Of a stretch of DNA of 64,000 nucleotides, positions 1 through 64,000 are shown one piece after another. Position numbers and translations under genes: made by a program. Source of the stretch: Candidatus Rokuibacteriota bacterium. GTDB lineage: Bacteria > Methylomirabilota > Methylomirabilia > Rokubacteriales > CSP1-6. The notes under the pieces were generated by a model. The model had not been told where the DNA came from and made no database searches. It was given only the letters and a program-made list of their open reading frames with translations. Positions within the stretch are counted from its first letter, which is position 1. The number at the start of each line of letters is the position of its first letter. The stretch spans positions 1 through 64,000 of the forward strand of contig JACPDG010000052.1 in the NCBI GenBank assembly GCA_016184125.1, given 5' to 3'.

Positions 1-125
1 AGCAGCACGGCCTCGAGGGCGAGTACCGCAACCGCCAGGAGAGAGCCTTCGCGCACGCGACTGCCGGCGCCGCGCGCGGCGCCGATCTCGCTCGTCCCGA
101 TCTCTCTCGCCCGAGCCACACGCAT
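1..125 (-). CDS. partial CDS, probable membrane or secreted protein N-terminus
   Basis: A reading frame opens at an ATG at 123-125 on the minus strand and runs off the window start, giving 41 residues. A GGGGAGG ribosome binding site lies 5 nt upstream of the ATG. After a charged, Ala/Gly-rich stretch the visible end turns hydrophobic (LLAVAVLALEAVL), as in a first membrane segment or signal anchor. I do not recognise the family. It is preceded by a sigma-54 promoter and a paired-palindrome site, so it is divergent from the copper operon at 682 and probably belongs to the same regulon. The rest of the gene lies outside the window. Confidence 0.5.
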   Translation of the reverse strand, partial: MRVARAREIGTSEIGAARGAGSRVREGSLLAVAVLALEAVL

Positions 126-151
126 GGCAGCCTCCCCGCCGCCTCCATCTC

Positions 152-167
152 CGCAATCACCGCGCCA
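152..167 (-). promoter_or_regulatory. sigma-54 promoter (-24/-12)
   Basis: On the minus strand the site reads TGGCGCGGTGATTGCG. It has GG and GC separated by 10 nt and TTGC at -12, matching the TGGCAC-N5-TTGCA consensus well. It lies 27 bp before the ATG of the partial gene ending at 125. Confidence 0.7.
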
Positions 168-233
168 GATCGGTCGAAAGACAGTAACCGCGCGTTACGA
201 GCCCTCGGGGTCTTCTCCGGGTGCTGCACGCGT

Positions 234-285
234 GACTTTTCGTCGAAGTCGAGTCGAGGGCCGCGCGGGTGGCTGACGCATTGTC
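234..285. promoter_or_regulatory. paired palindromic activator site
   Basis: GACTTTTCGTC (234-244) and GACGCATTGTC (275-285) start 41 bp apart. The nearer copy is 67 bp upstream of the -24 element at 152-167. Same architecture as nine other loci in the window. Confidence 0.7.
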
Positions 286-371
286 GGCGCGTCGCGGCAC
301 GTGGGTGCGAGAGCCTCGCGATGTCCCATCAGGAAGGCGAGCACGGCGAGCCCAACGAACGCCCCGCCGCT

Positions 372-419
372 GACGGAATGTCGCGCCGGCCGCCTTCCTG
401 GCGATTCAGTCGGAATGCG
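372..419. promoter_or_regulatory. palindromic activator site, second copy degenerate
   Basis: GACGGAATGTC (372-382) is a good copy. A degraded partner, GTCGGAATGCG (409-419), lies 37 bp on. The block resembles the pair at 22335-22386 in front of the paralogous small-protein locus. It probably serves the copA operon, but spacing and second copy are off-consensus. Confidence 0.45.
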
Positions 420-485
420 GGACGGATGCCCCACCGCGCCGGAGCACAGACCGTTGCAGGTGACGACCCCGGTCAAGTCTCGTCA

Positions 486-502
486 ATACCCGGTATGGGT
501 AT
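486..502. promoter_or_regulatory. CsoR-type copper operator, box 1
   Basis: ATACCCGGTATGGGTAT is a perfect 6-bp inverted repeat (ATACCC/GGGTAT) around 5 bp. This is the known form of CsoR operators in front of copper efflux genes. It lies 180 bp upstream of the copper ATPase start. Confidence 0.65.
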
Positions 503-588
503 ATCTGCTTTGCGGCGCCGCGCATGTGGTGCTGGAACGCGTGGACGAGTGATCGCGGGGCGGGACCGTCCTGCCGGGGCCGCCGGAT

Positions 589-604
589 TGGCCTCGATCT
601 TGTA
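589..604 (+). promoter_or_regulatory. candidate -24/-12 promoter of the copA operon
   Basis: TGGCCTCGATCTTGTA has the -24 GG and the correct 10-nt spacing, but TTGT instead of TTGC at -12. It is the best sigma-54-like match before copA. CsoR box 2 begins at its last base, so repressor binding would cover -12 to about +5. Confidence 0.35.
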
Positions 605-620
605 TACCCCCTCCGGGTAG
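604..620. promoter_or_regulatory. CsoR-type copper operator, box 2
   Basis: ATACCCCCTCCGGGTAG repeats the ATACCC-N5-GGGTAT pattern with one mismatch in the right arm. It is 62 bp before the copA ATG. Confidence 0.6.
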
Positions 621-681
621 CTGGTATCGGGGCGAGCGCTCGCCGCGCTCGGCCCCGAGACCGGAAGGAGGACAGTCAGAC

Positions 682-2757
682 ATGGCAATCGAGGTCGGCA
701 CCTTCGGACCGGCCACGGGCGTCGTGACCGCGGCGCCACCGGCGGTCCCGGACGCGCTCGAGCGGGAGACGGTCGCGCGCGGGCGCGAGTACCGCTCGCT
801 CATGCGCAAGTGGTGGTTCGGCGCCTCCATCGGCGTCGTTACGATGGTCATGAGCTACCCGTGGCTCTTCCCGGTGCTGCGGGAGTGGTTCCCGCGCGAG
901 AGCGCGCAGCTCTGGTGGGTGTGGGCGGGGATGGGTGTGGCGTCGCTCGCGGTGCTCGCCTACAGCGGCAACCAGTTCTTCACGGGCGCCTGGCAGGGGC
1001 TCCGGCACCGCTCGGCGAACATGCACACGCTGATCGCGATGGGGACCGGGATCGCCTGGGTCTACTCGACGATCGCCCTCCTGGTCCCCGAGCTGTTCCC
1101 GGCGTCCGAGTACACCGAGGTGTATTACGACGTCACCGTCGTGGTCACGGCGCTCGTCGTGCTGGGCCTGGCGATGGAGCTCAGGGCGAAAGGGCGAACC
1201 TCGGACGCGATCAAGAAGCTGATCGGGCTCCAGGCGAAGACCGCGCGGGTGGTGCGCGACGGCCAGGAGATCGACGTGCCGGTGGAGGCGGTCGCGGTCG
1301 GCGATCTCGTGGTCGTGCGCCCGGGGGAGAAGATCCCGGTCGACGGCGAGATCGCCGATGGCGCCTCCGCCCTCGACGAGTCGATGGTCACCGGCGAGTC
1401 GATGCCGGTGGAGAAGCGGGTCGGCGACGACGTGATCGGCGCCACCATCAATCGGACCGGCGCCTTCCGGTTCCGGGCGACCAGGGTCGGCAAGGACACG
1501 GCGCTCGCGAGCATCATCCGCATGGTCCAGGACGCCCAGGGCTCGAAGGTCCCGGTCCAGCGGATCGTCGACGTGGTCTCGGGCTACTTCACGCCGGCGG
1601 TCGCGATCCTGGCGATCCTCGGCTTCATGGCCTGGTACACCTTCGGGCCGGCCCCGGCCCTCGTGTACGCGCTGATCGTCGCGGTGACGACGCTGATCAT
1701 CGCCTGCCCGTGCGCGCTCGGCATGGCGACGCCGATGTCGCTCACGACCGGGGTCGGCCTCGGCGCGCTCAACGGGATCCTCATCCGCGGCGGCGAGGCG
1801 CTCCAGACGGCGCAGAAGCTCCAGACGATCGTCCTGGACAAGACGGGCACGATCACGCACGGCAAGCCCGTGTTGACCGATGTCGTGGTCGCTGGCCCCT
1901 TCCCGGAGGACGAGCTGCTCCGCCTCGCCGGTGGCGTCGAGAAGTCCTCGGAGCACCCTCTGGCCGCCGCGATCGTGGAAGCGGCGGTGGCCCGCGGCCT
2001 CGCGCTTCCGGACGCCGAGGCGTTCAACGCGGTTCCGGGGCACGGCATCGAGGCCCGCGTGGACGGCCGATCGGTCTTGCTGGGGAACCTCAAGCTCATG
2101 CGCGATCGCGAGGTCCCGGTCGGCACGCTCGAGGCCGAGGCCCTGCGGCTGTCCGACGAGGGCAAGACGCCGATGTACGTGGCGATCGACGACAAGCCCG
2201 CAGGCATCGTCGCGGTCGCCGATACCGTCAAGGCGGACTCCCGGGAAGCGATCCGCGCGCTGAGCGCGATGGGACTCGAGGTCGTGATGATGACCGGTGA
2301 CAACGAGCGCACCGCCCGCGCCATCGCGCGCGAGGTCGGGGTCGAGCGCGTGCTGAGCGAGGTGCTGCCCGAGGACAAGGCGGCGCAGGTCCAGATGCTC
2401 CAGCTCGAGGGCAAGACGGTCGGCATGGTCGGCGACGGCATCAACGACGCGCCGGCCCTGGCGCAGGCGGACGTGGGGTTCGCCATCGGCACCGGCACCG
2501 ACGTGGCCATCGCCGCCTCGGACATCACGCTGATCAAGGGCAGCTTGCGGGGCGTGGTGATGGCGATCCAGATCAGCCGGGCGACGATGCTCGGGCTGCC
2601 GGTCGCGCTCGGCGCGCTCTACCCGGTGTTCGGGATCCTCCTGTCGCCGCTCCTGGCCGCGCTGGCCATGTCGTTCAGCTCGGTGACCGTGATCGCCAAC
2701 GCCAACCGGCTCAAGCGCTGGAAGCCGAAGGGGCTCCCGAGGAGGGCAGAGGCATGA
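682..2757 (+). CDS. copA: P1B-type copper-exporting ATPase, lacking an N-terminal HMA domain
   Basis: A 691-residue P-type ATPase that should pump Cu(I) across the inner membrane using ATP. Visible motifs: TGES of the actuator domain near residue 238, the CPC metal-binding triad near 342 in membrane helix 6, DKTGT with the phosphorylated Asp near 386, the SEHP motif near 424, TGDN near 538 and GDGINDAP near 584. The last helix has [12 protein letters not shown], like the copper-type helix 8. The N-terminus is short and has no CxxC metal-binding domain, unlike the second ATPase at 45.3 kb. The start is supported by GGAAGGAGGAC upstream. Its stop overlaps the next ATG (ATGA). CsoR boxes upstream support copper regulation. 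Confidence 0.93.
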
Positions 2758-3134
2758 CGTGGGACACCATCGTCGTCAACGCGGTCGGTCTTGCGCTGAT
2801 CGCGTTCATCGTCTGGTTCTTCTGGCTGGTCAAGACGAAGGGCGCGCGGGCGGCGCTCACGAGCGGCGGGTACCAGGAGCAAATGGTCCTGGTGAAGGGC
2901 GGCTACACGCCCGACGCGATCGTGGTCGAGCGCGGCAAGCCCGTCCGCCTGAACTTCGTCCGGCAGGAGTCGGCGGCGTGCAGCGAGATGGTGCTGCTGC
3001 CGGCGTTCGGCAAGAGCGCGAACCTGCCCGAGGGTGAGACGGTCGCGGTCGAGTTCATGCCGGCGGAGCCGGGCGAGTACGAGTTCAGCTGCCAGATGGG
3101 GATGCTCCGCGGGCGGGTCATCGTCGAAGCGTGA
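2754..3134 (+). CDS. membrane-anchored cupredoxin
   Basis: A 126-residue protein with an N-terminal membrane helix (residues about 6-28, [16 protein letters not shown]) and a C-terminal cupredoxin beta-sandwich. Candidate metal ligands are the Cys in ESAACSEM, the Cys in [10 protein letters not shown] and the flanking Met residues. The ATG overlaps the copA stop by four bases, so the two are translationally coupled. It probably binds copper on the outer face of the membrane and hands it to, or takes it from, the ATPase. Family assignment is firm; the direction of copper transfer is inference. Confidence 0.85.
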
Positions 3135-3147
3135 GGAGGACAAGGAC

Positions 3148-3396
3148 ATGGAATGGCTGCAGGCGAACTGGCTCTGGCTGCTGCTGGGACTCGGCGTGGT
3201 GTGGTTCCTCTTCCGCGGCGGCGGCTGCGGCATGGGCGGGCACGGATCGCATGATTCGGGACAGCAGAGAGACACGATCGGCGACTCCCCCGCCGAGCAC
3301 GGCGCGCATAACGGCGCCGGCTCACATGACGGACATCGCCGCGACGAAGCGACGGCGGCTCCCCGCGGCGAGCGCAGGCACCGCGGAGGCTGCTGA
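3148..3396 (+). CDS. small membrane protein with Gly/Cys/His-rich tail (DUF2933-like)
   Basis: 82 residues: one membrane helix (WLQANWLWLLLGLGVVWFLF), then GGGCGMGGHGSH, and a His-rich hydrophilic tail ending HRGGC. Such Cys/His-rich tails suggest metal binding, but no function is established. GAGGAGGAC precedes the ATG, 14 bp after the cupredoxin stop. A near-identical paralogue is at 22679-22927, more distant relatives are at 44314 and 47716, and a C-terminal fragment is at 16715. All intact copies sit in or next to copper genes. The DUF2933 label is from memory of the motif pattern. Confidence 0.8.
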   Translation: MEWLQANWLWLLLGLGVVWFLFRGGGCGMGGHGSHDSGQQRDTIGDSPAEHGAHNGAGSHDGHRRDEATAAPRGERRHRGGC

Positions 3397-3422
3397 GCCG
3401 AGGACGGGAAAGAGGTGACACG

Positions 3423-5327
3423 GTGGAACCGAGACAGCAGACGTTCTCGATCTGGTACTTCCTGGCGGCGCTCGTCGGGCTGCTGCTGCTGCAGTCCGTC
3501 CTGTTCCGGCCGCACGCGGAGGACCTCACCTACAGCGACTTCAAGACGCTGCTCGGGAAGGGCAAGGTCGTCGAGGTCACGCTCGACCGGCAGGCGATCA
3601 CGGGGATGGTGACCGCCGACGGGCTCGAGGCCGTGCTGCCCAAGGAGAAGATCGAGGGGCTCGAGCGCTACGGCAAGGGCGCGCACCGCTTCGTGACGGC
3701 GCGGGTCGACGACCCGAGCCTCGTCCCGGCGCTCGAAGCGGCCAAGGTGAAGTTCACCGGGCGCGTGGAGAACACCTGGCTGTCGACGCTGCTCTCCTGG
3801 GTGCTCCCCGCGGTGGTCTTCGTGGGCGTGTGGTCGCTTCTCATGCGGCGCATGAACCCGACGGGGGGGCTCATGTCGATCGGCAAGAGCCGGGCGAAGG
3901 TCTACGTCGAGAAGAGCACGGGCGTCACGTTCGACGACGTCGCGGGGATCGACGAGGCGCGCGCCGAGCTGGTGGAGCTCGTGGACTTCCTGAAGTCACC
4001 CGATCGGTACCGCCGGCTGGGTGGCCGCATTCCCAAGGGGGCTCTCCTCGTCGGCCCGCCGGGCACCGGCAAGACGCTCCTGGCCAAGGCGGTCGCCGGC
4101 GAGGCCGGCGTGCCGTTCTTCAGCCTGAGCGGGTCGGACTTCGTGGAGATGTTCGTCGGCGTAGGCGCGGCGCGCGTGCGCGACCTCTTCGAGCAGGCTC
4201 AGGCGAAGGCGCCGACCATCATCTTCATCGACGAGCTGGACGCGCTCGGCAAGGCCCGCGGCGTGGGCCCGGTGGTCGGGGGCCACGACGAGCGCGAGCA
4301 GACGCTGAACCAGCTCCTCGCGGAGATGGACGGCTTCGACACGGAGAAGGGCGTCATCATCCTGGCCGCCACCAACCGGCCGGAGATCCTCGATCCGGCG
4401 CTGCTCCGCCCCGGCCGCTTCGACCGGCAGATCGTCATCGACCGTCCCGACCTCAAGGGGCGAGAGAAGATCCTCGCCGTCCACACGCGAGGCGTGACGC
4501 TCGCGCCGTCCGTGGACCTCGGGCTCATCGCGGCGCGGACGGCGGGGTTCGTCGGCGCCGACCTCGCCAACCTGGTGAACGAGGCCGCCCTCGGCGCCGC
4601 CCGCGGCGGCAAGGCCACGGTGGAGATGGAGGACTTCGACGCCGCGATCGACCGCATCGTCGGTGGGCTCGAGCGGAAGTCCCGCGTCATCTCCCCCCGC
4701 GAGAAGGAGATCGTCGCGTACCACGAGGCCGGGCACGCGCTCGTGGCCGAGAGCCGGCCGCACGCCGATCGGGTGGCGAAGATCTCGATCATCCCGCGCG
4801 GGGTCGCCGCGCTCGGGTACACGCAGCAGCAGCCGACGGAGGACCGGTACCTGATGACGCGGGCCGAGCTGCTCGACCGCCTCGACGTCCTGCTCGGCGG
4901 CCGGGTGGCCGAGGAGATTGTCTTCGGGGACGTGTCCACGGGCGCTCAGGACGACCTCCAGAAGGCGACGGACCTCGTGCGCCACATGGTGACGCGCTAC
5001 GGGATGAGCGAGACCCTGGGCCTGGCGGCGCTCGAGGGACCGCGGCACCCGCTGTTCCTCCAGGTGCCCGGGGCGAGCGCGCGGGAGTACAGCGAGCGCA
5101 CGGCGGCGGCGATCGACGACGAGGTGCAGGTCCTGCTCCAGGCGGCGCACGACCGGGCGCGGGAGACGCTGACGGCCCGGCGCAGCGCGCTCGAGGCGCT
5201 CGGAAAGCTCCTGATCGATCGAGAGGTCGTCGACGGGGAGAACGTCCGGCGCCTGATCGCGGCCCACGATCCTGCCCGAGAGAGCGCCGACAACCTGGCC
5301 TGCAGTGACGATGGCCCGACGACGTGA
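3423..5327 (+). CDS. ftsH: ATP-dependent zinc metalloprotease FtsH
   Basis: 634 residues with a GTG start. Two membrane helices (about 9-27 and 119-141) flank a periplasmic domain. The AAA module has Walker A GPPGTGKT at 211-218, Walker B IIFIDE near 266-271 and the second region of homology ending RPGRFDR. The zinc site is HEAGH at 434-438 with an Asp ligand in TGAQDDLQ. It unfolds and degrades damaged or unassembled membrane proteins. It sits in the copper ATPase operon and is followed by HtrA, with HflK and HflC convergent downstream. The context suggests a membrane protein clearance module induced with copper stress, perhaps beside a housekeeping FtsH elsewhere. Confidence 0.95.
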
Positions 5328-6516
5328 AAGTGAGAAAGCGATGCTGAAAAGGATGCGCACGTGGCTCGTCGCGATCGGTGGTACCGCCCTGTTCCTGGTG
5401 CTCGCGTACGTGTTCTACGCCGGAGGCATGCAGCTGACAGCGTCGTCCGCGTCGCCTCCCGGAGGATCGTCGGTCGCGCTGCCCGCAGCGTCGGCCGCCC
5501 CGCCCCCGCCGGCGGGCGCTCACCCGGAGTCGTTCGCGGGCATCGCGGAGGCCGTGAAGCCGGCCGTCGTCAACGTCGCCACGGTCGGGCCCGCGGCGGG
5601 CGCGGGCCCACGCGGGCTGGACCCGTACCGCGAGTTCCTGGAGCGCTACTTCGGGGAGGGCGCGGTGCCGGCCGAGCCGCGCCAGAGCCTCGGCTCCGGC
5701 GTGATCGTGGATCAGGAAGGCTTCGTCGTCACCAACAACCACGTGATCGAGAACGCCCGGATGATCATGGTGCGGCTCGGCGACGAGGAGGAGTACGAGG
5801 CGCGCGTGGTGGGCCGCGACCGCGCCACCGACCTGGCGCTGCTGAAGATCGACGCCCGCCGGACGTTTCCGGCCGCGAGGCTCGGTGACTCGGACGCGCT
5901 CCGCGTCGGCGAGTGGGTGCTCGCCATCGGAAGCCCGTTCGGGCTCGAGCAGACGGTGACGGCCGGGATCGTGAGTGCGAAGGGCCGCGTGATCGGCGCG
6001 GGCCCGTACGACGACTTCATCCAGACCGACGCGGCTGTCAACCCGGGGAACTCCGGGGGGCCGCTGCTCACCACCCGGGGCGAGGTCGTGGGCATCAACA
6101 GCGCGATCTTCAGCCAGAGCGGCGGCTCGATCGGCATCGGCTTCGCGATCCCCATCAACCTCGCGAAGGAGCTGATCCCGCAGTTCAAGGCTCGCGGGCG
6201 CGTGTCGCGCGGCTGGCTCGGCGTCGCCATCGCTCCGCTCACGCCGGACCTGGTGAAGCGACTGGGCCGCGCGACCCGCGACGGCGCGCTCGTCACCGAG
6301 GTGGTCGCGGGTGGCCCGGCCGCCCGGGCGGGAGTGCGCGCCGGCGACCTGATCGTCGCGTTCCGGGGTGCATCCGTCCGTCGCGCCGGGGAGCTGCCAC
6401 GCCTCGTCGCCAAGGCGCCGGCAGAAAGCACGGCGGAGGTCACGCTGGTGCGCGAGGGCCGCGAGCAGACGGTGAGGATCACGCTCGGAGAGCTCCCCGA
6501 GCGGCCGCGACGGTGA
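5311..6516 (+). CDS. HtrA/DegP-type periplasmic serine protease with one PDZ domain
   Basis: About 400 residues. An N-terminal signal anchor (WLVAIGGTALFLVLAYVF) is followed by a low-complexity Ala/Pro linker and a trypsin-like domain with His in TNNHVIEN, Asp in ATDLALLK and Ser in NPGNSGGP. One PDZ domain covers about the last 100 residues. It should degrade or chaperone misfolded proteins on the outer face of the membrane. The frame opens at GTG 5305. ATG 5311 overlaps the ftsH end and ATG 5341 would clear it; none has a strong ribosome binding site, so the exact start is open. Confidence 0.9.
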   Translation: MARRRESEKAMLKRMRTWLVAIGGTALFLVLAYVFYAGGMQLTASSASPPGGSSVALPAASAAPPPPAGAHPESFAGIAEAVKPAVVNVATVGPAAGAGPRGLDPYREFLERYFGEGAVPAEPRQSLGSGVIVDQEGFVVTNNHVIENARMIMVRLGDEEEYEARVVGRDRATDLALLKIDARRTFPAARLGDSDALRVGEWVLAIGSPFGLEQTVTAGIVSAKGRVIGAGPYDDFIQTDAAVNPGNSGGPLLTTRGEVVGINSAIFSQSGGSIGIGFAIPINLAKELIPQFKARGRVSRGWLGVAIAPLTPDLVKRLGRATRDGALVTEVVAGGPAARAGVRAGDLIVAFRGASVRRAGELPRLVAKAPAESTAEVTLVREGREQTVRITLGELPERPRR

Positions 6517-6612
6517 CGGGCCGAGCGACGCCAGGGAACACGAGAGTGGTGACGACGGGATGAAGCACGGGGCATCGCGGATGGTCGAGAGCACGACGAG
6601 CGAGGGGGCGCC

Positions 6613-7710
6613 GTGATGAGGGCCAGGACATACGATGCGATCATCGCCGGCGCGAGCTTCGCCGGGCTCGCGGTGGCGCGCGAGCTCCACGGACGCGTGC
6701 TGCTCCTCGACCGGTACCCGGTCGGCGAGCACCAGACCTCGGCCTGTGGCACGCCGCTCTGGATCGCCGAGCAGCTCGGAGTCAAAGAAAGCGTGCTCCA
6801 GGTGCACCGGCGCGCGGTGGTGCACACGCCCACGCGCACGGTCATCTACGACGCGTTGGAACTCCCGTACTGCACCTTCGACTACCGGCGCTTCTGTCAT
6901 GGCCTGCTCGTGCAGAGCGATGCCGAGTTCCGCAGGACGACCGTGCGCAGCCTCCGCGACGGCGTCGTCGAGACCGACGCGGGCCGGTTCGAGGCGCCCG
7001 TGATCGTCGATGCGTCCGGCTGGCACCGCGCGCTCGTGGGCGGTCCTGCGCTGGCGACGCGCCGGGTGCGGCTCAGCTTCGGTCTCGAGACCGAAGCGGG
7101 GTACACAGGGGACGACCTCTACTTCTGGGTGGACCCGACGATCCTCGAGGAGGGCGCCGCATGGCTCTTCCCCATCGGCGGCCGGAGCCGCGTCGGGGTC
7201 GGCAGTTACGCGGGAGCCTCGAAGCTGCGAGGGCCGCTCGAGCGCTTCCTCGGCGGTCTCGACCTGGTACCGGGCAGCTTCCACGGAACCTACTTCCCCG
7301 CAGGGCTCGCGGCGCCCACCGTGGGACGCGTGTTCGCGGTCGGCGACGCAGGCGGCCACTGCTTGCCCCTCACCGGCGAGGGCATCCGCCCCGCCGTCTA
7401 CTTCGGGCGCATGCTTGGCGGGATCGCCCAGGGGGTGATCGACGGCCGCCTCTCGCTCGAGAGCGCGCTTGCGACCTATCGCCGGCGCGTGCTCGCCCAT
7501 CGCAGTGCCTACCGGCTGCTGCGCGCGATCCAGTGGGTCGTGCAGAAGGCGCCCGGTGCGTGGCTCGGGTCACTCGCCGAGCTGAGCCTTCGCCCATGGC
7601 TCTTCCGCCGCTGGTGGCCGGCCTATCTTCGGTTCGGCCGCGCCGGCATGCTCGATGAGCGGATGGGGGCGGCGGTCTTCACCATTCGATCCCAGCCCAC
7701 CGGTCAGTGA
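6613..7710 (+). CDS. FAD-dependent oxidoreductase, geranylgeranyl-reductase-like
   Basis: 365 residues. The N-terminal dinucleotide-binding fold reads DAIIAGASFAGLAVAREL. A second FAD motif, VFAVGDAGGHCLPLTGEGI, lies near residue 240. This layout is typical of the geranylgeranyl reductase/FixC-like flavoprotein family, which reduces isoprenoid chains of lipids or quinones. The frame starts GTG 6613, directly followed by ATG 6616; GAGGGGG precedes both. It lies 96 bp after htrA on the same strand. A role in membrane lipid adjustment would fit the operon, but the substrate cannot be read from sequence. Confidence 0.75.
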   Translation: MMRARTYDAIIAGASFAGLAVARELHGRVLLLDRYPVGEHQTSACGTPLWIAEQLGVKESVLQVHRRAVVHTPTRTVIYDALELPYCTFDYRRFCHGLLVQSDAEFRRTTVRSLRDGVVETDAGRFEAPVIVDASGWHRALVGGPALATRRVRLSFGLETEAGYTGDDLYFWVDPTILEEGAAWLFPIGGRSRVGVGSYAGASKLRGPLERFLGGLDLVPGSFHGTYFPAGLAAPTVGRVFAVGDAGGHCLPLTGEGIRPAVYFGRMLGGIAQGVIDGRLSLESALATYRRRVLAHRSAYRLLRAIQWVVQKAPGAWLGSLAELSLRPWLFRRWWPAYLRFGRAGMLDERMGAAVFTIRSQPTGQ

Positions 7711-7737
7711 GCAGATCCGATCGACGGAGGTGACGTC

Positions 7738-8136
7738 ATGGCCAAGGATCCGGCGACCCTCGCGCGGCTGCCCGAGCTCGCACGGAACCTCTGGTGGAGC
7801 TGGCACCTCGTGCAGGGCGTGGACGTCTGGCTCAACACGCCGCGCCCGCCGGTCGAGGCGAGCGGGACGAGCGGCGAGAAGGCGGCGGTGAACGGCGCGC
7901 CGAACCTGGGCGTCCTGGACGGCTGGTGGGCCGAGGGGTGCGACGGCACGAACGGCTGGGCGATCGGCGCGCCCTGGCGAGAGGGTGAGCCGGACGAAGC
8001 GCGCGCCGCCGCCGACGCCGAGGCGCTCTACCGGCTGCTCGAAACGGAGGTCACGCCCCGCTTTTCCGCCCGACGCATGGTGAAGGAGTACGTGGAGAGC
8101 CTCTACCTCCCGGCGTGGCCCGGCCGTCGCCGTTGA
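7738..8136 (+). pseudogene. alpha-glucan phosphorylase remnant with two in-frame internal deletions
   Basis: 132 residues, still open. Residues 1-22 match a phosphorylase N-terminus ([12 protein letters not shown]). The text then jumps straight to the C-terminal catalytic region ([29 protein letters not shown] with the PLP-lysine position, VLDGWWAEG), and jumps again before [15 protein letters not shown]. Full-length enzymes are roughly 700-850 residues, so most of the protein is missing at two clean junctions. It cannot be a working phosphorylase. Either decay by deletion or an assembly collapse would explain it. Confidence 0.8.
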
Positions 8137-8231
8137 CCGGCAGGCTCGCGATCGCGCTCGTGGTCATCCTCGTCTGGAGCGCGTGCTTCGTTGTGATCGC
8201 CGCCGACCGGCCGCCGGCGCGCTGGAGATGA
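8115..8231 (+). CDS. possible 38-residue single-span membrane peptide
   Basis: A GTG-started frame overlapping the end of the phosphorylase remnant. It encodes a short basic N-terminus, one hydrophobic helix ([20 protein letters not shown]) and a basic tail ending in TGA. There is no clear ribosome binding site and no recognised family. The amphipathic-plus-helix pattern is plausible for a small membrane protein, but chance is possible in GC-rich DNA. Confidence 0.25.
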
Positions 8232-8275
8232 CCGCGGGGCGCCCCGGGCCGGCGCCCGGGGGTGACCGGGACGGA

Positions 8276-8767
8276 TCACCGCCCGTGGAGCAGGTCCCTG
8301 AGCAGGGGCCACCCGCCGGCGATGAGGAAGAGCCCGACCATCACGAGCAGGATGCCGAGGAGCTGGTCGAGATCCCGGCTCACGGCGCTGAAGTACCGCG
8401 GGAGGCGGTGCGCCAGCGCCGCCGACGCGAGGAAGACGGCGAGGCTCGCCGCGCTGTAGAGAAAGACGGGCGGCAGTCCCGGGTTCGGCGCGACCGCCAC
8501 CGCCCGGAACAGCGAGCTGTTCGCCACGGCCCCGAAGGTCACCCCGACCGCCAGCATCCCGAGCAAGAGACGCGGTCCCCCGGGGACGAGCGCCGCCGCC
8601 CCCTCGCTGAGGGCGATCCAGAGGGCGACGCCGATCGACACGCCCCCGAAGTACCAGCTCGTGAAGACGTCGGGCCTGACGTGAAAGTTCCGGGCGAAGT
8701 ACGGGATGCTGAGGAAGACGGGGACGAGCGTCGTCGCCGCGACGAGCGAGAACCAGAGCCAGCTCAT
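8276..8767 (-). CDS. multi-span membrane protein of unknown function
   Basis: 163 residues with about five hydrophobic helices and the segment GAVANSSLFRAVAVAPNPG, which resembles half of an EamA-type drug/metabolite transporter. It starts 5 bp after the upstream HflK stop, so it is the last gene of the PpiC-HflK operon. A half-size transporter or a quality-control partner are both possible. No motif settles its role. Confidence 0.65.
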   Translation of the reverse strand: MSWLWFSLVAATTLVPVFLSIPYFARNFHVRPDVFTSWYFGGVSIGVALWIALSEGAAALVPGGPRLLLGMLAVGVTFGAVANSSLFRAVAVAPNPGLPPVFLYSAASLAVFLASAALAHRLPRYFSAVSRDLDQLLGILLVMVGLFLIAGGWPLLRDLLHGR

Positions 8768-8772
8768 TCCTG

Positions 8773-9894
8773 TCAGCGCGGCTCGACCACCCGGATGTTG
8801 ACGCGCTCGTTGCGACCCTTGGGGTCCACGACGTACTTCTTGACCCGGGGCAGGATCTTCTCCATGGCCTCCACATAGTACCGGTAGAGCGTCACGTCTC
8901 CACCATCCTCCCCGCCGCTCCGGCGGTATTCGTCCAGGATGCTACCGAAGCGGGCCGCGTCCCCTCGCGCTCGGTTGACGGCGTCCGCCCGGTATCCCTC
9001 CCCCTCGCGGAGCAGCCGCTCGGCCCTGCCCCGGGCCTCCGGGACGACACTGTTCCGGTACCCTTCGGCGTCGTTGATCGCCTTGGCCCGCTCCTCGCGG
9101 GCGCTGGCCACGTCCCGGAAGGCGTCGGCCGCCTCCCTGGGCGGGATCACTTCCTGGAGCGTGAGATTGACGAGCTGGACGCCGCTCCGGTACTCGTCCA
9201 GGGTGCGCTGCCCTGCCGCCTGCACGAGCCGCTGGAGTTCGGTGCGACCCACCGTCAGGAGGTCATCCACTCGCGCCTCGGCGCCCACGGCGGTGAGAGC
9301 GTGCTTGACGGCATTGCGGATCAGCGGGTTGGCATCGTAGTCGACCCGGAGGAGGAAGTCGGCGGGATCCTTGACGCGGTACTGGACGATGACCTTGAGG
9401 TTCACGATGTTCTCGTCGCCCGTGAGGACCTGGACCTCCTCCGGGGGATGAAACTGAAGACCGTGCTCCGGCGGTGTGACACCGATCCCCTCGCGACGAA
9501 TCTCCGCGACGTTCACCTTGTCCGCCCGCTCGATCGGCCAGGGGAGGCGGTAGTGGAGGCCTTCGCCCACGCGGGCCTGGACGAGCCGCCCGAAGCGGCG
9601 GACCACCGCCTCTTCGCCCGGGTTCACGACGTAGACCCCGGAGAGCAGGTAGAGGGCCACCAGCGCGGCCAGGCTGATCTTCCCGAGGTGCGGGTTGCGG
9701 AACAGGTGGGCGAAGGCAGCCCGGATGTCCCGGCCGGCCGTGGCCGCGGCGCCGCCCGCCAGACGGCGGATGTCTTCGGCGATGCGGGCCCCGGCGCTCC
9801 GCAGTAAGAGCGCCAGCATGCGCTGGACGGCGTCGAGACGGCCTGGGCTCTCCGGACGCCGCGACTCTCCGTCGCGTCGCGGCTCGTCACTCAT
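8773..9894 (-). CDS. hflK: HflK-type SPFH-domain protein
   Basis: 373 residues: a charged cytoplasmic N-terminus, one membrane helix (ISLAALVALYLLSGVYVV), then the SPFH domain beginning NPGEEAVVRRFGR. A long Ala/Glu/Arg-rich helix follows, ending at KKYVVDP. HflK with HflC forms a large periplasmic cage around FtsH and restrains its activity. The ATG overlaps the hflC stop (ATGA). Many longer in-phase upstream codons exist, but the coupling to hflC and the family N-terminus fix this start. A second HflK-like domain sits two genes upstream in the CDF fusion. Confidence 0.9.
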   Translation of the reverse strand: MSDEPRRDGESRRPESPGRLDAVQRMLALLLRSAGARIAEDIRRLAGGAAATAGRDIRAAFAHLFRNPHLGKISLAALVALYLLSGVYVVNPGEEAVVRRFGRLVQARVGEGLHYRLPWPIERADKVNVAEIRREGIGVTPPEHGLQFHPPEEVQVLTGDENIVNLKVIVQYRVKDPADFLLRVDYDANPLIRNAVKHALTAVGAEARVDDLLTVGRTELQRLVQAAGQRTLDEYRSGVQLVNLTLQEVIPPREAADAFRDVASAREERAKAINDAEGYRNSVVPEARGRAERLLREGEGYRADAVNRARGDAARFGSILDEYRRSGGEDGGDVTLYRYYVEAMEKILPRVKKYVVDPKGRNERVNIRVVEPR

Positions 9895-10868
9895 CGCTTC
9901 CCCTCCTGACCCGCCACGGCCCTCGGGAGCGCGGGGTCCGGGGTTCCGGCGGGCGCGGTGGCCGCCCTCGGCGCGGGCACGGCGGCAGGCGGTCCCTGCC
10001 CCTCGTTCAGATACTTGAGCAGTTCCGAGGTGGCGGGGAGGACCAGGGTCGTCTTCTCGTCGATGAACTTCTGGTACGACTCCAGCGTGCGGAGGAACTT
10101 GTAGAATCGCGGGTCCTGGCCGTAGGCGTCGGCGTAGATCTTGATCGCCAGGGCATCCCCCTCGCCCTTCAGCTTTTCCGCCTTCATGTAGGCCTCGGAC
10201 AGGATCACCTTTTGGTCCCGCTCCGCCTCGGCCCGGATCTTGGCCGCTTCCTCGGCTCCCTCCGACCGGTACTTCCGCGCCTGCCGCTCGCGCTCGGACT
10301 TCATCCGGCTGAAGACGCTGACCTTGTTCTTCTCCGGGAAGTTGAGGAGCTTCAGCCGCACGTCCACGACCCGCATGCCGTACTTCTGGGTCTGGGCGTC
10401 GCTGCGGCGCGTGACGTCGTCCAGGACCTGGGGCAGGCGGAGCGCCCCGGGCTCCGCGGTGACGAGGGCCGACAGCTCTTGCCGCCCGAGCGCCGTCCCC
10501 AGCTCCGAGGCCACCACGTCCGCCAGACGGGTCTCCGCCCGGCTCTGCTCCCTGAGGCTCTTGAGGTAAAGGATCGGGTCGGCGATCCGCCAGGCGACGT
10601 AGTTCTCCACCACGATGTTCTTCTTGTCGCTGCTCAGGAACTCGATCTTGTCCGGGTTGTAGACCAGGAGCCGGTTGTTGAAGAGCTGGACCCCCTGGAT
10701 CGGCTCGGGCCACTTCCAGTGCAGGCCCGGCGTCGTGATGGCCCGGACCGGCTCGCCGAACTGGGTCACGACGGCGAACTCGGTCTCGTCCACCACGAAG
10801 AAGATCAGGTTCGCCGCCACGATGACGATCGCCACAGCAACAAGCAGAACGACGTTCCGCCGCTTCAT
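9891..10868 (-). CDS. hflC: HflC-type SPFH-domain protein
   Basis: 325 residues with an N-terminal membrane helix (NVVLLVAVAIVIVAANLIFFV) and an SPFH domain from VDETEFAVVTQFGEP. A coiled segment rich in Glu/Ala/Lys (about 195-250) contains AEAERDQKVILSEAY, a signature of HflC. The C-terminal tail is Ala/Pro-rich and longer than usual. It should pair with HflK in the FtsH-regulating complex. It overlaps hflK by four bases and starts 68 bp after the CDF-HflK stop. Confidence 0.92.
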   Translation of the reverse strand: MKRRNVVLLVAVAIVIVAANLIFFVVDETEFAVVTQFGEPVRAITTPGLHWKWPEPIQGVQLFNNRLLVYNPDKIEFLSSDKKNIVVENYVAWRIADPILYLKSLREQSRAETRLADVVASELGTALGRQELSALVTAEPGALRLPQVLDDVTRRSDAQTQKYGMRVVDVRLKLLNFPEKNKVSVFSRMKSERERQARKYRSEGAEEAAKIRAEAERDQKVILSEAYMKAEKLKGEGDALAIKIYADAYGQDPRFYKFLRTLESYQKFIDEKTTLVLPATSELLKYLNEGQGPPAAVPAPRAATAPAGTPDPALPRAVAGQEGKR

Positions 10869-10935
10869 CGCCGCCTCCCGTTCCCGTGCCTCATCCCCGA
10901 TCCCCCGCGCTGACCGTGGCAGGCCGTCTGCCGTG

Positions 10936-12489
10936 CTACCGTTTGTTCCCCTCGGGCGGGGGGAACCTGGGCAATTGCGCCAGGGAGGTCCCCTCTCCGA
11001 CGAACCAGAGGTCCAGACTGTCTTCCCTGATCTCCGGGCTCACGACGAACTTCTTGACCCGGGCCAGGACGCGCTCCATCGCCTCGAGGTAGAGGCGGGT
11101 CTCGGTCACCGCGCGGCTGCGGCTGTACTCTCGGAGCTTTTCCCGGAACCGCGTGGCTTCCCCCTGGGCCACATTCACTTTCTCGGTGCGGTACGCCTCG
11201 CCCTCCCGCAGGGTTTTCGCGCCGTCCCCCCGGGCCTTGGGCACGACCTCGTTGGCGTAGGCCGCCGCCTCGTTGACATAGGTGGCCCGGTCCTCGCGCG
11301 CCGAGGCGACGTCCAGGAAGGCATCGGCAACCTCAGCTGGTGGCGCCACGCTGACCAGGCGGACGGTCGACACCGCCACGCCGGCCCCGTACCGGTCCAG
11401 GCTCTCCTGCAGCAGGGCCCGCGCGTCCAGCTCTGCCGCTTCCCGCCCCGTGGTCAGGAGCTCGTCGATCTGCCGCCCTCCCACCGTCTGCCGGACCGCC
11501 GCCTCCAGGTTCGCCGCGATCAGCCCTTGCGGATGCCCGACATTGAACAGGTACGCCGCCACGTCTTTCACGGTGTACTGGACCGTGGCTCTCAGGGCGA
11601 CGAGGTTCTCGTCGCCGGTGAGGAGCTCCAGCGGCGCCGGGGACAGGGCCTGCACCGTGGCGACCTTGATCTTCGTCACGCTCTCGATGGGCCAGGGCAG
11701 GCGGTAGTGGAGCCCCGGCGGCACCCCCACAGCGACGCGCCGCCCGAACCGGCGGACGACGGCCTCCTCCTCCGGGCCGACGACATAGAGGCCCGAAAGG
11801 AAGTAGCCCAGGGCGAGGCCGGCCGCGATCAGGCCGACCGTCCGGCGCGAGGGCCGGAGCGGACGAAGCAAGCGGTGCTCGAGGTGTCCCTCCGCACGGA
11901 GGCCCGACAGCGCGCTGCCGAAGATGTGGCTCCCGGCCGACAGGATGAACAGCACGACGACCACCGCCGCGACGCGGTCCAGGGTCCTGAAGCCGATCAG
12001 GTACCCGAGGAGCCCGGCCAGGACGACGCTCGAGCTGTAGACATCCATCATCGAGTGGATCCCGTCGGCGACGAGGCTGGGAGAGCCGGTCTGCCGCCCC
12101 ACGTACGTTTTGTACCGGCCCATGAAGTAGGCGAAGGCGATCGTGACCACGGCCCCAAGGGCCACCCAGCCCACGTTGGCGAGATCCTGCTCGTGGCCGC
12201 CGACGACCTCGACGAAGATCCGGTAGCCCATGTAGAAGATGAAGATGGCGACGAACAGGGCCACCCCGTGCTCGATCCGACCGGCCCGGGTGGCCGCTCC
12301 ATCCGGCCCCCGCGCCACGGCGACCAGCCCGGCGAGCACGATCGCCGAGACGAACAGGTCGGCGAAGGAGTGCCAGGCGCTGGCCCTCAAAGCCAGGCTC
12401 CCCGAGGCCGAAGCCAGGAGGAACTTCGTCCCGATCAGCAGGACGTTCGCCCCCATGGCGATGAGCAACGTCTGTTCTTTTCGTCCCAT
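10936..12489 (-). CDS. fusion of a cation diffusion facilitator membrane domain to an HflK-type SPFH domain
   Basis: 517 residues. Residues 1 to about 195 are a CDF transporter membrane domain with both metal-site helices intact: HSFAD in helix 2 and DGIHSMMD in helix 5. The usual cytoplasmic CDF dimer domain is absent. A further helix (VGLIAAGLALGYFLSGLYVV) then leads straight into an HflK-like SPFH domain (PEEEAVVRRFGRR through KKFVVSPE). The start chosen is ATG 12489, which has AGGAGGT six bases upstream; GTG 12495 would lie inside that ribosome site. The frame is continuous and ends in a normal tail, so a true fusion is likely. It suggests metal flux, perhaps Zn(II) or Cu, linked to the FtsH/HflKC complex. 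Confidence 0.88.
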   Translation of the reverse strand: MGRKEQTLLIAMGANVLLIGTKFLLASASGSLALRASAWHSFADLFVSAIVLAGLVAVARGPDGAATRAGRIEHGVALFVAIFIFYMGYRIFVEVVGGHEQDLANVGWVALGAVVTIAFAYFMGRYKTYVGRQTGSPSLVADGIHSMMDVYSSSVVLAGLLGYLIGFRTLDRVAAVVVVLFILSAGSHIFGSALSGLRAEGHLEHRLLRPLRPSRRTVGLIAAGLALGYFLSGLYVVGPEEEAVVRRFGRRVAVGVPPGLHYRLPWPIESVTKIKVATVQALSPAPLELLTGDENLVALRATVQYTVKDVAAYLFNVGHPQGLIAANLEAAVRQTVGGRQIDELLTTGREAAELDARALLQESLDRYGAGVAVSTVRLVSVAPPAEVADAFLDVASAREDRATYVNEAAAYANEVVPKARGDGAKTLREGEAYRTEKVNVAQGEATRFREKLREYSRSRAVTETRLYLEAMERVLARVKKFVVSPEIREDSLDLWFVGEGTSLAQLPRFPPPEGNKR

Positions 12490-12491
12490 GC

Positions 12492-14456
12492 TCACCTCCT
12501 ACCGGAGCGCTCGAGAGCGCCGATTTCGGCCAGGAGCTCGTCGATCCGGTCTTCGTGGATCACGAGGTTCAACCGCTTGACCAGCTCCCGCTCCATCCGG
12601 GCCAGCACCTCCCGGTGGCGATCGCGGCGGAGGTCGGCCCGGACCTGCTCCTTCGCCTGATCGAAGGGAAGCGGCGGCAGCTCCTGCCGCTCCCGGACCT
12701 TCACGATGTAATAGCGGTCCCCGAGGGGGATCACCCCGCTGACGTCGCCCGCCCGCAGAGACAGGATCTCGGTCATGGCCGCGTGGGATTCGAGGTCCAT
12801 CAGGGCGCCGCCTGGATGCGTGAACCAGCCGTCCGCCTCTCCGCCCTTCTGTGCCGTCTCCCGGTCGTCAGAGACCTCTCGGGCGACCGCGGCGAAATCC
12901 TCTCCCCGGCGCCAGAAGAGGAGCCGGGGCGGCCGGACCCGCTCCTGGGCCGCGTTAGCCTTGGCCCATGGTTGCCGGTCAGCCTCCTCCGTGTCTCCCC
13001 GTCGGATCTCGATGAGGCTGATCTTCAATCGAGGGAGCGGCTGATAGCGGGACAGGTTCTTCTGGAAATACCGCTTGAGGTCTTCCTCCGTGGGTTCCTT
13101 CTCGGCCGCCATCTCGTCCTGGTGGAGCATCTCGGCGAGGATGTGGCGCCGCGTCTCCTCGATGTCCGCCTTGTTTCTTAGATCTGCCATCCGTCCGGAG
13201 GCGGTCTGCAGGATCAGGAGCCGATCGATGAGCCGGTCGAGAAGCTTGAGCTTCCCCTCGAATCCCTCGAAGTCACGCCGGTGCTCGGGCGCGATGGATT
13301 CCGCTTCGGCGAGGAAGTCGCCCAGCGTGTACCGCTGCCCGTTGACCACCACCAGGGTCCGGGCCTTGTTCTCGGCGTAGCGCTGCCGCTCGCGCTCGGC
13401 CTGGAGGATCGACCGGATCTCTCCCTCGACTTCTTCGAGGGCCCGACGGCGCTCCCGCCGCCGTTCCAGGACCCGCACGACGAAGTAGCTGTTGGCGTCC
13501 TGGAACGCCGGGCTCAGGTCCCCCTGGGCGAGGGACAGCACGTTGGCGTCGAAGGCCGGCCCGCGGCTGCCCCGGGCTTCGAACCGCTCCCGCCGGGCCG
13601 CCCATCCCCCAACTGCGGCGGCGACGGCCTCGAGGTCCTCACCCGCCTGGAGCCTTGCCCGCGCCTTCTCCGCCCGCGCCCGCGCGTCGTCGGCATTCCC
13701 CGTGGCATCGATCTGGATCTCCTCGATCCGCACCCGGTCCGGCTCGACGAACCGGCCCCGATCGGCGAGGTAGTAGGTGGTGACCTCCTCGCGGGAAGGC
13801 TCCGCCACTCGCAGCAGCTCCGTGTCCACGGTGATCGTGGCCCCGTCCCGCAGTTGTTTCAGGAAGGCCCGGGAGGCTGCCTCTTCCTTGCCGGCGTGGA
13901 GGACGCTCTGGATCTCGTCCCGGACCTGAGTGAGGGTTCGATCCTTGAATCGCTCCCGATTCGCCTCGAAGTACTGCCGGATCTCCTCTTCGGCGACCCG
14001 CACCTCGGATTCGTGGAACCGCTTCTCCACATCGTGGATGCTGATCTCCTGCGTGGCCTCCCGCATGGCGCGGGAGAACATCTCGCGGGCATCCAGCCGG
14101 CGCTGCCGCGCCCACCGCTCGGTCACGGCGTGCACCGCCTGGCTCTGGATCACGAGGGCCAGCCCGTGCGGGCTCAGCATCGCCGCCCGCTCCTCGGGCG
14201 GTGCCGTCCGCCATCGCTCGATGAGCGCCTCACGGGTGATCGTCCCTCCCTCGTAGGCCGCGACGATGTTCCGGTCGGGGTGGTATCCCCGCCCCCACGA
14301 CGACCGCAAGGCGAGCCCCGCAACGATGGCCAGCGCCAGCACCAGGCCCACCGCCAGCCGGAACCTCCATCGGCGCCCGGTGGCGTTCTCTCCCACCGCA
14401 GCGGGTTCAGCCGAAACGCGCTCCGGCTCGACCGCGTCCGTCGCGTGCTCTCCCAT
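12492..14456 (-). CDS. membrane-anchored parvulin-type peptidyl-prolyl isomerase/chaperone (PpiD/SurA-like)
   Basis: 654 residues. A soluble N-terminal tail is followed by a membrane helix (LAVGLVLALAIVAGLAL, about 33-50) and a large periplasmic part with two PpiC-like stretches, around residues 210-320 and 450-590. It is rich in charged helices, as in PpiD and SurA. It should help fold or hold exported proteins. It is the first gene of the operon that continues with CDF-HflK, HflC and HflK. A near-consensus sigma-54 promoter lies about 263 bp upstream at 14719-14734. Confidence 0.82.
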   Translation of the reverse strand: MGEHATDAVEPERVSAEPAAVGENATGRRWRFRLAVGLVLALAIVAGLALRSSWGRGYHPDRNIVAAYEGGTITREALIERWRTAPPEERAAMLSPHGLALVIQSQAVHAVTERWARQRRLDAREMFSRAMREATQEISIHDVEKRFHESEVRVAEEEIRQYFEANRERFKDRTLTQVRDEIQSVLHAGKEEAASRAFLKQLRDGATITVDTELLRVAEPSREEVTTYYLADRGRFVEPDRVRIEEIQIDATGNADDARARAEKARARLQAGEDLEAVAAAVGGWAARRERFEARGSRGPAFDANVLSLAQGDLSPAFQDANSYFVVRVLERRRERRRALEEVEGEIRSILQAERERQRYAENKARTLVVVNGQRYTLGDFLAEAESIAPEHRRDFEGFEGKLKLLDRLIDRLLILQTASGRMADLRNKADIEETRRHILAEMLHQDEMAAEKEPTEEDLKRYFQKNLSRYQPLPRLKISLIEIRRGDTEEADRQPWAKANAAQERVRPPRLLFWRRGEDFAAVAREVSDDRETAQKGGEADGWFTHPGGALMDLESHAAMTEILSLRAGDVSGVIPLGDRYYIVKVRERQELPPLPFDQAKEQVRADLRRDRHREVLARMERELVKRLNLVIHEDRIDELLAEIGALERSGRR

Positions 14457-14482
14457 CTCGGGTGATGACTCCCCCTGGGATC

Positions 14483-14567
14483 ATGGGGGGCCCCGAAATG
14501 GCCCCCCAAACCCCCCGACGCTCGGAGCGCCCCGGCAAAGCCGTGGCGCTCCTCGACAACCCGATTC
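14483..14567 (-). repeat. dispersed intergenic repeat, copy A
   Basis: About 85 bp. On the minus strand it begins GAATCGGGTTGTCGAGGAGCG and ends in G-runs followed by CCCCCCATGATC. Related copies lie at 36431-36519 and 45036-45136. Each has a central palindromic or G/C-run section and an end block CCCCCCAT. Confidence 0.6.
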
Positions 14568-14718
14568 GTTCACAGGCCCTGAGATCCGGGTAGTCAGGCT
14601 CTCAGCGCCCCCGACCGGCTCGGCCACGCTCACGGGTCGAGCGTGATCTCCGGTTGCGCGCTGGCGGCGACGCTGATCGCATCGCCTTGTCGGTCGCGCA
14701 AAGGTGCGGGCGTCCGTG

Positions 14719-14734
14719 CGCAAAGGCGGTGCCA
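14719..14734 (-). promoter_or_regulatory. sigma-54 promoter of the PpiC/HflK operon
   Basis: Minus strand TGGCACCGCCTTTGCG, an almost exact match to TGGCAC-N5-TTGC. It is the best-scoring by eye in the window. Confidence 0.7.
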
Positions 14735-14809
14735 GGCGGCGAGGGCGTACAAATGCCCTTTCAGAACCGCGGTGGCCCTGCAGCGGTGCCGGGCGCCGCG
14801 GGAACCGCT

Positions 14810-14861
14810 GCCAAGTTGACGGTGAGGACGTCGGAGACCGGTCGCGCTCGGACATTCTGGC
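14810..14861. promoter_or_regulatory. paired palindromic activator site, degenerate
   Basis: GCCAAGTTGAC (14810-14820) and GACATTCTGGC (14851-14861) start exactly 41 bp apart and lie 76 bp from the -24 element. Each has one or two core mismatches. The geometry matches the strong sites. Confidence 0.5.
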
Positions 14862-14889
14862 GAGCACGCGGAGAGCGATCGCGGCGGGA

Positions 14890-15042
14890 TCAGACGCGCA
14901 GCGCGCGAAGCCGGGCGATGCGCTCCTCGACCGGCGGGTGCGTCGAGAACAGTCGCATGAGGGCGTCGCCGCTGAGCGGGTTGACGATGAACAGATGGGT
15001 CCCTCCGATCCAGCTCTCGTCCAGCGTGCACCCGACGTTCGG
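14890..15042 (-). pseudogene. HtpX-type protease C-terminal fragment
   Basis: The minus frame encodes [17 protein letters not shown] and [16 protein letters not shown] before a stop at 14890-14892. This is the typical end of HtpX, an M48 membrane protease. About 35-50 residues survive, with no zinc motif and no start codon; an in-frame stop lies just upstream at 15043-15045. It is a remnant beside the intact M48 gene. Confidence 0.75.
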
Positions 15043-15051
15043 TCAGCCCCA

Positions 15052-16350
15052 CTACCGGTCGAGCTCCAGGATGTATTCCCGGATGCGGCGGGTGTCGCCG
15101 GCGTCGGGTTTGAGCGCCAGGTACTTCTCGAACGCAGCTTTGGCCCGGCCGGGCTCCTTCCGCTGGTAGTAGAGGAGCCCGAGCTGGCGGACCGGATCCG
15201 CATACAGCGGATCGAGCGTGGCCGCACGCTCGTAGCGCTCGAGCGCCTTGCGCATGAGCTCGTCCTTCTCGGCGACGCCCTTCGTCCGCTGGGCGCGGAG
15301 CCGGTAGAGATCGCCCGAGTAGAGCGTGGCGATCGGGTCGCGCGGCGTGAGCGCGAGGACGCGCTCGAGCTGTCGCTCCGCGAGCTCGAACCGCCCGGCC
15401 TTGATGTCGAGCGCAGCGTTGTCCCGGACGACCGTGCGCATCCGCAGGCGGAACTCCTCGCTGTCGCTCGAGAGGCCGGGCGCGGCCACCGCGCTCGCGT
15501 AGCGGGTGGCGAGGAGCTGCCGTGTGCTCTCGATGCGTTCCTGGAGGCGCGGGTGCGTCCCGAAGAAGAAGGTCTCGATCGCGCCGCGGTCGCCCGACTC
15601 CTTCCTGAGGAGCTCGAAGACCTTCGGAGCCTCCCTGGGGTCGTAGCCCGCGTTGACGAGCATGTCCAGGCCGCCGCCGTCGGCCTCGCGCTCGAGCTCG
15701 CGCCCGTACCCGGTGATGGCCGCGATGGCGGCGAGCTGCAGGCCGAGGCCGAGGACCGCGTTGGCGGTCTGGCTGATGACCGCCGCGCCGACCGCGTCGC
15801 CCGACTGCGCGCGTGAGCCCGCCGCGGCGGCGACGCCGATCGAGAGCCCGATCGCCGCGAGCGAGTACAGGGCCTGCTTCGTCTGCGCGTCACGCTGGAA
15901 GCGGAGCGCGTCGCGGTTCGTCACGTGACTCATCTCGTGGCCGAGGATGGTCGCGAGCTGCGCCTCGTTCTCGAGCTGCGCGAGGAGCCCGGTGTGCACG
16001 TAGATGCGCCCGTTGGGCATCGCGAACGCGTTCAGCGTCGGATCGCTGATGACCCTGAACCTGAAGCCGGGCCCGCCGGCGGCGCGGACCGACGCGGGGG
16101 TCAGCCGGTCGCCGAGCTTCGCCAGGTACTCCTCGAGCAGCGGGTCCTGGTAGACCCTGGCCTTCCCGAGGAGCGCCTGTTCCTCCTTCTCGGCCTTGGC
16201 CCAGAGCGCCCGCTCGTCGGCCTCGGGCCGGAACGGCTGTCCGCCCGCGCCCATCGGGGGGACGTTGCGGGTCGCACAGGCGGTGGCGAGGAGCGAGACG
16301 ACGAGGACCCACCCGACCAGCCGGTAGAGTGGGCGCTGCGACGCCGTCAT
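15052..16350 (-). CDS. M48 family lipoprotein metalloprotease with C-terminal TPRs (BepA/LoiP-like)
   Basis: 432 residues. The N-terminus is a lipoprotein signal with lipobox LLATAC. The zinc motif HEMSH lies near residue 139, with the third ligand in EREADGGGLDML. A C-terminal region of about 130 residues has TPR-like helices (ERYERAATLDPLYADPV). Proteins of this design degrade or assemble outer-membrane proteins in the periplasm. It is on the same strand as, and upstream of, the PpiC/HflK operon, which fits an envelope quality-control cluster. Confidence 0.9.
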   Translation of the reverse strand: MTASQRPLYRLVGWVLVVSLLATACATRNVPPMGAGGQPFRPEADERALWAKAEKEEQALLGKARVYQDPLLEEYLAKLGDRLTPASVRAAGGPGFRFRVISDPTLNAFAMPNGRIYVHTGLLAQLENEAQLATILGHEMSHVTNRDALRFQRDAQTKQALYSLAAIGLSIGVAAAAGSRAQSGDAVGAAVISQTANAVLGLGLQLAAIAAITGYGRELEREADGGGLDMLVNAGYDPREAPKVFELLRKESGDRGAIETFFFGTHPRLQERIESTRQLLATRYASAVAAPGLSSDSEEFRLRMRTVVRDNAALDIKAGRFELAERQLERVLALTPRDPIATLYSGDLYRLRAQRTKGVAEKDELMRKALERYERAATLDPLYADPVRQLGLLYYQRKEPGRAKAAFEKYLALKPDAGDTRRIREYILELDR

Positions 16351-16577
16351 GGCGGCTCGACGGCGACGCCGTTCGGGCCCCGTCCCGTCGGGACGTTCGC
16401 GATGACGTTCCGTTCAGCCAGGTCGATGACCGAGAGCGAACCGGCGTGGGCGTTGGTGACGTACGCGAGGCGGCCGTCGTCGCCGAGCGCGATGCCGTGC
16501 GCGCCGAGTCCGACGTCGACGGTCGCCGAGACGGTGAGAGTGGCGAGGTCGACCACCGTGACGCGGCCGCGCGGGGT
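16347..16577 (-). pseudogene. YVTN beta-propeller C-terminal fragment
   Basis: The frame encodes the last blades of a YncE-like propeller, with VVDLATLTVSATVDVG, LAYVTNAHAGSLSVIDL and NVPTGRGPNG. The stop overlaps the start of the M48 gene. The upstream part of the gene is missing: the sequence switches near 16577 to a nucleotidyltransferase fragment in another frame. An intact relative is at 53301-54257. Confidence 0.7.
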
Positions 16578-16714
16578 GTCACGACGACGAGCGTCGATTC
16601 CGGATCGATCGCGAGCGCCGTTCGCTGCAAGGTCCGCTCGACGAGGGTCTCGCGGCCGAGAAGCGCGCAGAACTGCTTGGGCCGGTCATCGCCTGGCTCC
16701 TCGCTTCCTCGTGG
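16577..16714 (-). pseudogene. sugar-nucleotide pyrophosphorylase (ManC-like) fragment
   Basis: About 40 codons read DDRPKQFCALLGRETLVERT and then IDPESTLVVVT. This is the stretch right after the nucleotide-binding loop in mannose-1-phosphate guanylyltransferases. There is no start and no continuation; it abuts the propeller fragment. It is a gene shard joined at a deletion or assembly breakpoint. Confidence 0.65.
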
Positions 16715-16825
16715 CTCAGTGGCAGCCGCCGCGGCGCGCCGAGCGCGCCGGTTCGCTGGTCTCGCCGGCCTCTTCCGATTCCTTCTCCTCACCCGGCTTC
16801 TCGCTCGACCCGTGGCGGCCGCGCC
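16715..16825 (-). pseudogene. C-terminal fragment of a Gly/Cys/His small membrane protein
   Basis: The minus frame ends RSARRGGCH before TGA at 16715-16717, preceded by a Glu-rich linker. The end matches the protein at 47716-47952 (RSARSGGCH). The membrane helix is missing because the upstream sequence is the TRAP receptor gene end. Confidence 0.6.
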
Positions 16826-16833
16826 CGCCCGCA

Positions 16834-17468
16834 CTACTTCTTCAGCGGCCAGTAGTGATTGGCGGCGAAGTCGTACGGCGGGTACATGAAGCGCCGCCCG
16901 GGAACCACGACGGCCGCATACCTCCGCTGCGACTCCAGCACCTTCTTGAAGAACGGGTTCGCCGCCGCCTCTTTCTCGGCGACACGGTTCCACGAGTTCG
17001 AGAACGTTGTGAGCACGTCATCCGGCGTCCGCATGACCTGGACCTTGAACTCCTCCTGCAGCCGCTTCAGCCGATGTAGTCCACGTAGTCCATGCCGAAG
17101 GTGCCGCCGGGTCCGCCGGTCATGAGCACCGCCGCCTTGTTCTTGCCAACCCAGTAGCCCGCCCAGGCATGGGCGCCGTCGATCACCCGCTTGGACGTCG
17201 CCTCCAGCACTTCGAACGCCGGGACGATGGCGCCGGCCGGGAGGGTCTCGATCTTCAGGCGGCCCCCCGACATCTTCTCGACGCGCTCGGCGAACATCTT
17301 GAAGTTGTCGTAGAGCATCGAGGCTGCCGGCCAGGCGGCCTGCACCTTGAGCACGCGCGGGGCCTGGGCGGTGGCGCCGCCGGGCGCGCGGGCTCCTGCG
17401 ACGAGCAGCATGGTGACGACCGAGAAGGTCACGATGATGCGCCTCCGACGAGCACCCTTCCGTCTCAT
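16834..17468 (-). pseudogene. TRAP transporter substrate-binding protein with internal deletion and frameshift
   Basis: The N-terminal part (17067-17468) has a signal peptide and runs from APRVLKVQAAWPAASMLYDN to GGTFGMDYVDYIG. It then meets a stop because the next bases belong to the C-terminal part in another frame (LQEEFKVQVMRTPDDV to AANHYWPLKK, stop at 16834). Compared with the intact paralogue at 57865-58992, about 175 residues are missing between DYIG and LQEE. The gene still has a sigma-54 promoter and paired activator sites upstream. Confidence 0.88.
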
Positions 17469-17545
17469 GGCGCACCTCCATCTGGCGGAGCGAGATCCCG
17501 TGCCCCTTGCGCAGGCATGGTGTCCGGTCCGTCACCCCCTCGGCA

Positions 17546-17561
17546 CGCAAGAGCCGCACCG
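17546..17561 (-). promoter_or_regulatory. sigma-54 promoter of the TRAP receptor pseudogene
   Basis: Minus strand CGGTGCGGCTCTTGCG: GG and GC 10 nt apart, TTGC at -12. It lies 78 bp before the ATG at 17468. Confidence 0.6.
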
Positions 17562-17648
17562 GACGAACGGACGCCGGGAGCCACACGTCACCCGGTACTT
17601 GGACGGGACTGTCCAATCAGGCTCCCGGGCCCGGCGGCAACGACGGAG

Positions 17649-17700
17649 GACTTTTCGTCGAATTCACCGCGCGCTGTGAAGAGGCGGCCGACATTTCGTC
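17649..17700. promoter_or_regulatory. paired palindromic activator site
   Basis: GACTTTTCGTC (17649-17659) and GACATTTCGTC (17690-17700) start 41 bp apart; the nearer is 88 bp from the -24 element. Confidence 0.65.
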
Positions 17701-17924
17701 AGCCACCCGGTTCACGACAGACGCCTTCGTCGCGGCCGCGGCCCGGCAGGCCGCTGATTCTGGAACATGACGCAAGACAGCTGATCAAACGAAGAGAGGA
17801 ACAGCGAGCCGTCAAACAGAACCGGATACGCTAGCGTCTCCCATCGGGTACGGCGAGGCCCTCGGAAGAACATCCGAGGGCCTCGCTGGTTTGGGCGACC
17901 GCCAACGCCAACAACGACCGCTCC

Positions 17925-18080
17925 TTGCGCCTTGTCGCGACGGTCAAGGCGTTCCGTGCGAAGCCAGCTCAATCTCTCGATCATGACCCGCGCGCTGCTC
18001 GATGCGAACGTCGTCGTCAGCTCGATCCTCAATCCCGACGACACACCCGCCAGCCGCCAAACGCGTCACGGGGTCGCATG
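17925..18080 (+). pseudogene. toxin-antitoxin remnant (antitoxin end plus PIN toxin start)
   Basis: The first part encodes VATVKAFRAKPA, nearly the end of the antitoxin at 18645-18932. It is followed by TRALLDANVVVSSILNPDD, the start of a PIN-domain toxin like that at 18929. The toxin frame is lost after about 30 codons. It is therefore a truncated second copy of the neighbouring toxin-antitoxin pair, about 1 kb away. Confidence 0.65.
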
Positions 18081-18158
18081 ATGTCGTCCCGCGGCGCTAC
18101 GATCACGCCGACCCGTTCGCACAACGAGGCGACCGAACGCGCAGTGAGGAGGCTGACG

Positions 18159-18398
18159 ATGGCGGAGCGAAGCGCTTGGCGTACAGCGGCACAGAAGCGA
18201 TGGCCGAAGGCAGCCTGGGTCACCGGCGATGGCCCCATCGCCGTCGTGGCCCCCTGCCGGGAAACTACCGTGACGCTCTGGAAGACTCGCGGGGAGGCAG
18301 AGAAGGGAAAGGCTCGAATCGATCGTGGCGGGTGCGGAGGGATGTGCAATCCCGCACGCCATCAGATCGTCGAGCTGTCGGGTGCCGACGACGAGTAG
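18159..18398 (+). CDS. small hypothetical protein
   Basis: 79 residues from an ATG preceded by GAGGAGG at good spacing. The protein is basic and Trp-containing, with a RGGCGGMCNPARH segment near the end that puts two Cys beside His. I do not recognise a family. It lies between the two toxin-antitoxin copies on the same strand. The strong ribosome binding site is the main support. Confidence 0.45.
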   Translation: MAERSAWRTAAQKRWPKAAWVTGDGPIAVVAPCRETTVTLWKTRGEAEKGKARIDRGGCGGMCNPARHQIVELSGADDE

Positions 18399-18644
18399 CC
18401 CCGGGACACGCTGAACACCGCTATCGGCTCGACTCACGCTGCTTGACGCGGTGCGGCGTCCGGCCTCGCAATCTCCAGCGCGCGAGCCACGATGTTGCCG
18501 ATTCCATCCCCCCATCCCCCGGTTCCCGGTCGTGGCATGGAGCACGTCACCAGGATCGGTCCGCGGAAGCGACTCCGTCGAAGCTTGACGCCATCTGCCC
18601 AGTTGCTATGGTGAGCGCACTCACGAAAGGGGGGAGATACGAAC
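18399..18644. other. intergenic, unresolved
   Basis: About 245 bp. The minus strand encodes a plausible fragment (GGWGDGIGNIVARALEI) ending near 18434, with no start or known family. The + side just before 18645 carries the GGGGGGAG ribosome site of the antitoxin. Confidence 0.3.
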
Positions 18645-18932
18645 ATGGTTCGACGCATCAACGACCAGCAAGCGAAGAAGCGCCTCGGGCGCCTGCTCGA
18701 GACCGTCTACGCCAAGGATGACCAGTACGTCATCGAACGCGGTGGCCGGCCCGTGGCGGCGGTCGTTCCCGTCTGGCACCTCGAGGAGTGGCGCGCCCGC
18801 CGCGCCCGGTTCTTCGGCATGGTCGCCGACGCGCAGCGGCGCAACCGCCGCACGAAGCCCGCCACGACCGAACGGGAAGTCGCCACGGCGGTCAAGGCGG
18901 TCCGGGCGAAGCCCGCCCGATCTCGACCGTGA
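18645..18932 (+). CDS. Phd/YefM-type antitoxin
   Basis: 95 residues. The N-terminal half (RINDQQAKKRLGRLLETV, then VIERGGRPVAAVVPVWHLEE) matches Phd/YefM antitoxins, which bind their own promoter and neutralise the toxin. A strong GGGGGGAG precedes the ATG. The stop overlaps the GTG start of the PIN-domain gene (GTGA), the usual antitoxin-toxin coupling. The toxin partner is frameshifted, so this antitoxin is probably orphaned. Confidence 0.8.
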   Translation: MVRRINDQQAKKRLGRLLETVYAKDDQYVIERGGRPVAAVVPVWHLEEWRARRARFFGMVADAQRRNRRTKPATTEREVATAVKAVRAKPARSRP

Positions 18933-19357
18933 TCCGCGCGGTGCTCGACGCGAACGTCATCGTCAGCGCGATCCTCATCCCCACGGCACCCCGGCCAGAA
19001 TCCTCGCCGCCTGGCAGGACGAACAGTTCGCCGTCGCGCTGTCCCCAGCCATCCTTCGCGAAGTCCGCCGCGTCCTCGAGGACCCGCGCATCATGCGGCG
19101 TCACGGCTGGACGCCGGAGGAGATCCGCACTCTCGTCGCCGACCTCGCAGCGATCTCGATCCCGGCACCGGGCGAGCTGCGGCTTCATGTCGTCCGGGAA
19201 GATCCGAGCGACAACCGTTATCTCGAATGCGCCGTGGAAGCCGACGTCGACTACCTCGTGACGGGAGGCACGGCTCCGATTGGGCGAGTATCGGAGCATC
19301 CGGATCGTCACGCCTCGCGAGTTCCTTGCGCGACTGCGAGACGAGCCCACCAACTGA
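18929..19357 (+). pseudogene. PIN-domain toxin, frameshifted
   Basis: Starts IRAVLDANVIVSAILIPT with the first catalytic Asp. Near 18987 the reading must shift by one base to continue TPARILAAWQDEQFAVALSP to VEADVDYLVTG with the later acidic residues. A second indel near 19265 is needed to reach RLGEYRSIRIVTPREF and the stop at 19355-19357. Two frameshifts make a working RNase unlikely unless they are sequence errors. The first site looks like one base lost in ACGG(G)CACC. Confidence 0.8.
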
Positions 19358-19366
19358 GGACAACCT

Positions 19367-19417
19367 GACAGGATGTCCGAGCCCGCCCGCCCTGGTCCCA
19401 CGCATTGACTGAAAGTC
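19367..19417. promoter_or_regulatory. paired palindromic activator site
   Basis: GACAGGATGTC (19367-19377) and GACTGAAAGTC (19407-19417) start 40 bp apart; the nearer ends 86 bp before the -24 element. Confidence 0.7.
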
Positions 19418-19502
19418 GGGCGCGTCAGACGGCGTAAGGCCTGAGGCGGCGGGGATCTCCGGTCGCTGCCGGCCGCATCCTCGATCCCGCTGCGCGCGCG
19501 TG

Positions 19503-19518
19503 TGGCGCGCGTGTTGCT
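19503..19518 (+). promoter_or_regulatory. sigma-54 promoter of the UPF0182 gene
   Basis: TGGCGCGCGTGTTGCT: GG and GC 10 nt apart with TTGC. About 112 bp before the ATG at 19630. Confidence 0.65.
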
Positions 19519-19629
19519 GGCCGCACATCCGTCGAAGCCGAGCTGACGAGGGGAGGCTGCTGGGCGATGGCCGAGCTGGAGGGCAGCGCGCGGGCCTTCG
19601 CGGGATGATCGCCGTGTGGAGGAGGTGAG

Positions 19630-22320
19630 ATGAGACTCAAGGAGGAAGCGGGAATGGGTCCATTTTGGCTGATCCTCGCTCTCGCAGCCGTGGCCGTTCT
19701 CACCACGGCCGGCCGGATCGTCGGCCTCTACACCGACTGGCTCTGGTTTCGCGAGGTGCAGTTCACGTCCGTCTTCGTCACCGTGCTCCTGTGGCAGGTC
19801 CTCGTCGGGGTGGTCACCGGCGCCGCGTTCTTCCTGATCCTCTACGGCAACGTGACCCTCGCTTGGCGGCTCCCCCCGCGCGAGGTCCTCGTGGCGGCGG
19901 ACGACGCCCTCGGGCTGCCGAGACCGGAGATGCTGGAGCCCTACCTTCGCCGTCTGGCGTTGCCCTCGAGCGTGGTCCTGGCCCTCATCGCCGGCTGGCT
20001 GGGCACGGACCGCTGGGAGTTGGTCCTGAAGGCTCTGAATCCCACGCCATTCGGCATCCGCGACCCGCTATTCGCGCAGGATGTGGCCTTCTACGTCTTC
20101 GAGCTCCCGCTCTGGAGATCCGTGTACAGCTGGCTGATGGGGGTCCTCATCCTCTCTGGCCTGGCTGCGATCGCCGTGTACTTCTGCGTCCGGGGCATTC
20201 AGGTCTCGCCCGTGGCCGTCTCGATCTCCCGGCGGGCCCGGGCTCACCTCCTCGTCCTGGCGGCGCTGCTGTTCCTCCTGAAGGCCGCCGGATACCGCCT
20301 GGCCATGTTCGACCTGCTCTTCTCGCAGCGGGGCGTGGCCTTCGGCGCCGGCTATTCCGACGTGAACGCTCAACTCCCCGTCCTCAAGGCCCTCGTGGTC
20401 CTCGCCGGCTTGGTCGCCCTGCTGTGCCTGGTCACGATCCGCCTCCGGAGCTGGCGCCCCCTCCTGGGCGGCGTCGCCGCGCTGGCGGGCCTGGCGATCG
20501 TGGGTGGAGCCGCGTACCCGGCTCTGATCCAGCGATATCAGGTGTCGCCGAACGAGATCGTCAAGGAGAAGCCGTACATCGACTTCAACATCCGCTACAC
20601 GCGCCTGGCCTACGGACTGGACAACATCGAGGAGCGGGAGTTCCCGGCGGAGCAAACGCTGACACTTCAGGACCTCCGCAAGAACGACGCGACCATCAAG
20701 AACATCCGTTTATGGGACACCCAACCCCTGCTCGCCACGTACGGCCAGCTCCAGGAGATCCGGACCTATTACAAGTTCACGGACATCGACATCGATCGGT
20801 ACACCATCGACGGGGAGTACCGGCAGGTCACCCTGTCGCCGCGGGAGCTCTCCTCGAAGGACCTGCCGAGCCGGATCTGGATCAACGAGCGGTTGACGTA
20901 CACGCACGGCTACGGCGCCGTCGTGAGTCCGGTCAACCGAGTGACGCGCGAGGGGCTCCCCGAGTTCTGGGTCAAGGACATCCCCCCGGCGGCGTCCACC
21001 GATCTCCGGATCTCCCGGCCGGAGCTTTACTTCAGCGAGGTGGCCAACGACTACGTCTTCGCGAGGACCCGGGCCAAGGAATTCGACTACCCGGAGGGGA
21101 ACCAGAACGTCTACACGACGTATGCAGGAGAGGGTGGGATCCCGCTGGGATCGTTCTGGCGCAAGGCGCTGTTCGCGGCGCGCCTGGGGGACATCAAGCT
21201 CCTCCTCTCCGACGACCTGACGCCCGCCAGCCGCGTGCTGATCTACCGGAACATCCGGGAGCGGGTCCAGCGGATCGCCCCGTTCTTCCGGTACGACGAG
21301 GATCCCTACATGGTGATCTCGGCCGCGGGGCGCGTCGTCTGGCTCCTGGATGGCTACACGGTCTCCGACCGGTTCCCGTACTCGGCGCCGACGCGCGGGC
21401 TCGGCAACTACGTGCGCAACGCCGTCAAGGTGACCGTGGACGCCTACGACGGGACGGTGCGCTTCTACGTCGCGGATCCGGCCGATCCCCTGATCCGCAC
21501 CACCGCCCGGATCTTCCCCGGACTGCTCCGGCCCCTTGACGTCATGCCGGCCGACCTCCGCGCCCACATCCGTTACCCCGAGGGGCTGTTTCGGATCCAG
21601 GCGGGAATGTACGCCGTCTACCACATGCGCGACACCCAGGTCTTCTACAACAAGGAAGACCTCTGGAGCATCCCGATCCGCCCGGTGGACGGGCAGGAGC
21701 GGGCGATGGAACCCTACTACCTCATCTTGCGCCTGCCCGGCGAACCGAAGGAGGAGTTCGTCCTCCTCATCCCGTTCACCCCGAGCAAGAAGGACAACCT
21801 GGCGGCGTGGCTGGCGGCCCGGAGCGACCCGCCCAACTACGGGAAGCTCGTCGTCTACAACTTTCCCAAGCAGAAGCTGGTGTACGGACCCCGGCAGATC
21901 GAGGCCCGGATCGATCAGGACTCGTTCATCTCCCAGCAGCTCTCCCTCTGGAGCCAGCGGGGCTCCCAGGTGATCCGGGGAAACCTCCTCGTCATCCCCA
22001 TCGAGCGCTCCCTGGTATACGTGGAGCCGCTCTACATCGCTGCCGAGAAGGGGCGACTTCCGGAGCTCAAGCGCGTGATCGTCGCCTTCGGAGACCGGAT
22101 CGCGATGGAGGAGACACTGGACGGCGCGATGGCTCGGGTGTTCGGCGGGCAGCCCCCGCCCGCGCCGGCCGCGGTGGCGCCGGGGCGCCCGGCGGGGGCC
22201 GAGGCCTCGGTGAAGACCCTGGTGGATTCCGCGGCTTCCGCCCTCGCGCGCGCCAGCGAAGAGCTGCGCCGCCTGGGCGAACTGTTGCAGCGACTGCGCG
22301 AAGCGGGCGGGCGCAACTAG
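19630..22320 (+). CDS. UPF0182 (COG1615) large membrane protein
   Basis: 896 residues. About seven membrane helices fill the first 300 residues (for example GPFWLILALAAVAVLTT and LLVLAALLFLLKAAGY). The large extracytoplasmic domain starts near YQVSPNEIVKEKPYI and holds typical UPF0182 text such as NIRLWDTQPLLATYGQLQ and YTHGYGAVVSPVNRV. The family is widespread but has no established function. A GAGGAGGTGAG precedes the ATG. It stands alone with its own sigma-54 promoter and paired activator sites, which places it in the envelope-stress regulon of this window. Confidence 0.9.
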   Translation: MRLKEEAGMGPFWLILALAAVAVLTTAGRIVGLYTDWLWFREVQFTSVFVTVLLWQVLVGVVTGAAFFLILYGNVTLAWRLPPREVLVAADDALGLPRPEMLEPYLRRLALPSSVVLALIAGWLGTDRWELVLKALNPTPFGIRDPLFAQDVAFYVFELPLWRSVYSWLMGVLILSGLAAIAVYFCVRGIQVSPVAVSISRRARAHLLVLAALLFLLKAAGYRLAMFDLLFSQRGVAFGAGYSDVNAQLPVLKALVVLAGLVALLCLVTIRLRSWRPLLGGVAALAGLAIVGGAAYPALIQRYQVSPNEIVKEKPYIDFNIRYTRLAYGLDNIEEREFPAEQTLTLQDLRKNDATIKNIRLWDTQPLLATYGQLQEIRTYYKFTDIDIDRYTIDGEYRQVTLSPRELSSKDLPSRIWINERLTYTHGYGAVVSPVNRVTREGLPEFWVKDIPPAASTDLRISRPELYFSEVANDYVFARTRAKEFDYPEGNQNVYTTYAGEGGIPLGSFWRKALFAARLGDIKLLLSDDLTPASRVLIYRNIRERVQRIAPFFRYDEDPYMVISAAGRVVWLLDGYTVSDRFPYSAPTRGLGNYVRNAVKVTVDAYDGTVRFYVADPADPLIRTTARIFPGLLRPLDVMPADLRAHIRYPEGLFRIQAGMYAVYHMRDTQVFYNKEDLWSIPIRPVDGQERAMEPYYLILRLPGEPKEEFVLLIPFTPSKKDNLAAWLAARSDPPNYGKLVVYNFPKQKLVYGPRQIEARIDQDSFISQQLSLWSQRGSQVIRGNLLVIPIERSLVYVEPLYIAAEKGRLPELKRVIVAFGDRIAMEETLDGAMARVFGGQPPPAPAAVAPGRPAGAEASVKTLVDSAASALARASEELRRLGELLQRLREAGGRN

Positions 22321-22334
22321 GCGAGTACGCCACT

Positions 22335-22386
22335 GACCGAATGTCGCGCCAGTCGGCCGGCGTTCGGCCGATTTCGCCGGAATGTC
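22335..22386. promoter_or_regulatory. paired palindromic activator site
   Basis: GACCGAATGTC (22335-22345) and GCCGGAATGTC (22376-22386) start 41 bp apart. The block resembles 372-419 upstream of copA. Confidence 0.65.
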
Positions 22387-22459
22387 GGCCGACCGGCGGC
22401 ACTGGAGCAGCAGCCCGGGAATACCGTCGCCCGTTCCCGGAGTTGTATCGCACCCGTCG

Positions 22460-22475
22460 TGGTCCCGGTCTTGCC
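22460..22475 (+). promoter_or_regulatory. sigma-54 promoter
   Basis: TGGTCCCGGTCTTGCC: correct GG-N10-GC spacing and TTGC, 74 bp after the paired site. Confidence 0.6.
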
Positions 22476-22546
22476 CTCAAGGCGGCTGTGGTTGATCGTC
22501 GTCGCGGAGACGCGCTGGAGGTGAGGGCGCCGGTCGAGGTTTCTCG

Positions 22547-22563
22547 ATACCGGGTACGGGTAT
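22547..22563. promoter_or_regulatory. CsoR-type copper operator
   Basis: ATACCGGGTACGGGTAT, the ATACCC-N5-GGGTAT pattern with one mismatch. It is followed by ATCT and GCGGCGCC, as after copA box 1 at 486, so the leader was duplicated with the gene. Confidence 0.5.
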
Positions 22564-22678
22564 ATCTTCTCGCGGCGCCAGCCAGCGACGCGGTGCAGTT
22601 CTCGCGGGTCGCCTGACCACCGGTCAACCGGTTCACGTTCCAGGGGAACGGCGGCCCGACTGTCAGGAGGACAGGGAC

Positions 22679-22927
22679 ATGGAATGGCTCCAGGCGAACT
22701 GGCTGTGGCTACTGCTGGGACTCGGTGTGGTGTGGTTCCTCCTCCGCGGTGGAGGCTGTGGCATGGGCGGGCACGGATCGCATCGCTCCGGAGACCGGCG
22801 AGACACGATGGGCGACTCCCGCGCTGAGCACGGCGTGCATGACGGCGGGGGCGCACACGACGGACAGCGGCGCGGCGAAGCGATCGCGGCTCCGCGCGAC
22901 CAGCACAGGCATCGGGGATGCTGCTGA
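22679..22927 (+). CDS. small membrane protein with Gly/Cys/His-rich tail, paralogue of 3148-3396
   Basis: 82 residues with the same MEWLQANWLWLLLGLGVVWF helix and GGGCGMGGHGSH motif as the copA-operon copy, ending HRGCC. AGGAGGACAGGGAC precedes the ATG. Upstream it keeps the CsoR box and activator sites of the copA locus, but the ATPase and cupredoxin are absent. Downstream (about 22935-22975) the bases GACACGGTG resemble the ftsH start region at 3415-3425, but the frame stops within seven codons. So this is a truncated duplicate of the copper operon that kept the regulator and the small protein. Confidence 0.78.
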   Translation: MEWLQANWLWLLLGLGVVWFLLRGGGCGMGGHGSHRSGDRRDTMGDSRAEHGVHDGGGAHDGQRRGEAIAAPRDQHRHRGCC

Positions 22928-23043
22928 TCCGAGGAGGAAAAGGCGACACGGTGAGGAAGGCGCAGGGATAAGCCGAGCCCCGAACGCGTCGGCCCTGAAA
23001 CTCGCGGGCTCGCGAGACCGCGAGCTGCACGAGTAGCGCATCA

Positions 23044-23298
23044 TCATCCCTGACGGACGAAGCGACCGGCGTAGAGCACGCCGTGCTTCACCTTCCACGC
23101 GTGCCGGTCGAGTGGGCGCGGAGCCGGCCCAGCCAGCACGCGTCCCTCATGGTCGAAGACGCTCCCGCGGCACGGGCTCGTGAAGGACCCGGAGCCCGGG
23201 TCCCATATCAAGGGGCCACCGACGTAGGGACACAGACCGCCGAAGCGAAGTAGGAGGTCGGGCTCGCAGCCGATCACGTACGCGAGGATCGGGTACAT
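23044..23298 (-). pseudogene. Rieske-type protein C-terminal fragment with lost cluster ligands
   Basis: 84 residues resembling the end of the intact Rieske protein at 29471-30031 (GRVLAGPAPRPLDR, KHGVLYAGR). The cluster motifs are damaged: the first box reads GLCPYVGGP where C-x-H-x-G-C is expected, and the second SPCRGSVFD where PCHGS is expected. Both His ligands are replaced and the N-terminal anchor is missing. It cannot hold a 2Fe-2S Rieske cluster. It lies 16 bp after the molybdopterin gene end, so it was probably the last gene of that operon. Confidence 0.7.
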
Positions 23299-23314
23299 GC
23301 GGGCTCGACGGGCC

Positions 23315-24798
23315 TCACACTTTCAGCAGGCGTACACGCGTGTCGTAGAACACGGCGCTCGCGCCGACCGGGTCCGACAGGCAGGTATTCGGCAGGACCG
23401 GGTCGGTGCGCATCGCGGCGTTCGCGTGCAGGCCCTTGCCCCGCCGCGGGTCGCCCCTCACGGTCCGTCCGTCGATCACCACGTCCTGGCTCCCGTAGGC
23501 CCAGTGGCCGTGCCCGAGCGAGAAGCTGACGACGCCCGGCCGGATGCCTTCCACGAGCTTGAGGGTCCCGACCATCGGCTTCTTCCGGCCGTTCCTTAGG
23601 TCCCATACGCCCTCGGGATTCGTCGCGGAGACGACCTTCACGCGATCCCCCGCCTTCAGCCCGAGACGCTTCGCATCCTGGGCGCTCAGCAGGAACTCGC
23701 CCTCGGGCAGGATGTCGAGGAGCCAGTAGTTGCTGCTTGAGCCGGCCCTCCGCGACGCCCCGCGTGATGCGCTGCGCGCGCAGCGTCGGCCCCTGGCTCG
23801 CCTCGAAGGGGTTCACGCCGACGAAGACGATGAACTCGGCGGACTGCTGATCGGCCTGCCAGAAGAACTTCCGGCCTCCGGTCCACTTGCCGTCGCGGTA
23901 CTGCTCGCTCATCGCCTTGCCGGTGAAGTAGAGCGAGCCCTGGCAGACCGTGGTGTGGCCGTGCGCGTTGCGCGAACCGAAGGCGTCGACGGTGAGGCGG
24001 CGGATCAGGTCGCCGCGCCCGCCCTTGAGACGTCCCCACAGGAAGAGGAGCTGGTTGTTGCGTGGGCCCAGGTCGGGATGGTCGGGGTCGATGAGGAACC
24101 CGAGGTGCGCCGCGTGCTTCACCTTGAAGGCGTCCACCGCCTGCTTCCGCTCCGCCGCCGTCCTCGTTGCCTGGGTCGCCTTCACGTCGTCGGCGAGCAC
24201 CTTCGCCAGCTTCGAGTCGCGGAGGGCCCAGATGTCCTTGAGTCCGTCAACCTTGCGGTCCCCCTCGCCGGGCACGTGGCGGAAGAGGAGGCCGCCCTCC
24301 ACGATCTCGGTGATCGCCTGGTCGAACGGGATGGCGAGCCAGCGGTTCTCGCGGCGCTTGCCCGCGCGCTTGAGGACCTTGACGACGCGGTACGGGTCGT
24401 ACGCCATCTGCACGCCCGCCTGGCCTTTGGGGCACAGGCGTGCGTCGACCGCGGCCGTCTCGAACGGCGAGGTCCGGTACGGCACGTGCGGGTCCAGGTT
24501 CCAGGGGCTGAACGGGTTGCCGTCGAGCTTCACGACGACACCGTCGCGGAGCTTCGCCTTCATGCCGCACTGCGTGTTGCACTGCTGGCAGACGGTGTAG
24601 AGGACGTTCTCCGGGGCGGCGAGGTCCCAGGTGCCGGGAGGAAGCTCGCCGGCCTCGGCGGCCCGCACGCGCCAGGCCAGCTCGAGCCGCTTGCGCTGAC
24701 TCGCCGCGAGGGCGGCGGCCTCCGAGGAGGGCGCCGGCACCGAGCGCCTGGCGTCGAGTGATCGTGCGCTGCTTCGTGTCGTGACGATGCTCAGCCAT
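23315..24798 (-). pseudogene. molybdopterin oxidoreductase catalytic subunit, frameshifted and internally deleted
   Basis: ATG 24798 opens a Tat signal (TITRRQALGAGALLGG). Near 24720 the reading must shift one frame to continue AAALAASQRKRLEL, then the 4Fe-4S motif CQQCNTQCGMKAK and CPKGQAGVQMAYDPYR of the N-terminal molybdopterin domain. Near 23740, after [15 protein letters not shown], the text jumps to the C-terminal dinucleotide-binding domain ([16 protein letters not shown] to the stop at 23315) in another frame. About half of a normal enzyme of around 900-1000 residues is missing. The ferredoxin and cytochrome neighbours suggest a periplasmic respiratory oxidoreductase; the substrate is unknown. 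Confidence 0.85.
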
Positions 24799-24811
24799 GG
24801 CGTCCGCTCCC

Positions 24812-25680
24812 TCACGCGTGGAAGCCGGCGATGAACGCCGGGTCGTCGGTCAGGTAGTACACGCGCGGCTCCGTGCCCCGGTTCTCGCGAATCCGGAGGA
24901 CGTGGCGCGGGTTCTTCGCGAGCAGCTCGCTCACCAGGCTCCGGCCGTCGCCGCGGTCACCGAAGTAGAGCGCGCGGCCGATGCACGTCGTCACGCACAC
25001 GGGCAGCAGGCCCGCTTCGAGCCGATGCAGGCAGAAGTGGCACTTCCGGGCCCCGCCCGCCGGCGCCTCGTTCGGCCGGCCGGGCGTCCTGATCCAGTGA
25101 CGGCCCCAGTCGTGGCTGGGGGCGGCCTCGTAGGGCTGAAACGCGGGGCTGTCCTGCGTGAAGAACCGGCCGTCGTCGTAGTAGATGGCGCGGTACGGGC
25201 ACGCACGCGCAGCGGCATCGAAGGCGGCGCGACCGCGGAACTTTCCGTAGTCGATGGCGACGATGCCGTCCGGCCGCTTGGCCATCGCGCCCGGTGCCAT
25301 GGCATTCGCCGCCGGGACGCACGGCGGACGGTCGCACTGCATGCACTGGGTCGGCATCGGGTAGCGTTTCACGTCGGGGTAGCTGCCGTACTCGATCTCG
25401 GGGACGCTCCGGTAGGTCACGCCGGGCGGCAGCACGTTCTCGGCGACGCAGGCGACCACGCACGCCTGGCACCCCACGCACTTCCGGCCGTCGATGACCA
25501 TGATCCAGTTGCGCTCGGCCACTGGTTTCGCGAGCGCCCGACGGAGCTCTACCTGCATGCGCAGGATCTCGTCAGAGGCGCTGTCGACGGCCGGGAGGGG
25601 TGGCATGGCGGCCCGCTCGCCTGGCGGCGCAGCTTCCGCCGACGCCGGGGAGGGACCGAGCAGCGCCGTTCCCACCGCTG
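24812..25680 (-). CDS. 4Fe-4S ferredoxin-type electron-transfer subunit, main part (5' end displaced by an inversion)
   Basis: The remaining 289 codons carry four cluster motifs: CVGCQACVVAC, CMQCDRPPCVPAA, an imperfect third site around ACPYRAIYY, and CHFCLHRLEAG with a late CVTTC. This is the DmsB/NrfC family layout, the electron-transfer partner of the molybdopterin subunit just downstream. The frame opens at 25680 inside a signal peptide hydrophobic core (AAVGTALLGPSPASA) without a start codon. Its first 34 codons lie on the other strand at 26455-26557. Joining them gives 324 codons with a complete Tat signal. Confidence 0.85.
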
Positions 25681-26367
25681 CACATGCGCCAGCAGATCCC
25701 GTGGGTGAGGGTGAAGGACACGCAAGGGCGAGTCACGGAGTACGTGGCGAAGGACGCCACGCTCACCCCCGAGCAGATCGCCCGGGCGGCGAAGCGGCGG
25801 ATGGACTGCATGGACTGTCACAACCGGCCGAGCCACGTCTTCCAGCCCCCCGACCGGGCCTTGGACGACGCACTGCTGGCCCGTCGCATCGATCCCTCGC
25901 TTCCCTTCATCAAGGCGCGGGCCGTGGACGTGCTGTCCAAGCAATACCCGTCGACGGCGGCAGCGCGGGAGGGAATCGCGACGGAACTGGACCGGTTCTA
26001 CCTCTCCGAGTACCCGGCGCTCTACTCGCGAACGCTCGAGGCCGTCAAGGCGGCGATCACCGAGGTCCAGCGTCTGTACGAGTCGAACATCTTCCCCGAG
26101 ATGAAGGTCGACTGGCGGACGCACCCGAACAACATCGGCCACTTCTACTACGCCGGCTGCTTTCGCTGCCACGACGGCCAGCACGTGAGCAGCGAGGGAA
26201 AGGTCATCCGCAAGGACTGCGAGATCTGCCACACGTTCGTGGGACAGGAGGAAGGAGCACGGCCCATGGTGGAGATCACCGGGCCCCCGTTCCGCCACCC
26301 GGTCGACATCGGCGACCTCGCGGCGGTGACGTGCAGCGACTGCCACACGGGCGGCCCCGGGCCGTGA
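25681..26367 (+). pseudogene. multiheme cytochrome c, C-terminal part on inverted segment
   Basis: 229 codons without a start, beginning HMRQQIPWVRVKD. They include four heme-binding motifs: CMDCH, CFRCH, CEICH and CSDCH. The text continues that of the N-terminal part at 26558-27394 without gap or overlap once the segment is reversed. Expressed as it stands it would lack a signal peptide and membrane anchor. Confidence 0.85.
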
Positions 26368-26454
26368 CGAAGTCTGGCACCGACCTTGCCGCTCCCCAGA
26401 GTCTGCGGCGCATCGCGGCGCAATCCTCGCGCCGCTCGGACAGGAGATACTCCG

Positions 26455-26557
26455 ATGACAGACAGCCTTCGCGACGAGCCCAACATCCTGGCTGATCGGT
26501 CTGACGGCGAGCCACCGGTCGCCACGATCAGCCGGCGAGAGCTGTTCGAGCTCGGTG
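26455..26557 (+). pseudogene. Tat signal N-terminus of the ferredoxin on inverted segment
   Basis: ATG with AGGAG eight bases upstream. It encodes 34 residues ending [13 protein letters not shown], the twin-arginine part of a Tat signal. The reading then breaks at 26557. Joined to 25680 on the other strand it reads ELGAAVGTALLGPSPASA, a normal Tat signal end. Confidence 0.85.
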
Positions 26558-27394
26558 GTCGGTCGCGATGTACTCGACCTCGTTCATGATGTTCATGTGC
26601 CAGTGGATGCCGGTCGTGAGGCCGCCCGTGGTGGGACTGCCCCCGCCGGTCTTGATGAGCATCCGGACCTGGCGCGGCGTGTTCCGCGCGTCGGAGCCGA
26701 AATGGGTGATGACCTTCAGCTGCGCTCCCCAGAACTTCTCCGGCCAGTGGCACTGCTCGCAGGTGTCCTGCGCCGGTCGCAGGCTCTCGATCGGCGAAGG
26801 AATCGGCCTGGGATACTTCCCGGCGCCGACGGCGTACACCTGGTACACCCCCGAGAACTTGGAGCGGACGAATCACGTCGCCCCCGGTCCCACGTGGCAC
26901 TCCACGCACGGGACCCGCGCGTGGGGGGAGAGTCGGTAGGCCGTGTACTCCGGCTTCATCACGGAGTGACAGGCCTCGCCGCAGAAGGTGACGGAGTCGG
27001 AGAACTGGTAGGCGCGGTAACCGCCGACGCTGCTGAGCACGAGAAACAAGGCGGTGAAGCCCAGCAGGAGTCCGACAGCGTTCCTGTGAGCGGGCACGTT
27101 GAGGTCGATTCGGGGCAGCGGCGGGATCGCCTCCGGCGCTCGCCGCCGCCGCCGCCGCCGTTCGAGGAGCATTCCGAGGGGGACGATGAGCAGCCCGAGG
27201 ATCATGACGGCGGGGAAGATCAGGTAGGCGAAGATGCCGAAGTAGGGCTTGGCCCTGACGGCGAAGACGTCGATCAGGACCAGGAAGAGGATGGTGACGA
27301 GGCTCACCAGGGCCAGCGCGAGGCCGGCCAGGGTGAGCCCGTTGAGGTAAAGCGCCGGGGGACGGGAGGATTCGCTCGAGCCTTCGCTGCTCAC
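26558..27394 (-). pseudogene. membrane-anchored multiheme cytochrome c (NapC/NirT-like), N-terminal part with an in-frame TGA
   Basis: Starts SSEGSSESSRPPALYLNG. It has two or three membrane helices (LALALVSLVTILFLVLIDVF, IFAYLIFPAVMILGLLIVPL, VGLLLGFTALFLVLSSVGGY), then heme motifs CGEACH and CVECH, a TGA at 26873-26875, and on in the same frame CEQCH to the break at 26558. The TGA stands in GPGAT-x-FVRSKFSG, where relatives I recall have Trp (TGG). With the inverted part the protein would be 507 residues with seven heme motifs, passing electrons between quinol or bc complex and the periplasmic oxidoreductase. Confidence 0.82.
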
Positions 27395-27430
27395 GACCGG
27401 AGCACGCGCGCCGTCATCCGCGTGATGTCC

Positions 27431-28066
27431 TCAGCGTTTGGCGCCGAGCTCCCGCTGGATGTAGGCGATCAGGTCCACCATTTCGTTGTCCTCGAACTTC
27501 GGCCAGGGGAGTCCGAACTCGCGGACCTTGTCCTCCATCCCGAGCGCGTGCGACCACATGAGCTCGGCCCAGAGGATGGGCGAGCCGTACGCCTTCCACT
27601 GCTCGAGGCTCGGGCCGATCGTCCCGCCCCGGCCCTTGACGCTGTGGCAGGTCGCGCAGCCTTTCTCGACGAACAGCCGCTCGCCGCGGCGCGGGTTGCC
27701 CGGCGCGTCGAGCAGGTTGACGGCGTAGAGGAACGCGATCAGGTCGCGCATCTCGGAGCCCTGGAACGGCTTCCATGCAACTCCCTTCTCTCGGGCCGCC
27801 CGCTTCATGGCCGGAGCGTGGTTCCACATCGCGCCCGCCATCTGGGTCATCGTGAGGTGCCTGGTACCGATCCGCCCGAGGTCCGGGCCCACGCTCGGCC
27901 CGGTGCCGCGGATCGCGTGACAGCTGCCGCAGCCCTTGTCGACGAAGACGTCGTGTCCCTTGCGGGCGTCGCCCCAGAGCACGTACTGGTCCTGCGCGCC
28001 CACGGGAACGGCGACGAGCGTGACGAGGATGCTCGCGATGGTCGCAGCCTTCCTGATCTTCATCAC
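27431..28066 (-). CDS. diheme cytochrome c
   Basis: 211 residues. A signal peptide (KAATIASILVTLVAVPVGAQ) is followed by two class I cytochrome c domains, with CGSCH near residue 46 and CATCH near 138. Each has a plausible distal Met region (HLTMTQM, EDNEMVDL). It is exported to the periplasm and should carry electrons from the upstream cytochrome b/c fusion. It lies 25 bp after that gene and 36 bp before the multiheme gene, on the same strand. Confidence 0.9.
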   Translation of the reverse strand: MMKIRKAATIASILVTLVAVPVGAQDQYVLWGDARKGHDVFVDKGCGSCHAIRGTGPSVGPDLGRIGTRHLTMTQMAGAMWNHAPAMKRAAREKGVAWKPFQGSEMRDLIAFLYAVNLLDAPGNPRRGERLFVEKGCATCHSVKGRGGTIGPSLEQWKAYGSPILWAELMWSHALGMEDKVREFGLPWPKFEDNEMVDLIAYIQRELGAKR

Positions 28067-28091
28067 CGCTCTCCCCCTCCTGCACCGCGCG

Positions 28092-29486
28092 TCACCTGAG
28101 CGACGCGAGATACTTCCCCAGGGCGTCCAGTTCGTCCTCCGCCAGGTCCCCGTACGGAGGCATCGCGGACCTCGGCTGCACCGCCGACGGGTTCTTGATG
28201 AACCGCTTCAGCCAGGGTTCGTCCCGTCTCGCGCCCACCCTCGTGAGATCGGGCCCCGCCGCGGTTCCGGTGCCCTTGAGCACGTGACAGGCCGAGCAAC
28301 CCTGGGCCTCGTAGACGGCCGCGCCTTTCGCGAGCGCGGGGGGGAGCGCCGTCGCCTCTTGCGGCATCGCTGCCCCCTCCCTCGGCGGCAGCGGCGCGGT
28401 GGCGCCCTGGTACGTGAGGACGGCGATGAGCGCCAGGGCGCCGGCGCCGGCGCCCGACGCCACCGGTCGCCTCAACGGGTGCCTTCCGGTGGTGCGGTCG
28501 TAGAAGGGGAGAAGGAAGAGGAGCAGCACCGCCGCGAGCGGGATCCAGAACGTCGCCACTGGGATCCACTCTCCGGGGAACCTCCAGAGCAGCTCGAAGA
28601 GGAAGAAGAAGTACCACTCGGGCCGCGGGACGTACTGCGTGTCCGTGGGATCGGCGACCTCCTCCATCGGCACCGTCGCCGTCGCGGACACGAGCACGAG
28701 CGCGGCGACCAGGACGAACGCGACGACCGCATCCCGCAGGAGGTGCTCGAAGAACGTCTCGCCCCGCCCCTTGGACTCCTCGTAGAGCCGCGTGTAGTCC
28801 TCCTTCCGGATGCGCGCGAGGGGTCCCCGCGGCGTCGGCGCGATCCCCTGGTAGATCACCATCGAGAGGTGGACCAGGATGAGGCCGTAGAGGATCGCGG
28901 GCAGGATCAGCACGTGCGCGGCGTAGAAGCGCCCGAGCGTGCGGGCGCCGACCTCGACGCCGCCCTGGAGGATGCGCCAGAGATACTCGCCGATGACCGG
29001 CGCGGTGCCGGCGATGTGCGTGCCCACCACCGTCGCCCAGTACGCCTTCTGGTCCCACGGCAGGAGGTAGCCCGTGAAGCCGAAGAGCATCACGACGAGG
29101 AAGATGGCCACGCCGACGATCCAGGACATCTCGCGCGGGTACTTGTAGGCGCCCATCACGAAGACGCGCAGGAGGTGCAGGAAGACGACGACCACGACGA
29201 AGCTCGCGCCCCAGTAGTGGAGCCCGCGGACGAACCGGCCGAAGGGGATCTCGTTCTGGATGTAGGTCAGGCTGTCGTACGCGTGCTCCGGCGAGGGGAC
29301 GTAGTAGAAGGCGAGGAAGAAGCCCGTCACGGTCTGGAGCAGGATCAGGAACAGGGCCGCGCTCCCCAGCGTGTGCCACCACGTGGTGCCGACGGGCAGG
29401 CGGCGGTCGAGGAAGCGGGTGAACTGCTCCCGGGTCCCCAGGCGCTCCTGGAGCCAGTCGAGGACGGCGGTCAGGCGTGGTGCCAT
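28092..29486 (-). CDS. cytochrome b fused to a C-terminal cytochrome c
   Basis: 464 residues. Residues about 1-370 are cytochrome b, with heme His pairs in GLHYWGASFVVVVVFLHLL and AHVLILPAILYGLILVH. The quinol-site motif appears as PRPEWYFFFLFELL. The last 90 residues hold a single cytochrome c motif CSACH with MPPYGDL as likely Met ligand. It is the core of a bc-type quinol oxidising complex with the Rieske protein. ATG 29486 overlaps the Rieske stop by 16 bases. Longer in-phase upstream codons run through the Rieske gene in the wrong frame and are rejected. Confidence 0.93.
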   Translation of the reverse strand: MAPRLTAVLDWLQERLGTREQFTRFLDRRLPVGTTWWHTLGSAALFLILLQTVTGFFLAFYYVPSPEHAYDSLTYIQNEIPFGRFVRGLHYWGASFVVVVVFLHLLRVFVMGAYKYPREMSWIVGVAIFLVVMLFGFTGYLLPWDQKAYWATVVGTHIAGTAPVIGEYLWRILQGGVEVGARTLGRFYAAHVLILPAILYGLILVHLSMVIYQGIAPTPRGPLARIRKEDYTRLYEESKGRGETFFEHLLRDAVVAFVLVAALVLVSATATVPMEEVADPTDTQYVPRPEWYFFFLFELLWRFPGEWIPVATFWIPLAAVLLLFLLPFYDRTTGRHPLRRPVASGAGAGALALIAVLTYQGATAPLPPREGAAMPQEATALPPALAKGAAVYEAQGCSACHVLKGTGTAAGPDLTRVGARRDEPWLKRFIKNPSAVQPRSAMPPYGDLAEDELDALGKYLASLR

Positions 29487-30031
29487 CCCGCGAACTCGAG
29501 CTTCTCGTTCACCCGGTAGACGCGCCCCGCGTAGAGCACGCCCTTGTCGACCTTGTACTCGTAGCGATCGAGCGGACGCGGCGGCGGGCCGGCGACCACG
29601 CGCCCGTCCCTGTCGAAGACGCCGCCGTGACAGGGGCTGAAGAAGCGCCCGGCCGGCGCGTTCCACCGGACCGGGCACCCCACGTGCGTGCAGTGGATGT
29701 GGTAGAGCGCGAACTTCCCGCCTCCCTGGTTGAGCACGTAAAGCGCGACCTGGCGCGTCTCGTACGGCCAGACCTGGGCGGCGAGCGGCTTCGCCAGCAC
29801 CTTCGCGATTTGTCCCTCCGCGAACTCCGCGATCGACCCCACCTCGAGCCACCGGCGTTCGGCGCGCCTCAACGCGGGGAGCGCGAAGAATGCCGCGAGC
29901 GGGACGCCGACGATGGCGGCAATGGCCGCGCCGATCGCGCCAAGGACGACGCTGACGAAGCGCCGGCGGGCGGGCGTGAGACTCTGGGTCGCGGCAGGGT
30001 CGTGGGGATCCGCGGTCGTTGTCGAGGCCAT
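29471..30031 (-). CDS. Rieske iron-sulfur protein of a bc-type complex
   Basis: 186 residues. An N-terminal anchor helix (FVSVVLGAIGAAIAAIVGVP) precedes a Rieske domain with cluster boxes CTHVGC and SPCHGGVFD, so all four ligands are present. It should sit on the periplasmic face and take electrons from quinol to the fused cytochrome c. It is the first gene of the operon Rieske, cytochrome b/c, diheme c, multiheme c, and then the broken ferredoxin and molybdopterin genes. Confidence 0.93.
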   Translation of the reverse strand: MASTTTADPHDPAATQSLTPARRRFVSVVLGAIGAAIAAIVGVPLAAFFALPALRRAERRWLEVGSIAEFAEGQIAKVLAKPLAAQVWPYETRQVALYVLNQGGGKFALYHIHCTHVGCPVRWNAPAGRFFSPCHGGVFDRDGRVVAGPPPRPLDRYEYKVDKGVLYAGRVYRVNEKLEFAGWHHA

Positions 30032-30081
30032 TTACTCCTCCAGGCTCGTCCGATGAGATAGGGATCGGCGAACCGCTCCGC

Positions 30082-30315
30082 CTACTTGCCCCTGTCCCTG
30101 CTCCTTGGCGCGGACGACGTCGGGTCAACGGCTGGCGCGCTCGCCGCGGGGGGCTCGCGGACCACCGAGGCGCCCCGCTCTCCGCCGAGCGCGAGGCCGA
30201 TGGAGGTCGCTGCGAAAAGGATCGCGATGAGCGTCGTGATCTTGCCGAGGATCGTCGGGGTGCCGATCAGCGCGAACGCGCCGGCGACGTGGAGAACCGT
30301 GAACGCGGTGGCCAT
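30082..30315 (-). CDS. SecG-like protein, apparently shortened in the middle
   Basis: 77 residues. The start (TAFTVLHVAGAFALIGT) and the second helix (LGKITTLIAILFAATSIGLAL) match SecG, a small translocon subunit. The conserved loop between the two helices, usually Gly/Ser-rich and 20-25 residues longer, is absent. The frame stays open, so it may be a deletion derivative or a degenerate copy. Lone position between the Rieske and NrfD genes is unusual for secG. Confidence 0.55.
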   Translation of the reverse strand: MATAFTVLHVAGAFALIGTPTILGKITTLIAILFAATSIGLALGGERGASVVREPPAASAPAVDPTSSAPRSRDRGK

Positions 30316-30346
30316 GGTCAGCGGTCGAGCGTGTGCGGTGTCAGCG

Positions 30347-31594
30347 TCACGGCGCCCACCGTGGAGAGTTTCTGGCGGCCGACCCGAGGCCCGGCTCGGG
30401 CTCAGCCGTCCCCAGCCGGCCCGTCGGCAGGAGCCGCAGGAGCACCGCCAGGATGGCGAAGGGCAGCGCCAGCAGCACTAGGGCCACCAGCAGCCCCTCG
30501 ATCCCCATCACCTCCATCTTGTAGCCCATGAGCCCCCGGAAGCTCTTGGAGAAGAGCTGGCCGCCGATCACCACGTTCCAGCGCGTGGAGAAGATGCCGA
30601 GCTGGATCAGGATGACCGCCGTGAAGTAGAGAAGCTTCCGCAGGTCGTCGTTGAAGCGCCACCACTTGGCGACCACCAGGATCCCCAGCGGCACGAACAT
30701 GCCGAGCAGGATCTGCAGCACCAGCAGGCTCATGAACAACTTGTGGGTGATCAGGCTGGCCAGGATCTTGATGGATTCCTCGCTCTGGTAGAGCCGGTGG
30801 ATGAAGTCCAGCGCCTCCAGCGAGAAGTCCACGATTACCGCGTAGAACAAGTACGAGGTGATGGTGTCCAGGCAGCGCATGTCGATGGGCTCGTGCCGGA
30901 TGCCTGCCAGCACCATGTAGAGGAAGATGACCAGCGCGATGCCCGAGACGATGGCCGACATGAGGAACACGATGGGCATGAGCACACTTGCCCACCACGG
31001 GTTGGCCTTGACCGACCCGAAGATGAAGCCCACGTAGCCGTGCAGCAGGAAGGCCGACGGGACGCCGATGACGGTGATGGCCTTGATGGCCCGCCGATCG
31101 AAGGCCACGGCCGCCTCGCTCGTGTCCGTGGAGAAGAGCGCCAGCGTCCGGTGGATCCACTGGCGCGGTCCCCGCTCCCGCTCGGCCAGGAGGATCAGGT
31201 CCCGCCGGTATTCGAACCAGATCTCCAGCAGGAGGACCCCCATGAGGTACCAGGCGTACACGAAGCCGAACATGGCCATCGCCGAGCTGGGGTTGGGGGT
31301 CAGCAGGATCTCGTAGAAGCGCTCGGGGCGGCCCAGGTGCAACAGGAGCGGCAGCGGCGCCACCAGCAGGAACGCCAGCGCCGTGAGGAGGGAGAGCCGG
31401 TAGGTGGGGCGGACCGCCTCGATGCTGAAGATCTTCACCAGCGAGGCCAGGATGAAGGCGCCTGCCACCAGGCCCGTGATGTAGGGGTAGACGACGATCA
31501 GGATCGACCAGTGGATCTCGATCTCGTTGGGGTAGATGTACCCCGTGACCTGCTCCAGCAGCTCCCAGAGGCCCTGCGTGGTCTCCGGGGTCAT
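30347..31594 (-). CDS. NrfD/PsrC-type polytopic quinone-interacting membrane subunit
   Basis: 415 residues with about nine to ten membrane helices and the family text IHWSILIVVYPYITGLVAG near the start and GRPERFYEILLTPNPSSAM. NrfD proteins exchange electrons between quinones and a ferredoxin-type subunit. Its ATG overlaps the stop of the ferredoxin fragment just upstream (ATGA), so the two were a translationally coupled pair. The catalytic partner is not visible. Confidence 0.9.
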   Translation of the reverse strand: MTPETTQGLWELLEQVTGYIYPNEIEIHWSILIVVYPYITGLVAGAFILASLVKIFSIEAVRPTYRLSLLTALAFLLVAPLPLLLHLGRPERFYEILLTPNPSSAMAMFGFVYAWYLMGVLLLEIWFEYRRDLILLAERERGPRQWIHRTLALFSTDTSEAAVAFDRRAIKAITVIGVPSAFLLHGYVGFIFGSVKANPWWASVLMPIVFLMSAIVSGIALVIFLYMVLAGIRHEPIDMRCLDTITSYLFYAVIVDFSLEALDFIHRLYQSEESIKILASLITHKLFMSLLVLQILLGMFVPLGILVVAKWWRFNDDLRKLLYFTAVILIQLGIFSTRWNVVIGGQLFSKSFRGLMGYKMEVMGIEGLLVALVLLALPFAILAVLLRLLPTGRLGTAEPEPGLGSAARNSPRWAP

Positions 31595-31935
31595 CGCACT
31601 TCTCCGTCGAGCTGGGCGTAGTAGACCTTGGGCTGGGTGTTGAGCGACGGCTTGAGCACGTGGATCCTGTTCATGCGGGTGAAGCGCACCAGCCGGCTCG
31701 CCTTGCTCCGGAGGTCCCCGAAAATCCGCGCCTGGGTCGGACACGCCTCGACGCACGCGGGCAACAGGCCCGTGGCGACCCGGTGGTAGCAGAACGTGCA
31801 CTTGTCGGCCACCCTGGCCCTTGGATCGAGATAGCGCGCGCCGTACGGGCACGCCTGGATGCAGTAGCGGCATCCGATGCAGCGGTCTCTATCGACGAGG
31901 ACGACCCCATCCTCTGTCGAGAACGTCGCCTGCCG
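31591..31935 (-). pseudogene. ferredoxin-type subunit, C-terminal fragment
   Basis: Frame with CIGCRYCIQACPYGARYL, CTFCYHRVATGLLPACVEAC and a C-terminal tail PKVYYAQLDGEVR. The normal N-terminal third, with the first two cluster motifs and the start, is missing. The homology begins at EDGVVLVDRDR, and upstream bases belong to the CsoR-like/STAS gene in another frame. It is coupled to the NrfD gene by ATGA. Either a real deletion or a joining error removed about 80 residues. Confidence 0.75.
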
Positions 31936-32542
31936 AGCGCCAGGCCCATGGCGCCCACCGGGGAGCCTTCTCGGTCGGCGCCACGACGATTCCCAGCTCG
32001 CGCATCGCGTCGGCGAGACACGGGGGCACCCCGGAGCACCGGATCCGCGCATCCTGGGCGGGCCTGGGCAGCTCGCGGAGCAGCACCTCGACACCGAACG
32101 GCTCGAAGCCGCGGACGTCCGAGAAGTCCAGGAGCAGGCGCCGGTCCGGTCTGTCGCGGACCAGCACCGCGACCTCCATCGCTCGCGAGCCGTCGAAGGT
32201 CCCAGTCGGCCTGATCTCCTCCTCGCTGGCCATGTCGTCCTGCCCGATCGCCGGGCCTCGCCTCTCGCCCGTGGGGAGCGCGCTCTCGAGCCGTGCGCGC
32301 AGCACGGCGCGTTCGAGGCCCCGGAGCGACGCGCGTGCCTCCGCAAGCTCCGTGAGGACATCCAGGTAGTACTGCCGATGGCGGACGAGGCGCCGGATGG
32401 CCCGCACCTGGCCTTCCACGCGCCGGAGCCCCTCGGTCAGATCCTCGACGCGCCCGATAGCTGGATCGGCCGGTTCGGTCGCGGCCGGCGCGCGCCGACC
32501 TGTGGAGTGATGCATCCTCAGCGCTTCGATTGCGACGATCAT
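31889..32542 (-). CDS. CsoR-like domain fused to a STAS-like domain
   Basis: 217 residues. Residues about 30-95 (GLRRVEGQVRAIRRLVRHRQ to ERAVLRARLESAL) match the CsoR/RcnR all-helical repressor family. The metal ligands are lost: the usual Cys in RYCIDVL is Tyr, and the His and Cys of the third helix are Arg and Ser. Residues about 115-200 (RRLLLDFSDVRGFEPFGVEVLL to CLADAMRELGI) have the STAS pattern of anti-sigma antagonists. It could be a copper-independent regulator or scaffold. The last 25 residues may be junction sequence, because they overlap the truncated ferredoxin gene. Confidence 0.65.
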   Translation of the reverse strand: MIVAIEALRMHHSTGRRAPAATEPADPAIGRVEDLTEGLRRVEGQVRAIRRLVRHRQYYLDVLTELAEARASLRGLERAVLRARLESALPTGERRGPAIGQDDMASEEEIRPTGTFDGSRAMEVAVLVRDRPDRRLLLDFSDVRGFEPFGVEVLLRELPRPAQDARIRCSGVPPCLADAMRELGIVVAPTEKAPRWAPWAWRSAGDVLDRGWGRPRR

Positions 32543-32724
32543 CGGTCCACCTCGCCGAACACGGAGCCACGGCCCCGCCGCGGGCCCTGTTCGAGTTGAG
32601 ATGAGCGAGAGAAGCGTGCGTGCAGCCGGTGGGCCAACGCTCGGACAGGTTGGAAGAGACGGTACGATCCGGGGGTTCCAGCGTGCGGGTGCTCGAACCT
32701 CGAGGAAATGAAACCGAGGCGAGC

Positions 32725-32776
32725 GACATCATGTCGAACATCCGCCCGGTCGCCGCAGAGCGACGGACGTTCTGTC
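32725..32776. promoter_or_regulatory. paired palindromic activator site
   Basis: GACATCATGTC (32725-32735) and GACGTTCTGTC (32766-32776) start 41 bp apart, 87 bp before the -24 element. Confidence 0.75.
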
Positions 32777-32862
32777 AGCCGGCCTTGCGTGGTGGCCGCG
32801 CTTCGAGCCTCTCACGCGAGGCGCCAATCAGGCGCGCTCCGCGCAGTTCCTCGGCGCCCACG

Positions 32863-32878
32863 TGGCTCGGCCGTTGCA
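32863..32878 (+). promoter_or_regulatory. sigma-54 promoter
   Basis: TGGCTCGGCCGTTGCA, differing from TGGCACG-N4-TTGCA at one position. It serves the small membrane protein gene at 33002. Confidence 0.75.
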
Positions 32879-33001
32879 CCGGTCGGAAGATGGTCGCAGA
32901 GGCCGCCGCGCTGCGGGGCCGGCACAGGTCGACGGCCGTTCGCGATGCCGACGCGCCGAAGGGCACGCTCATGAGTCGAGTCGGACGAGGCAGGAGGGTG
33001 G

Positions 33002-33235
33002 ATGTCTGTCGGGTGGCCGCGAGCGCGAGGGCTCGGAGGGAGGCGCGGAGCCCGGCGCGACCGGTCGTTCACCGCCGTCGCGGTGGCCGTCTGGATCGGC
33101 ACGTTGCCCTTCGTCTTCCTGCTGGTGACGCCGCTGCACGGCGTGCGCGCGGCGGTGATCACCGCTGTCGCCATGCTGATCGGGCTCGTCGTCGTCTGCT
33201 GGGCGATCTGGGCCTGGCAACCGCCCGAGGAGTGA
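33002..33235 (+). CDS. small two-helix membrane protein
   Basis: 77 residues: basic N-terminus, then two membrane helices (VAVWIGTLPFVFLLVTPL and ITAVAMLIGLVVVCWAIW). CAGGAGGG precedes the ATG. A paralogue with nearly the same helices is at 44813-45037 in the second copper ATPase operon. No known family. The sigma-54 promoter and activator pair upstream are among the cleanest in the window. Confidence 0.75.
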   Translation: MSVGWPRARGLGGRRGARRDRSFTAVAVAVWIGTLPFVFLLVTPLHGVRAAVITAVAMLIGLVVVCWAIWAWQPPEE

Positions 33236-33274
33236 CCGGGAGGCGCGATACGCTCCCGGCGCGTCGCGGACCCG

Positions 33275-34237
33275 CTACGCGCGGACCTCCTGGCGCATGA
33301 ACGCGGCGTACGAGACCGCGAACACGACCAGCGTGCCGGCGACGAGCAGGAGCAGGTGCGGCGCGGCCACGAGCGCGCTCTGCGCGAGCGGCAGCGGGTT
33401 CTGGAAGCGGCTGAGCGACAGTCGCTCCATCGGCCCCAGGAGGACGAGCGAGCGCGTCGTCTTTCGCATCGGGTCCAGCAGCACCGTGGTCGCGTCGCTG
33501 TACACCGCGATCGGCGAGAGGTACGAGACGGCCCGCCTGACCTGCGCGTTCTCGAGCGCGGCCGGGATGTCGTCGACGGTGGGGCTGGCAGGAACGGGCG
33601 CCAGCCCGTCTGCGGCCAGGCTGGCGGCGACCGGCACGAAGAACGCGAGGAAGATCCAGAGCGCGAGCACCGCGAGCGCGGAGGTCGCCATGCCGCGGAA
33701 GGCGATGGAGCTGAGGATCGCGAGGCCGAGCCACAAGCCCACGTAGAGGATGCTGACGACCAGGTAGAGCGCGAGCCGCCCCAACTCGTCGATGCCCGGC
33801 ACGACGCCCAGCACCCGGAGCCCGAGCCCGGCGATCATCGCGACGAGCGCGGCCAGGAGCACGGCCAGCGTCGTCACGCCCGCCAGGAACTTTCCGCTGA
33901 TGATGGCGTCGCGGTAGATGGGCTGGGCGGCGAGCTTCGGCAGGGTCCGGTGCGCGCGCTCGCGGTTGATCGCGTCGAATCCGAGGACGAGCCCGACGAG
34001 GGGACCGAAGAAGGCCACGAACTGCGTGAACGAGAACAACGCCCCCGTGGAGGTGAACAGGAGCAGGAAGACGAACGAGGGCTTCGCGAAGCCCTCGAGC
34101 TCTTTCCGCAGGCCCGCCCCGGTCATCCACGCCATGATCAGGCTGACCATCAGCACGACGGTGAGGAGCAGGGTGAAGCGGGCGCTGCTGAAGTGGTCCT
34201 CCAGCTCCTTGCGGTAGATCGCGGCGAGCCCCCGCAT
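33275..34237 (-). CDS. ABC-2 type transporter permease
   Basis: 320 residues. It starts GLAAIYRKELEDHFSSARF, typical of NosY/ABC-2 permeases, and has six hydrophobic helices (for example FTLLLTVVLMVSLIMAW and LLLLVAGTLVVFAVSYAAF) with a large extracytoplasmic loop near residues 190-240. It should pair with the ATPase encoded just upstream, but that gene has lost its nucleotide-binding half. Related permeases export substrates or help copper-enzyme assembly. The substrate here is unknown. Confidence 0.85.
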   Translation of the reverse strand: MRGLAAIYRKELEDHFSSARFTLLLTVVLMVSLIMAWMTGAGLRKELEGFAKPSFVFLLLFTSTGALFSFTQFVAFFGPLVGLVLGFDAINRERAHRTLPKLAAQPIYRDAIISGKFLAGVTTLAVLLAALVAMIAGLGLRVLGVVPGIDELGRLALYLVVSILYVGLWLGLAILSSIAFRGMATSALAVLALWIFLAFFVPVAASLAADGLAPVPASPTVDDIPAALENAQVRRAVSYLSPIAVYSDATTVLLDPMRKTTRSLVLLGPMERLSLSRFQNPLPLAQSALVAAPHLLLLVAGTLVVFAVSYAAFMRQEVRA

Positions 34238-34242
34238 CCGGG

Positions 34243-34740
34243 CTACCTCCCAGCCAGGACCGCCGGCGCTGGCGGCTGCTCCTGGCGGAAGTACCGCATG
34301 TAGATCTCCTCGAGCGTGTAGCGCTCGTGGCCGAGCCCCAGCGACCGCCGAGCGAGCTCGGCGATGGGGCCCGCGGCCGCGAGCCGTCCGCCGAGCATGA
34401 TGCCGACGCGGTCGCTGATTCGCTGGACCTGGTCGAGGAGGTGAGAGGAGAAGAGGACCGTGATGCCGCGCTCGCGGCTCAGCGACTGGATCAGCAAGAG
34501 CATCCGCTGGGTCCCGTCGGGGTCCAGCCCGACGGTGGGCTCGTCGAGGAAGACCACGCGCGGCTGCTTGACCAGGACCTCCGAGTACTCGGTGGAGACC
34601 GCGATGCCTCGCTCCGGCCGATCCGGCCTGTCCCTCGGCTCCGCCGCGCGCGGGGGGGCGGCCAGGATCGACGCGACGAGCGAGAGAGCCACGACGAGCA
34701 GCCAGCGCTTCGAGGGTGCGGAGAGAGCCCGATGTGTCAT
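34243..34740 (-). pseudogene. in-frame chimera: secreted protein N-terminus joined to the C-terminal half of an ABC ATPase
   Basis: 165 residues, one open frame. Residues 1 to about 56 are a signal peptide (WLLVVALSLVASILAA) plus the start of a secreted NEW3-like domain (GIAVSTEYSEVLVK). The rest is an ABC ATPase from Walker B (VVFLDEPTVGLDPDG) through the H-loop (LFSSHLLDQVQRISDR) to its end. Walker A and the signature motif are missing, so it cannot hydrolyse ATP alone. Probably two adjacent genes were fused by a deletion of more than 1 kb, or by an assembly collapse. Confidence 0.8.
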
Positions 34741-34838
34741 CGCTCACCTCGCGGCTTGCGGCGTTACGCCGAATCTGAGGACTGACCGCATCTTCTTGTG
34801 TCGTGCCGTCCCTGGCCACCTATGGCGGTGTTGGCATG

Positions 34839-34854
34839 CGCAAGAGGGATGCCG
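34839..34854 (-). promoter_or_regulatory. sigma-54 promoter
   Basis: Minus strand CGGCATCCCTCTTGCG: correct spacing and TTGC. About 99 bp before the ATG at 34740. Confidence 0.65.
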
Positions 34855-34932
34855 CGCCGCCGCCAGGTAGAAACGCGCACGATCCCAGCGCAATCGGCGG
34901 GAACGACGGAACGGAAGTCGCCGCCGTCGGCT

Positions 34933-34984
34933 GACAGAACGTCGAACGAGGCTGGTCGCGGGGAAGCGGGACCGACATTCTGCC
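34933..34984. promoter_or_regulatory. paired palindromic activator site
   Basis: GACAGAACGTC (34933-34943) and GACATTCTGCC (34974-34984) start 41 bp apart, 79 bp from the -24 element. Confidence 0.7.
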
Positions 34985-35087
34985 AACACGGGGCGCTCCG
35001 GAGCCCAAAGGCGTCTCTGCGGACGGGCGCCTATCCCAACGCGAGGCTCCGCAAGGTGTCCGGTGGGAAATCCTCGACACATCGCCC

Positions 35088-35606
35088 TCAGCGGACGAGG
35101 CGCAGCGTGTCGGTGAGAGCCTGGCGCGCGACGGGTGGGTCGGCCGCGAGCCACACGACCGTCGCTCCGCTCCGGTAGAAGTAATGGACCTGTCCGAGTC
35201 CCAGCGCCGAGTAGAGCGTGACGCCATCCTGCTCGCGCGCCCGCAGGTGCGTGAAGCGCCCCTCGGCGTTCGCACGGCCGCGCTCGATCCCGCCGGCCAT
35301 GCGCGAGATCTGCCGCGTCGCGAGCGGCGTGAGCCAGGCACGCGTCACGTACAGCATGGCCACGCCGCCCTCACCCTCGTAGTGCGCGACGAACCCGTCG
35401 CGAGCGCGGACCGTCTTGCCGTGGAGTTGCGTGATGGAGGCGAGCGCCTCGCTGCCCTCCACCGCGTGCGTCCGCGGGAGACCTGCGAGCGCCTCGGGGA
35501 TCCCGGGCAGTACGCCGCAGCCGGCAAGCGCCAGCGCGAACAGCAGGAGCAGGAGAACGCGGGCGGCACGGGCCGAGCGCACGCTCGAGCCGATCGTCGC
35601 TGTCAT
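35088..35606 (-). CDS. lipoprotein of unknown function
   Basis: 172 residues. An N-terminal signal with lipobox ALAGC near residue 30 (LLLLFALALAGC) shows export and lipid attachment. The mature part has no recognised domain but includes an aromatic stretch (VHYFYRSGATVVWLAADPP). Its start lies 11 bp after the CcdA-like gene, so it ends that operon. Function unknown. Confidence 0.7.
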   Translation of the reverse strand: MTATIGSSVRSARAARVLLLLLFALALAGCGVLPGIPEALAGLPRTHAVEGSEALASITQLHGKTVRARDGFVAHYEGEGGVAMLYVTRAWLTPLATRQISRMAGGIERGRANAEGRFTHLRAREQDGVTLYSALGLGQVHYFYRSGATVVWLAADPPVARQALTDTLRLVR

Positions 35607-35616
35607 GCCGCAGTCG

Positions 35617-36372
35617 TCACAGCGCCCAGTACGTCAGCGTGTCGTTGACGCCGGCGATCAGGAACACGACCCCCGCCAGCCGGGTGAGGATCGTGCTCGC
35701 CCGCCGGAGGCGCGCCTCGGCGGCGGCGGCCGGCGCGCCGGCGGCGAGCAATCCGCCGACGACGAGCACGGGCACGCTCGTGCCGACGGCGAAGAGCGCG
35801 GGGAACACGAATCCCAGCGGGGTCTGGAGCCCGAGGGGCACGGTGAGCCCGAAGAAGAGCCAGAAGAGCGTCGGGCAGAAGGCGAGGGCGAACGTCGCGC
35901 CCATCGCGAACGCCCGCCGGGCCCCGGAGCGGGGCAGGACGGCGCCGAGCCGCGTCGCGAGCCGCGTCCCGACGCCGCCGCGCAGCCGGAAGGCGCCCAG
36001 CATCGCGATGCCGATCAGGAGAAGGATGGGACCGAGCGCACGGCGTGTGACGAGAGCGACGGGGATGGCGGCCTGCTGGAGCCCCGCGCCAACGGCGAGC
36101 GCGAGCGCGCCGAGGGCGCTGTAGACGAGAGCCTTGCCGAGCAGGAACGCGCCCGCCTCCCGCGCGGCGCCTTCGCGGGTGCCTTCCCGCCCGAGATACG
36201 CCATGGCCGAGAGGTTCGTGGTGAGCTGGCACGGCGCGACCGCGCCCACGAGGCCGAAGAGGAGCGGGCTCGCCAGGGGGAGCTGGACCCGCGTCGCCAG
36301 CTCCCCCAGCGGCCCGGCGAGCGTGGCCGAGAGCTGGCTCAGGATCACGTACCACTCGCGGAGGAGCTCCAT
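35617..36372 (-). CDS. CcdA/TauE-like membrane protein
   Basis: 251 residues with six or seven helices. It carries a PC motif in LVGAVAPCQLTTNLSAMAY and a second Cys-Pro in LAFCPTLFWLF, the paired positions expected of CcdA/DsbD membrane domains that move electrons to the periplasm. The spacing also fits the cytochrome c biogenesis/SafE-like group. It is one of two such genes in an operon with a methyltransferase and a cupredoxin, so it may supply reductant for copper or heme protein maturation. Confidence 0.75.
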   Translation of the reverse strand: MELLREWYVILSQLSATLAGPLGELATRVQLPLASPLLFGLVGAVAPCQLTTNLSAMAYLGREGTREGAAREAGAFLLGKALVYSALGALALAVGAGLQQAAIPVALVTRRALGPILLLIGIAMLGAFRLRGGVGTRLATRLGAVLPRSGARRAFAMGATFALAFCPTLFWLFFGLTVPLGLQTPLGFVFPALFAVGTSVPVLVVGGLLAAGAPAAAAEARLRRASTILTRLAGVVFLIAGVNDTLTYWAL

Positions 36373-36384
36373 CGCGCCGCCGGC

Positions 36385-37155
36385 TCAGCGCGCCGTCCCC
36401 GCCGGCTCTTCGTCGTCAGAGCCCATGTACGAATCGGGTCCCCGAGGAGCGGCCCGGGTTCCCCGGGCCGCTTCCGAGCCGCCGATGGGGGGCTTGGGGG
36501 GCTTCAATAGTCCCCCCATCACGTCGGATCGGCGCCGCGGGACGAACATCGGCACCCGGGCCCGGTAGTCGCGGTACGCGTCGGCGAAACGCGCTTCGGC
36601 GTCACGCTCCTCGCGGCGCGCCAGGCGGTAGTAGACGGCGAGCAGGACCGGCCACGTCGCGGCGGTGACGATGGTCGGCCACTGGATCAGCATCCCGGTG
36701 GTGATGAAGAACAACCCCACGTACTGCGGATGGCGCGCCCACGCGTACACGCCATCGGTGACCAGCGCGCCCTCGGCCTCGTGGATCCGTTTCCAGCCCG
36801 CGCCCATGAGCACGAGTCCCCCGAACATGAGACCGTTCGAGACGACGTGGATCGCGACCGACATCCAGGGCCCGCCGCCGAGGAGCGTGATCCACAGGTG
36901 CCCGGAGGCGTGCGAGAACGGATTGAGGGCGGGGTACCGGCTGCCGAGCACGGCCGTGAGCACGTAGATCGTGAGCGGGAACCCGTACATCTCGGTGAAG
37001 AGCGCGACGACGAACGCCGTGAACAACCCGAACGATCGCCACTCCCGCCGGCGGACCGGCGCGAGGAACGAGAGCACGAACAGCACGAAGAGGGCGGCGT
37101 TCGCGACCACCAGCGACCAGAAGCCGTAGCCGTACGGGATGTCGTCGCCGTGCAT
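36385..37155 (-). CDS. isoprenylcysteine methyltransferase-family membrane protein
   Basis: 256 residues. Five or so membrane helices are followed by the family SAM-binding text VTDGVYAWARHPQYVGLFF and a conserved C-terminal RYRARVP-like segment (AYRDYRARVPMFVPRRR). Bacterial members often lie beside copper or cytochrome assembly genes, but their substrates are mostly unknown. The last 40 residues (PPKPPIGG to the stop) are encoded by a dispersed DNA repeat at 36431-36519, so the native protein probably ended earlier. Confidence 0.82.
   Translation of the reverse strand: MHGDDIPYGYGFWSLVVANAALFVLFVLSFLAPVRRREWRSFGLFTAFVVALFTEMYGFPLTIYVLTAVLGSRYPALNPFSHASGHLWITLLGGGPWMSVAIHVVSNGLMFGGLVLMGAGWKRIHEAEGALVTDGVYAWARHPQYVGLFFITTGMLIQWPTIVTAATWPVLLAVYYRLARREERDAEARFADAYRDYRARVPMFVPRRRSDVMGGLLKPPKPPIGGSEAARGTRAAPRGPDSYMGSDDEEPAGTAR
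36431..36519 (+). repeat. dispersed repeat, copy B
   Basis: Begins GAATCGGGTCCCCGAGGAGC, has a CCCGGG palindromic centre, two G-runs (GGGGGGCTTGGGGGG) and ends ATAGTCCCCCCAT. Related to 14483-14567 and 45036-45136. It lies inside the 3' end of the methyltransferase gene. Confidence 0.6.
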
Positions 37156-37158
37156 GGC

Positions 37159-37974
37159 TCACACCGTCACGAGGATCGCCAGGCCCATCAGCACGACGGC
37201 CGAGCCGAGCCCGAGGCGCACGCGCTCGCGGTGGTGCAGGTTCCAGTGCGCGAGCCGGTTCAGGCCGGGTCGCGCCGAGGCGGCGAGCAGGAGCGCCACG
37301 AGCGGGAGGATGTACATGAGGTTGTAGAGCACGAGGTACGCGAAGCCCCTGGCGGCGCTCGGCTCGAGCGCCAGGAGGGAGAGCACGGCGAGGTAGACGG
37401 CGCCGCTGCACGGCAGCGTGCAGAGGCCGATGAGAAAGCCGGCGGCGACGAGCGCGGGCACCGTCATCCGGCGAGCGGCCGCGTGCGCCCAGCGCGCGAC
37501 CGCGGGCGGCGCCGACAGCCTCGGTCCCAGCTCGGGCGCGAAGTAGTCCTTGAGCATCCACAGCCCGAGGGCGATCGAAAGGACGGCGCCGACCCGCGCG
37601 GGGACGTGGCGCGCGGTGACGATCTCCACCGTCGCGAGCAGACCGACGCCCAGCGCCAGGTAAGTCAGGAAGATGGACGCGACGTAGATGGAGCCGAGCC
37701 CGATGACGCGCGCCCGGAGGATTCCGGCCTCCTCGTGCGCGCGCGCCTGCGCGGCGGCGAGGAGGGACGCGACGAAGAGCAGCAGCACCGTGAAGGCGCA
37801 GGGGTTGAGGCCGTCCACGATGCCGGCGAGCACCACCGTGCCGAGGGTGATCGCCGGCAGCAACGGCGCCGCCGCGGCCGACGGCGCCGGCGGCGTCCCG
37901 AGGCCGACGGCGACCGCGAGGCCGAGGACGCCGACGGCCGCCGCCGAGAACGCCGCGACCCGCGCTGGCCGCAT
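37159..37974 (-). CDS. CcdA-like cytochrome c biogenesis/thiol transport protein
   Basis: 271 residues. An N-terminal signal-like segment is followed by six or more helices with DGLNPCAFTVLLLFVASL and GLCTLPCSGAVYLAVLSLLA. These are the two Cys-Pro positions of CcdA-type reductant carriers. It lies 3 bp upstream of the methyltransferase gene and follows the cupredoxin gene by 3 bp, so the operon is tightly packed. Confidence 0.8.
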   Translation of the reverse strand: MRPARVAAFSAAAVGVLGLAVAVGLGTPPAPSAAAAPLLPAITLGTVVLAGIVDGLNPCAFTVLLLFVASLLAAAQARAHEEAGILRARVIGLGSIYVASIFLTYLALGVGLLATVEIVTARHVPARVGAVLSIALGLWMLKDYFAPELGPRLSAPPAVARWAHAAARRMTVPALVAAGFLIGLCTLPCSGAVYLAVLSLLALEPSAARGFAYLVLYNLMYILPLVALLLAASARPGLNRLAHWNLHHRERVRLGLGSAVVLMGLAILVTV

Positions 37975-37977
37975 GCG

Positions 37978-38430
37978 CTATGCCTCGACGATCAGCTTGC
38001 CCTGCATCGTGGGGTTCGCGCGTCCTCCGCAGCACACGTCGCAGTAGTACTCGTAGACGCCGGGCGCCGGCGGCGTGAACGTCGCCTCGCGGCTTCCCTG
38101 CGGCGGCGCGATGATGTTGACGCCGAGCCCGTCGATCGCGAACTGGTGCTTGCCGCCGCCGTCGGTGTGGAAGCGGGTGTCGAGGCTGGTCAGCCGCACG
38201 GTGAGAGGGCGACCCGCCTTTGCGCGGATCACCTTCGTGGTGAAGCCGCTCATCGTCCCCTCGACCTCGACGACGTCAGCTCCCGCCGGACGTGGGGCGG
38301 GGAGGAAGCCAGGCACGACGAGCCACGCCGTCGCTCCGGCCACCGCCAGGACGATCAGCACGTACGCGGAGCGCTTCCATCGGCCTCGCCGGCGGCGACG
38401 GCTCTGCTCGCGCCGGTCTCGATGGCTCAT
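37978..38430 (-). CDS. membrane-anchored CuA-like cupredoxin
   Basis: 150 residues: basic N-terminus, one helix (SAYVLIVLAVAGATAWLVV) and a cupredoxin domain. The C-terminal loop reads YYCDVCCGGRANPTMQG. It keeps the C-x3-C spacing of CuA centres (Cox2, NosZ), but where His is expected there is Ala, and the Met is one residue late. An upstream His in GGGKHQFAIDG may act as ligand. It may bind one copper rather than a binuclear centre. It is placed before two CcdA-like genes and after the YHS gene. Confidence 0.8.
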   Translation of the reverse strand: MSHRDRREQSRRRRRGRWKRSAYVLIVLAVAGATAWLVVPGFLPAPRPAGADVVEVEGTMSGFTTKVIRAKAGRPLTVRLTSLDTRFHTDGGGKHQFAIDGLGVNIIAPPQGSREATFTPPAPGVYEYYCDVCCGGRANPTMQGKLIVEA

Positions 38431-38437
38431 GGCGGCG

Positions 38438-38602
38438 TCAGGCCGAGGCCGGCTTCCGGGGCTCGGCATACTTGTCGGGATTCTTCTCGAACGTCGCCTT
38501 GCAGCCCGGCGCGCAGAAGAAGTACGTCTTGCCCTGGTGGACGGCGGTCGCGGCTGGCTTCTTCTCGTCGACGTGCATCCCGCAGATCGGATCCTTGGCC
38601 AT
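38438..38602 (-). CDS. YHS-domain metal-binding protein
   Basis: 54 residues: KDPICGMHVDEKKPAAT, then KTYFFCAPGCKATFEKNPDKY. The YHS domain binds soft metals and is often found in copper ATPases and metallochaperones; here it stands alone. It leads the operon YHS, CuA-like cupredoxin, CcdA-like, methyltransferase, CcdA-like, lipoprotein. A sigma-54 promoter and paired activator sites are upstream. Confidence 0.88.
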   Translation of the reverse strand: MAKDPICGMHVDEKKPAATAVHQGKTYFFCAPGCKATFEKNPDKYAEPRKPASA

Positions 38603-38647
38603 GGTGTCCTCTCCCAGTCGAGCGAGTGACTGCTGCCGCTCGCACGG

Positions 38648-38663
38648 AGAAAGATGCATGCCA
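38648..38663 (-). promoter_or_regulatory. sigma-54-like promoter
   Basis: Minus strand TGGCATGCATCTTTCT: a full -24 element with correct spacing, but TTTC in place of TTGC. It is 46 bp before the YHS gene start. Confidence 0.5.
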
Positions 38664-38738
38664 GGCCACAGGCGGCCGAGCCGGAAGGAATGGCCACGAC
38701 ATACGACGCGGCTTCCGCCGAGCACGCGGCGGCCCGCC

Positions 38739-38790
38739 GACAGGATGGCGAATCGACGCGCCCGGCCGGAGCGCCGGCTGACATTCTGTC
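38739..38790. promoter_or_regulatory. paired palindromic activator site
   Basis: GACAGGATGGC (38739-38749) and GACATTCTGTC (38780-38790) start 41 bp apart, 76 bp from the -24 element. Confidence 0.7.
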
Positions 38791-38871
38791 GATCACGCCC
38801 GTTCCGGCGAGCCACTCGGCGCCAGGGCGCGGCTGCGAGGCCTCCGCGCGGCACGCCGTGCTGGTCCCGCG

Positions 38872-39216
38872 TCAATCGGCGCGGCGCACGCGCAACGTCA
38901 GGCCCTCGACGTCGACGATGACCACCCGATCGCCCGGACCCAGCGCATCGCGGCAGCTCGCCGTCCAGAGCTCGTCGTCGACCTTGACGACGTGGCGGCG
39001 GCCGTCGGTCGTCGCGACGCGCGCGCGGCGCCCGCGCATGGCCTCCGGGCCCGTGGTCGCGGGGGCGACGAGCGCGCGCACCGCGACGACCCCGGTCCCG
39101 AGCGCGAGCGCGGACACCGGGACGTACACGGCGAGCGCCTGCGGCAACGGAAGGACCCAGAAGACCGGCAGCGCGAGCAGGGGCAGGGCGAAGACGAGGT
39201 GGCACCACACGGTCAC
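38872..39216 (-). CDS. NfeD-like membrane protein
   Basis: 114 residues with a GTG start overlapping the stop of the upstream selenoprotein (GTGA). Two helices (VWCHLVFALPLLALPVFWVL, ALAVYVPVSALALGTGVVAV) precede a C-terminal OB-fold of NfeD type (GRRARVATTDG to VEGLTLRVRR). NfeD proteins usually partner SPFH/flotillin proteins in membrane domains; none is adjacent here, though three SPFH proteins lie at 8.8-12.5 kb. Confidence 0.7.
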   Translation of the reverse strand: MTVWCHLVFALPLLALPVFWVLPLPQALAVYVPVSALALGTGVVAVRALVAPATTGPEAMRGRRARVATTDGRRHVVKVDDELWTASCRDALGPGDRVVIVDVEGLTLRVRRAD

Positions 39217-39671
39217 TCCCCCCGTGGCCCGGGCGCTCCGGGCAGCAGGTCGTCCAGCCCGGCCTCGAGCCAGTCGGCCACGAACGCGACGATGCGGGCG
39301 CAGCGCTCCTTGCGCGCGCGGCTCGCCATGTCGGGGAAGGGTCGGACGAGCGCACCGCACGCGAGCGTCGAGAAGTGCGCGCGGAAACCGTCCACGAGCG
39401 CCGCGGCGCGGTCGATCGCCGGCTGCCGGCTGACGGAGCGATCGACCCGCCCGTATCGCAAGCCGATCGCCTGGATCCCCGCGAGGACGGCGCCGCACAT
39501 CTCCCGCGTCTCGCCGACGCCGCCCGCGAGGGCCGTCGAGGACCGGACGACGTCGTCGGTGACGTCGAGAGCTCCAGCCTGCCTCAGACCGAGCAGGAGC
39601 GCCTCGCCTCAGCCGTAGCCGTCGAGGTAGAGACGGACGGCGAGGGGCGTGGCGGACGCCCGCGCCTTCAT
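39213..39671 (-). CDS. C_GCAxxG_C_C family redox protein, predicted selenoprotein (Sec21)
   Basis: 152 residues if TGA at 39609-39611 is read as selenocysteine. The text is LYLDGYG-U-GEALLLGLRQAG, where family members have GYNC-AEA with Cys. Downstream come the family motif EMCGAVLAGIQAIGLRYGR and further Cys in STLACGALV and KERCARIV. The UGA is followed by 11 nt and then a hairpin with a GGUCU loop (39578-39597), like the SECIS of E. coli fdhF. The stop overlaps the NfeD gene start, so the full frame is in use. It lies 22 bp after the RnfE-like gene. Without Sec the protein would end after 20 residues. Confidence 0.85.
39578..39611 (-). other. bacterial SECIS element with its UGA codon
   Basis: UGA (39609-39611), then 11 nt, then CCTGCTC, loop GGTCT (39586-39590), and GAGGCAGG with one bulged G. 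It forms a 7-bp stem directly inside the coding sequence. Confidence 0.8.
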
Positions 39672-39693
39672 CCCCGGCGCTGTCGCGGACACG

Positions 39694-40434
39694 TCAGACC
39701 CGCGCCGTGTGGCACGACGGGACAGCGGCCGGAGCGTCCGAGCCGACGCGATGCCCGTTCACCTCGCCCGCCCGCGGTGGCTTCTGGTCGGATCGGCTGC
39801 GCCGCTGCGCGCTCCAGGTAATGGCCAGGAGGATGAACGCGAGCGTGAAGAAGCCGCCGGGCGGCAGCACCATGATCACCCACGGCTCGAAGTGCGAGCC
39901 GAAGACCGGCACACCGAGGAAGGTCCCGCTGCCCAGCACCTCGCGGATCGAGCCCATCAGGAGCAACGCGATCATGAAGCCGCCGCTCATGCCGAGGGCG
40001 TCGAGCAGCGAGCGGCCGACCGGCTGCTTGCCGGCGAACGCCTCCTGCCGTCCGAGGATGATGCAGTTCACGACGATCAGCGCGACGAACGGGCCGAGCG
40101 CCTTCGCGATGTCGGGCACCGTGGCCTGGACGATGAACTCCACGACGGTGACGAACGTCGCGATGATGAGGATGTAGGTCGAGATGCGGATCTGGTTCGG
40201 GATCAGCCGCTTCGCGCTCGAGATGAGCCCGCTGGAGGCGACGAGCACGAAGCCGGTCGCGAGGCCCATGACGATGGCGTTCGCGACGGAGTTCGTGACG
40301 GCGAGCGTCGGGCAGAGCCCGAGGGCGTGCACGAGCACCGGGTTCTGGCGCCACAGGCCCTTCAGCAGCTCCTCGGGGGCCGGGACCGCCCGCGCCGGCC
40401 TCATCATGCTCGCGTGGCAGGAAAGCTCAGCCAC
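39694..40434 (-). CDS. RnfE/RsxE-type electron transport complex subunit, orphan
   Basis: 246 residues with six helices and family text ELLKGLWRQNPVLVHALGLCPTLAV, NSVANAIVMGLA and VGRSLLDALGMSGGF. In Rnf complexes this subunit sits in the membrane with RnfA and RnfD and helps couple ferredoxin oxidation to ion pumping. No other rnf gene is near: the upstream gene is ccmH. It may serve a different redox role with the downstream selenoprotein, or be a relic. The C-terminal tail is unusually long and polar. Confidence 0.85.
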   Translation of the reverse strand: MAELSCHASMMRPARAVPAPEELLKGLWRQNPVLVHALGLCPTLAVTNSVANAIVMGLATGFVLVASSGLISSAKRLIPNQIRISTYILIIATFVTVVEFIVQATVPDIAKALGPFVALIVVNCIILGRQEAFAGKQPVGRSLLDALGMSGGFMIALLLMGSIREVLGSGTFLGVPVFGSHFEPWVIMVLPPGGFFTLAFILLAITWSAQRRSRSDQKPPRAGEVNGHRVGSDAPAAVPSCHTARV

Positions 40435-40469
40435 CGCCGGCGCCTCTTCGGGCTGATCCGATCCTCATG

Positions 40470-41777
40470 TCACCGGTCCGGCCCCGCGACCGGCTTCGCG
40501 GCCGCGCGCGGCGGTCCTTCGAGTCGCCGGCGCGCCTCGTCCATCACCGAGGTCACGTGCTTCCTGTCCTCGTCGGAGATCTTCAGCGCGAGCAGGGTCT
40601 GCCAGACGTGCAGGGCCTCGGCGGGTCGTCCCAGCGACTCGTAGAGGACGAGGCCCTTGCCCCAGAGCGCGGGCGCCGAGATCGGGTCCTTCTCGAGCGC
40701 CCGCTCGAAGGACCCGAGCGCCTGCTCCGTGTGTCCGGCGCGCAGCAGGATGAGGCCGAGGAAGGCGTGCGCGGTCGGCTCCGAGGCATCGAGCTCGAGC
40801 ACGCGCCTGAAGACCGCCGAGGCGCGCGTGTAGTCCTGCGCCTGCATCGCCTGCTCGCCCGCGGCGAGGAGCGCGTGGACGTCGCGCGATGCGGCCAGCG
40901 CCGTCTCGCTCCCCGTCCCCGTCAGGGCGCCGCCGGTGATCGAGCCGTCGCCGCGGACCTGGATCGCGGTCGTGAGGAAGACGCCGAGCGCCACCGAGAA
41001 GCCGAGCAGGAAGACGCCGCCCGCGACCCACCGCCACGTGCGCGGGCGCGTCGCGCGAGAGCTCGGCGCGGGCGAAGCGGCCTCGGCATCGAACGCCGCG
41101 AGCGCGGCCTCGAGCTCCGCGAGGCGGCGCTCGGCGCGTGCGCGGGCGGACGACGTGGCGACGTCGATCGCGCGGCTCTCGTAGAGCGCGCGTAGCTCCT
41201 CGTAGTCGGCGTCCGACAGCTTGCCGGCCTGGTGGTCGAACGCGAGCTCGCGCAGCGTCTCGATGGTCCGCCGCTCCTCGGCGGAGAGGTTCCCCGGCAC
41301 CTCGTCGCTGGCGACCAGGGCGCGCAGCCGGGCTGCGCGCGTCTCGTCGACCGGTGGGCGCTCGGCCGGGGCTGACCGTCGCGCCCAGCGCCTGATCACC
41401 CAGACGGCGGCGCCGAGCCCTCCCGCGCCGGCGAGCGCCGGCAGCAGCCAGACGAGGAGCCCGAAGCCGCGCGCGGTCGGCGAGAGCAGGATCCACTGGC
41501 CGTACTTCTCGACGAAGTACGCGCGGATCTGCTCGGGGCTCTTGCCCGCCCTGAGCTCGTCGGCGATCAGGGCTCGCATCTCGCGCGCCATCTCGGACGT
41601 CGAGTCGGCGACGGAGAGGTTCTGGCAGACCGGGCAGCGGAGCCCCGACGCGACCTCGCGCATGCGCCGCTCGAGGTCGTCCTCGACGCTGGCGGCGAGC
41701 GACGGGAGCAGCACGAGCAGGAGCAGCGTGGCGAGCGCCACGCGGAGGACGCCGCTACTGGATCGAGCGGTACTCAC
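40470..41777 (-). CDS. ccmH: CcmH/CcmI-like cytochrome c maturation protein with TPRs
   Basis: 435 residues. The N-terminal domain is CcmH with the heme-ligation thiol motif LRCPVCQNLSVADS near residue 47 and a following helix (FGLLVWLLPALAGAGGLGA). A CcmI-like helix-rich linker, a second helix and TPR repeats (TRASAVFRRVLELDASEPTA) follow. It reduces apocytochrome thiols and recruits them to CcmF. It overlaps ccmG by 23 bases. The joined CcmH-CcmI form is common outside Enterobacteria. Confidence 0.92.
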   Translation of the reverse strand: MSTARSSSGVLRVALATLLLLVLLPSLAASVEDDLERRMREVASGLRCPVCQNLSVADSTSEMAREMRALIADELRAGKSPEQIRAYFVEKYGQWILLSPTARGFGLLVWLLPALAGAGGLGAAVWVIRRWARRSAPAERPPVDETRAARLRALVASDEVPGNLSAEERRTIETLRELAFDHQAGKLSDADYEELRALYESRAIDVATSSARARAERRLAELEAALAAFDAEAASPAPSSRATRPRTWRWVAGGVFLLGFSVALGVFLTTAIQVRGDGSITGGALTGTGSETALAASRDVHALLAAGEQAMQAQDYTRASAVFRRVLELDASEPTAHAFLGLILLRAGHTEQALGSFERALEKDPISAPALWGKGLVLYESLGRPAEALHVWQTLLALKISDEDRKHVTSVMDEARRRLEGPPRAAAKPVAGPDR

Positions 41778-42321
41778 CCTTGCCCTCCCGCCGGCTGACG
41801 TTGCCCCGGCGCGCCTCCTCGAGCTTGGCGTGGATCAGTTCCGGGTCGATGGCACCGATGTGCTTGTAGGTGATGCGGCCGTTCGGGTCCAGGAAGAAGG
41901 TCTCCGGGATGCCCCAGATGCCGTACCCGATCGCGATGCGGTTGCCGCGGTCGATGCCGTTGGGGTAGGTGACCCCGAACTCGCGGACGAACTCGCGGGC
42001 CGCGTCCTCCTTGTCCTGCATGTTGATCCCGAGGAACGCCACGTCCGTGCCCTGGTGCTGCCGCCACGACGCCTCGAGGTCGCGCGCCTCGGCGCGGCAG
42101 GGCGGGCACCACGACGCCCAGAAGTTGAGGAACACGACCTTGCCGCGGAAGTCCTCGAGCGTGACCTCGCGTCCGTCCATCAGGCGCACCTGGAAGGCCG
42201 GCGCCTGCCGTCCGATCAGCGGGGACGGGATCTCGCGCGCGTCGCGCGTGAAGCCGTAGGCGAGGACCGCGATGAGCGGGACGCCGAGGCCGAAGACGAG
42301 GAGAAGTCGTTTCCACGCCAT
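41755..42321 (-). CDS. ccmG: thiol:disulfide interchange protein CcmG/DsbE
   Basis: 188 residues: an N-terminal signal anchor (LLLVFGLGVPLIAVLAYGF) and a thioredoxin fold with ASWCPPCRAEA. The family insert GIWGIPETFFLDPNGRI contains the cis-Pro. It keeps apocytochrome cysteines reduced for heme attachment. It lies between ccmF and ccmH, one base after the ccmF stop. Confidence 0.94.
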   Translation of the reverse strand: MAWKRLLLVFGLGVPLIAVLAYGFTRDAREIPSPLIGRQAPAFQVRLMDGREVTLEDFRGKVVFLNFWASWCPPCRAEARDLEASWRQHQGTDVAFLGINMQDKEDAAREFVREFGVTYPNGIDRGNRIAIGYGIWGIPETFFLDPNGRITYKHIGAIDPELIHAKLEEARRGNVSRREGKGEYRSIQ

Positions 42322-42322
42322 C

Positions 42323-44278
42323 TCACGTCCCGCTCCGGACGGGACGCAGCGGCGCCAGCGCGAGGAGGGTCCCGGCGACCATGACGAGGCCGCCGACCCA
42401 GATCCACGAGATGAGCGGTCGCACCATCACCTTCACCGTCGCCTGCGCGGCCTTGAGATCGCTGAACCCGGACAGGATCACGTAGAGGTCGTCCCACCAT
42501 CCCATCCGCAACACGGCGCGTCCGAGCGGCGACTGCTGCGCCGGGAAGAACTTGAGCGCCGGCGAGATCGTCCCCAGATCGTGCCGGTCGTTGAACACGC
42601 GGAATGCGGCCTCCACGCGCTCGTGCGTGGGCTGCTGCGTCGTCCGGATGCCGTCGAACCGGAGCGTGAACCGCCCGAGCGCGACGGTCTCTCCCTGGCC
42701 GAGCGTCACGTTGCGCTCGTCGGACCAGTTCATCGAGCCGGTGATGCCGATCACGATGAGCACCACGCCGAGGTGCACGACGAAGCCGCCGTACCGGCGC
42801 TGGTTGCGGCGGACGAGGGTCGCCATCGCGCGGACGGCCCCCTCGCCCGCGATGGCGCGGCGAGCCCGTACCGCACGGACGAGGTCGACGGCGATCGTGA
42901 AGCCCACGAACGCCGACAGGGTCAGCGCCAGCAGCGCCCACGGATCGCGGGCGCCGGCGACGGCGAGCGCCACCGCCGTGACGACCGAGAGGGCCGCCGG
43001 CCAGAGGAAGTTCCGCCGGAGGTTGTCGGCCGAGGCCTTGCGCCAGGCGATCAGGGGGCCGACGGCCATCAGGAGCAGGAGCGCGACGAAGAGGGGGACG
43101 GTGACGCGCGAGAAGTACGGCGCCCCCACCGAGAGCTTGACGCCGGTCACCGCCTCGGCGATGAGCGGGAAGATCGTCCCCAGGAACACCGTGAACGTCG
43201 CCGCGGCGAGCACGACGTTGGTGAGGAGGAACGCCGACTCGCGGCTCACGACGGCGTCGAGCTCGGGCTGCGAGCGGAGGTGGTCGGCGCGGAGCGCGAC
43301 CAGCGCGAAGGAGCCGAGGAGGACGAGCGCGAGGAAGCCGAGGAACAGCCCGCCGACGGGGCCGGAGGAGAACGCGTGCACCGAGGACAGGACACCGCTC
43401 CGGGTGAGGAAGGTGCCGAAGATCGTGAGCGCGAAGGCCACGATGATCAGCGACAGGTTCCAGACCTTGAGCATCCCGCGGCGCTCCTGGATCTGGATCG
43501 AGTGGAGGAGGGCGGTCGCGGGCAGCCACGGCATGAACGACGCGTTCTCCACCGGGTCCCACGCCCAGTAGCCGCCCCAGCCGAGCACGTGGTACGACCA
43601 CCAGCCGCCGAAGAGGTTGCCGAGCGTGAGGAACAGCCAGGCGCTGATCGTCCACCGCCGGATCGTCGAGATCCAGTCGTCGCCGAGCCGCCCGGTGATC
43701 AGCGCCGCCATCGCGAAGGCGTAGGGCACGGTGAGCCCGACGAAGCCCGCGTAGAGCAGCGGCGGGTGGGTGAGCATGTCGGCGTCCTCGAGCAGCGGGT
43801 TGAGCCCGCGCCCGTCGAGCGGGACGGGCCAGAGCCGCTCGAACGGCGGCGACGCGAACGCCAGCACGCCGAGGAAGAACGCCGACACGCCGGAGAACAC
43901 CCAGAGCACCCAGGGCATCAGCTCCCGGTGGCGCTCGCGATGGCGCCAGGCGACGAGCCCGGCGAACGCGACGAGCATCCACTCCCAGAGCAGCAGCGAC
44001 CCTTCGAGCGACGCCCAGAGGCCGGTGATCTTGAAGTAGAGCGGCGTCCGGAGCGAGCTGTTGTGCGCGACGTACGCGAGGCTGAAGTCGCTCCTCGCGA
44101 ACGCCCACGCGAGCGACCCCGCCGCGACGCTGACCAGCGCGAGCTGGGCGAGGATGCTCGTCACGCCGATGGCCGTCGCGCGGCCGGCCTCCCGGCGCCC
44201 GAGCGCGGGAGCGAGGAGCCCGGCCCCGGCGGAGACCAGGGCGAGCCAGAGACTGACGGAGCCGATCGTCGAGGTCAT
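42323..44278 (-). CDS. ccmF: cytochrome c heme lyase subunit CcmF
   Basis: 651 residues with about 14-15 helices and the tryptophan-rich heme-handling segment WGGYWAWDPVENASFMPWL. Conserved His text appears in LEDADMLTHPPLLYAGFVG and FVVHLGVVLIVIG. It attaches heme to cytochromes c. The window has many cytochromes c that need this system. CcmA-E are not present here. Confidence 0.95.
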   Translation of the reverse strand: MTSTIGSVSLWLALVSAGAGLLAPALGRREAGRATAIGVTSILAQLALVSVAAGSLAWAFARSDFSLAYVAHNSSLRTPLYFKITGLWASLEGSLLLWEWMLVAFAGLVAWRHRERHRELMPWVLWVFSGVSAFFLGVLAFASPPFERLWPVPLDGRGLNPLLEDADMLTHPPLLYAGFVGLTVPYAFAMAALITGRLGDDWISTIRRWTISAWLFLTLGNLFGGWWSYHVLGWGGYWAWDPVENASFMPWLPATALLHSIQIQERRGMLKVWNLSLIIVAFALTIFGTFLTRSGVLSSVHAFSSGPVGGLFLGFLALVLLGSFALVALRADHLRSQPELDAVVSRESAFLLTNVVLAAATFTVFLGTIFPLIAEAVTGVKLSVGAPYFSRVTVPLFVALLLLMAVGPLIAWRKASADNLRRNFLWPAALSVVTAVALAVAGARDPWALLALTLSAFVGFTIAVDLVRAVRARRAIAGEGAVRAMATLVRRNQRRYGGFVVHLGVVLIVIGITGSMNWSDERNVTLGQGETVALGRFTLRFDGIRTTQQPTHERVEAAFRVFNDRHDLGTISPALKFFPAQQSPLGRAVLRMGWWDDLYVILSGFSDLKAAQATVKVMVRPLISWIWVGGLVMVAGTLLALAPLRPVRSGT

Positions 44279-44313
44279 GCGGCCGTCCTCACGTGCGCGG
44301 CATCCATCGCGGA

Positions 44314-44565
44314 TCAGCGGGGCGAGCCCGCCGTCTCCTCGCCCTCGGGCGCACTGAGCGGCGTGGGGCCGGGCGCCGGCGGCTTCGGCGTCTCACCGCC
44401 GCCATGCCCGTGCCCGTGGCTGCCGTGTCCCATGAAGAAGTGCATCAGCGGGCACAGGAGCACGAGCAGGAACACGAACACCTGCCCGGCCGGGATGCCG
44501 AGGTCCGGCAGGACGAACAGCGCGAGCAGCACGAGGCCGCCGCCGATCAGGAGCCACCGTTTCAT
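44314..44565 (-). CDS. DUF2933-type small membrane protein
   Basis: 83 residues with two helices (WLLIGGGLVLLALFVLP, VFVFLLVLLCPLMHFFMGH) and a His-rich motif HGSHGHGHGGG followed by a Pro-rich tail. It fits the DUF2933 pattern best among the small proteins of this window. The His-rich loop may bind metal. Its ATG overlaps the upstream gene stop (ATGA), and it lies 35 bp before ccmF. Confidence 0.78.
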   Translation of the reverse strand: MKRWLLIGGGLVLLALFVLPDLGIPAGQVFVFLLVLLCPLMHFFMGHGSHGHGHGGGETPKPPAPGPTPLSAPEGEETAGSPR

Positions 44566-44813
44566 GCCATCTCCTTCCGTTTGCGCGCCGTCGCGCGCTC
44601 CGCGTGCAGGGCTGCGATGATCCGCTGTCTCAGCGCCTCGGGCGCGCGCGATCGCCGGTACTCCTCGACGAAGCGCGCCCAGACCTCCTCGAACCACGGG
44701 TCCACGGTCCGGCGGCGCCGGGCGATCGCCGGCGCCTCTCGCCGGGCGGATGGTCTCGGCGACCCGTCTCGCACGTGCTGCGACGCCGATCCTCGCGACC
44801 CGATCCGACCCAT
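44562..44813 (-). CDS. small basic helical protein of unknown function
   Basis: 83 residues, rich in Arg and Ala, with WFEEVWARFVEEYRRSRAP and ALRQRIIAALHAERATARK. The end resembles the tail of anti-sigma factors, but no Cys/His zinc motif is present. Its ATG overlaps the upstream stop (TGATG), and its own stop overlaps the next ATG, so it belongs to a tightly coupled three-gene unit. Confidence 0.6.
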   Translation of the reverse strand: MGRIGSRGSASQHVRDGSPRPSARREAPAIARRRRTVDPWFEEVWARFVEEYRRSRAPEALRQRIIAALHAERATARKRKEMA

Positions 44814-45037
44814 CACGGCTCCCGCCGGTCGGAGGCGTCGGGGTGCACGCGATCCCATGCGCAGACCCCCCAGCAGACGACGACCAGGCCGGCGAGCAGC
44901 GCGAGCGCGGTGGTGATCGCCGCCCGCGTCCCGAGCCACGGCACCATGAGGACGAACACGAACGGCAGTGTGCAGACCCAGACGGCCACGGCGAGCGCCA
45001 TCGACGGGAGTCCGTCCTGGCGGACCAGTCTGGTCAT
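44813..45037 (-). CDS. small two-helix membrane protein, paralogue of 33002-33235
   Basis: 74 residues from the ATG at 45037. Two helices (MALAVAVWVCTLPFVFVLM and ITTALALLAGLVVVCWGV) match those of the protein at 33002. The frame opens further upstream, but that part is encoded by a dispersed repeat, so I prefer the internal ATG. It belongs to the run of small membrane genes between the copper ATPase and ccmF. Confidence 0.7.
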   Translation of the reverse strand: MTRLVRQDGLPSMALAVAVWVCTLPFVFVLMVPWLGTRAAITTALALLAGLVVVCWGVCAWDRVHPDASDRREP

Positions 45038-45136
45038 GGGGGGACTATCGATGCCCCCGACTCTGGTACGAAGGGGACGCACCCGTGGTGCGCGGACGCA
45101 CCCGCCACAGCTGTGGCGCTCCTCGGCCACCGGATT
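45036..45136 (-). repeat. dispersed repeat, copy C
   Basis: On the minus strand it starts GAATCCGGTGGCCGAGGAGCG, has GCCACAGCTGTGGC palindrome and ends ATAGTCCCCCCAT. It ends exactly at the start codon of the gene at 44813-45037. Confidence 0.6.
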
Positions 45137-45139
45137 CCT

Positions 45140-45343
45140 TCACGGCTCTCCATCCGTGCGGTCTCCGCTCCGTCGCGCGAGGAGCGGCAGCGTGACGATC
45201 GTGGCCAGGAAGAACACCCAGACGGAGCCCCCCACCACCGCGAGCGGCGGCGCCTCCGCGAAGAGTCGCGCGAGCACGAAGAACGCCGCGGCGGCAGCCA
45301 GCGAGACGACCGGGGCGCGAAGACCCGCGAGAGAGCGCTTCAT
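45140..45343 (-). CDS. small membrane protein
   Basis: 67 residues with two helices ([19 protein letters not shown] and [21 protein letters not shown]). The ATG overlaps the stop of the copper ATPase (ATGA), so it is translated with it. Similar small proteins after CopA-type ATPases may assist metal transfer, but no motif is visible. Confidence 0.65.
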
Positions 45344-47667
45344 GCGCCCGCCTCCCATCGCGCCGGATCGCTGAACGCCGGCCGGAACCCCTTCAGCAGG
45401 AGCGTGTTCAAGGTCACGGAGAGCGAGCTCACCGCCATCAGGAGCGCGGCGAGCTCGGGGCTGACCACGAGGCGCCAGAAGGGATAGAGCAGGCCCGCGC
45501 CGGCCGGGATCGCGAGCGTGTTGTACGCGAAGGCCCAGAAGAGGTTCTGCTTGACCTTGCGCATCGTGGCGCGCGCGACCTCGAGCGCGACGACCACGTC
45601 GCGGAGGTCGTCCTTCAGCAGGATGACGTGGCCCGTCTCCTTCGCCACGTCGGTGCCGGAGCCGATCGCGATCCCGACCTCGGCCTGGGCCAGCGCGGGC
45701 GCGTCGTTGATGCCGTCGCCGACCATCGCGACGCGCCGTCCCTCGCCCTGCAGGCGCGCGACCTCGGCCGCCTTCGCCTCGGGGAGCACCTCGGCGAGGG
45801 CATGGTCGATGCCGACGGCGCGCGCGATCGCGTCCGCGGTCCGCCGGTTGTCCCCGGTGAGCATCAACGTGGACAGACCCATTCGGTGGAGCGCGGCGAC
45901 CGTCTCGCGCGCGAACGGCTTCAGCGTGTCGGCGCACGCGACGATGCCGGCGAGACGATCGTCGACCGCAAGGAGCATCGCGGTCTTGCCCTCGGACTCG
46001 AGCGCGCGGAGCCGCGGCTCCTCGCCGGAGGCGTCGATGCCGCGAAGCGCCATCAAGCGCCGCGTGCCGAGCAGGAGCTTGCGCCCCTGCCACGCCGCCT
46101 CGACGCCGTGCCCGGGGATGGCCTCGAACGAGTCGGGGCGCTCGACGGCCAGGCCCTCGGCCCGCGCCGCCCGGACGATGGCCTCGCCGAGCGGATGCTC
46201 GGAGGCCACCTCGGCGACCGCGGCCCAGCCGAGCACCTGCTCGCGCCGGATGCCGGCGACCGTCAGCACCTCCGTGACAGAGGGCTCGCCGCGCGTGAGC
46301 GTCCCGGTCTTGTCGAAGACGATCGTGTCGAGCTTCGTCGTGGCCTCGATCGCGTCGGCGCCCTTGAAGAGCACGCCGTGCTGGGCGCCCTTGCCCGTGC
46401 CCGCCATCATCGCGCTCGGCGTCGCCATCCCGACGGCGCAGGGACACGAGATCACGAGCACGGTGATCGAGAGCAGGAGCGCGAAGCCGAAGACGCCGAT
46501 CGCGCCCAGCGTGCCGGGCGAGAGGATGAACGACGAGGCCGGATCGAAGAAGACGCGGTAGCCGACGAGGAACCAGAACACGAACACGGCGAGCGCGAGG
46601 GCGTGCACGCCGAGGATGAAGTGCCCCGCGACCCAGTCCGCCAGGCGCTGGATCGGCGCTTTCGACGCCTGCGCGTCCTCGACGAACCGGATGATCTGCG
46701 CGAGCGCCGTCTCGCTGCCCACGCGCGTGGCGCGGAAGCGGAAGGCGCCGGTCTTCACGAGCGTGCCACCCATCACCGTGGCGCCCGCCTGCTTCTCGAC
46801 GGGGAAGCTCTCGCCGGTGAGCATGGACTCGTCGACCGCCGAGTAGCCGTCCAGGACCTCGCCGTCGACCGGGATGCGCTCGCCGGGCCGCACGAGGACG
46901 ACGTCGCCGGCCCGGACCTCGTCCGCCGGGACTTCACGCTCCTCGCCGTCGCGGACGATGCGCGCCAGCGCCGGCTTGAGCGACAGGAGCTTCCGGATGG
47001 CCTCCGACGTGCGCCCGCGCGTCAGCGCCTCCAGGTACTTCCCGAGGATGATGAAGGCCGTCAAGAGCGCCGCCGACTCGAAGAAGATCGCGCGCTCGCC
47101 GCCGAACCCGGCGTCCGGGAACAGCGTGTTGAGCACACCGATCAGGTAGGCGGCGCCGATCCCCGTCGCGTAGAGCAGGTTCATGTCCGTGACGCCGCGG
47201 CGCAGCCCGCGCGCGCTCTGCACGAAGAACTGCCAGCCGGCGCCGAGCACGACCGGCGTGGTCAGGAGCAGCAGCACGAGCGGCCGGCCGAGCGCCTCCG
47301 GCACGACGTCGCGCAGCACCGCGAAGTCGCGGAAGGTGCCGGCCATGATCAGCATCGAGAGCGGCCAGGCGACGAGCATCCACCGCCGCTGGCGCGCGGT
47401 CTCGGCCTGCCTCAGGGCCTGCTCGCGGTCGAGCGCCGCCTGCCCCTCGAGCTTGTCCTCGGCGGTGTATCCGAGGTCAGCGACCGCCTCCTTGATCCGA
47501 GCCGGGCCGACGCGCGCAGGATCGAACGCGACGCGCGCGAGCCCGGGCTCGAGGCTGACCGTGACCTGACCGATGCCGTCGAGGAGACCGATCGCCTCCT
47601 CGACGCGCGAGGTGCAGCTGGCGCAGTGCATGCCGCTGATGCGGAACGTCTGGTGCTCGACCGCCAT
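45340..47667 (-). CDS. copA: P1B-type copper ATPase with N-terminal HMA domain
   Basis: 775 residues. An N-terminal HMA domain carries the GMHCASC copper site. The core has TGES in [29 protein letters not shown] with the membrane CPC triad, [27 protein letters not shown] and [12 protein letters not shown]. The last helix has [14 protein letters not shown], as in Cu(I) pumps. It differs from the first ATPase (682) by having the HMA domain and more typical text, so the two may do different jobs, such as efflux and cuproenzyme loading. It precedes the ccm genes in the same direction. Confidence 0.94.
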
Positions 47668-47715
47668 CGCTGGCTCCTTACCTCGGTTCGAGCAACAACC
47701 GAGTCGCTCGAGCTC

Positions 47716-47952
47716 TCAGTGGCAGCCGCCGCTGCGCGCCGAGCGCGCACGCGCCTCGGGTGTCGTGGCTGCCCTCGCCGGATCTCCATCAGCCCCGTCC
47801 AGCTCGCCGTCGTGTGGCCCGTCGAGGCCGGTTCCCGGCGCCTGGCGCTCGCGTCGATGAGCGGACCCGCAGCCTGCGCCGAACCAGTGCATCGCGAGGA
47901 AGACGCCGGCGAGCACGATCCAGAGCCCGTAGCTCCTCATGAACTCGTCCAT
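47716..47952 (-). CDS. small membrane protein with Cys/His motif
   Basis: 78 residues: one helix (YGLWIVLAGVFLAMHWFG) followed by AGCGSAHRRE and a tail ending RSARSGGCH. It has the same design as the 3148 and 22679 proteins, and its C-terminal end matches the fragment at 16715. It lies 48 bp upstream of the copper ATPase and directly downstream of a strong sigma-54 promoter, so it heads that operon. Confidence 0.75.
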   Translation of the reverse strand: MDEFMRSYGLWIVLAGVFLAMHWFGAGCGSAHRRERQAPGTGLDGPHDGELDGADGDPARAATTPEARARSARSGGCH

Positions 47953-47994
47953 CTTCGTCCTCCCGGAGCGGCGCTGCCGCTCGCAGGGAGAGAG

Positions 47995-48010
47995 GGCAAG
48001 GGCGATGCCA
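47995..48010 (-). promoter_or_regulatory. sigma-54 promoter of the second copper ATPase operon
   Basis: Minus strand TGGCATCGCCCTTGCC, 43 bp before the ATG at 47952. Confidence 0.75.
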
Positions 48011-48084
48011 CGCCTACGTTCGTGAAAGCGCTCGGTTCCTGGAGGATTCGAGCTTCAGGTCCTCGCCGACCGACGCCGGCGGAT

Positions 48085-48136
48085 GACGGAACGTCAGGAG
48101 CAGCGAGAGCGGAGCGGAAGGGACCGACAAACTGTC
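48085..48136. promoter_or_regulatory. paired palindromic activator site
   Basis: GACGGAACGTC (48085-48095) and GACAAACTGTC (48126-48136) start 41 bp apart, 75 bp from the -24 element. Confidence 0.75.
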
Positions 48137-48192
48137 AACGGGATTTTGGGGGGTTCCGGGGTGCGACAGGAGCGGTGGGGACCGCGAAAGCA

Positions 48193-48232
48193 CAGCGGCC
48201 CCCGGGGCGTGAATCCCGGGGGCCGGCCGCTG
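48193..48232 (-). terminator. GC-rich hairpin, possible terminator
   Basis: CAGCGGCCCCCGGG pairs with CCCGGGGGCC-gg-CCGCTG around an 8-nt loop, 11 bp after the stop of the gene at 48244. No clear T-run follows, so termination is only probable. Confidence 0.45.
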
Positions 48233-48243
48233 TAACTGGACCG

Positions 48244-48702
48244 CTATCCCTGAGTGCCGGGAGCGGCGTGATCCATCACGTGACCCGAGGGGCTGATGTG
48301 CAGCATGCGGACGGCACCGCTCGCATCGCGAAGCTCCGCGGTCCACATCGCCATGTGCATGCCGGTGAGTGGCTCGACCTTCACGAACGTGAGGTTGTGC
48401 TCGCCCGCGTAGGCGGTCGCTATCTTTTCGGCGTCCTCCTGCTTCATCTGGGTCGACTGTGCGCCCGCCGCGTCGCCGTGGCAGTCGGTGCCCGCGCCCT
48501 GCTGGCCGTCACCGCCCATCATGCCGCCCATGCCACCCATCATGCCGCCGCCCATCATCCCGCCGCCCATCATGCTGCCCATCCCGCCCATCGTGCCGCC
48601 GCCCATCCCGCCCGTCATCCCTCCGCCCATCTGGGCGAAGGCGACGCCGGCGACGAGGACGAGCGCCGCGAGGGGCAGCGCCACTGTCAGGACTCGTTTC
48701 AT
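48244..48702 (-). CDS. secreted Met/Gly-rich protein with PepSY-like C-terminal domain
   Basis: 152 residues. A signal peptide (VLTVALPLAALVLVAGVAFA) is followed by about 50 residues of Met/Gly repeats (GGMMGGGMMGGM type), a low-affinity Cu(I)-binding composition. The C-terminal domain (EKIATAYAGEHNLTFVKVE to ISPSGHVMDH) resembles a PepSY-like fold. It is exported and probably buffers periplasmic copper. It has its own sigma-54 promoter with paired sites 40 bp apart. Confidence 0.82.
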   Translation of the reverse strand: MKRVLTVALPLAALVLVAGVAFAQMGGGMTGGMGGGTMGGMGSMMGGGMMGGGMMGGMGGMMGGDGQQGAGTDCHGDAAGAQSTQMKQEDAEKIATAYAGEHNLTFVKVEPLTGMHMAMWTAELRDASGAVRMLHISPSGHVMDHAAPGTQG

Positions 48703-48745
48703 CGGTTCGTCTCCTTTCGGTTGGTGAACGTCGCCATGCCACCTG

Positions 48746-48761
48746 CGCAAGCTCGATGCCA
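48746..48761 (-). promoter_or_regulatory. sigma-54 promoter
   Basis: Minus strand TGGCATCGAGCTTGCG, 44 bp before the ATG at 48702. Confidence 0.75.
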
Positions 48762-48837
48762 CGCTTCGACGACGGCGGCTGCCTGCGTTGTCGCGCACTT
48801 CGTGCCGCCGGTTCCCTTCGATCGCCCTCCCCTGACT

Positions 48838-48888
48838 GACGAACTGTCAGCTGCGCACGGCCTGATCGAGCGCGGTTGACACTCTGTC
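48838..48888. promoter_or_regulatory. paired palindromic activator site
   Basis: GACGAACTGTC (48838-48848) and GACACTCTGTC (48878-48888) start 40 bp apart, 77 bp from the -24 element. The site overlaps the 3' end of the cyclase gene. Confidence 0.75.
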
Positions 48889-49941
48889 GGTCGCTGCTTC
48901 CGATTGACGCGACGATGTCGTCTCGGCGAGCGCGTAGACGCGGTGGAGCCCGGAGAATCCCTTGAGGCGGCAGAAGCCGAGGGCGCGGACTGGAATTCCG
49001 ACGCGCTCGCTCTCCTGCGCCGCTTCCTCGTCGAGGAGTACACGGCTCTCCGAGGGCAGGCGGGGCGTTTCGACGTCGCCGTCGACCTGCACGAGATGCT
49101 CCTCGGTGAGCGCGTCGAGACGGAAGGCCTTGTTGAGGACGGTGCCGTGGCGCCCGCCCCGCGCATCGACGAGCAGCTCGCCGTAAGTGAGCGCCGCATG
49201 CATCGCGAGCGCAGGACCGGGATCCGCCGAGGAGCTCGCCAGGCTCGCGACGAGCGAGCGCGCCGTGTCGACCGCGTCCCGCACCGAGCGGAAGGTCATC
49301 AACCGCCCGTCACCGGTCCGCTCGGTGAACAGGAGACCCCGCGGCTCGGCCTCGGCCCGCGCCCGGTCTCTCAGCTCGAGCCGCGCGCGCATCGCGGTGG
49401 CGTCGCCATAGTGCGTCGCCAGGCGCGTCGAGCCGGCGAGATCCACGACAAGGACGGCCTCGGTGACCAGGTTCGCCGACGGGACGCCGCGGCGCCGGCG
49501 GCGGCGCACGAGACGGTGGACCGCGAACGCGGCCACGGCCGCGAAGACGAGCAGGTGGACGCTCCACTCGCGGTAGAAGGGACGCTCGCGCGCATGACCC
49601 ATCGACGACGTCGCCATCGGCGTGGCGGCGGTGGATATGCCGTCCGCGTCGCGCGGCGTCCGTGCGCTGCTCGCGCGCTCGCCGGACGAGCGCGCACCGG
49701 GGTCGGGAAGCGTGGCCTGAGGCGGGGCGGGAAGGGGTGTGCCGGCCTCGGCCGGCACCCCCGGCACCCCGCGCATCCGATCGGCGAAGCCCTGCGGCAT
49801 CGGCCGCATCCGTGCGCCGCTGCCGTCGCCGCCCATCATGCCGGACGCGCCGGGCCCCGCGCGTCCGGGGTCCGTCTGCGCCAGCACGAGACCGGGTGCG
49901 GCGACGAGCGCCGCCAGCATCACGAGGAGCCGTCGCGTCAC
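48847..49941 (-). CDS. membrane-bound class III nucleotide cyclase
   Basis: 364 residues with a GTG start overlapping the stop of the upstream selenoprotein (GTGA). A signal peptide (LLVMLAALVAAPGLVLA), a Met/Gly-rich periplasmic part (SGMMGGDGSG), a helix (WSVHLLVFAAVAAFAVHRL) and a C-terminal cyclase domain follow. The cyclase shows VVDLAGSTRLATHYGD with the first metal Asp, ERTGDGRLMTF, and GRHGTVLNKAFRLDAL. The Met-rich sensor part suggests that copper controls cyclic nucleotide production. Longer upstream codons in phase run through other genes and are rejected. Confidence 0.8.
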   Translation of the reverse strand: MTRRLLVMLAALVAAPGLVLAQTDPGRAGPGASGMMGGDGSGARMRPMPQGFADRMRGVPGVPAEAGTPLPAPPQATLPDPGARSSGERASSARTPRDADGISTAATPMATSSMGHARERPFYREWSVHLLVFAAVAAFAVHRLVRRRRRRGVPSANLVTEAVLVVDLAGSTRLATHYGDATAMRARLELRDRARAEAEPRGLLFTERTGDGRLMTFRSVRDAVDTARSLVASLASSSADPGPALAMHAALTYGELLVDARGGRHGTVLNKAFRLDALTEEHLVQVDGDVETPRLPSESRVLLDEEAAQESERVGIPVRALGFCRLKGFSGLHRVYALAETTSSRQSEAATDRVSTALDQAVRS

Positions 49942-50420
49942 CGCGGGACCCAGTTGGACCGCACGAGGAGCCGGCGTTCGGGCGCTGCCGGGTCGTTCGT
50001 CCTGAGCGGGATCTCGAAGAGGTGCGCGCCGCCCATCCCCGCGTGCATCGTGAACGCGACCGAAAGGGAGGTCGACTGCCCGGGCCTGAGGGTCGTCAGA
50101 CCGACGACCGCCTCGGGCGGTCAGCAGCCCTCGAGGGCCTTCACCCGCGGCACGTCGCTGATCTTGAGCGTCCCGTCCCCCGCGTTCGTGATCGTGAAGC
50201 TGGCGCGCGTCGGCGTCTCGAACGCGAGGTTGCCGAGGTCGACCGTCTCGCGATCGACCACGAGCCGTGGCGTCCCCCCTTCGGCCTCGGGTGTCGGCCA
50301 CAGCCACCAGGCGCCGCCGGCGACGAGCACGACGACGGCGAGCGCGGCGAGCGCGCGTGAGCGCCACGGTGAGCGAGTCGGCTGGAGGCCGTTCCTGCGT
50401 CGCTTCCCCTTGTGTCCCAT
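49938..50420 (-). CDS. DUF1573-like secreted protein, predicted selenoprotein (Sec100)
   Basis: 160 residues if TGA at 50121-50123 is Sec. An anchor helix (ALAALAVVVLVAGGAWWLW) is followed by a beta-sandwich domain (PRLVVDRETVDLGNLAFE, ASFTITNAGDGTLKI). The redox-like motif is ALEGC-U-PPEAVVGL, where relatives have GCCPP, then MHAGMGGAHLFEIPLRTND to the stop at 49938. The UGA is followed by 11 nt and a perfect 7-bp hairpin with a GGUCU loop. The real stop overlaps the cyclase start (GTGA), which supports reading through the UGA. The vicinal Cys-Sec pair could bind soft metal or act as a thiol switch. Confidence 0.88.
50091..50123 (-). other. bacterial SECIS element with its UGA codon
   Basis: UGA (50121-50123), 11 nt, then GGTCGTC (50103-50109), loop GGTCT (50098-50102) and GACGACC (50091-50097). 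The stem is perfect. Spacing and loop equal those at 39578-39611. Confidence 0.88.
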
Positions 50421-50423
50421 TCG

Positions 50424-51083
50424 TCACCTCGTTGTCTGTTGCGTCGTGTCCGCGCGTCGCGAGCGCGCCACGATCACCTTCACCCAGTGGGAGAAGACGT
50501 CGTGCTCCGCGATGACGTCGAAGCCCGCCGCGCGGACGTTGTCGACGGTGCGGCGGTTGATGTGCGGTCCCATGATTCGGCTCATGACCGGGTCCAGCAC
50601 ATCGAACAGGCGCCCGAGGGCTCCGCGCGGGCGCACGTGCTCGAGGAGGACGAGACGGCCGGCGTCCTTGAGGACGCGGCGCACCTCGCGCAGGCCACGG
50701 ACCGGATCCGGGACCGTGCAGAAGACGCAGCTCCCGACCACCGCATCGAAGCTGCCGTCCCTGAATGCGAGGTCCTCGGCGTCGGTGGCGACGGCCCGGC
50801 GGACGACCGGCGCCCCACCTGCCGCACGGCGCAGGCGCTCCAGCATGCCCGGGCTCAGGTCGGTCGGGATGACGACTGCGCCGGGTGGGTGGTGCACGAG
50901 GTTCTTTCCGGTGCCCGCGCCGACCTCGAGGATGCGGCCGTTCGGGAGGCTCTCGAAGAGCTGCGTGCGGGCGGAGGCGAGGCCGAGCATCCGCTCCATC
51001 GGCGCCACCATCATGTCGTAGCGGCGCGCCTGGCGGTTCCAGCGCCGGATCATGGCTCGCGTCGTCTCGGGGAAGGTCGGCAT
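50424..51083 (-). CDS. class I SAM-dependent methyltransferase
   Basis: 219 residues with the SAM motif GRILEVGAGTGKNLVHHPPG and the acidic motif TDLSPGML. Further down come FDAVVGSCVFCTVPDP and LVLLEHVRP, as in UbiE/metal-metalloid methyltransferase-like proteins. The substrate cannot be told. It starts 3 bp after the CuA-like gene and ends 3 bp before the selenoprotein gene, so it is part of the copper-redox operon. Confidence 0.85.
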   Translation of the reverse strand: MPTFPETTRAMIRRWNRQARRYDMMVAPMERMLGLASARTQLFESLPNGRILEVGAGTGKNLVHHPPGAVVIPTDLSPGMLERLRRAAGGAPVVRRAVATDAEDLAFRDGSFDAVVGSCVFCTVPDPVRGLREVRRVLKDAGRLVLLEHVRPRGALGRLFDVLDPVMSRIMGPHINRRTVDNVRAAGFDVIAEHDVFSHWVKVIVARSRRADTTQQTTR

Positions 51084-51086
51084 CGC

Positions 51087-51488
51087 CTACGGCTCCACGA
51101 TGAGCGTGCCCATCAGCGCCATGTGGAGGGCGCTGCAGCGGACGCTGCAGTAGAAGGGGAACTCGCCGGTCTTGCCGGCGGTGAACTCCACGACCTTCGT
51201 GGTCCCGGTCTTGATCGCGCCGGCGTCGGCGCCGAAGTGGAGGAGCTGGAAGCCGTGCGTGACGTCCTCGGCGAGGATGCGCAGACGCACGCGCTGCCCC
51301 TGCTTCACGACGATGCGCGCCGGGCTGAAGCCGCCGCGCTCGACCGTGCGCGCAACGACGAAGACCTCGTCCGCGCGGGTGCCGGGGCCGCGCATCGCCT
51401 GGTAGGAGAAGACGGCGGCGGGGACGCCGGCCACGATGAGAAGGACGATGGCGACGGCCAGACGCTCCACGCGTTTCACGGCGCTCAT
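51087..51488 (-). CDS. CuA-like cupredoxin (Cox2/NosZ C-terminal type)
   Basis: 133 residues: an anchor helix (VAIVLLIVAGVPAAVFSY) and a cupredoxin with ligand loop CSVRCSALHMALMG. This has the C-x3-C-x3-H order of CuA centres in Cox2 and NosZ, with the Met one residue later than usual. An upstream His (DVTHGFQLLHFG) completes the set. It should be a periplasmic electron or copper carrier. It overlaps the upstream gene by four bases (ATGA). Confidence 0.85.
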   Translation of the reverse strand: MSAVKRVERLAVAIVLLIVAGVPAAVFSYQAMRGPGTRADEVFVVARTVERGGFSPARIVVKQGQRVRLRILAEDVTHGFQLLHFGADAGAIKTGTTKVVEFTAGKTGEFPFYCSVRCSALHMALMGTLIVEP

Positions 51489-53299
51489 CCGAAGTAGAGC
51501 GTGACGAATGCCCACGCGATCGCCACGAGCAGCAGGGTGAGCGGCAGCAGCGCACGGCGCCGGGCCCGCGGCTCGGCGATCACCTCCGCGACGATCGCGC
51601 GCGCGGCGCGCACCGAGCCCCAGAGCCCGGCGAGGACGAGGCCGAGCTGGAGCCAGGGCAGCGCGGCGACGGGCATCCACGTCCATGTGGTCTCGCGCGT
51701 CCCGAAGAGGTCCCAGCCCCAGCCGAGCGGGTCCGAGAGGACGCGCGGGACGTACGACAGGTTCGGCGCGACGACGGCGAGGGTGAACGCCATCCAGGCG
51801 CCGAGCGAGACGGGCAGCAGCGCGTACGCGTAGTCGACGAAGAGACGCGAGAGCTTGAAGCCGGGTGTCCGCGCGAGCGCCCGTGAAAGCCACGCCGTCC
51901 CCAGGTGGAGGGCGGGGAGCGCGACGAGCGTGACGCCGGCGAACAGCGCCGAGTACAGGGCGAAGTCCGTCGGGCGCTCGAAGTTCGCCCAGGACTTCAC
52001 GGTGCCCCACGGGCCGAGCTTGACGACCGAATGCGCCAGGGCGGTGCCGAGGAGCAGGAGCGTCAGCCAGGCCTCGTCCATGCGGCGGCCGCGCGAGACG
52101 CCAAGATCGGCCGCGAACGAGCGGACGCGGACGGCGACGTTGTCGTAGGGACAGGCCTTCACGCACTCCGTGCAGAGCAGGCAATAGGTGTTGCGCTGGA
52201 GCCCGCCGCCGGGGAACTGGAACGTCGGGCAGGGGTAGGCGTCGCCGCCGCGGAAGCAGGCCTTCTCGCGGCATCGCCGGCAGACGTCGAGGTCGCGCGC
52301 GCGCAGCTCGAGCGGCGAGACGTTCGCGTAGACCCCGACCAGGGCGCCGACGGGGCAGACGTAGCGGCAGAACGCCCGGCGGTCGAAGACGAGGTGGATC
52401 CCGAGCGCGGCCACGGCGAAGCCCGCGAGCAGGAGCGCGGTCACGAGCGGCCGCGTCGTGATGACGATGCCGAACAGCACCAGGAGGAACAGCGCCCCGA
52501 ACGCGGGCCAGATGTTCTGGAGCGCCTTCGGCCACGCGCGGCCGAGGCCGAAGCCCCGGACGCGGTGCTCGACGATCGCCCCGCGCGCGATCCACTCGGC
52601 GGGCGCGGGCAGCGGGCACATCGCGCACCAGAGGCGTCCGCCGAGCGGGATGAGGACGAGGACGAGCAGGCCCCACCACACGAGCCAGACGAAGATCGTC
52701 GAGAAGTTCGTCGCGCCGGTCGAGGTCCCGGCGAGGCCCGCGACGACGATGAGCGTGAACACCGCCAGGTTCGGCGCGACGAGCGCGAACTGGAGCGGCC
52801 GCCACGCCAGGAGCCAGCGAAGCGCGCGCGAGCGGGTCAGGTCCCACCGCCGCGTCGCGGCCAGGCCGCCGGCGGACGCGAGGAAGCCGACGGCGAGCGC
52901 CAGCGCGCCGGCGCCGAGCGGCCAGGGGTTCGGGCGCACGACGATCTCGCCGACCATGAACGGGTGCAGCGGCCCGCAGACGACCGAGCAGCGGTACCGG
53001 AGCTTGCCCGCATGCGCCGCCGGGACCGTCACGCGCGCCTCGCGTCCCGGGAGCACGGTCGTCTCGATCCCGGTGCCCTCGACCGCGAAGCCGTGCGTGA
53101 CGTCGCGGGAGCGGATCCGGAACGTCACGCGATCCCCGGCCTCCACGGTCAGGCGCGGCGGGTCGAAGGCGAACTTGCCCGCCATCAGCCGCACCTCGAC
53201 GTCGCGGCCGCCGCGCGGATGGACGAAGCCCGCCAGCGCGACGGACGCGACGCCGAGGGCGAGGAGGACGCCGGCGAGAGCCGCGACGCGGCGCTTCAC
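51485..53299 (-). CDS. fusion of a CuA-type cupredoxin with a NosR/NapH-like iron-sulfur membrane protein
   Basis: 604 residues. After a signal peptide, residues about 30-125 form a cupredoxin with a full CuA loop, CSVVCGPLHPFM. Residues about 130-600 are a polytopic membrane part with NosR/NapH/CcoG-like Cys motifs CAMCPLPAPAEW and CRYVCPVGALVG, then CRRCREKAC and CLLCTECVKACPYDN for 4Fe-4S clusters. It could move electrons between the quinone pool and periplasmic copper proteins such as the adjacent CuA protein. The fusion itself is what makes it unusual. Confidence 0.85.
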   Translation of the reverse strand: MKRRVAALAGVLLALGVASVALAGFVHPRGGRDVEVRLMAGKFAFDPPRLTVEAGDRVTFRIRSRDVTHGFAVEGTGIETTVLPGREARVTVPAAHAGKLRYRCSVVCGPLHPFMVGEIVVRPNPWPLGAGALALAVGFLASAGGLAATRRWDLTRSRALRWLLAWRPLQFALVAPNLAVFTLIVVAGLAGTSTGATNFSTIFVWLVWWGLLVLVLIPLGGRLWCAMCPLPAPAEWIARGAIVEHRVRGFGLGRAWPKALQNIWPAFGALFLLVLFGIVITTRPLVTALLLAGFAVAALGIHLVFDRRAFCRYVCPVGALVGVYANVSPLELRARDLDVCRRCREKACFRGGDAYPCPTFQFPGGGLQRNTYCLLCTECVKACPYDNVAVRVRSFAADLGVSRGRRMDEAWLTLLLLGTALAHSVVKLGPWGTVKSWANFERPTDFALYSALFAGVTLVALPALHLGTAWLSRALARTPGFKLSRLFVDYAYALLPVSLGAWMAFTLAVVAPNLSYVPRVLSDPLGWGWDLFGTRETTWTWMPVAALPWLQLGLVLAGLWGSVRAARAIVAEVIAEPRARRRALLPLTLLLVAIAWAFVTLYFG

Positions 53300-53300
53300 G

Positions 53301-54257
53301 CTACGGGTCCACCACCGCGATCGACGACGGCGCCTTGCCGGCCGCCACGGTGGCGACCACCGCGCGCTTCGCCGTCGAGATGACCGAGATCGTGTTGTCC
53401 TCCATGTTCGCGGTGTAGGCGAGGGCGCCGTCGCGGGAGAGGACCATCGTGTGCGGCATCTTGCCGACGGGGATCTGCGCGACCACGCGCCCGGCCGCGA
53501 GGTCGACGGCGAGGACCTTGTGGCCGACCTCGCTCGCGACCCAGAGCGTCCGGCCGTCGGGCGCCATCGCCATCCCGTGGGAGTTCAGCCCGAGGTCGAT
53601 GCGGGCGACGGGCTTGCGCGTCTGCGCGTCGACGACGGTCAGGTCGTTCGAGCCCGTGCTGCTCGCGTAGAACCGGCGGCCGTCGGGCGCGAACAGCGCG
53701 AGATGCGGCAGGAAGCCGACCTTCACGCGCTCGATCACGCGGCGCGCGGCCGCGTCGATCACGAAGATCCGGTGCGACTCGGCGCCACCGACCAGGACCG
53801 TCTTGCCGTCGGGGGACACGGAGGTGATGTGCGGCTCGGGTCCCGTCGGGATCCTCGCCTCCACGCGGTTCGTCGCCGTGCCGATCACCGCCACTTCCTG
53901 GGACGTCTCGAGACTCGCGTACACGCGCTGGCCGCCGGGCGCCATGGCGAGATGCGTCGGACGCAGACCGAGCGGGATCTTCGCGACCGTCCGGTCGGTG
54001 GCGAGATCGAGCACCCACACCTCGTCGGCGCCCGCCATCGTCACGTAGAGGCGCTTGCCGTCCGGCGTCGCGACGGCGAAGTGCGGGTCGGGCGCGGTGG
54101 GGATGGTGCGGAGCGGCTTGAGCGTCACCGCGTCGATGACCGCGAGGCTCTGGCCGCCGAGGTTCGTGACGTAGAGGCGCGCAGGCCCGCCGGCCGCCGG
54201 CGCCGACCCGAGCGCCAGGACCGCGAGCACGCCGAAGACGAGAGCTCTCGTTCTCAC
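53301..54257 (-). CDS. secreted YVTN-type beta-propeller protein
   Basis: 318 residues: signal peptide (ALVFGVLAVLALGSAPAA) and about seven repeats of the YncE-like type (PARLYVTNLGGQSLAVID, KRLYVTMAGADEVWVLDL). It is exported, probably to bind ligands or partners in the periplasm. It lies one base before the cupredoxin-FeS fusion gene in the same operon. A truncated relative lies at 16347-16577. Confidence 0.85.
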   Translation of the reverse strand: MRTRALVFGVLAVLALGSAPAAGGPARLYVTNLGGQSLAVIDAVTLKPLRTIPTAPDPHFAVATPDGKRLYVTMAGADEVWVLDLATDRTVAKIPLGLRPTHLAMAPGGQRVYASLETSQEVAVIGTATNRVEARIPTGPEPHITSVSPDGKTVLVGGAESHRIFVIDAAARRVIERVKVGFLPHLALFAPDGRRFYASSTGSNDLTVVDAQTRKPVARIDLGLNSHGMAMAPDGRTLWVASEVGHKVLAVDLAAGRVVAQIPVGKMPHTMVLSRDGALAYTANMEDNTISVISTAKRAVVATVAAGKAPSSIAVVDP

Positions 54258-54295
54258 ACGCTGGCTCCTTGCGGCAGATGCCTCGGGCGCATCGG

Positions 54296-55634
<1,339 letters not shown>

Positions 55635-55642
<8 letters not shown>

Positions 55643-56852
55643 GGATGCCTCCATCGAGCGCGAGCCGCAGCGAGAATCGGGTGCCCCCGCCGGCCGGCTC
55701 GGCCCACGTGAGATCGCCGCCGTGCTGGCGGGCGATCTCGCGGGCGATCGACAGGCCGAGTCCCGTGCCGCGGTCCTTGGTGGTGAAGAACGGCTCGAAG
55801 ATGTGCGGGCGCACCTCGGGTGAGACCCCCGGACCATCGTCGGTCACGGCGATCACCGCGGCGTCTGCCGCCGCCCCGGTCGCGATGCCGACACGGCCGC
55901 CTCGCGGGAGCATCTCGAGCGCGTTCTTCACGAGGTTCCGGAGCGCCTGTCGGACCATCACACGGTCGCAGACCACCGGAGGCAGCCCGTCGTCGAGCTC
56001 GAGCGCGATGGTGACGCCCTGGCGGTCCGCGACGGGGCGGAGGAACGCGACGAGCTCGGCCGCGAGCTCGTTGAGCGACTCCTTCTCGCGCCGTGGCCTC
56101 GGCAGGCGCGCGGCGACGAGGTACTCCTCCGTCAGCTCCGCGAGCGCATGCACCTCGTCCCGGATCGCGCGCAGCAGCTCGTCGGCCTCGCTCATCTCCG
56201 GCCCCGGGCAGGTGCGGACGATGTCGCCGAGCAGATCGACGTTGAGGTTGATGGCCCCGAGCGGGCTCCGCACCTCGTGGGCCATCTTCGCGGAGAGCCG
56301 ACCCACGGCGGCCAGCTGCTCGGCGCGCGCGAGGCGCGCCATCGCCGCCTCCATGTTCCGGTTGAGCTGCTCGGCTCTCGCTCGCGCCCCGAGCACGGCG
56401 GCGCGCGAGCCGACGTGCAGCAGAGGGATGGCCGGGGACGCGAGCGCGTTCGCGACGGCGAGCAGCACGGAGGCGAGGACGGCCGCGAGGACACCGAGCC
56501 CGGGACCGAAGTGGTAGGCGTGGAGCGCCACCAGCAGGTAGAAGAGCAGGTAGAAGTGACTCTCGCCGCCGCCGGTGAACCAGACGAGGAGGAACACGAC
56601 GCCGAGGTCGGAGGCGAGCGTCGCCAGGAAGATCTGCCGCGCGCGCTCGGGCCAGAGCCCGAGGACGGCGAGGACCGCGAGCTTGTAGACGACGACGCCG
56701 GCCAGCAAGGGCGTCACGTGCAGCGCGTGCTCGGCGCGAGGCGGGGCGACGAACAGCGCCGCCATGCCGCCCACGACCGTCAGGGCGCGCAGGACGGCGA
56801 AGACCAGCGCGTCGTTGCCCAGCCGCTCGGCGGCCTCCGCGATCCGCGGCAT
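55635..56852 (-). CDS. sensor histidine kinase
   Basis: 405 residues. Five or six N-terminal helices (ALTVVGGMAALFVAPP, LLAGVVVYKLAVLAVLGL, FYLLFYLLVALHAYHFGPG) without a large periplasmic loop are followed by the H-box MAHEVRSPLGAI, N-box NLVKNALEM, and G-boxes DDGPGVS and GTGLGLSIARE. It should phosphorylate the NtrC-type regulator. The signal is probably sensed in the membrane. ATG 56852 has no good ribosome site and lies near the breakpoint of the upstream fragment, so the N-terminus may be incomplete. Confidence 0.88.
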
Positions 56853-56889
56853 GAGCGGCAGACGCGGCAGCGCAGCCAGGCTCGCTCGC

Positions 56890-57204
56890 CGGCTGGGGGA
56901 AGACGAGCACGGCCGACCGGTGGTGACCGCTTCCCGTCGCCTCCTCGAGCGACGTCGCCACGACATCTTTGTCGTCCGCGCCCACGAGGACGACGGATTT
57001 GTCGAGCGCGATCCCGTCGAGGCCGACCGAGTGGGTGTCGAGCACGACCTTCACGCGGACGGCGCCCTCGGCCGGCGTCGGGGTGACCGCGACGGTGATG
57101 GGACCGCGGCGGTCCGTCTTCGTCGCCGGTGTGTCCGCCGTCGACGCGGCGGCGAGGGTGACGACGATGCCGAACGTGACGAGAGCAGCGAGCGCGGAGC
57201 GCAT
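56890..57204 (-). pseudogene. secreted protein, C-terminally truncated
   Basis: Starts with a signal peptide (LAALVTFGIVVTLAAAST) and a small beta-rich domain (VRVKVVLDTHSVGLDGIAL, KDVVATSLEEATGSGHHR). After SAVLVFP the reading runs out of phase into the sensor kinase gene, so the natural end is missing. I do not recognise the family. It looks cut at the same breakpoint that may have clipped the kinase start. Confidence 0.55.
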
Positions 57205-57269
57205 GGAGGACTCCTTTCGCATCGTATTGACCGGACGTTTGCGATGATTCGCGCCGCATGGCGCGACGA

Positions 57270-57539
57270 TCAGCGGAGGTGTGCCGGCCTGGGAGGCGGG
57301 TCGAGGACGAAGAGCGCGGCGCGGCGGATGGACGCGGACTTGCGCATTGGCGCCCACCCCACGAGGAGAAGTCCGAGGAACGGAACGGGCATGACCGTGG
57401 TCGCAAGCATGCTGCAGCAGGCGTCGACGATTGCGCCGTGACCGGCGCGAGCGTCGTCGTCGAGCATGCAGACGCCTGCGCCGAGCACGAGCAGCAGGGC
57501 GATCACGACGACCACGGGCGAGAGTCTCGGACGGCGCAT
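57270..57539 (-). CDS. small membrane protein of unknown function
   Basis: 89 residues with two helices (VVVVIALLLV and MLATTVMPVPFLGLLLVGW) and three Cys, including DACCSM near the middle. The frame continues upstream to 57578, but a sigma-54 promoter lies in that part, so ATG 57539 is taken. The start would then be only a few bases after the predicted transcript start. Function unknown. Confidence 0.5.
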   Translation of the reverse strand: MRRPRLSPVVVVIALLLVLGAGVCMLDDDARAGHGAIVDACCSMLATTVMPVPFLGLLLVGWAPMRKSASIRRAALFVLDPPPRPAHLR

Positions 57540-57552
57540 CGCCCATGAGCCA

Positions 57553-57568
57553 AGCAACCCGAGTGCCA
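57553..57568 (-). promoter_or_regulatory. sigma-54 promoter
   Basis: Minus strand TGGCACTCGGGTTGCT, a full match to the core. No clear paired palindrome was found 65-90 bp upstream. Confidence 0.55.
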
Positions 57569-57864
57569 GATACGGCACGGATCTAGGACGGTCTCACCAT
57601 GAGGATTCCCGGCGAGGAGCTGCAGTCGCGTCCCGGCGAGCGGCTCGGTCGGTGGGGCAGCCCGACCGCACCTGGGGCTCGTGCTCCGCATTCACGCCGT
57701 CGAGCACGACGGCCGGCCAGCTGGACTCGCCGTTCTACGAAAATGAGGTTCACGTGTCTTGACTCCGGGGTGCCGAGCGTCCATGGTGCGCGACATGAGC
57801 CGCCGTCCCGGTGCGGGGCGGCCGGTGGGACCGACAGCTGCTCCCTTCGCCATGGAGGTGCTGG

Positions 57865-58992
57865 ATGAGACGGACTGTCGTGGTGGGTGCGGTCGCAGCG
57901 GTCGTGAGCGCGCTCGTCGTGCTTGCGATCACCGGGTGGATCGGCTTCAGCTCGGCCACCGCGCAGGCGCCGCGCGTGCTCAAGATGCAGGCCACGTGGC
58001 CCGCGGGGTCGATGCTCTTCGACAACTTCAAGATGTTCGCCGAGCGCGTGGAGAAGATGTCGGGCGGTCGCCTGAAGGTCGAGACCTTGCCGGCCGGTGC
58101 GATCGTCCCCGCGTTCGAGGTCCTGGAGGCCACGCACAAGCGCGTGCTCGAGGGCGCCCACGCCTGGGCGGGGTACTGGGTCGGCAAGAACAAGGCGGCG
58201 GTGCTGATGACCGGCGGTCCCGGCGGCACCTTCGGCATGGACTTCGTCGACTACATCGGGTGGATGTACGAGGGCGGCGGCTTGGAGCTCTACCAGGAGT
58301 TCTACCGCGAGGTCCTCAAGATGAACGTCGTCGTCTTCCCGATCCTGCCCGCCGGCCCGCAGGCCTTCGGCTGGTTCAAGCGGCCGGTGAAGAACTGGAA
58401 CGAGATGAAGGGCATGAAGTGCCGCCAGACGGGCATGGCGGGCGAGGTGTTCACCGCGGCCGGCATGCGGGTGGTGAACATGCCCGGCGGCGAGATCATC
58501 CCGTCCGCCGAGCGCGGCCTCATCGACTGCGCGGAATGGGTGACGCCGGGCGAGGACCTGAAGATGGGCTTCCACAACATCTGGAAGTACTACTACATGC
58601 CCGGGATGCACGAGAACACGACGGTCGGCGAGCTCCTGATCAACGCCGACGTCTGGAAGTCGCTGGCGCCAGACTTCCAGGAGATCGTGAAGGGCGCGGC
58701 GACCGAGACCTACGTCCGCTTCCAGGCGAAGTTCAACCAGGCGAACGCCGCGGCGCTCAAGACGCTCCAGGAGGAGCACAAGGTCCAGGTGATGCGCACG
58801 CCGGACGACGTGCTCACGACGTTCCTCAAGACGTGGGACAAGGTCGCCGAGAAGGAGTCCGCCGCCAACCCGTTCTTCAAGAAGGTCCTCGAGTCGCAGA
58901 AGACGTACGCGTCGCTGCTCGTGCCCGCGCGGCGGTTCATGTACCCGCCTTACGAGTTCGCCGCGAACCACTACTGGCCGCTGAAGAAGTAG
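57865..58992 (+). CDS. TRAP transporter substrate-binding protein (DctP family)
   Basis: 375 residues. A signal anchor (VVVGAVAAVVSALVVLAITGW) is followed by a DctP-type fold: RVLKMQATWPAGSMLFDNF, GRLKVETLPAGAIVPAFE and the ligand-binding Arg region KCRQTGMAGEVFTAAGM. It captures small carboxylates in the periplasm for a TRAP permease, which is not in this window. GGAGGT precedes ATG 57865. It is the intact paralogue of the pseudogene at 16834. Confidence 0.93.
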   Translation: MRRTVVVGAVAAVVSALVVLAITGWIGFSSATAQAPRVLKMQATWPAGSMLFDNFKMFAERVEKMSGGRLKVETLPAGAIVPAFEVLEATHKRVLEGAHAWAGYWVGKNKAAVLMTGGPGGTFGMDFVDYIGWMYEGGGLELYQEFYREVLKMNVVVFPILPAGPQAFGWFKRPVKNWNEMKGMKCRQTGMAGEVFTAAGMRVVNMPGGEIIPSAERGLIDCAEWVTPGEDLKMGFHNIWKYYYMPGMHENTTVGELLINADVWKSLAPDFQEIVKGAATETYVRFQAKFNQANAAALKTLQEEHKVQVMRTPDDVLTTFLKTWDKVAEKESAANPFFKKVLESQKTYASLLVPARRFMYPPYEFAANHYWPLKK

Positions 58993-59009
58993 GCAGGTCG
59001 CCGCGGTCG

Positions 59010-59037
59010 ACGGGGAGGGGCCTGAGCCCCTCCCCGT
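59010..59037. terminator. bidirectional terminator-like hairpin
   Basis: A perfect 12-bp stem, ACGGGGAGGGGC and GCCCCTCCCCGT, with loop CTGA. It lies between the convergent TRAP and phosphoglucomutase genes. No T-run follows. Confidence 0.6.
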
Positions 59038-59052
59038 GCCGTCCCCAGCCGC

Positions 59053-60699
<1,647 letters not shown>

Positions 60700-60734
60700 A
60701 CGCCGATCGTACCCCGTCGCGTCGAGGCGCGAGG

Positions 60735-61619
60735 CTACTTCACGACGAGCACGGGCACGCGCGCCTGGTTGAGCGCGCCCTCGGCCACGCTGCCGAGGAG
60801 CAGGCGCTCCACGCGTCCCGCGCCGCGCGCGCCGACGACCAGGACGTCGCCGCGCGCGGCGTCGACCGCCCCGAGCAGCTCGTGGAGCGGCGCGCCGGAC
60901 CGCACGGTCGTCTCGACCGTCCAGCCCGTCCGTCTGAGATCGCCGGCGGCGGCCTCGAGCTCCACACGCGCCTTGGCCATCCGAGCGGCTTCGACCTCGC
61001 GCTCCTCGGCGCGGAGCGCGGCACGCACCGCGGTGGGCATGAGGCCCATGGACAGGATCGTGTGCGGCTCGACGACGCCGACGAGCACGACGCGCCCGGC
61101 GCGCGGCGGAATCAAGCCGGCGACGAACCGTGTCGCGCGACGCGCGCCCCGTGACCCATCGATGCCGATGACGAACCGGCGGATCTCGCGGGGCCGGCGG
61201 CGGACCACGAGGACCGGGCAGCGCGCGCCCCGCAGGACGCCGCGAGAAACGCTGCCCAGCACGATCCGGCGGAACACCCCGTGGCCGCGGGAGCCGAGGA
61301 CGATGACCGCCGCCCGCCGCCGCTGCGCCTCGGCGAGGATGGCGTCGCGCGGACGGGCATCGACGATTGCGACGTCCGCGTCGGGCCACCGGCGCGCCAG
61401 CGCCTGCCGCGAGGCCCGAGCCACGCGTGCGAACGCTCGCTCGAACGCCTCGACGACGTAGCGGGGTCGGCCTCGCGTCGAGGCCGTCCGCAGCGCCACG
61501 ACGCCGTTCACGCGCGTGTCGGCCGGCCAGGGGAACGCGAGGGTGGTGGCGACCGCCGCACGCGCGTGGCGTGACCCGTCGGTCGCGACAAGGACGGACA
61601 GCCCGCTGGCGCCCGTCAC
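60735..61619 (-). CDS. tandem universal stress protein
   Basis: 294 residues with two UspA domains. The first has [19 protein letters not shown] and [21 protein letters not shown]; the second [17 protein letters not shown] and [21 protein letters not shown]. Both carry the nucleotide-binding G-x2-G-x9-G-S-type pattern. It should act in the cytoplasm as a stress-linked nucleotide-binding protein. GTG 61619 overlaps the stop of the upstream gene (GTGA). Confidence 0.9.
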
Positions 61620-61891
61620 CGCACCGGCGGGAGCTTCGAGAGCGCCACGCACGCCTTCTCGCACACGACGGCCGTCACGGGCGCGAACGCCGTGCAGCGC
61701 TCGACATCGACGAGCGAGCCATCCCACGCGGACTCCTTGAAGCCGACACGCACGTTCAGCTGGCGGAAGGGGCACCAGAACGCGTACGTGACGTGATGAT
61801 GGCCGGTGAACAGGCGGGCGCCCAGCGTGTACAGCACGCCCAGCACCGCGCCTGTGCCGACCACGATCGCGAGCGGCCAGAGGGTGTCCAT
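61616..61891 (-). CDS. small membrane-anchored protein with Cys residues
   Basis: 91 residues. One N-terminal helix ([21 protein letters not shown]) is followed by a soluble part with Cys in [19 protein letters not shown] and [10 protein letters not shown]. The four Cys could bind metal or form disulfides. It lies between the CBS/kinase and universal stress genes and overlaps the latter. No known family. Confidence 0.65.
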
Positions 61892-61922
61892 GCCGCTACC
61901 TCCTCCGGGCCCGGAGCCCGGA

Positions 61923-63554
61923 TCAGCGAGCCGCGGTCGCCGGTTCCACCGACTCCGCGAACGCGCGGACCAGATCGGTCTCGGTGAGAATGCCGACGAG
62001 CCGGTCACCGTCCAGCACGGGCAGCGCGCCGATCTTGTGGTCCAGCATGATACGCGCGGCCTCGCGGGCGTCACGATCCGGCTCGACGACGATCAGGGAC
62101 TTCGTCATCACCTCGGCGACCGTGAGGCGCGCCAGCAGGTAGTTCAGCTCCCACACGGACAGCGTCGTCGCCGGCGAGGCGAGGTTCAGGCGGATGTCCC
62201 GGTCGGTGACGATGCCGGCGAGGCGGCCCCCGTCGGTGACCAGCAGGTGGCGGATGCGCTCGTTCGCCATGAGCGTCCGCGCCTCGGTCACCGTCGTTTC
62301 CGGGCTCACGGTGATCAGTCCTCGTGTCATCAGCTCCCGTACGCGCATCGTGGTCTCCTCAGTTCGAGCAACAATCGGCCGCTCCGGCGGGCGATTGTTG
62401 CTCGAACTCTCTGGCCGGGCCGCGGAGCGCTCGGCGTTCCGCTCGAGCCGCTCGGCGAGCCGCAGCAGTTCTCGGGTGGCGCTCGCGACGTCGATGGTGT
62501 CGGTCCGGAGCGTGAGGTCCGGCGTGAGCGAGTACTCGTAGTCGAGGACGACGTTGGGACCGTTTGGCGTCCTCCCCGCCTTCGGCCGTCCGCCTGCTGT
62601 GGACGGCGTGAGCCGCCATCGCACGGCGCGCTCGCGATCGCAGCAGAGGCCGAGCGGGGCCATGAGCTGCACCTCGGCGAAGTGCGGGATGTGGGTGCGT
62701 GCGAGCTCGCGCCAGGCGCGCCGTGTGGCGACCGCGTCGATCACCACCCGCACGTTCACCTCGGTCAGGGCGCGGGCGGTGACGACGAGCGCCCGGTGCA
62801 GCAGGTCCTCCTGCGCCGGAGCCGGCCGGGCGCCGCTCAGCACCATCTGCCGGAGCTCCTCGACCTCGAGTCGCCGCGCCGCGCGTCCCTCCCGATCGAG
62901 CGCGTTGACCAGCGCTTCCGCGAGCGTCGACTTGCCGCTGCCTGGGAGCCCGGTCATCCACAGCGCCCAGCCAGGGCCGGGCGCGGCTCGACCACCGGAT
63001 TCCCGGCGTGCCGGCGCGGCCCGCTCCAGCGAGCCCACCACACCGGCGACGCTGGCGATCGCGACGTCGAGCGGCGTGACGGCTGTGTCCACGACCAGCT
63101 CGGGGGCGAGGGCGGGCTCGTACGGGACGTCCACGCCGGGGACGGTCGCGCCGGGGTGTCCTGCCGCGTCGTAGATGCCACGCGGCGCGTGTCCCGGAGG
63201 CCGCGACCGCTCGCGGGCACGACAGACCTCGAGGTCGCAGACGAGCTGCACCTCGGCGAACGCGCGAATCATCGCGCGTGCGAGGTGGCGCCACTCGCGC
63301 CGGTGGCCCGTGGCGTCGATGATCACCGGCACGCCCTCGTCGACGAGGAGCGCGGCCACGTAGACGAGCGTGCGGTAGACGAGCTGACGCTCGTCGGTGG
63401 TGTAGCGGGGCGCCGGCGTCAGGATCGTTCTGAGCGCGTCGAGCTCGAGGACGACGAGCCGCTCACCGCGCGCCTCGAGCTCGCGGGCGACGCCCCGCGC
63501 GACGGCCGACTTGCCGCTTCCTGGAAGCCCAGTCACCCAGATCGCCCAGCTCAC
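61923..63554 (-). CDS. two adenylylsulfate-kinase-like domains fused in frame to a CBS-pair protein
   Basis: 543 residues in one frame. Residues 1 to about 185 and 195-395 are CysC-like P-loop kinase domains (VTGLPGSGKSAVARG; MTGLPGSGKSTLAEAL), with DYEYSLTPDLTLRTD at the end. Residues from about 402 are a CBS pair (VRELMTRGLITVSPETTV, VAEVMTKSLIVVEPD). The linker is encoded by a 48-bp hairpin repeat. An internal ATG at 62350 with GAGGAG upstream could make the CBS protein alone. It may be a natural fusion or two genes joined by insertion of the hairpin. Tandem CysC domains without CysN suggest a kinase of another small molecule. Confidence 0.75.
   Translation of the reverse strand: MSWAIWVTGLPGSGKSAVARGVARELEARGERLVVLELDALRTILTPAPRYTTDERQLVYRTLVYVAALLVDEGVPVIIDATGHRREWRHLARAMIRAFAEVQLVCDLEVCRARERSRPPGHAPRGIYDAAGHPGATVPGVDVPYEPALAPELVVDTAVTPLDVAIASVAGVVGSLERAAPARRESGGRAAPGPGWALWMTGLPGSGKSTLAEALVNALDREGRAARRLEVEELRQMVLSGARPAPAQEDLLHRALVVTARALTEVNVRVVIDAVATRRAWRELARTHIPHFAEVQLMAPLGLCCDRERAVRWRLTPSTAGGRPKAGRTPNGPNVVLDYEYSLTPDLTLRTDTIDVASATRELLRLAERLERNAERSAARPESSSNNRPPERPIVARTEETTMRVRELMTRGLITVSPETTVTEARTLMANERIRHLLVTDGGRLAGIVTDRDIRLNLASPATTLSVWELNYLLARLTVAEVMTKSLIVVEPDRDAREAARIMLDHKIGALPVLDGDRLVGILTETDLVRAFAESVEPATAAR
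62361..62408. repeat. 48-bp near-perfect hairpin inside the kinase/CBS reading frame
   Basis: AGTTCGAGCAACAATCG (62361-62377) and its exact complement (62392-62408) flank 14 bp that can pair further (CCGC/GCGG). A related half-site, GTTCGAGCAACAACCG, lies at 47686-47701, also just before a start codon. Confidence 0.85.
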
Positions 63555-63590
63555 GATGCCGCTCCGCGGGGCGCGCTCACCGGCGCGGCG

Positions 63591-64000
63591 TCACCGCGAT
63601 CGGACCGTGAGCACCGGGCAGGGCGAGCTGGCCACGACGCGCTCGGCCACGGAGCCGAGGAAGAACTTCGCGAGGCCGCTCCGTCCGTGGGTGCCCATCA
63701 CGACGAGGTCGATGCGCTTGCTCTTCACGATGCGGACGACTTCCTGCCACGGCACGCCTTCGGCCAGCATCGAGGACGCCCGCACACCGGCCTTCTTCGC
63801 GCGCGCGACCAGCGCGCCGAGACGCTTCTGGGCCTGCTCGTGCGCGGCACGCTCGAGGTCCTCGAACGTCCGCGGCGACACGTAGCCGTCACCGACGAGC
63901 GGACCGATGGGTGCCAGCACGTGGACCACCAGCAGCTCGGCGCCGTCGTCCTTCGCCACCTCGACCGCCTTCCCGAACGCGGCGTTCGAGACGGTCGAGA
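63591..64000 (-). CDS. universal stress protein, 5' end outside window
   Basis: At least 135 codons of a UspA domain: KDDGAELLVVHVLAP, then VMGTHGRSGLAKFFLGSVAERVVASSPCPVLTV. The ATP-binding G-x2-G-x9-G-S pattern is complete. The frame is open to the window edge, so the first strand and start are missing. It follows the kinase/CBS gene on the same strand. Confidence 0.88.
   Translation of the reverse strand, partial: STVSNAAFGKAVEVAKDDGAELLVVHVLAPIGPLVGDGYVSPRTFEDLERAAHEQAQKRLGALVARAKKAGVRASSMLAEGVPWQEVVRIVKSKRIDLVVMGTHGRSGLAKFFLGSVAERVVASSPCPVLTVRSR

Follow-up and report, generated by a model that had tools for sequence, protein, structure and literature searches.

Paired palindromes and their target genes

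The window analysed here, a 64,000-nucleotide stretch that begins at base 1 of contig C21, carries ten elements in which two short palindromes accompany a -24/-12-like promoter sequence. It comes from the Rokubacteria, a group of soil bacteria that are uncultured and little studied. The initial annotation had described two copies of GAC-N5-GTC, starting 40 or 41 bp apart, at each of these ten loci, and nine of them hold such a pair with no more than one mismatch. The pairs at 234, 17649, 19367, 32725, 48085 and 48838 are exact, and those at 22335, 34933 and 38739 have one mismatch in one copy; the pair at 14810 (GCCAGAATGTC and GTCAACTTGGC, minus strand) is weak, with three mismatches in all. 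The description of the copies as mostly GACA-NNN-TGTC was overstated, as only 5 of the 20 are perfect. The two sites are also unequal, the far one being a strong TGACA-RAW-TGTCR palindrome and the near one a weaker YGACGTTCYGTCA.

All ten loci have a -24/-12-like sequence, and from the nearer copy to the GG start of the promoter we measured, with the loci in order, 67, 76, 88, 86, 74, 87, 79, 76, 75 and 77 bp, exactly the range of 67-88 bp first reported. TTGC is present in nine of the promoters and TTTC in one (38648-38663), again as reported. By our gene calls, nine of the ten elements are wholly intergenic, though 85% of the window is coding. The promoters were said always to point at a gene start. 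This is so for nine, which have a plausible start 43-327 bp downstream; the element at 234 (152-285, minus strand; pair 234/275, spacing 41, promoter TGGCGCGGTGATTGC at 152-167) instead aims off the contig end, and its target lies outside the sequence.

The strongest element (47995-48136, minus strand; pair 48085/48126, promoter TGGCATCGCCCTTGCC) faces a gene for a CopA-type copper-translocating P-type ATPase with an HMA domain (45340-47667, minus strand). Another (48746-48888, minus strand; pair 48838/48878, promoter TGGCATCGAGCTTGCG) faces one for a Met-rich periplasmic protein (48244-48702, minus strand) that has no Pfam match itself, while its counterpart targets match LTXXQ/Metal_resist, above the LTXXQ cut-off at loci L057 and L061 and just under it at L221. 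A YHS-domain gene (38438-38602, minus strand) follows the element at 38648-38790 (minus strand; pair 38739/38780, one mismatch, promoter TGGCATGCATCTTTCT). Two elements on the plus strand precede genes for small membrane proteins: 22335-22475 (pair 22335/22376, one mismatch, promoter TGGTCCCGGTCTTGCC) an 82-aa protein (22679-22927, plus strand) 79% identical to that at 3148-3396, and 32725-32878 (pair 32725/32766, promoter TGGCTCGGCCGTTGCA) a 77-aa two-helix protein (33002-33235, plus strand). The 32725 element has a weaker promoter match on its opposite side too.

The remaining targets are more varied. The element at 19367-19518 (plus strand; pair 19367/19407, promoter TGGCGCGCGTGTTGCT) points toward the gene of a large UPF0182 membrane protein (19630-22320, plus strand), and that at 17546-17700 (minus strand; pair 17649/17690, promoter CGGTGCGGCTCTTGC at 17546-17561) toward a short DctP-like ORF at 17067. 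The element at 34839-34984 (minus strand; pair 34933/34974, one mismatch, promoter CGGCATCCCTCTTGCG) faces a NEW3/ABC operon at a chimeric ORF (34243-34740, minus strand), in which the N-terminus of a secreted NEW3 protein is joined to an ABC-ATPase C-terminus and which is probably rearranged. The weakest element, the degenerate pair with promoter TGGCACCGCCTTTGC at 14719-14734 (14719-14861, minus strand), points toward a gene for a PPIC-type peptidyl-prolyl isomerase (12492-14456, minus strand).

Overall, the target classes comprise CopA, ZraP/Spy-like and Met-rich periplasmic proteins, YHS proteins, cupredoxins, Rieske proteins and small membrane proteins; the UPF0182, DctP-like, Rieske and isomerase targets are not obviously copper genes. 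The theme of the regulon is copper and envelope, not quality control. Of the target types first proposed, copper and small membrane proteins stand, but quality control is represented only by the isomerase, behind the weakest element, and no element serves FtsH, DegP or the first copper ATPase (682-6516).

Significance, conservation and distribution

The geometry had been claimed to be more than chance, and the shuffled-sequence and genome scans bear this out. A simple rule, which asks for a pair at 40 or 41 bp with no more than one mismatch together with a -24/-12 match, is satisfied 9 times in the window against a mean of 0.2 in 40 shuffles. Among pairs of this quality, seven are spaced at 41 bp and two at 40 bp, while every other spacing up to 150 bp occurs three times or fewer. 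Some of the elements found by our main matrix had also gone into its seed; a matrix built from relatives only, which is free of this circularity, recovers nine of the ten above 22 bits, missing 17649, and gives 14 matches in 100 shuffled windows. Exact TGGCAY-N5-TTGC promoters stand beside 39 pairs 15 times, mostly at 73-78 bp, where 0.40 would be expected.

By pattern searches of the 4.09-Mb genome, exact pairs number six, all inside the window, so the regulon is clustered in one region rather than spread genome-wide. Both sites are kept in the orthologous promoters of other Rokubacterial genera and, more distantly, of the same class, while the spacer between them drifts. The element upstream of CopA is conserved in seven genomes, where the two sites are 84% and 73% identical against 29-52% in flanks and spacer, and the promoters of Met-rich, Rieske and small-membrane targets follow the same trend. 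Comparable targets accompany the Met-rich protein element (48838) in four other genomes and the 22335 element at L062 and L199; the 32725 element has a similar protein with an element in genome G093 (L209), the 34933 element a related element at L214, and the 38739 element a YHS gene with an element in G011 (L062). Outside the class, one weak match turned up among 32 genomes from other phyla in which the closest regulators occur. At a Polyangiaceae locus (L101) the regulator is followed by a loosely similar pair with a spacing of 31 bp, which was rejected as being within shuffle level. One match in genus g19 precedes a prepilin-like gene; its second site is poor.

A candidate sensor kinase and response regulator

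The initial annotation nominated the product of 54296-55642 (minus strand) as the regulator. This is an NtrC-family sigma-54 response regulator with a receiver, an AAA+ domain (Walker A GESGTGKE, GAFTGA at residue 221) and a Fis-type HTH, and the genome contains an rpoN gene. Its predicted cognate and the proposed sensor is a polytopic membrane histidine kinase (55635-56852, minus strand). The nomination is strengthened by co-occurrence across 95 genomes of the class: an orthologous regulator (69-82% identity across its full length) is present in 12, and all 12 have elements; a reversed control pattern gave none. A conservative count that includes clade C places elements in 15 of 17 carriers and 3 of 78 other genomes (Fisher p ~1e-12, a value overstated by the relatedness of the genomes). 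Two metagenome-assembled genomes, G001 (90% complete) and G093 (71% complete), have elements with no clade-A regulator detected.

The recognition helix reads GIA(S/T)RTIYR in the element-bearing clades and GIDxxTV in an element-free paralog, and in two genomes (G044 and G063) the regulator gene is immediately followed by an element. Adjacency, co-occurrence and the recognition helix together make 54296-55642 the likely regulator, which with the kinase would control the elements. The kinase varies in parallel. H99 is present in 15 of 15 kinases of the element-bearing clades and 0 of 16 of the element-free paralogs, H42 in 15 of 15 and 5 of 16, and H45 in 13 of 15 and 0 of 16, and in a structure model all three sit at the same end of adjacent helices, at one membrane face. 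As conserved histidines, the three would fit a metal or heme ligand better than a redox thiol. The kinase-regulator operon has no element upstream and hence shows no sign of autoregulation. On the minus strand at 57568, a good match to the -24/-12 promoter was discounted, as it has no pair upstream.

Proposed mechanism, alternatives and known systems

Taken together, we consider it probable that the elements form a copper and envelope regulon that depends on a two-component system and sigma-54, and whose enhancer-promoter architecture and conservation are read from sequence. A periplasmic metal, most likely copper, would be sensed by the kinase via H42, H45 and H99, and the kinase would phosphorylate the response regulator. 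Judging from the associations above, regulator dimers would then bind the strong distal TGACA-N3-TGTCR and the weaker proximal site; as starts 40-41 bp apart correspond to about four helical turns, both would lie on one DNA face and could nucleate an AAA+ oligomer. Through looping of the DNA, the GAFTGA loops would reach the sigma-54 RNA polymerase at TGGCAY-N5-TTGC, 67-88 bp downstream, and ATP hydrolysis would open the promoter. DNA looping and ATP-driven promoter opening are established for NtrC-family activators. The output would be CopA efflux, Met-rich and ZraP-like binding proteins, YHS proteins, cupredoxins, small membrane proteins and linked respiratory genes.

Could the elements instead be an artefact of chance or composition, a flexible motif read into 70% GC sequence? 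The motif is short and one locus of the ten, 14810, is within reach of shuffles (27 bits; best shuffle 28.6), but the shuffles and reversed-pattern controls, together with the spacing spectrum and the conservation, make this vanishingly improbable, and for at least eight loci such a reading is already refuted by these sequence comparisons. It is also unlikely that a different protein, either another NtrC-family activator or a metal-responsive repressor, binds the palindromes and that the neighbouring kinase and regulator are coincidental. With about 40 sigma-54 activator matches in the genome, another activator could bind and the assignment is one of association, and a CsoR-like/STAS gene lies at 31889; yet the elements are distributed in line with the clade A and C regulators, their presence co-varies with the recognition helix and the kinase histidines, and the sites sit far upstream of -24/-12 promoters, unlike repressor operators.

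A more serious alternative, though still one we doubt, keeps the same sigma-54 architecture and replaces the signal with envelope stress, redox or low oxygen, the copper genes serving copper-dependent respiration as in NmpR. Rieske, cupredoxin and cytochrome-biogenesis genes occur among targets and neighbours, NmpR controls a P-type ATPase and a cbb3 oxidase under hypoxia (PMC11841059), and ZraSR is viewed as a broader envelope-stress system (PMC7657598). Against this, the core that recurs among the targets consists of CopA, Met-rich/LTXXQ, YHS and cupredoxin proteins, and the kinase histidines point away from a redox thiol. Returning to copper as the signal, we suggest tentatively, at somewhat less than even odds, that this is a Methylomirabilota-specific mode of copper sensing, in which a polytopic kinase with a new histidine site (H42, H45, H99) acts through sigma-54 and a rigid two-palindrome enhancer in the role of CueR, CusR or CopY elsewhere. 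Copper control through a sigma-54 activator is unusual, and an uncultured phylum would gain a regulon with a predicted identity for each of its parts: sensor, regulator, DNA site and targets. The fixed strong/weak pair may offer a clean natural case of enhancer geometry seeding activator assembly. Between paralogs, kinase histidines, recognition helix and DNA element vary together, which provides a route to specificity from sequence.

Regulator domains, promoters with rpoN and conserved dyad sites place the system in the class of NtrC-family sigma-54 two-component regulons. In the open-licence literature we found no paper on a sigma-54 enhancer TGACA-N3-TGTCA. In its mode of action the regulon would, we judge, resemble ZraSR or NmpR, while palindrome, spacing and gene set differ. 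In Escherichia coli and Salmonella, ZraSR/ZraP (HydHG) likewise has a membrane kinase, an NtrC-family regulator, sigma-54 promoters, two palindromic sites and metal-linked targets, including a ZraP/LTXXQ-type periplasmic protein. The K-12 zraP-zraSR gap contains GAGTAAAAATGACTC and GAGTCATTTTTACTC, with starts 31 bp apart, which we take to be the ZraR sites. Their palindrome is of the GAGT-N7-ACTC type, whereas here it is TGACA-N3-TGTCA at 40-41 bp, and ZraSR is autoregulated, of which the present system shows no sign. Identity with ZraR/ZraS was rejected, the regulator scoring 426 of 760 bits and the kinase 128 of 479, far under the family cut-offs. Direct ZraR targets in K-12 are only zraP, zraSR and mgtA (PMC7657598), and the ZraR enhancer has been given as not known (PMC4987338).

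NmpR (NmpRSTU) of Myxococcus xanthus is also NtrC-like, with palindromes S1 and S2 at a preferred spacing, a sigma-54 promoter and several target operons, one headed by a P-type ATPase (PMC11841059). It differs in its site, GCGCA-N5-TGCGC with 14-15 bp gaps, of which the window has none, and in using a soluble heme-based oxygen phosphorelay with no membrane kinase (PMC11841059). The enterobacterial NtrC-family response regulator GlrR (QseF) shares the half-sites TGTC and GACA, but in reverse order and further apart, as TGTC-N10-GACA (PMC4987338). The regulator here scores 378 against a GlrR cut-off of 763. The PilR half-site is likewise TGTC. PilS-PilR combines a six-transmembrane kinase (PMC6058289) with an NtrC-family regulator; by a simple motif search, no pilin or pilus motor motif lies near the regulators of any clade, and the targets here, in contrast to those of PilR, are copper genes.

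Placement and geometry of the elements

Base-by-base inspection of all ten loci (234, 14810, 17649, 19367, 22335, 32725, 34933, 38739, 48085 and 48838) found GAC-N5-GTC exact in both copies at six, with one mismatch at three and with three mismatches at 14810. The initial annotation had placed a -24/-12-like promoter 67-88 bp from the nearer copy, and one is present at every locus, measured from that copy to GG. Its further claim that the promoter always points at a gene start held for the nine loci with a plausible start and not for element 234, which faces off the contig end because the window starts at base 1 of contig C21 and covers 64,000 bases. Promoter-like matches flank both sides of element 32725 and of the element at 2003 in the related locus L059, which may serve divergent genes. 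A third good palindrome, TGACGGAATGTCG, lies at 372; it is 97 bp away from the 234/275 pair and has no partner at 40/41 bp. At 26375 (+) and 57568 (-), near-perfect sigma-54 promoters lack a site pair; the latter faces genes upstream of the kinase-regulator operon.

That this geometry could not easily be chance was borne out by dinucleotide shuffles: a simple counting rule, set without training, returned 9 loci in the window versus 0.2 per shuffle. Spacing of window pairs with at most one mismatch peaked at 41 (n=7) and 40 bp (n=2); strong pairs in 369 kb of related contigs fell at 41 (n=15) and 40 bp (n=6), with every other spacing seen at most twice. A matrix built from relatives only recovered nine of the ten window elements, missing 17649. 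At the same cut-off, 100 shuffled windows gave 14 matches, the best at 28.6 bits, which makes 14810 (27.2 bits) the least certain element. Beside 39 pairs picked regardless of promoters, exact TGGCAY-N5-TTGC was observed 15 times versus 0.40 expected, mostly 73-78 bp away. Across the genome (93% complete, 121 contigs), exact pairs at 39-42 bp number six and promoter-linked matches seven, and every one lies inside the window; the regulon is regional, about 50 kb, and not scattered.

Conservation with a regulator clade

When 95 genomes of the class were scanned, matches to the full pattern came mostly from the same family, and a reversed control pattern had none. One member of that family matches Candidatus Rokubacteria bacterium 13_1_40CM_69_27 at 100% identity over 2.5 kb, which makes the window Rokubacterial, presumably of the phylum Methylomirabilota. 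As the initial annotation would predict, elements precede orthologous or like genes elsewhere: CopA ATPases (seven genomes), Met-rich or LTXXQ proteins (five) and Rieske proteins (three), as well as YHS proteins and small membrane proteins, some of them DUF2933-like. Identity between CopA promoters (in the window, element 48085 ahead of 45340-47667) is 84% at the distal site, 73% at the proximal site and 29-52% in flanks and spacer, and in the compilation the distal site, TGACA-RAW-TGTCR, is strong and the proximal one, YGACGTTCYGTCA, weaker. At the sequence level, the elements, their geometry and their conservation are established. Loci L214 (G094:C52) and L219 (G092:C127) are 99.95% identical over 1961 bp, though from two genera, probably through cross-binning between MAGs, and were counted as one. 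The 82-aa small membrane proteins at 3148-3396 and 22679-22927, in separate parts of the island, share 79% identity, and only the latter has an element. A chimeric ORF at 34243-34740 starts as a secreted NEW3-domain protein of the sort seen in L214 and ends with the C-terminus of an ABC ATPase, which suggests a deletion.

The nominated regulator gene (54296-55642, -) encodes a response regulator of the NtrC family, whose domains are a receiver, an AAA+ module and a Fis-type HTH; its GAFTGA loop is intact. Its tree has three groups: clade A (12 genomes, support 100/99), clade C (G044, G070, G054, G062 and G063) and clade B, a paralog in most genomes, represented here on contig C73. Every one of the 12 clade-A genomes has elements; in clade C they lie beside the regulator gene in G044, G062 and G063, directly after it in G044 and G063. 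On a conservative count that ignores relatedness, 15 of 17 A/C carriers have elements versus 3 of 78 others (Fisher p about 1e-12). Two incomplete genomes, G001 and G093, have elements and no detected clade-A gene. The recognition helix reads GIA(S/T)RTIYR in clades A and C and GIDxxTV in clade B. By sequence, the elements co-occur with the regulator clade, its recognition helix and the kinase histidines described below.

We infer that this regulator binds and activates the elements. By the established rules of its family, phosphorylated dimers on both sites would assemble an AAA+ oligomer, which would contact sigma-54 polymerase by looping. The genome has an rpoN gene. The 40-41 bp between sites, four helical turns, fit binding on one DNA face, presumably the physical role of the spacing.

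The kinase and a putative copper signal

The neighbouring gene (55635-56852, -) encodes a polytopic membrane kinase. H99 is found in 15/15 A/C kinases versus 0/16 clade-B kinases, H42 in 15/15 versus 5/16, and H45 in 13/15 versus 0/16. A structure prediction (mean pLDDT 74, pTM 0.44) puts the three histidines at the starts of two helices, and both starts should be on the same membrane side. Together with the targets, the residues suggest a metal site at H42/H45/H99, most simply for copper, which would then be the signal. Around residues 150-156, the window kinase is without about 20 residues (LLGxALGHVAxRER) that form the last membrane helix in orthologs, and it may be altered or mis-assembled.

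A beta-propeller at 53301-54257 is related, below cut-off, to hydrazine synthase beta and to N2O reductase of the lactonase type, the latter at 102 of 700 bits. It adjoins a cupredoxin with a NapH-like membrane protein and another cupredoxin, with the same neighbours in the related locus L061; 51087-54257 is possibly a split copper enzyme.

Comparison with known systems

ZraSR is the closest functional analogue, being metal-linked and sigma-54-dependent, with two palindromes and an LTXXQ-type target. In K-12, however, GAGT-N7-ACTC copies, which we take to be the ZraSR sites, start 31 bp apart, in contrast to the 40-41 bp TGACA-type pair here; the ZraR and ZraS family models rejected our regulator and kinase. 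NmpR of Myxococcus xanthus (PMC11841059) has the same two-site layout with a different palindrome and spacing, and the GlrR site is TGTC-N10-GACA (PMC4987338). We found no published report of a TGACA-type paired sigma-54 element in the open-licence literature; the regulon is new, and of a sigma-54 two-component kind already known.

The Polyangiaceae locus L101 (4611-4655) has a regulator gene with a similar recognition helix; downstream of it come TGTCATTTTGTCA and CGCCACGTTGTCC at a distance of 31 bp, together with a -24/-12-like site, a pairing that may be chance. Just past the window, at 65747-66250 of contig C21, a second NtrC-family regulator adjoins universal stress and CBS-domain genes, a setting that recalls NmpR.

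Follow-up and report, generated by a model that had tools for sequence, protein, structure and literature searches.

The window analysed here, 64,000 nt of contig JACPDG010000052.1 from Candidatus Rokuibacteriota, contains a small gene with an in-frame UGA among copper-related genes. Is this UGA read as selenocysteine (Sec), and what might such a protein do in this setting? The gene (49938-50420) has 160 codons plus a stop, with Sec as codon 100, as judged from translation with TGA read as Sec and from homologues that carry TGA. On rereading the sequence, the initial annotation had placed both the gene and its in-frame UGA (50121-50123) correctly; it left out the strand, which is the minus strand. 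Translation from 50420 to 49938 on that strand gives MGHKGKRRRNGLQPTRSPWRSRALAALAVVVLVAGGAWWLWPTPEAEGGTPRLVVDRETVDLGNLAFETPTRASFTITNAGDGTLKISDVPRVKALEGC-U-PPEAVVGLTTLRPGQSTSLSVAFTMHAGMGGAHLFEIPLRTNDPAAPERRLLVRSNWVPR-stop. The ATG start codon lies at 50420-50418, with GAGGTG four bases 5' of it, and the real stop, TGA 49940-49938, overlaps the GTG at 49941-49939 that starts the next ORF, the overlap that had been described earlier. Standard annotation would terminate such proteins at residue 99.

The Sec codon is located within the motif G-C-U-P-P. Matches to the protein were retrieved from 26 of 148 related genomes (E <= 1e-5), and the codon was TGA in all 22 genomes, the source genome included, in which GCUPP-family members cover the site. 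A contig scan of genomes found the nearest hosts in Candidatus Rokubacteria / Methylomirabilota and added Chloroflexota; one record, L092, bears the label Deltaproteobacteria. Three of the scanned loci (L110, L116 and L124) encode GCCPP with TGC, all others covering the site having TGA, and a sample of 251 Chloroflexota genomes supplied 13 further TGA carriers. UGA is thus found at this site in about 53 genomes in total, belonging to Methylomirabilota/Rokubacteria, Chloroflexota and one further lineage. The three Cys forms are Chloroflexota homologues and agree with the proposal that UGA stands in place of the second Cys of GCCPP; aligning the relatives, as had been suggested, gave these three together with the UGA-bearing members from about 53 genomes. 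In all complete relatives, homology extends beyond the UGA, as also proposed earlier, to the remainder of the domain. The predominance of Sec over Cys in the family is probably real, since the scan pattern FTMHxGMG is independent of the Sec codon. On the tree, the Cys forms require two to three separate changes. One of them, L124, groups with its Sec paralogue L126 from the same assembly and, read from its sequence, retains five hairpin pairs, as would be expected if Sec had given way to Cys only recently; these pairs are likely a fossil SECIS. No family homologues were found on plasmids, and the main contigs of two carrier genomes (G170 and G276) exceed 4 Mb. Near the contig end of G276 lies a second, frameshifted copy of its family gene (L154/L155, G276:C1 ~4125150-4125530), possibly an overlap of a circular contig.

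The hairpin following the UGA is exactly that claimed in the initial annotation: a perfect 7-bp stem (50109-50103 pairing with 50097-50091) closed by a GGUCU loop (50102-50098), together GGUCGUC-GGUCU-GACGACC on the minus strand (50091-50109), 11 nt past the UGA. Of all TGA triplets in the window, 1309 counting both strands, only the Sec UGA is followed by a perfect 7-bp hairpin with a 5-nt loop at +11; a looser hairpin rule is satisfied by 29. Across 31 sequences, 94.9% of the cells in the 7-bp helix are paired, and both sides have changed in six of the seven pairs. This set contains 12 compensatory cells, and none of 500 shuffles attained the observed values. A second set of 34 more diverse sequences contains 32 compensatory cells, and its covariation score is 0.447, compared with 0.209 when shuffled and at most 0.258 for slid structures (0/500 shuffles). 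Because the sequences share kinship, p-values are indicative only. The stem GUCGUC/GACGAC is replaced in relatives by ACCAUC/GAUGGU, GUCGUA/UACGAC, GUCGUG/CACGAC or AUCGUC/GACGAU, and some of these variants alter residues (VV to TI or IV; TT to MV or TI) with pairing preserved. Synonymous choice is constrained as well: stem codons are GTC in 34 of 35 and 37 of 39 cases and ACG in 36 of 36, compared with 37% and 43% over the remainder of these genes, and the loop glycine is encoded by GGT or GGG, never by GGC, the commonest Gly codon elsewhere. The hairpin lies just 3' of the UGA with a G opening its small apical loop, which is the criterion for a SECIS, and its spacing and loop G agree with published bacterial SECIS elements (PMC1088965, PMC10778597). 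RNAalifold added two outer C-G pairs (columns 4-44 and 5-43), which barely vary and therefore carry no proof. An Rfam scan of the window at the gathering threshold gave zero matches of any family, a result that is neutral regarding the hairpin. By comparative sequence evidence, the hairpin (50109-50091) almost certainly directs Sec decoding at UGA 50123-50121.

The source genome (4.09 Mb in 121 contigs, 93% complete) encodes all four of selA, selB, selC and selD, the genes named earlier as a check on the selenoprotein. SelA (596 bits), SelB (367 bits), SelD (338 bits) and tRNA-Sec (70 bits; anticodon TCA by ARAGORN) each score above their curated cut-offs, and selD itself carries one in-frame TGA. 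Sec machinery is also present in most carriers of the family. As a test, co-occurrence with SelA has low power, because 108 of the 148 relatives and 201 of the 251 Chloroflexota genomes have SelA. The Sec carriers without SelA (G023, G033, G086, G193, G159, G164 and G166) may be incomplete assemblies. If the UGA were instead a genuine stop, or the result of a sequencing error, the product would be a truncated protein or a pseudogene. This reading is extremely improbable given the covarying hairpin and the Sec machinery of most carriers, and the conservation of TGA in so many genomes, with the conserved frame intact downstream, excludes a sequencing error or pseudogene at this position. Sec machinery, conserved UGA with Cys alternates, SECIS covariation and codon constraint strongly support the selenoprotein that had been proposed, and UGA 50123-50121 is almost certainly decoded as Sec.

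The DUF1573-like domain of the earlier description was recovered by two Pfam profiles above their cut-offs: DUF1573 (PF07610) at 32.5 bits, against a gathering cut-off of 26.1, and the HYDIN/VesB Ig-like profile (PF22544) at 36.9 bits, against 25.5 and above the PF07610 score. An AlphaFold2 model built with 36 family sequences (mean pLDDT 90, and 95-99 across most of residues 51-158) consists of an N-terminal helix, residues 18-39 (50304-50369, minus strand), predicted to be a membrane anchor, followed by an Ig-like sandwich. The latter corresponds to the Ig-like (ASH/PapD-like, DUF1573/HYDIN) domain at residues 51-158 (49947-50270, minus strand), assigned from Pfam, AlphaFold2 and Foldseek, which matched ASH/PapD-like domains (HYDIN, OCRL, CEP192), VesB/VesC and the Porphyromonas protein 2qsv. 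Residues G98, C99, C/U100, P101, P102, M125, G128, M129, G131, H133 and F135 are invariant among the 36 sequences, and H126 is at least 90% conserved, being replaced by Pro in L041. On this conservation, the TMHxGMGGxH segment at residues 124-133 (50022-50051, minus strand) holds candidate Met/His metal ligands. The predicted product is anchored in the membrane and exposes an Ig-like domain outside the cytoplasm; its sequence contains the vicinal Cys99-Sec100 pair and the conserved Met/His segment. It had been called secreted, of which the extracytoplasmic location stands, the predicted helix making membrane-anchored the better description. A thioredoxin-fold selenoprotein was ruled out by the Ig/ASH fold of the model and by the CU motif, with no UxxC or CxxU.

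Gene names in the window come from matches or from reading of the sequence. The order on the minus strand is NtrC regulator, YVTN propeller, CuA-cupredoxin/NapH-like fusion, cupredoxin, methyltransferase, selenoprotein, a cyclase-like ORF with a Met-rich start, a Met-rich protein, CopA and CcmF/ResA/CcmH-like genes. Immediately upstream of the selenoprotein gene lies a class I methyltransferase (50424-51083, minus strand; Pfam Methyltransf_11) that is kept in Rokubacteria. It is preceded by a cupredoxin with the CuA-like motif CSVRCSALHMALM (51087-51488, minus strand; PF13473, PF00116 and motif) and by a CuA-type cupredoxin (CSVVCGPLHPFM) fused to a NapH-like polyferredoxin membrane protein (51485-53299, minus strand); this neighbour is retained in Rokubacteria, and in Chloroflexota it occurs in unfused form. 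A YVTN beta-propeller protein (53301-54257, minus strand) was assigned to the same cluster through matches and cluster comparison, and a CopA-type P-ATPase with an HMA domain (45340-47667, minus strand) was identified by Pfam. The propeller, which adjoins the fusion gene, is seven-bladed with His in most blades, and the two together weakly resemble a split form of the lactonase-type nitrous-oxide reductase NF052460 (102 bits; cut-off 700). The small Met-rich protein encoded between the selenoprotein and CopA (48244-48702, minus strand) has 21 Met in 153 residues and a signal-like start, and matched no Pfam family above cut-off.

Much of this gene order is also present in L072, L074, L075, L076, L078 and L092. 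In Chloroflexota, for example on a 4.4 Mb contig of G170, the order is PCYCGC protein, CuA-like cupredoxin, NapH-like protein, CuA-like cupredoxin-cytochrome c and selenoprotein. Proteins of the PCYCGC type (PF13798, OS_HP4-like) recur beside Chloroflexota GCU genes (L101, L102, L110, L113, L116, L120, L156-L161 and others), and all those examined were Cys-coded. Of 52 family loci, 27 have homologues of the CuA cupredoxin, NapH-like protein or CopA nearby, as does 1 of 20 control stretches from seven carrier genomes; the comparison is rough, because the controls are not of the same length as the loci and the loci are non-independent. CopA lies near 14 of the 52 loci. About half of the loci have none of the CuA, NapH and CopA types nearby, some of these being short contigs. 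The same kinds of neighbours occur in Rokubacteria and Chloroflexota; the copper setting noted at the outset is supported and recurs over two phyla.

What, then, might the protein do? Work on copper is indicated by the invariant Met, Met and His and the near-invariant His, together with the recurrent CuA cupredoxin, NapH-like, cytochrome c, PCYCGC and CopA neighbours. CuA assembly involves both cysteine reduction, carried out by Sco in Thermus and TlpA in Bradyrhizobium, and Cu(I) delivery by PCuAC, with its motif H(M)X10MX21HXM (PMC6696091), and the residues of the selenoprotein would suit either job. We propose that, with the UGA read as Sec by SelA/SelB/SelC/SelD via hairpin 50109-50091, the membrane-anchored Ig-like domain would display Cys99-Sec100 and the Met/His residues outside the membrane. 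There the protein would serve the adjacent CuA-cupredoxin/NapH electron-transfer module, with the Cys-Sec pair, probably joined by M125, H126, M129 and H133, binding Cu(I) and/or reducing CuA cysteines, and extracytoplasmic copper sites would be built or maintained as the outcome. Taken as a whole, from Sec decoding through the anchored Ig domain to service of the CuA module, we regard this statement as evenly poised between right and wrong. The copper or CuA-maturation role in itself, drawn from residues and neighbours, falls slightly short of an even chance. A selenolate chaperone or assembly factor for CuA, in which the Cys-Sec pair on an Ig scaffold with Met/His acts as Cu(I) ligand or CuA-cysteine reductant, is a tentative proposal. 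The source genome also encodes PCuAC and two Sco proteins; no copper chaperone is therefore missing, which counts against the role. The idea of a replacement for Sco or PCuAC is weakened by the presence of both, and the selenoprotein would then be dedicated to the CuA/NapH module. If the proposal is true, Rokubacteria and Chloroflexota would have a direct tie between selenium biology and the maturation of copper sites, the recurrent CuA-cupredoxin setting connecting selenium use with copper-site assembly.

Alternatively, the protein could be a pure thiol-redox selenoprotein that binds no copper, its Cys99-Sec100 pair alternating with a vicinal selenenylsulfide. A DsbD/CcdA-type membrane reductase would feed this cycle, which would keep extracytoplasmic cysteines, those of CuA and of cytochrome c biogenesis, in the reduced state. 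Neighbouring genes of the DsbD_2, CcmE, CcmF, ResA-type and cytochrome c kinds, like the vicinal Cys-Sec pair itself, are consistent with this, and redox activity is thought typical of most selenoproteins (PMC13188914). However, the fold is not that of thioredoxin by Foldseek, Sec adjoins Cys rather than forming UxxC or CxxU, and the invariant Met/Met/His segment would need some other reason, so that we consider a purely redox function rather unlikely. Sequestration or sensing of a metal or metalloid (Cu, Hg, Ag or As) at the membrane, which would protect the cupredoxin module instead of building it, would fit the CopA, Met-rich protein and methyltransferase genes of the cluster, and other CU-motif selenoproteins have been discussed as metal-related (PMC13188914). 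Such a function is improbable, as the recurrent partners are electron-transfer and PCYCGC proteins, not mer or ars genes.

Several known systems resemble the window protein in part. PCuAC and Sco are alike in working only: they are extracytoplasmic, linked to CuA and dependent on Met/His (PCuAC) or Cys (Sco) residues, whereas the window protein matches neither PF04314 nor PF02630, has another motif and fold and, with its conserved MHxxMxxxH in place of H(M)X10MX21HXM, does not belong to PCuAC. The CU-motif selenoproteins (SaoC, MbdU, the Csac_0668 family, SaoL and HgcA) share the vicinal Cys-Sec pair, and several are predicted to handle metals (PMC13188914), but they are different families, and their NCBIfam models gave no match to the window protein. 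The DUF1573 and HYDIN-VesB ASH (PapD-like) Ig domains, such as PDB 2qsv, have fold and Pfam matches in common with it. These matches have no known Cys-Sec active site, in contrast to the membrane-anchored single domain described here, with its invariant Cys-Sec and Met/His residues.

DUF1573 selenoproteins with the motif UGC are already on record (PMC9312934, PMC13188914), and OS_HP2, with the motif UxC, has been assigned to pfam07610 (PMC2398784). OS_HP2 (NF041425) resembles the GCU group in its broad Ig/DUF1573 domain, in Sec lying in the corresponding loop and in the bacterial SECIS route. However, Sec in OS_HP2 replaces the first Cys of CGC, whereas in the GCU family it comes after the second Cys, an offset of three residues in the alignment, and the motifs GCUPP and TMHxGMGGxH are restricted to the GCU group. 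Against the NF041425 cut-off of 100 bits, the window protein scored 20.5, its relatives 20-33 and the UGC-type L052 71; membership of OS_HP2 was rejected on this score and on the position of Sec (GCUPP, with no UGC or UxC). No genome of the phylum sample exceeded the NF041425 cut-off. The UGC-type DUF1573 ORF (L052, 1490-1800 on the minus strand of G067:C69; TTSUGCT) lies in the same genome as the GCU-type L042. An in-frame TGA also occurs in a further DUF1573/ASH-like ORF (L061, 1430-1850 of G086:C34; ...RIQRIVPT-U-DCTVATLEV...), whose arrangement is of the UxC type; no NCBIfam model matched its scanned frame. A 2026 review treats differing Sec positions within one architecture as distinct subfamilies (PMC13188914). 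None of its 119 entries is of the GCU/GCUPP type, and a groundwater-MAG survey cited there might include the group. The new type of selenoprotein announced in the initial annotation is thus distinct from OS_HP2 and the DUF1573 UGC type and absent from the published lists consulted, and the GCU group is apparently a new, uncatalogued Sec subfamily of the known DUF1573-type selenoproteins, one that adds a widespread Sec position and a subfamily on a non-thioredoxin scaffold.
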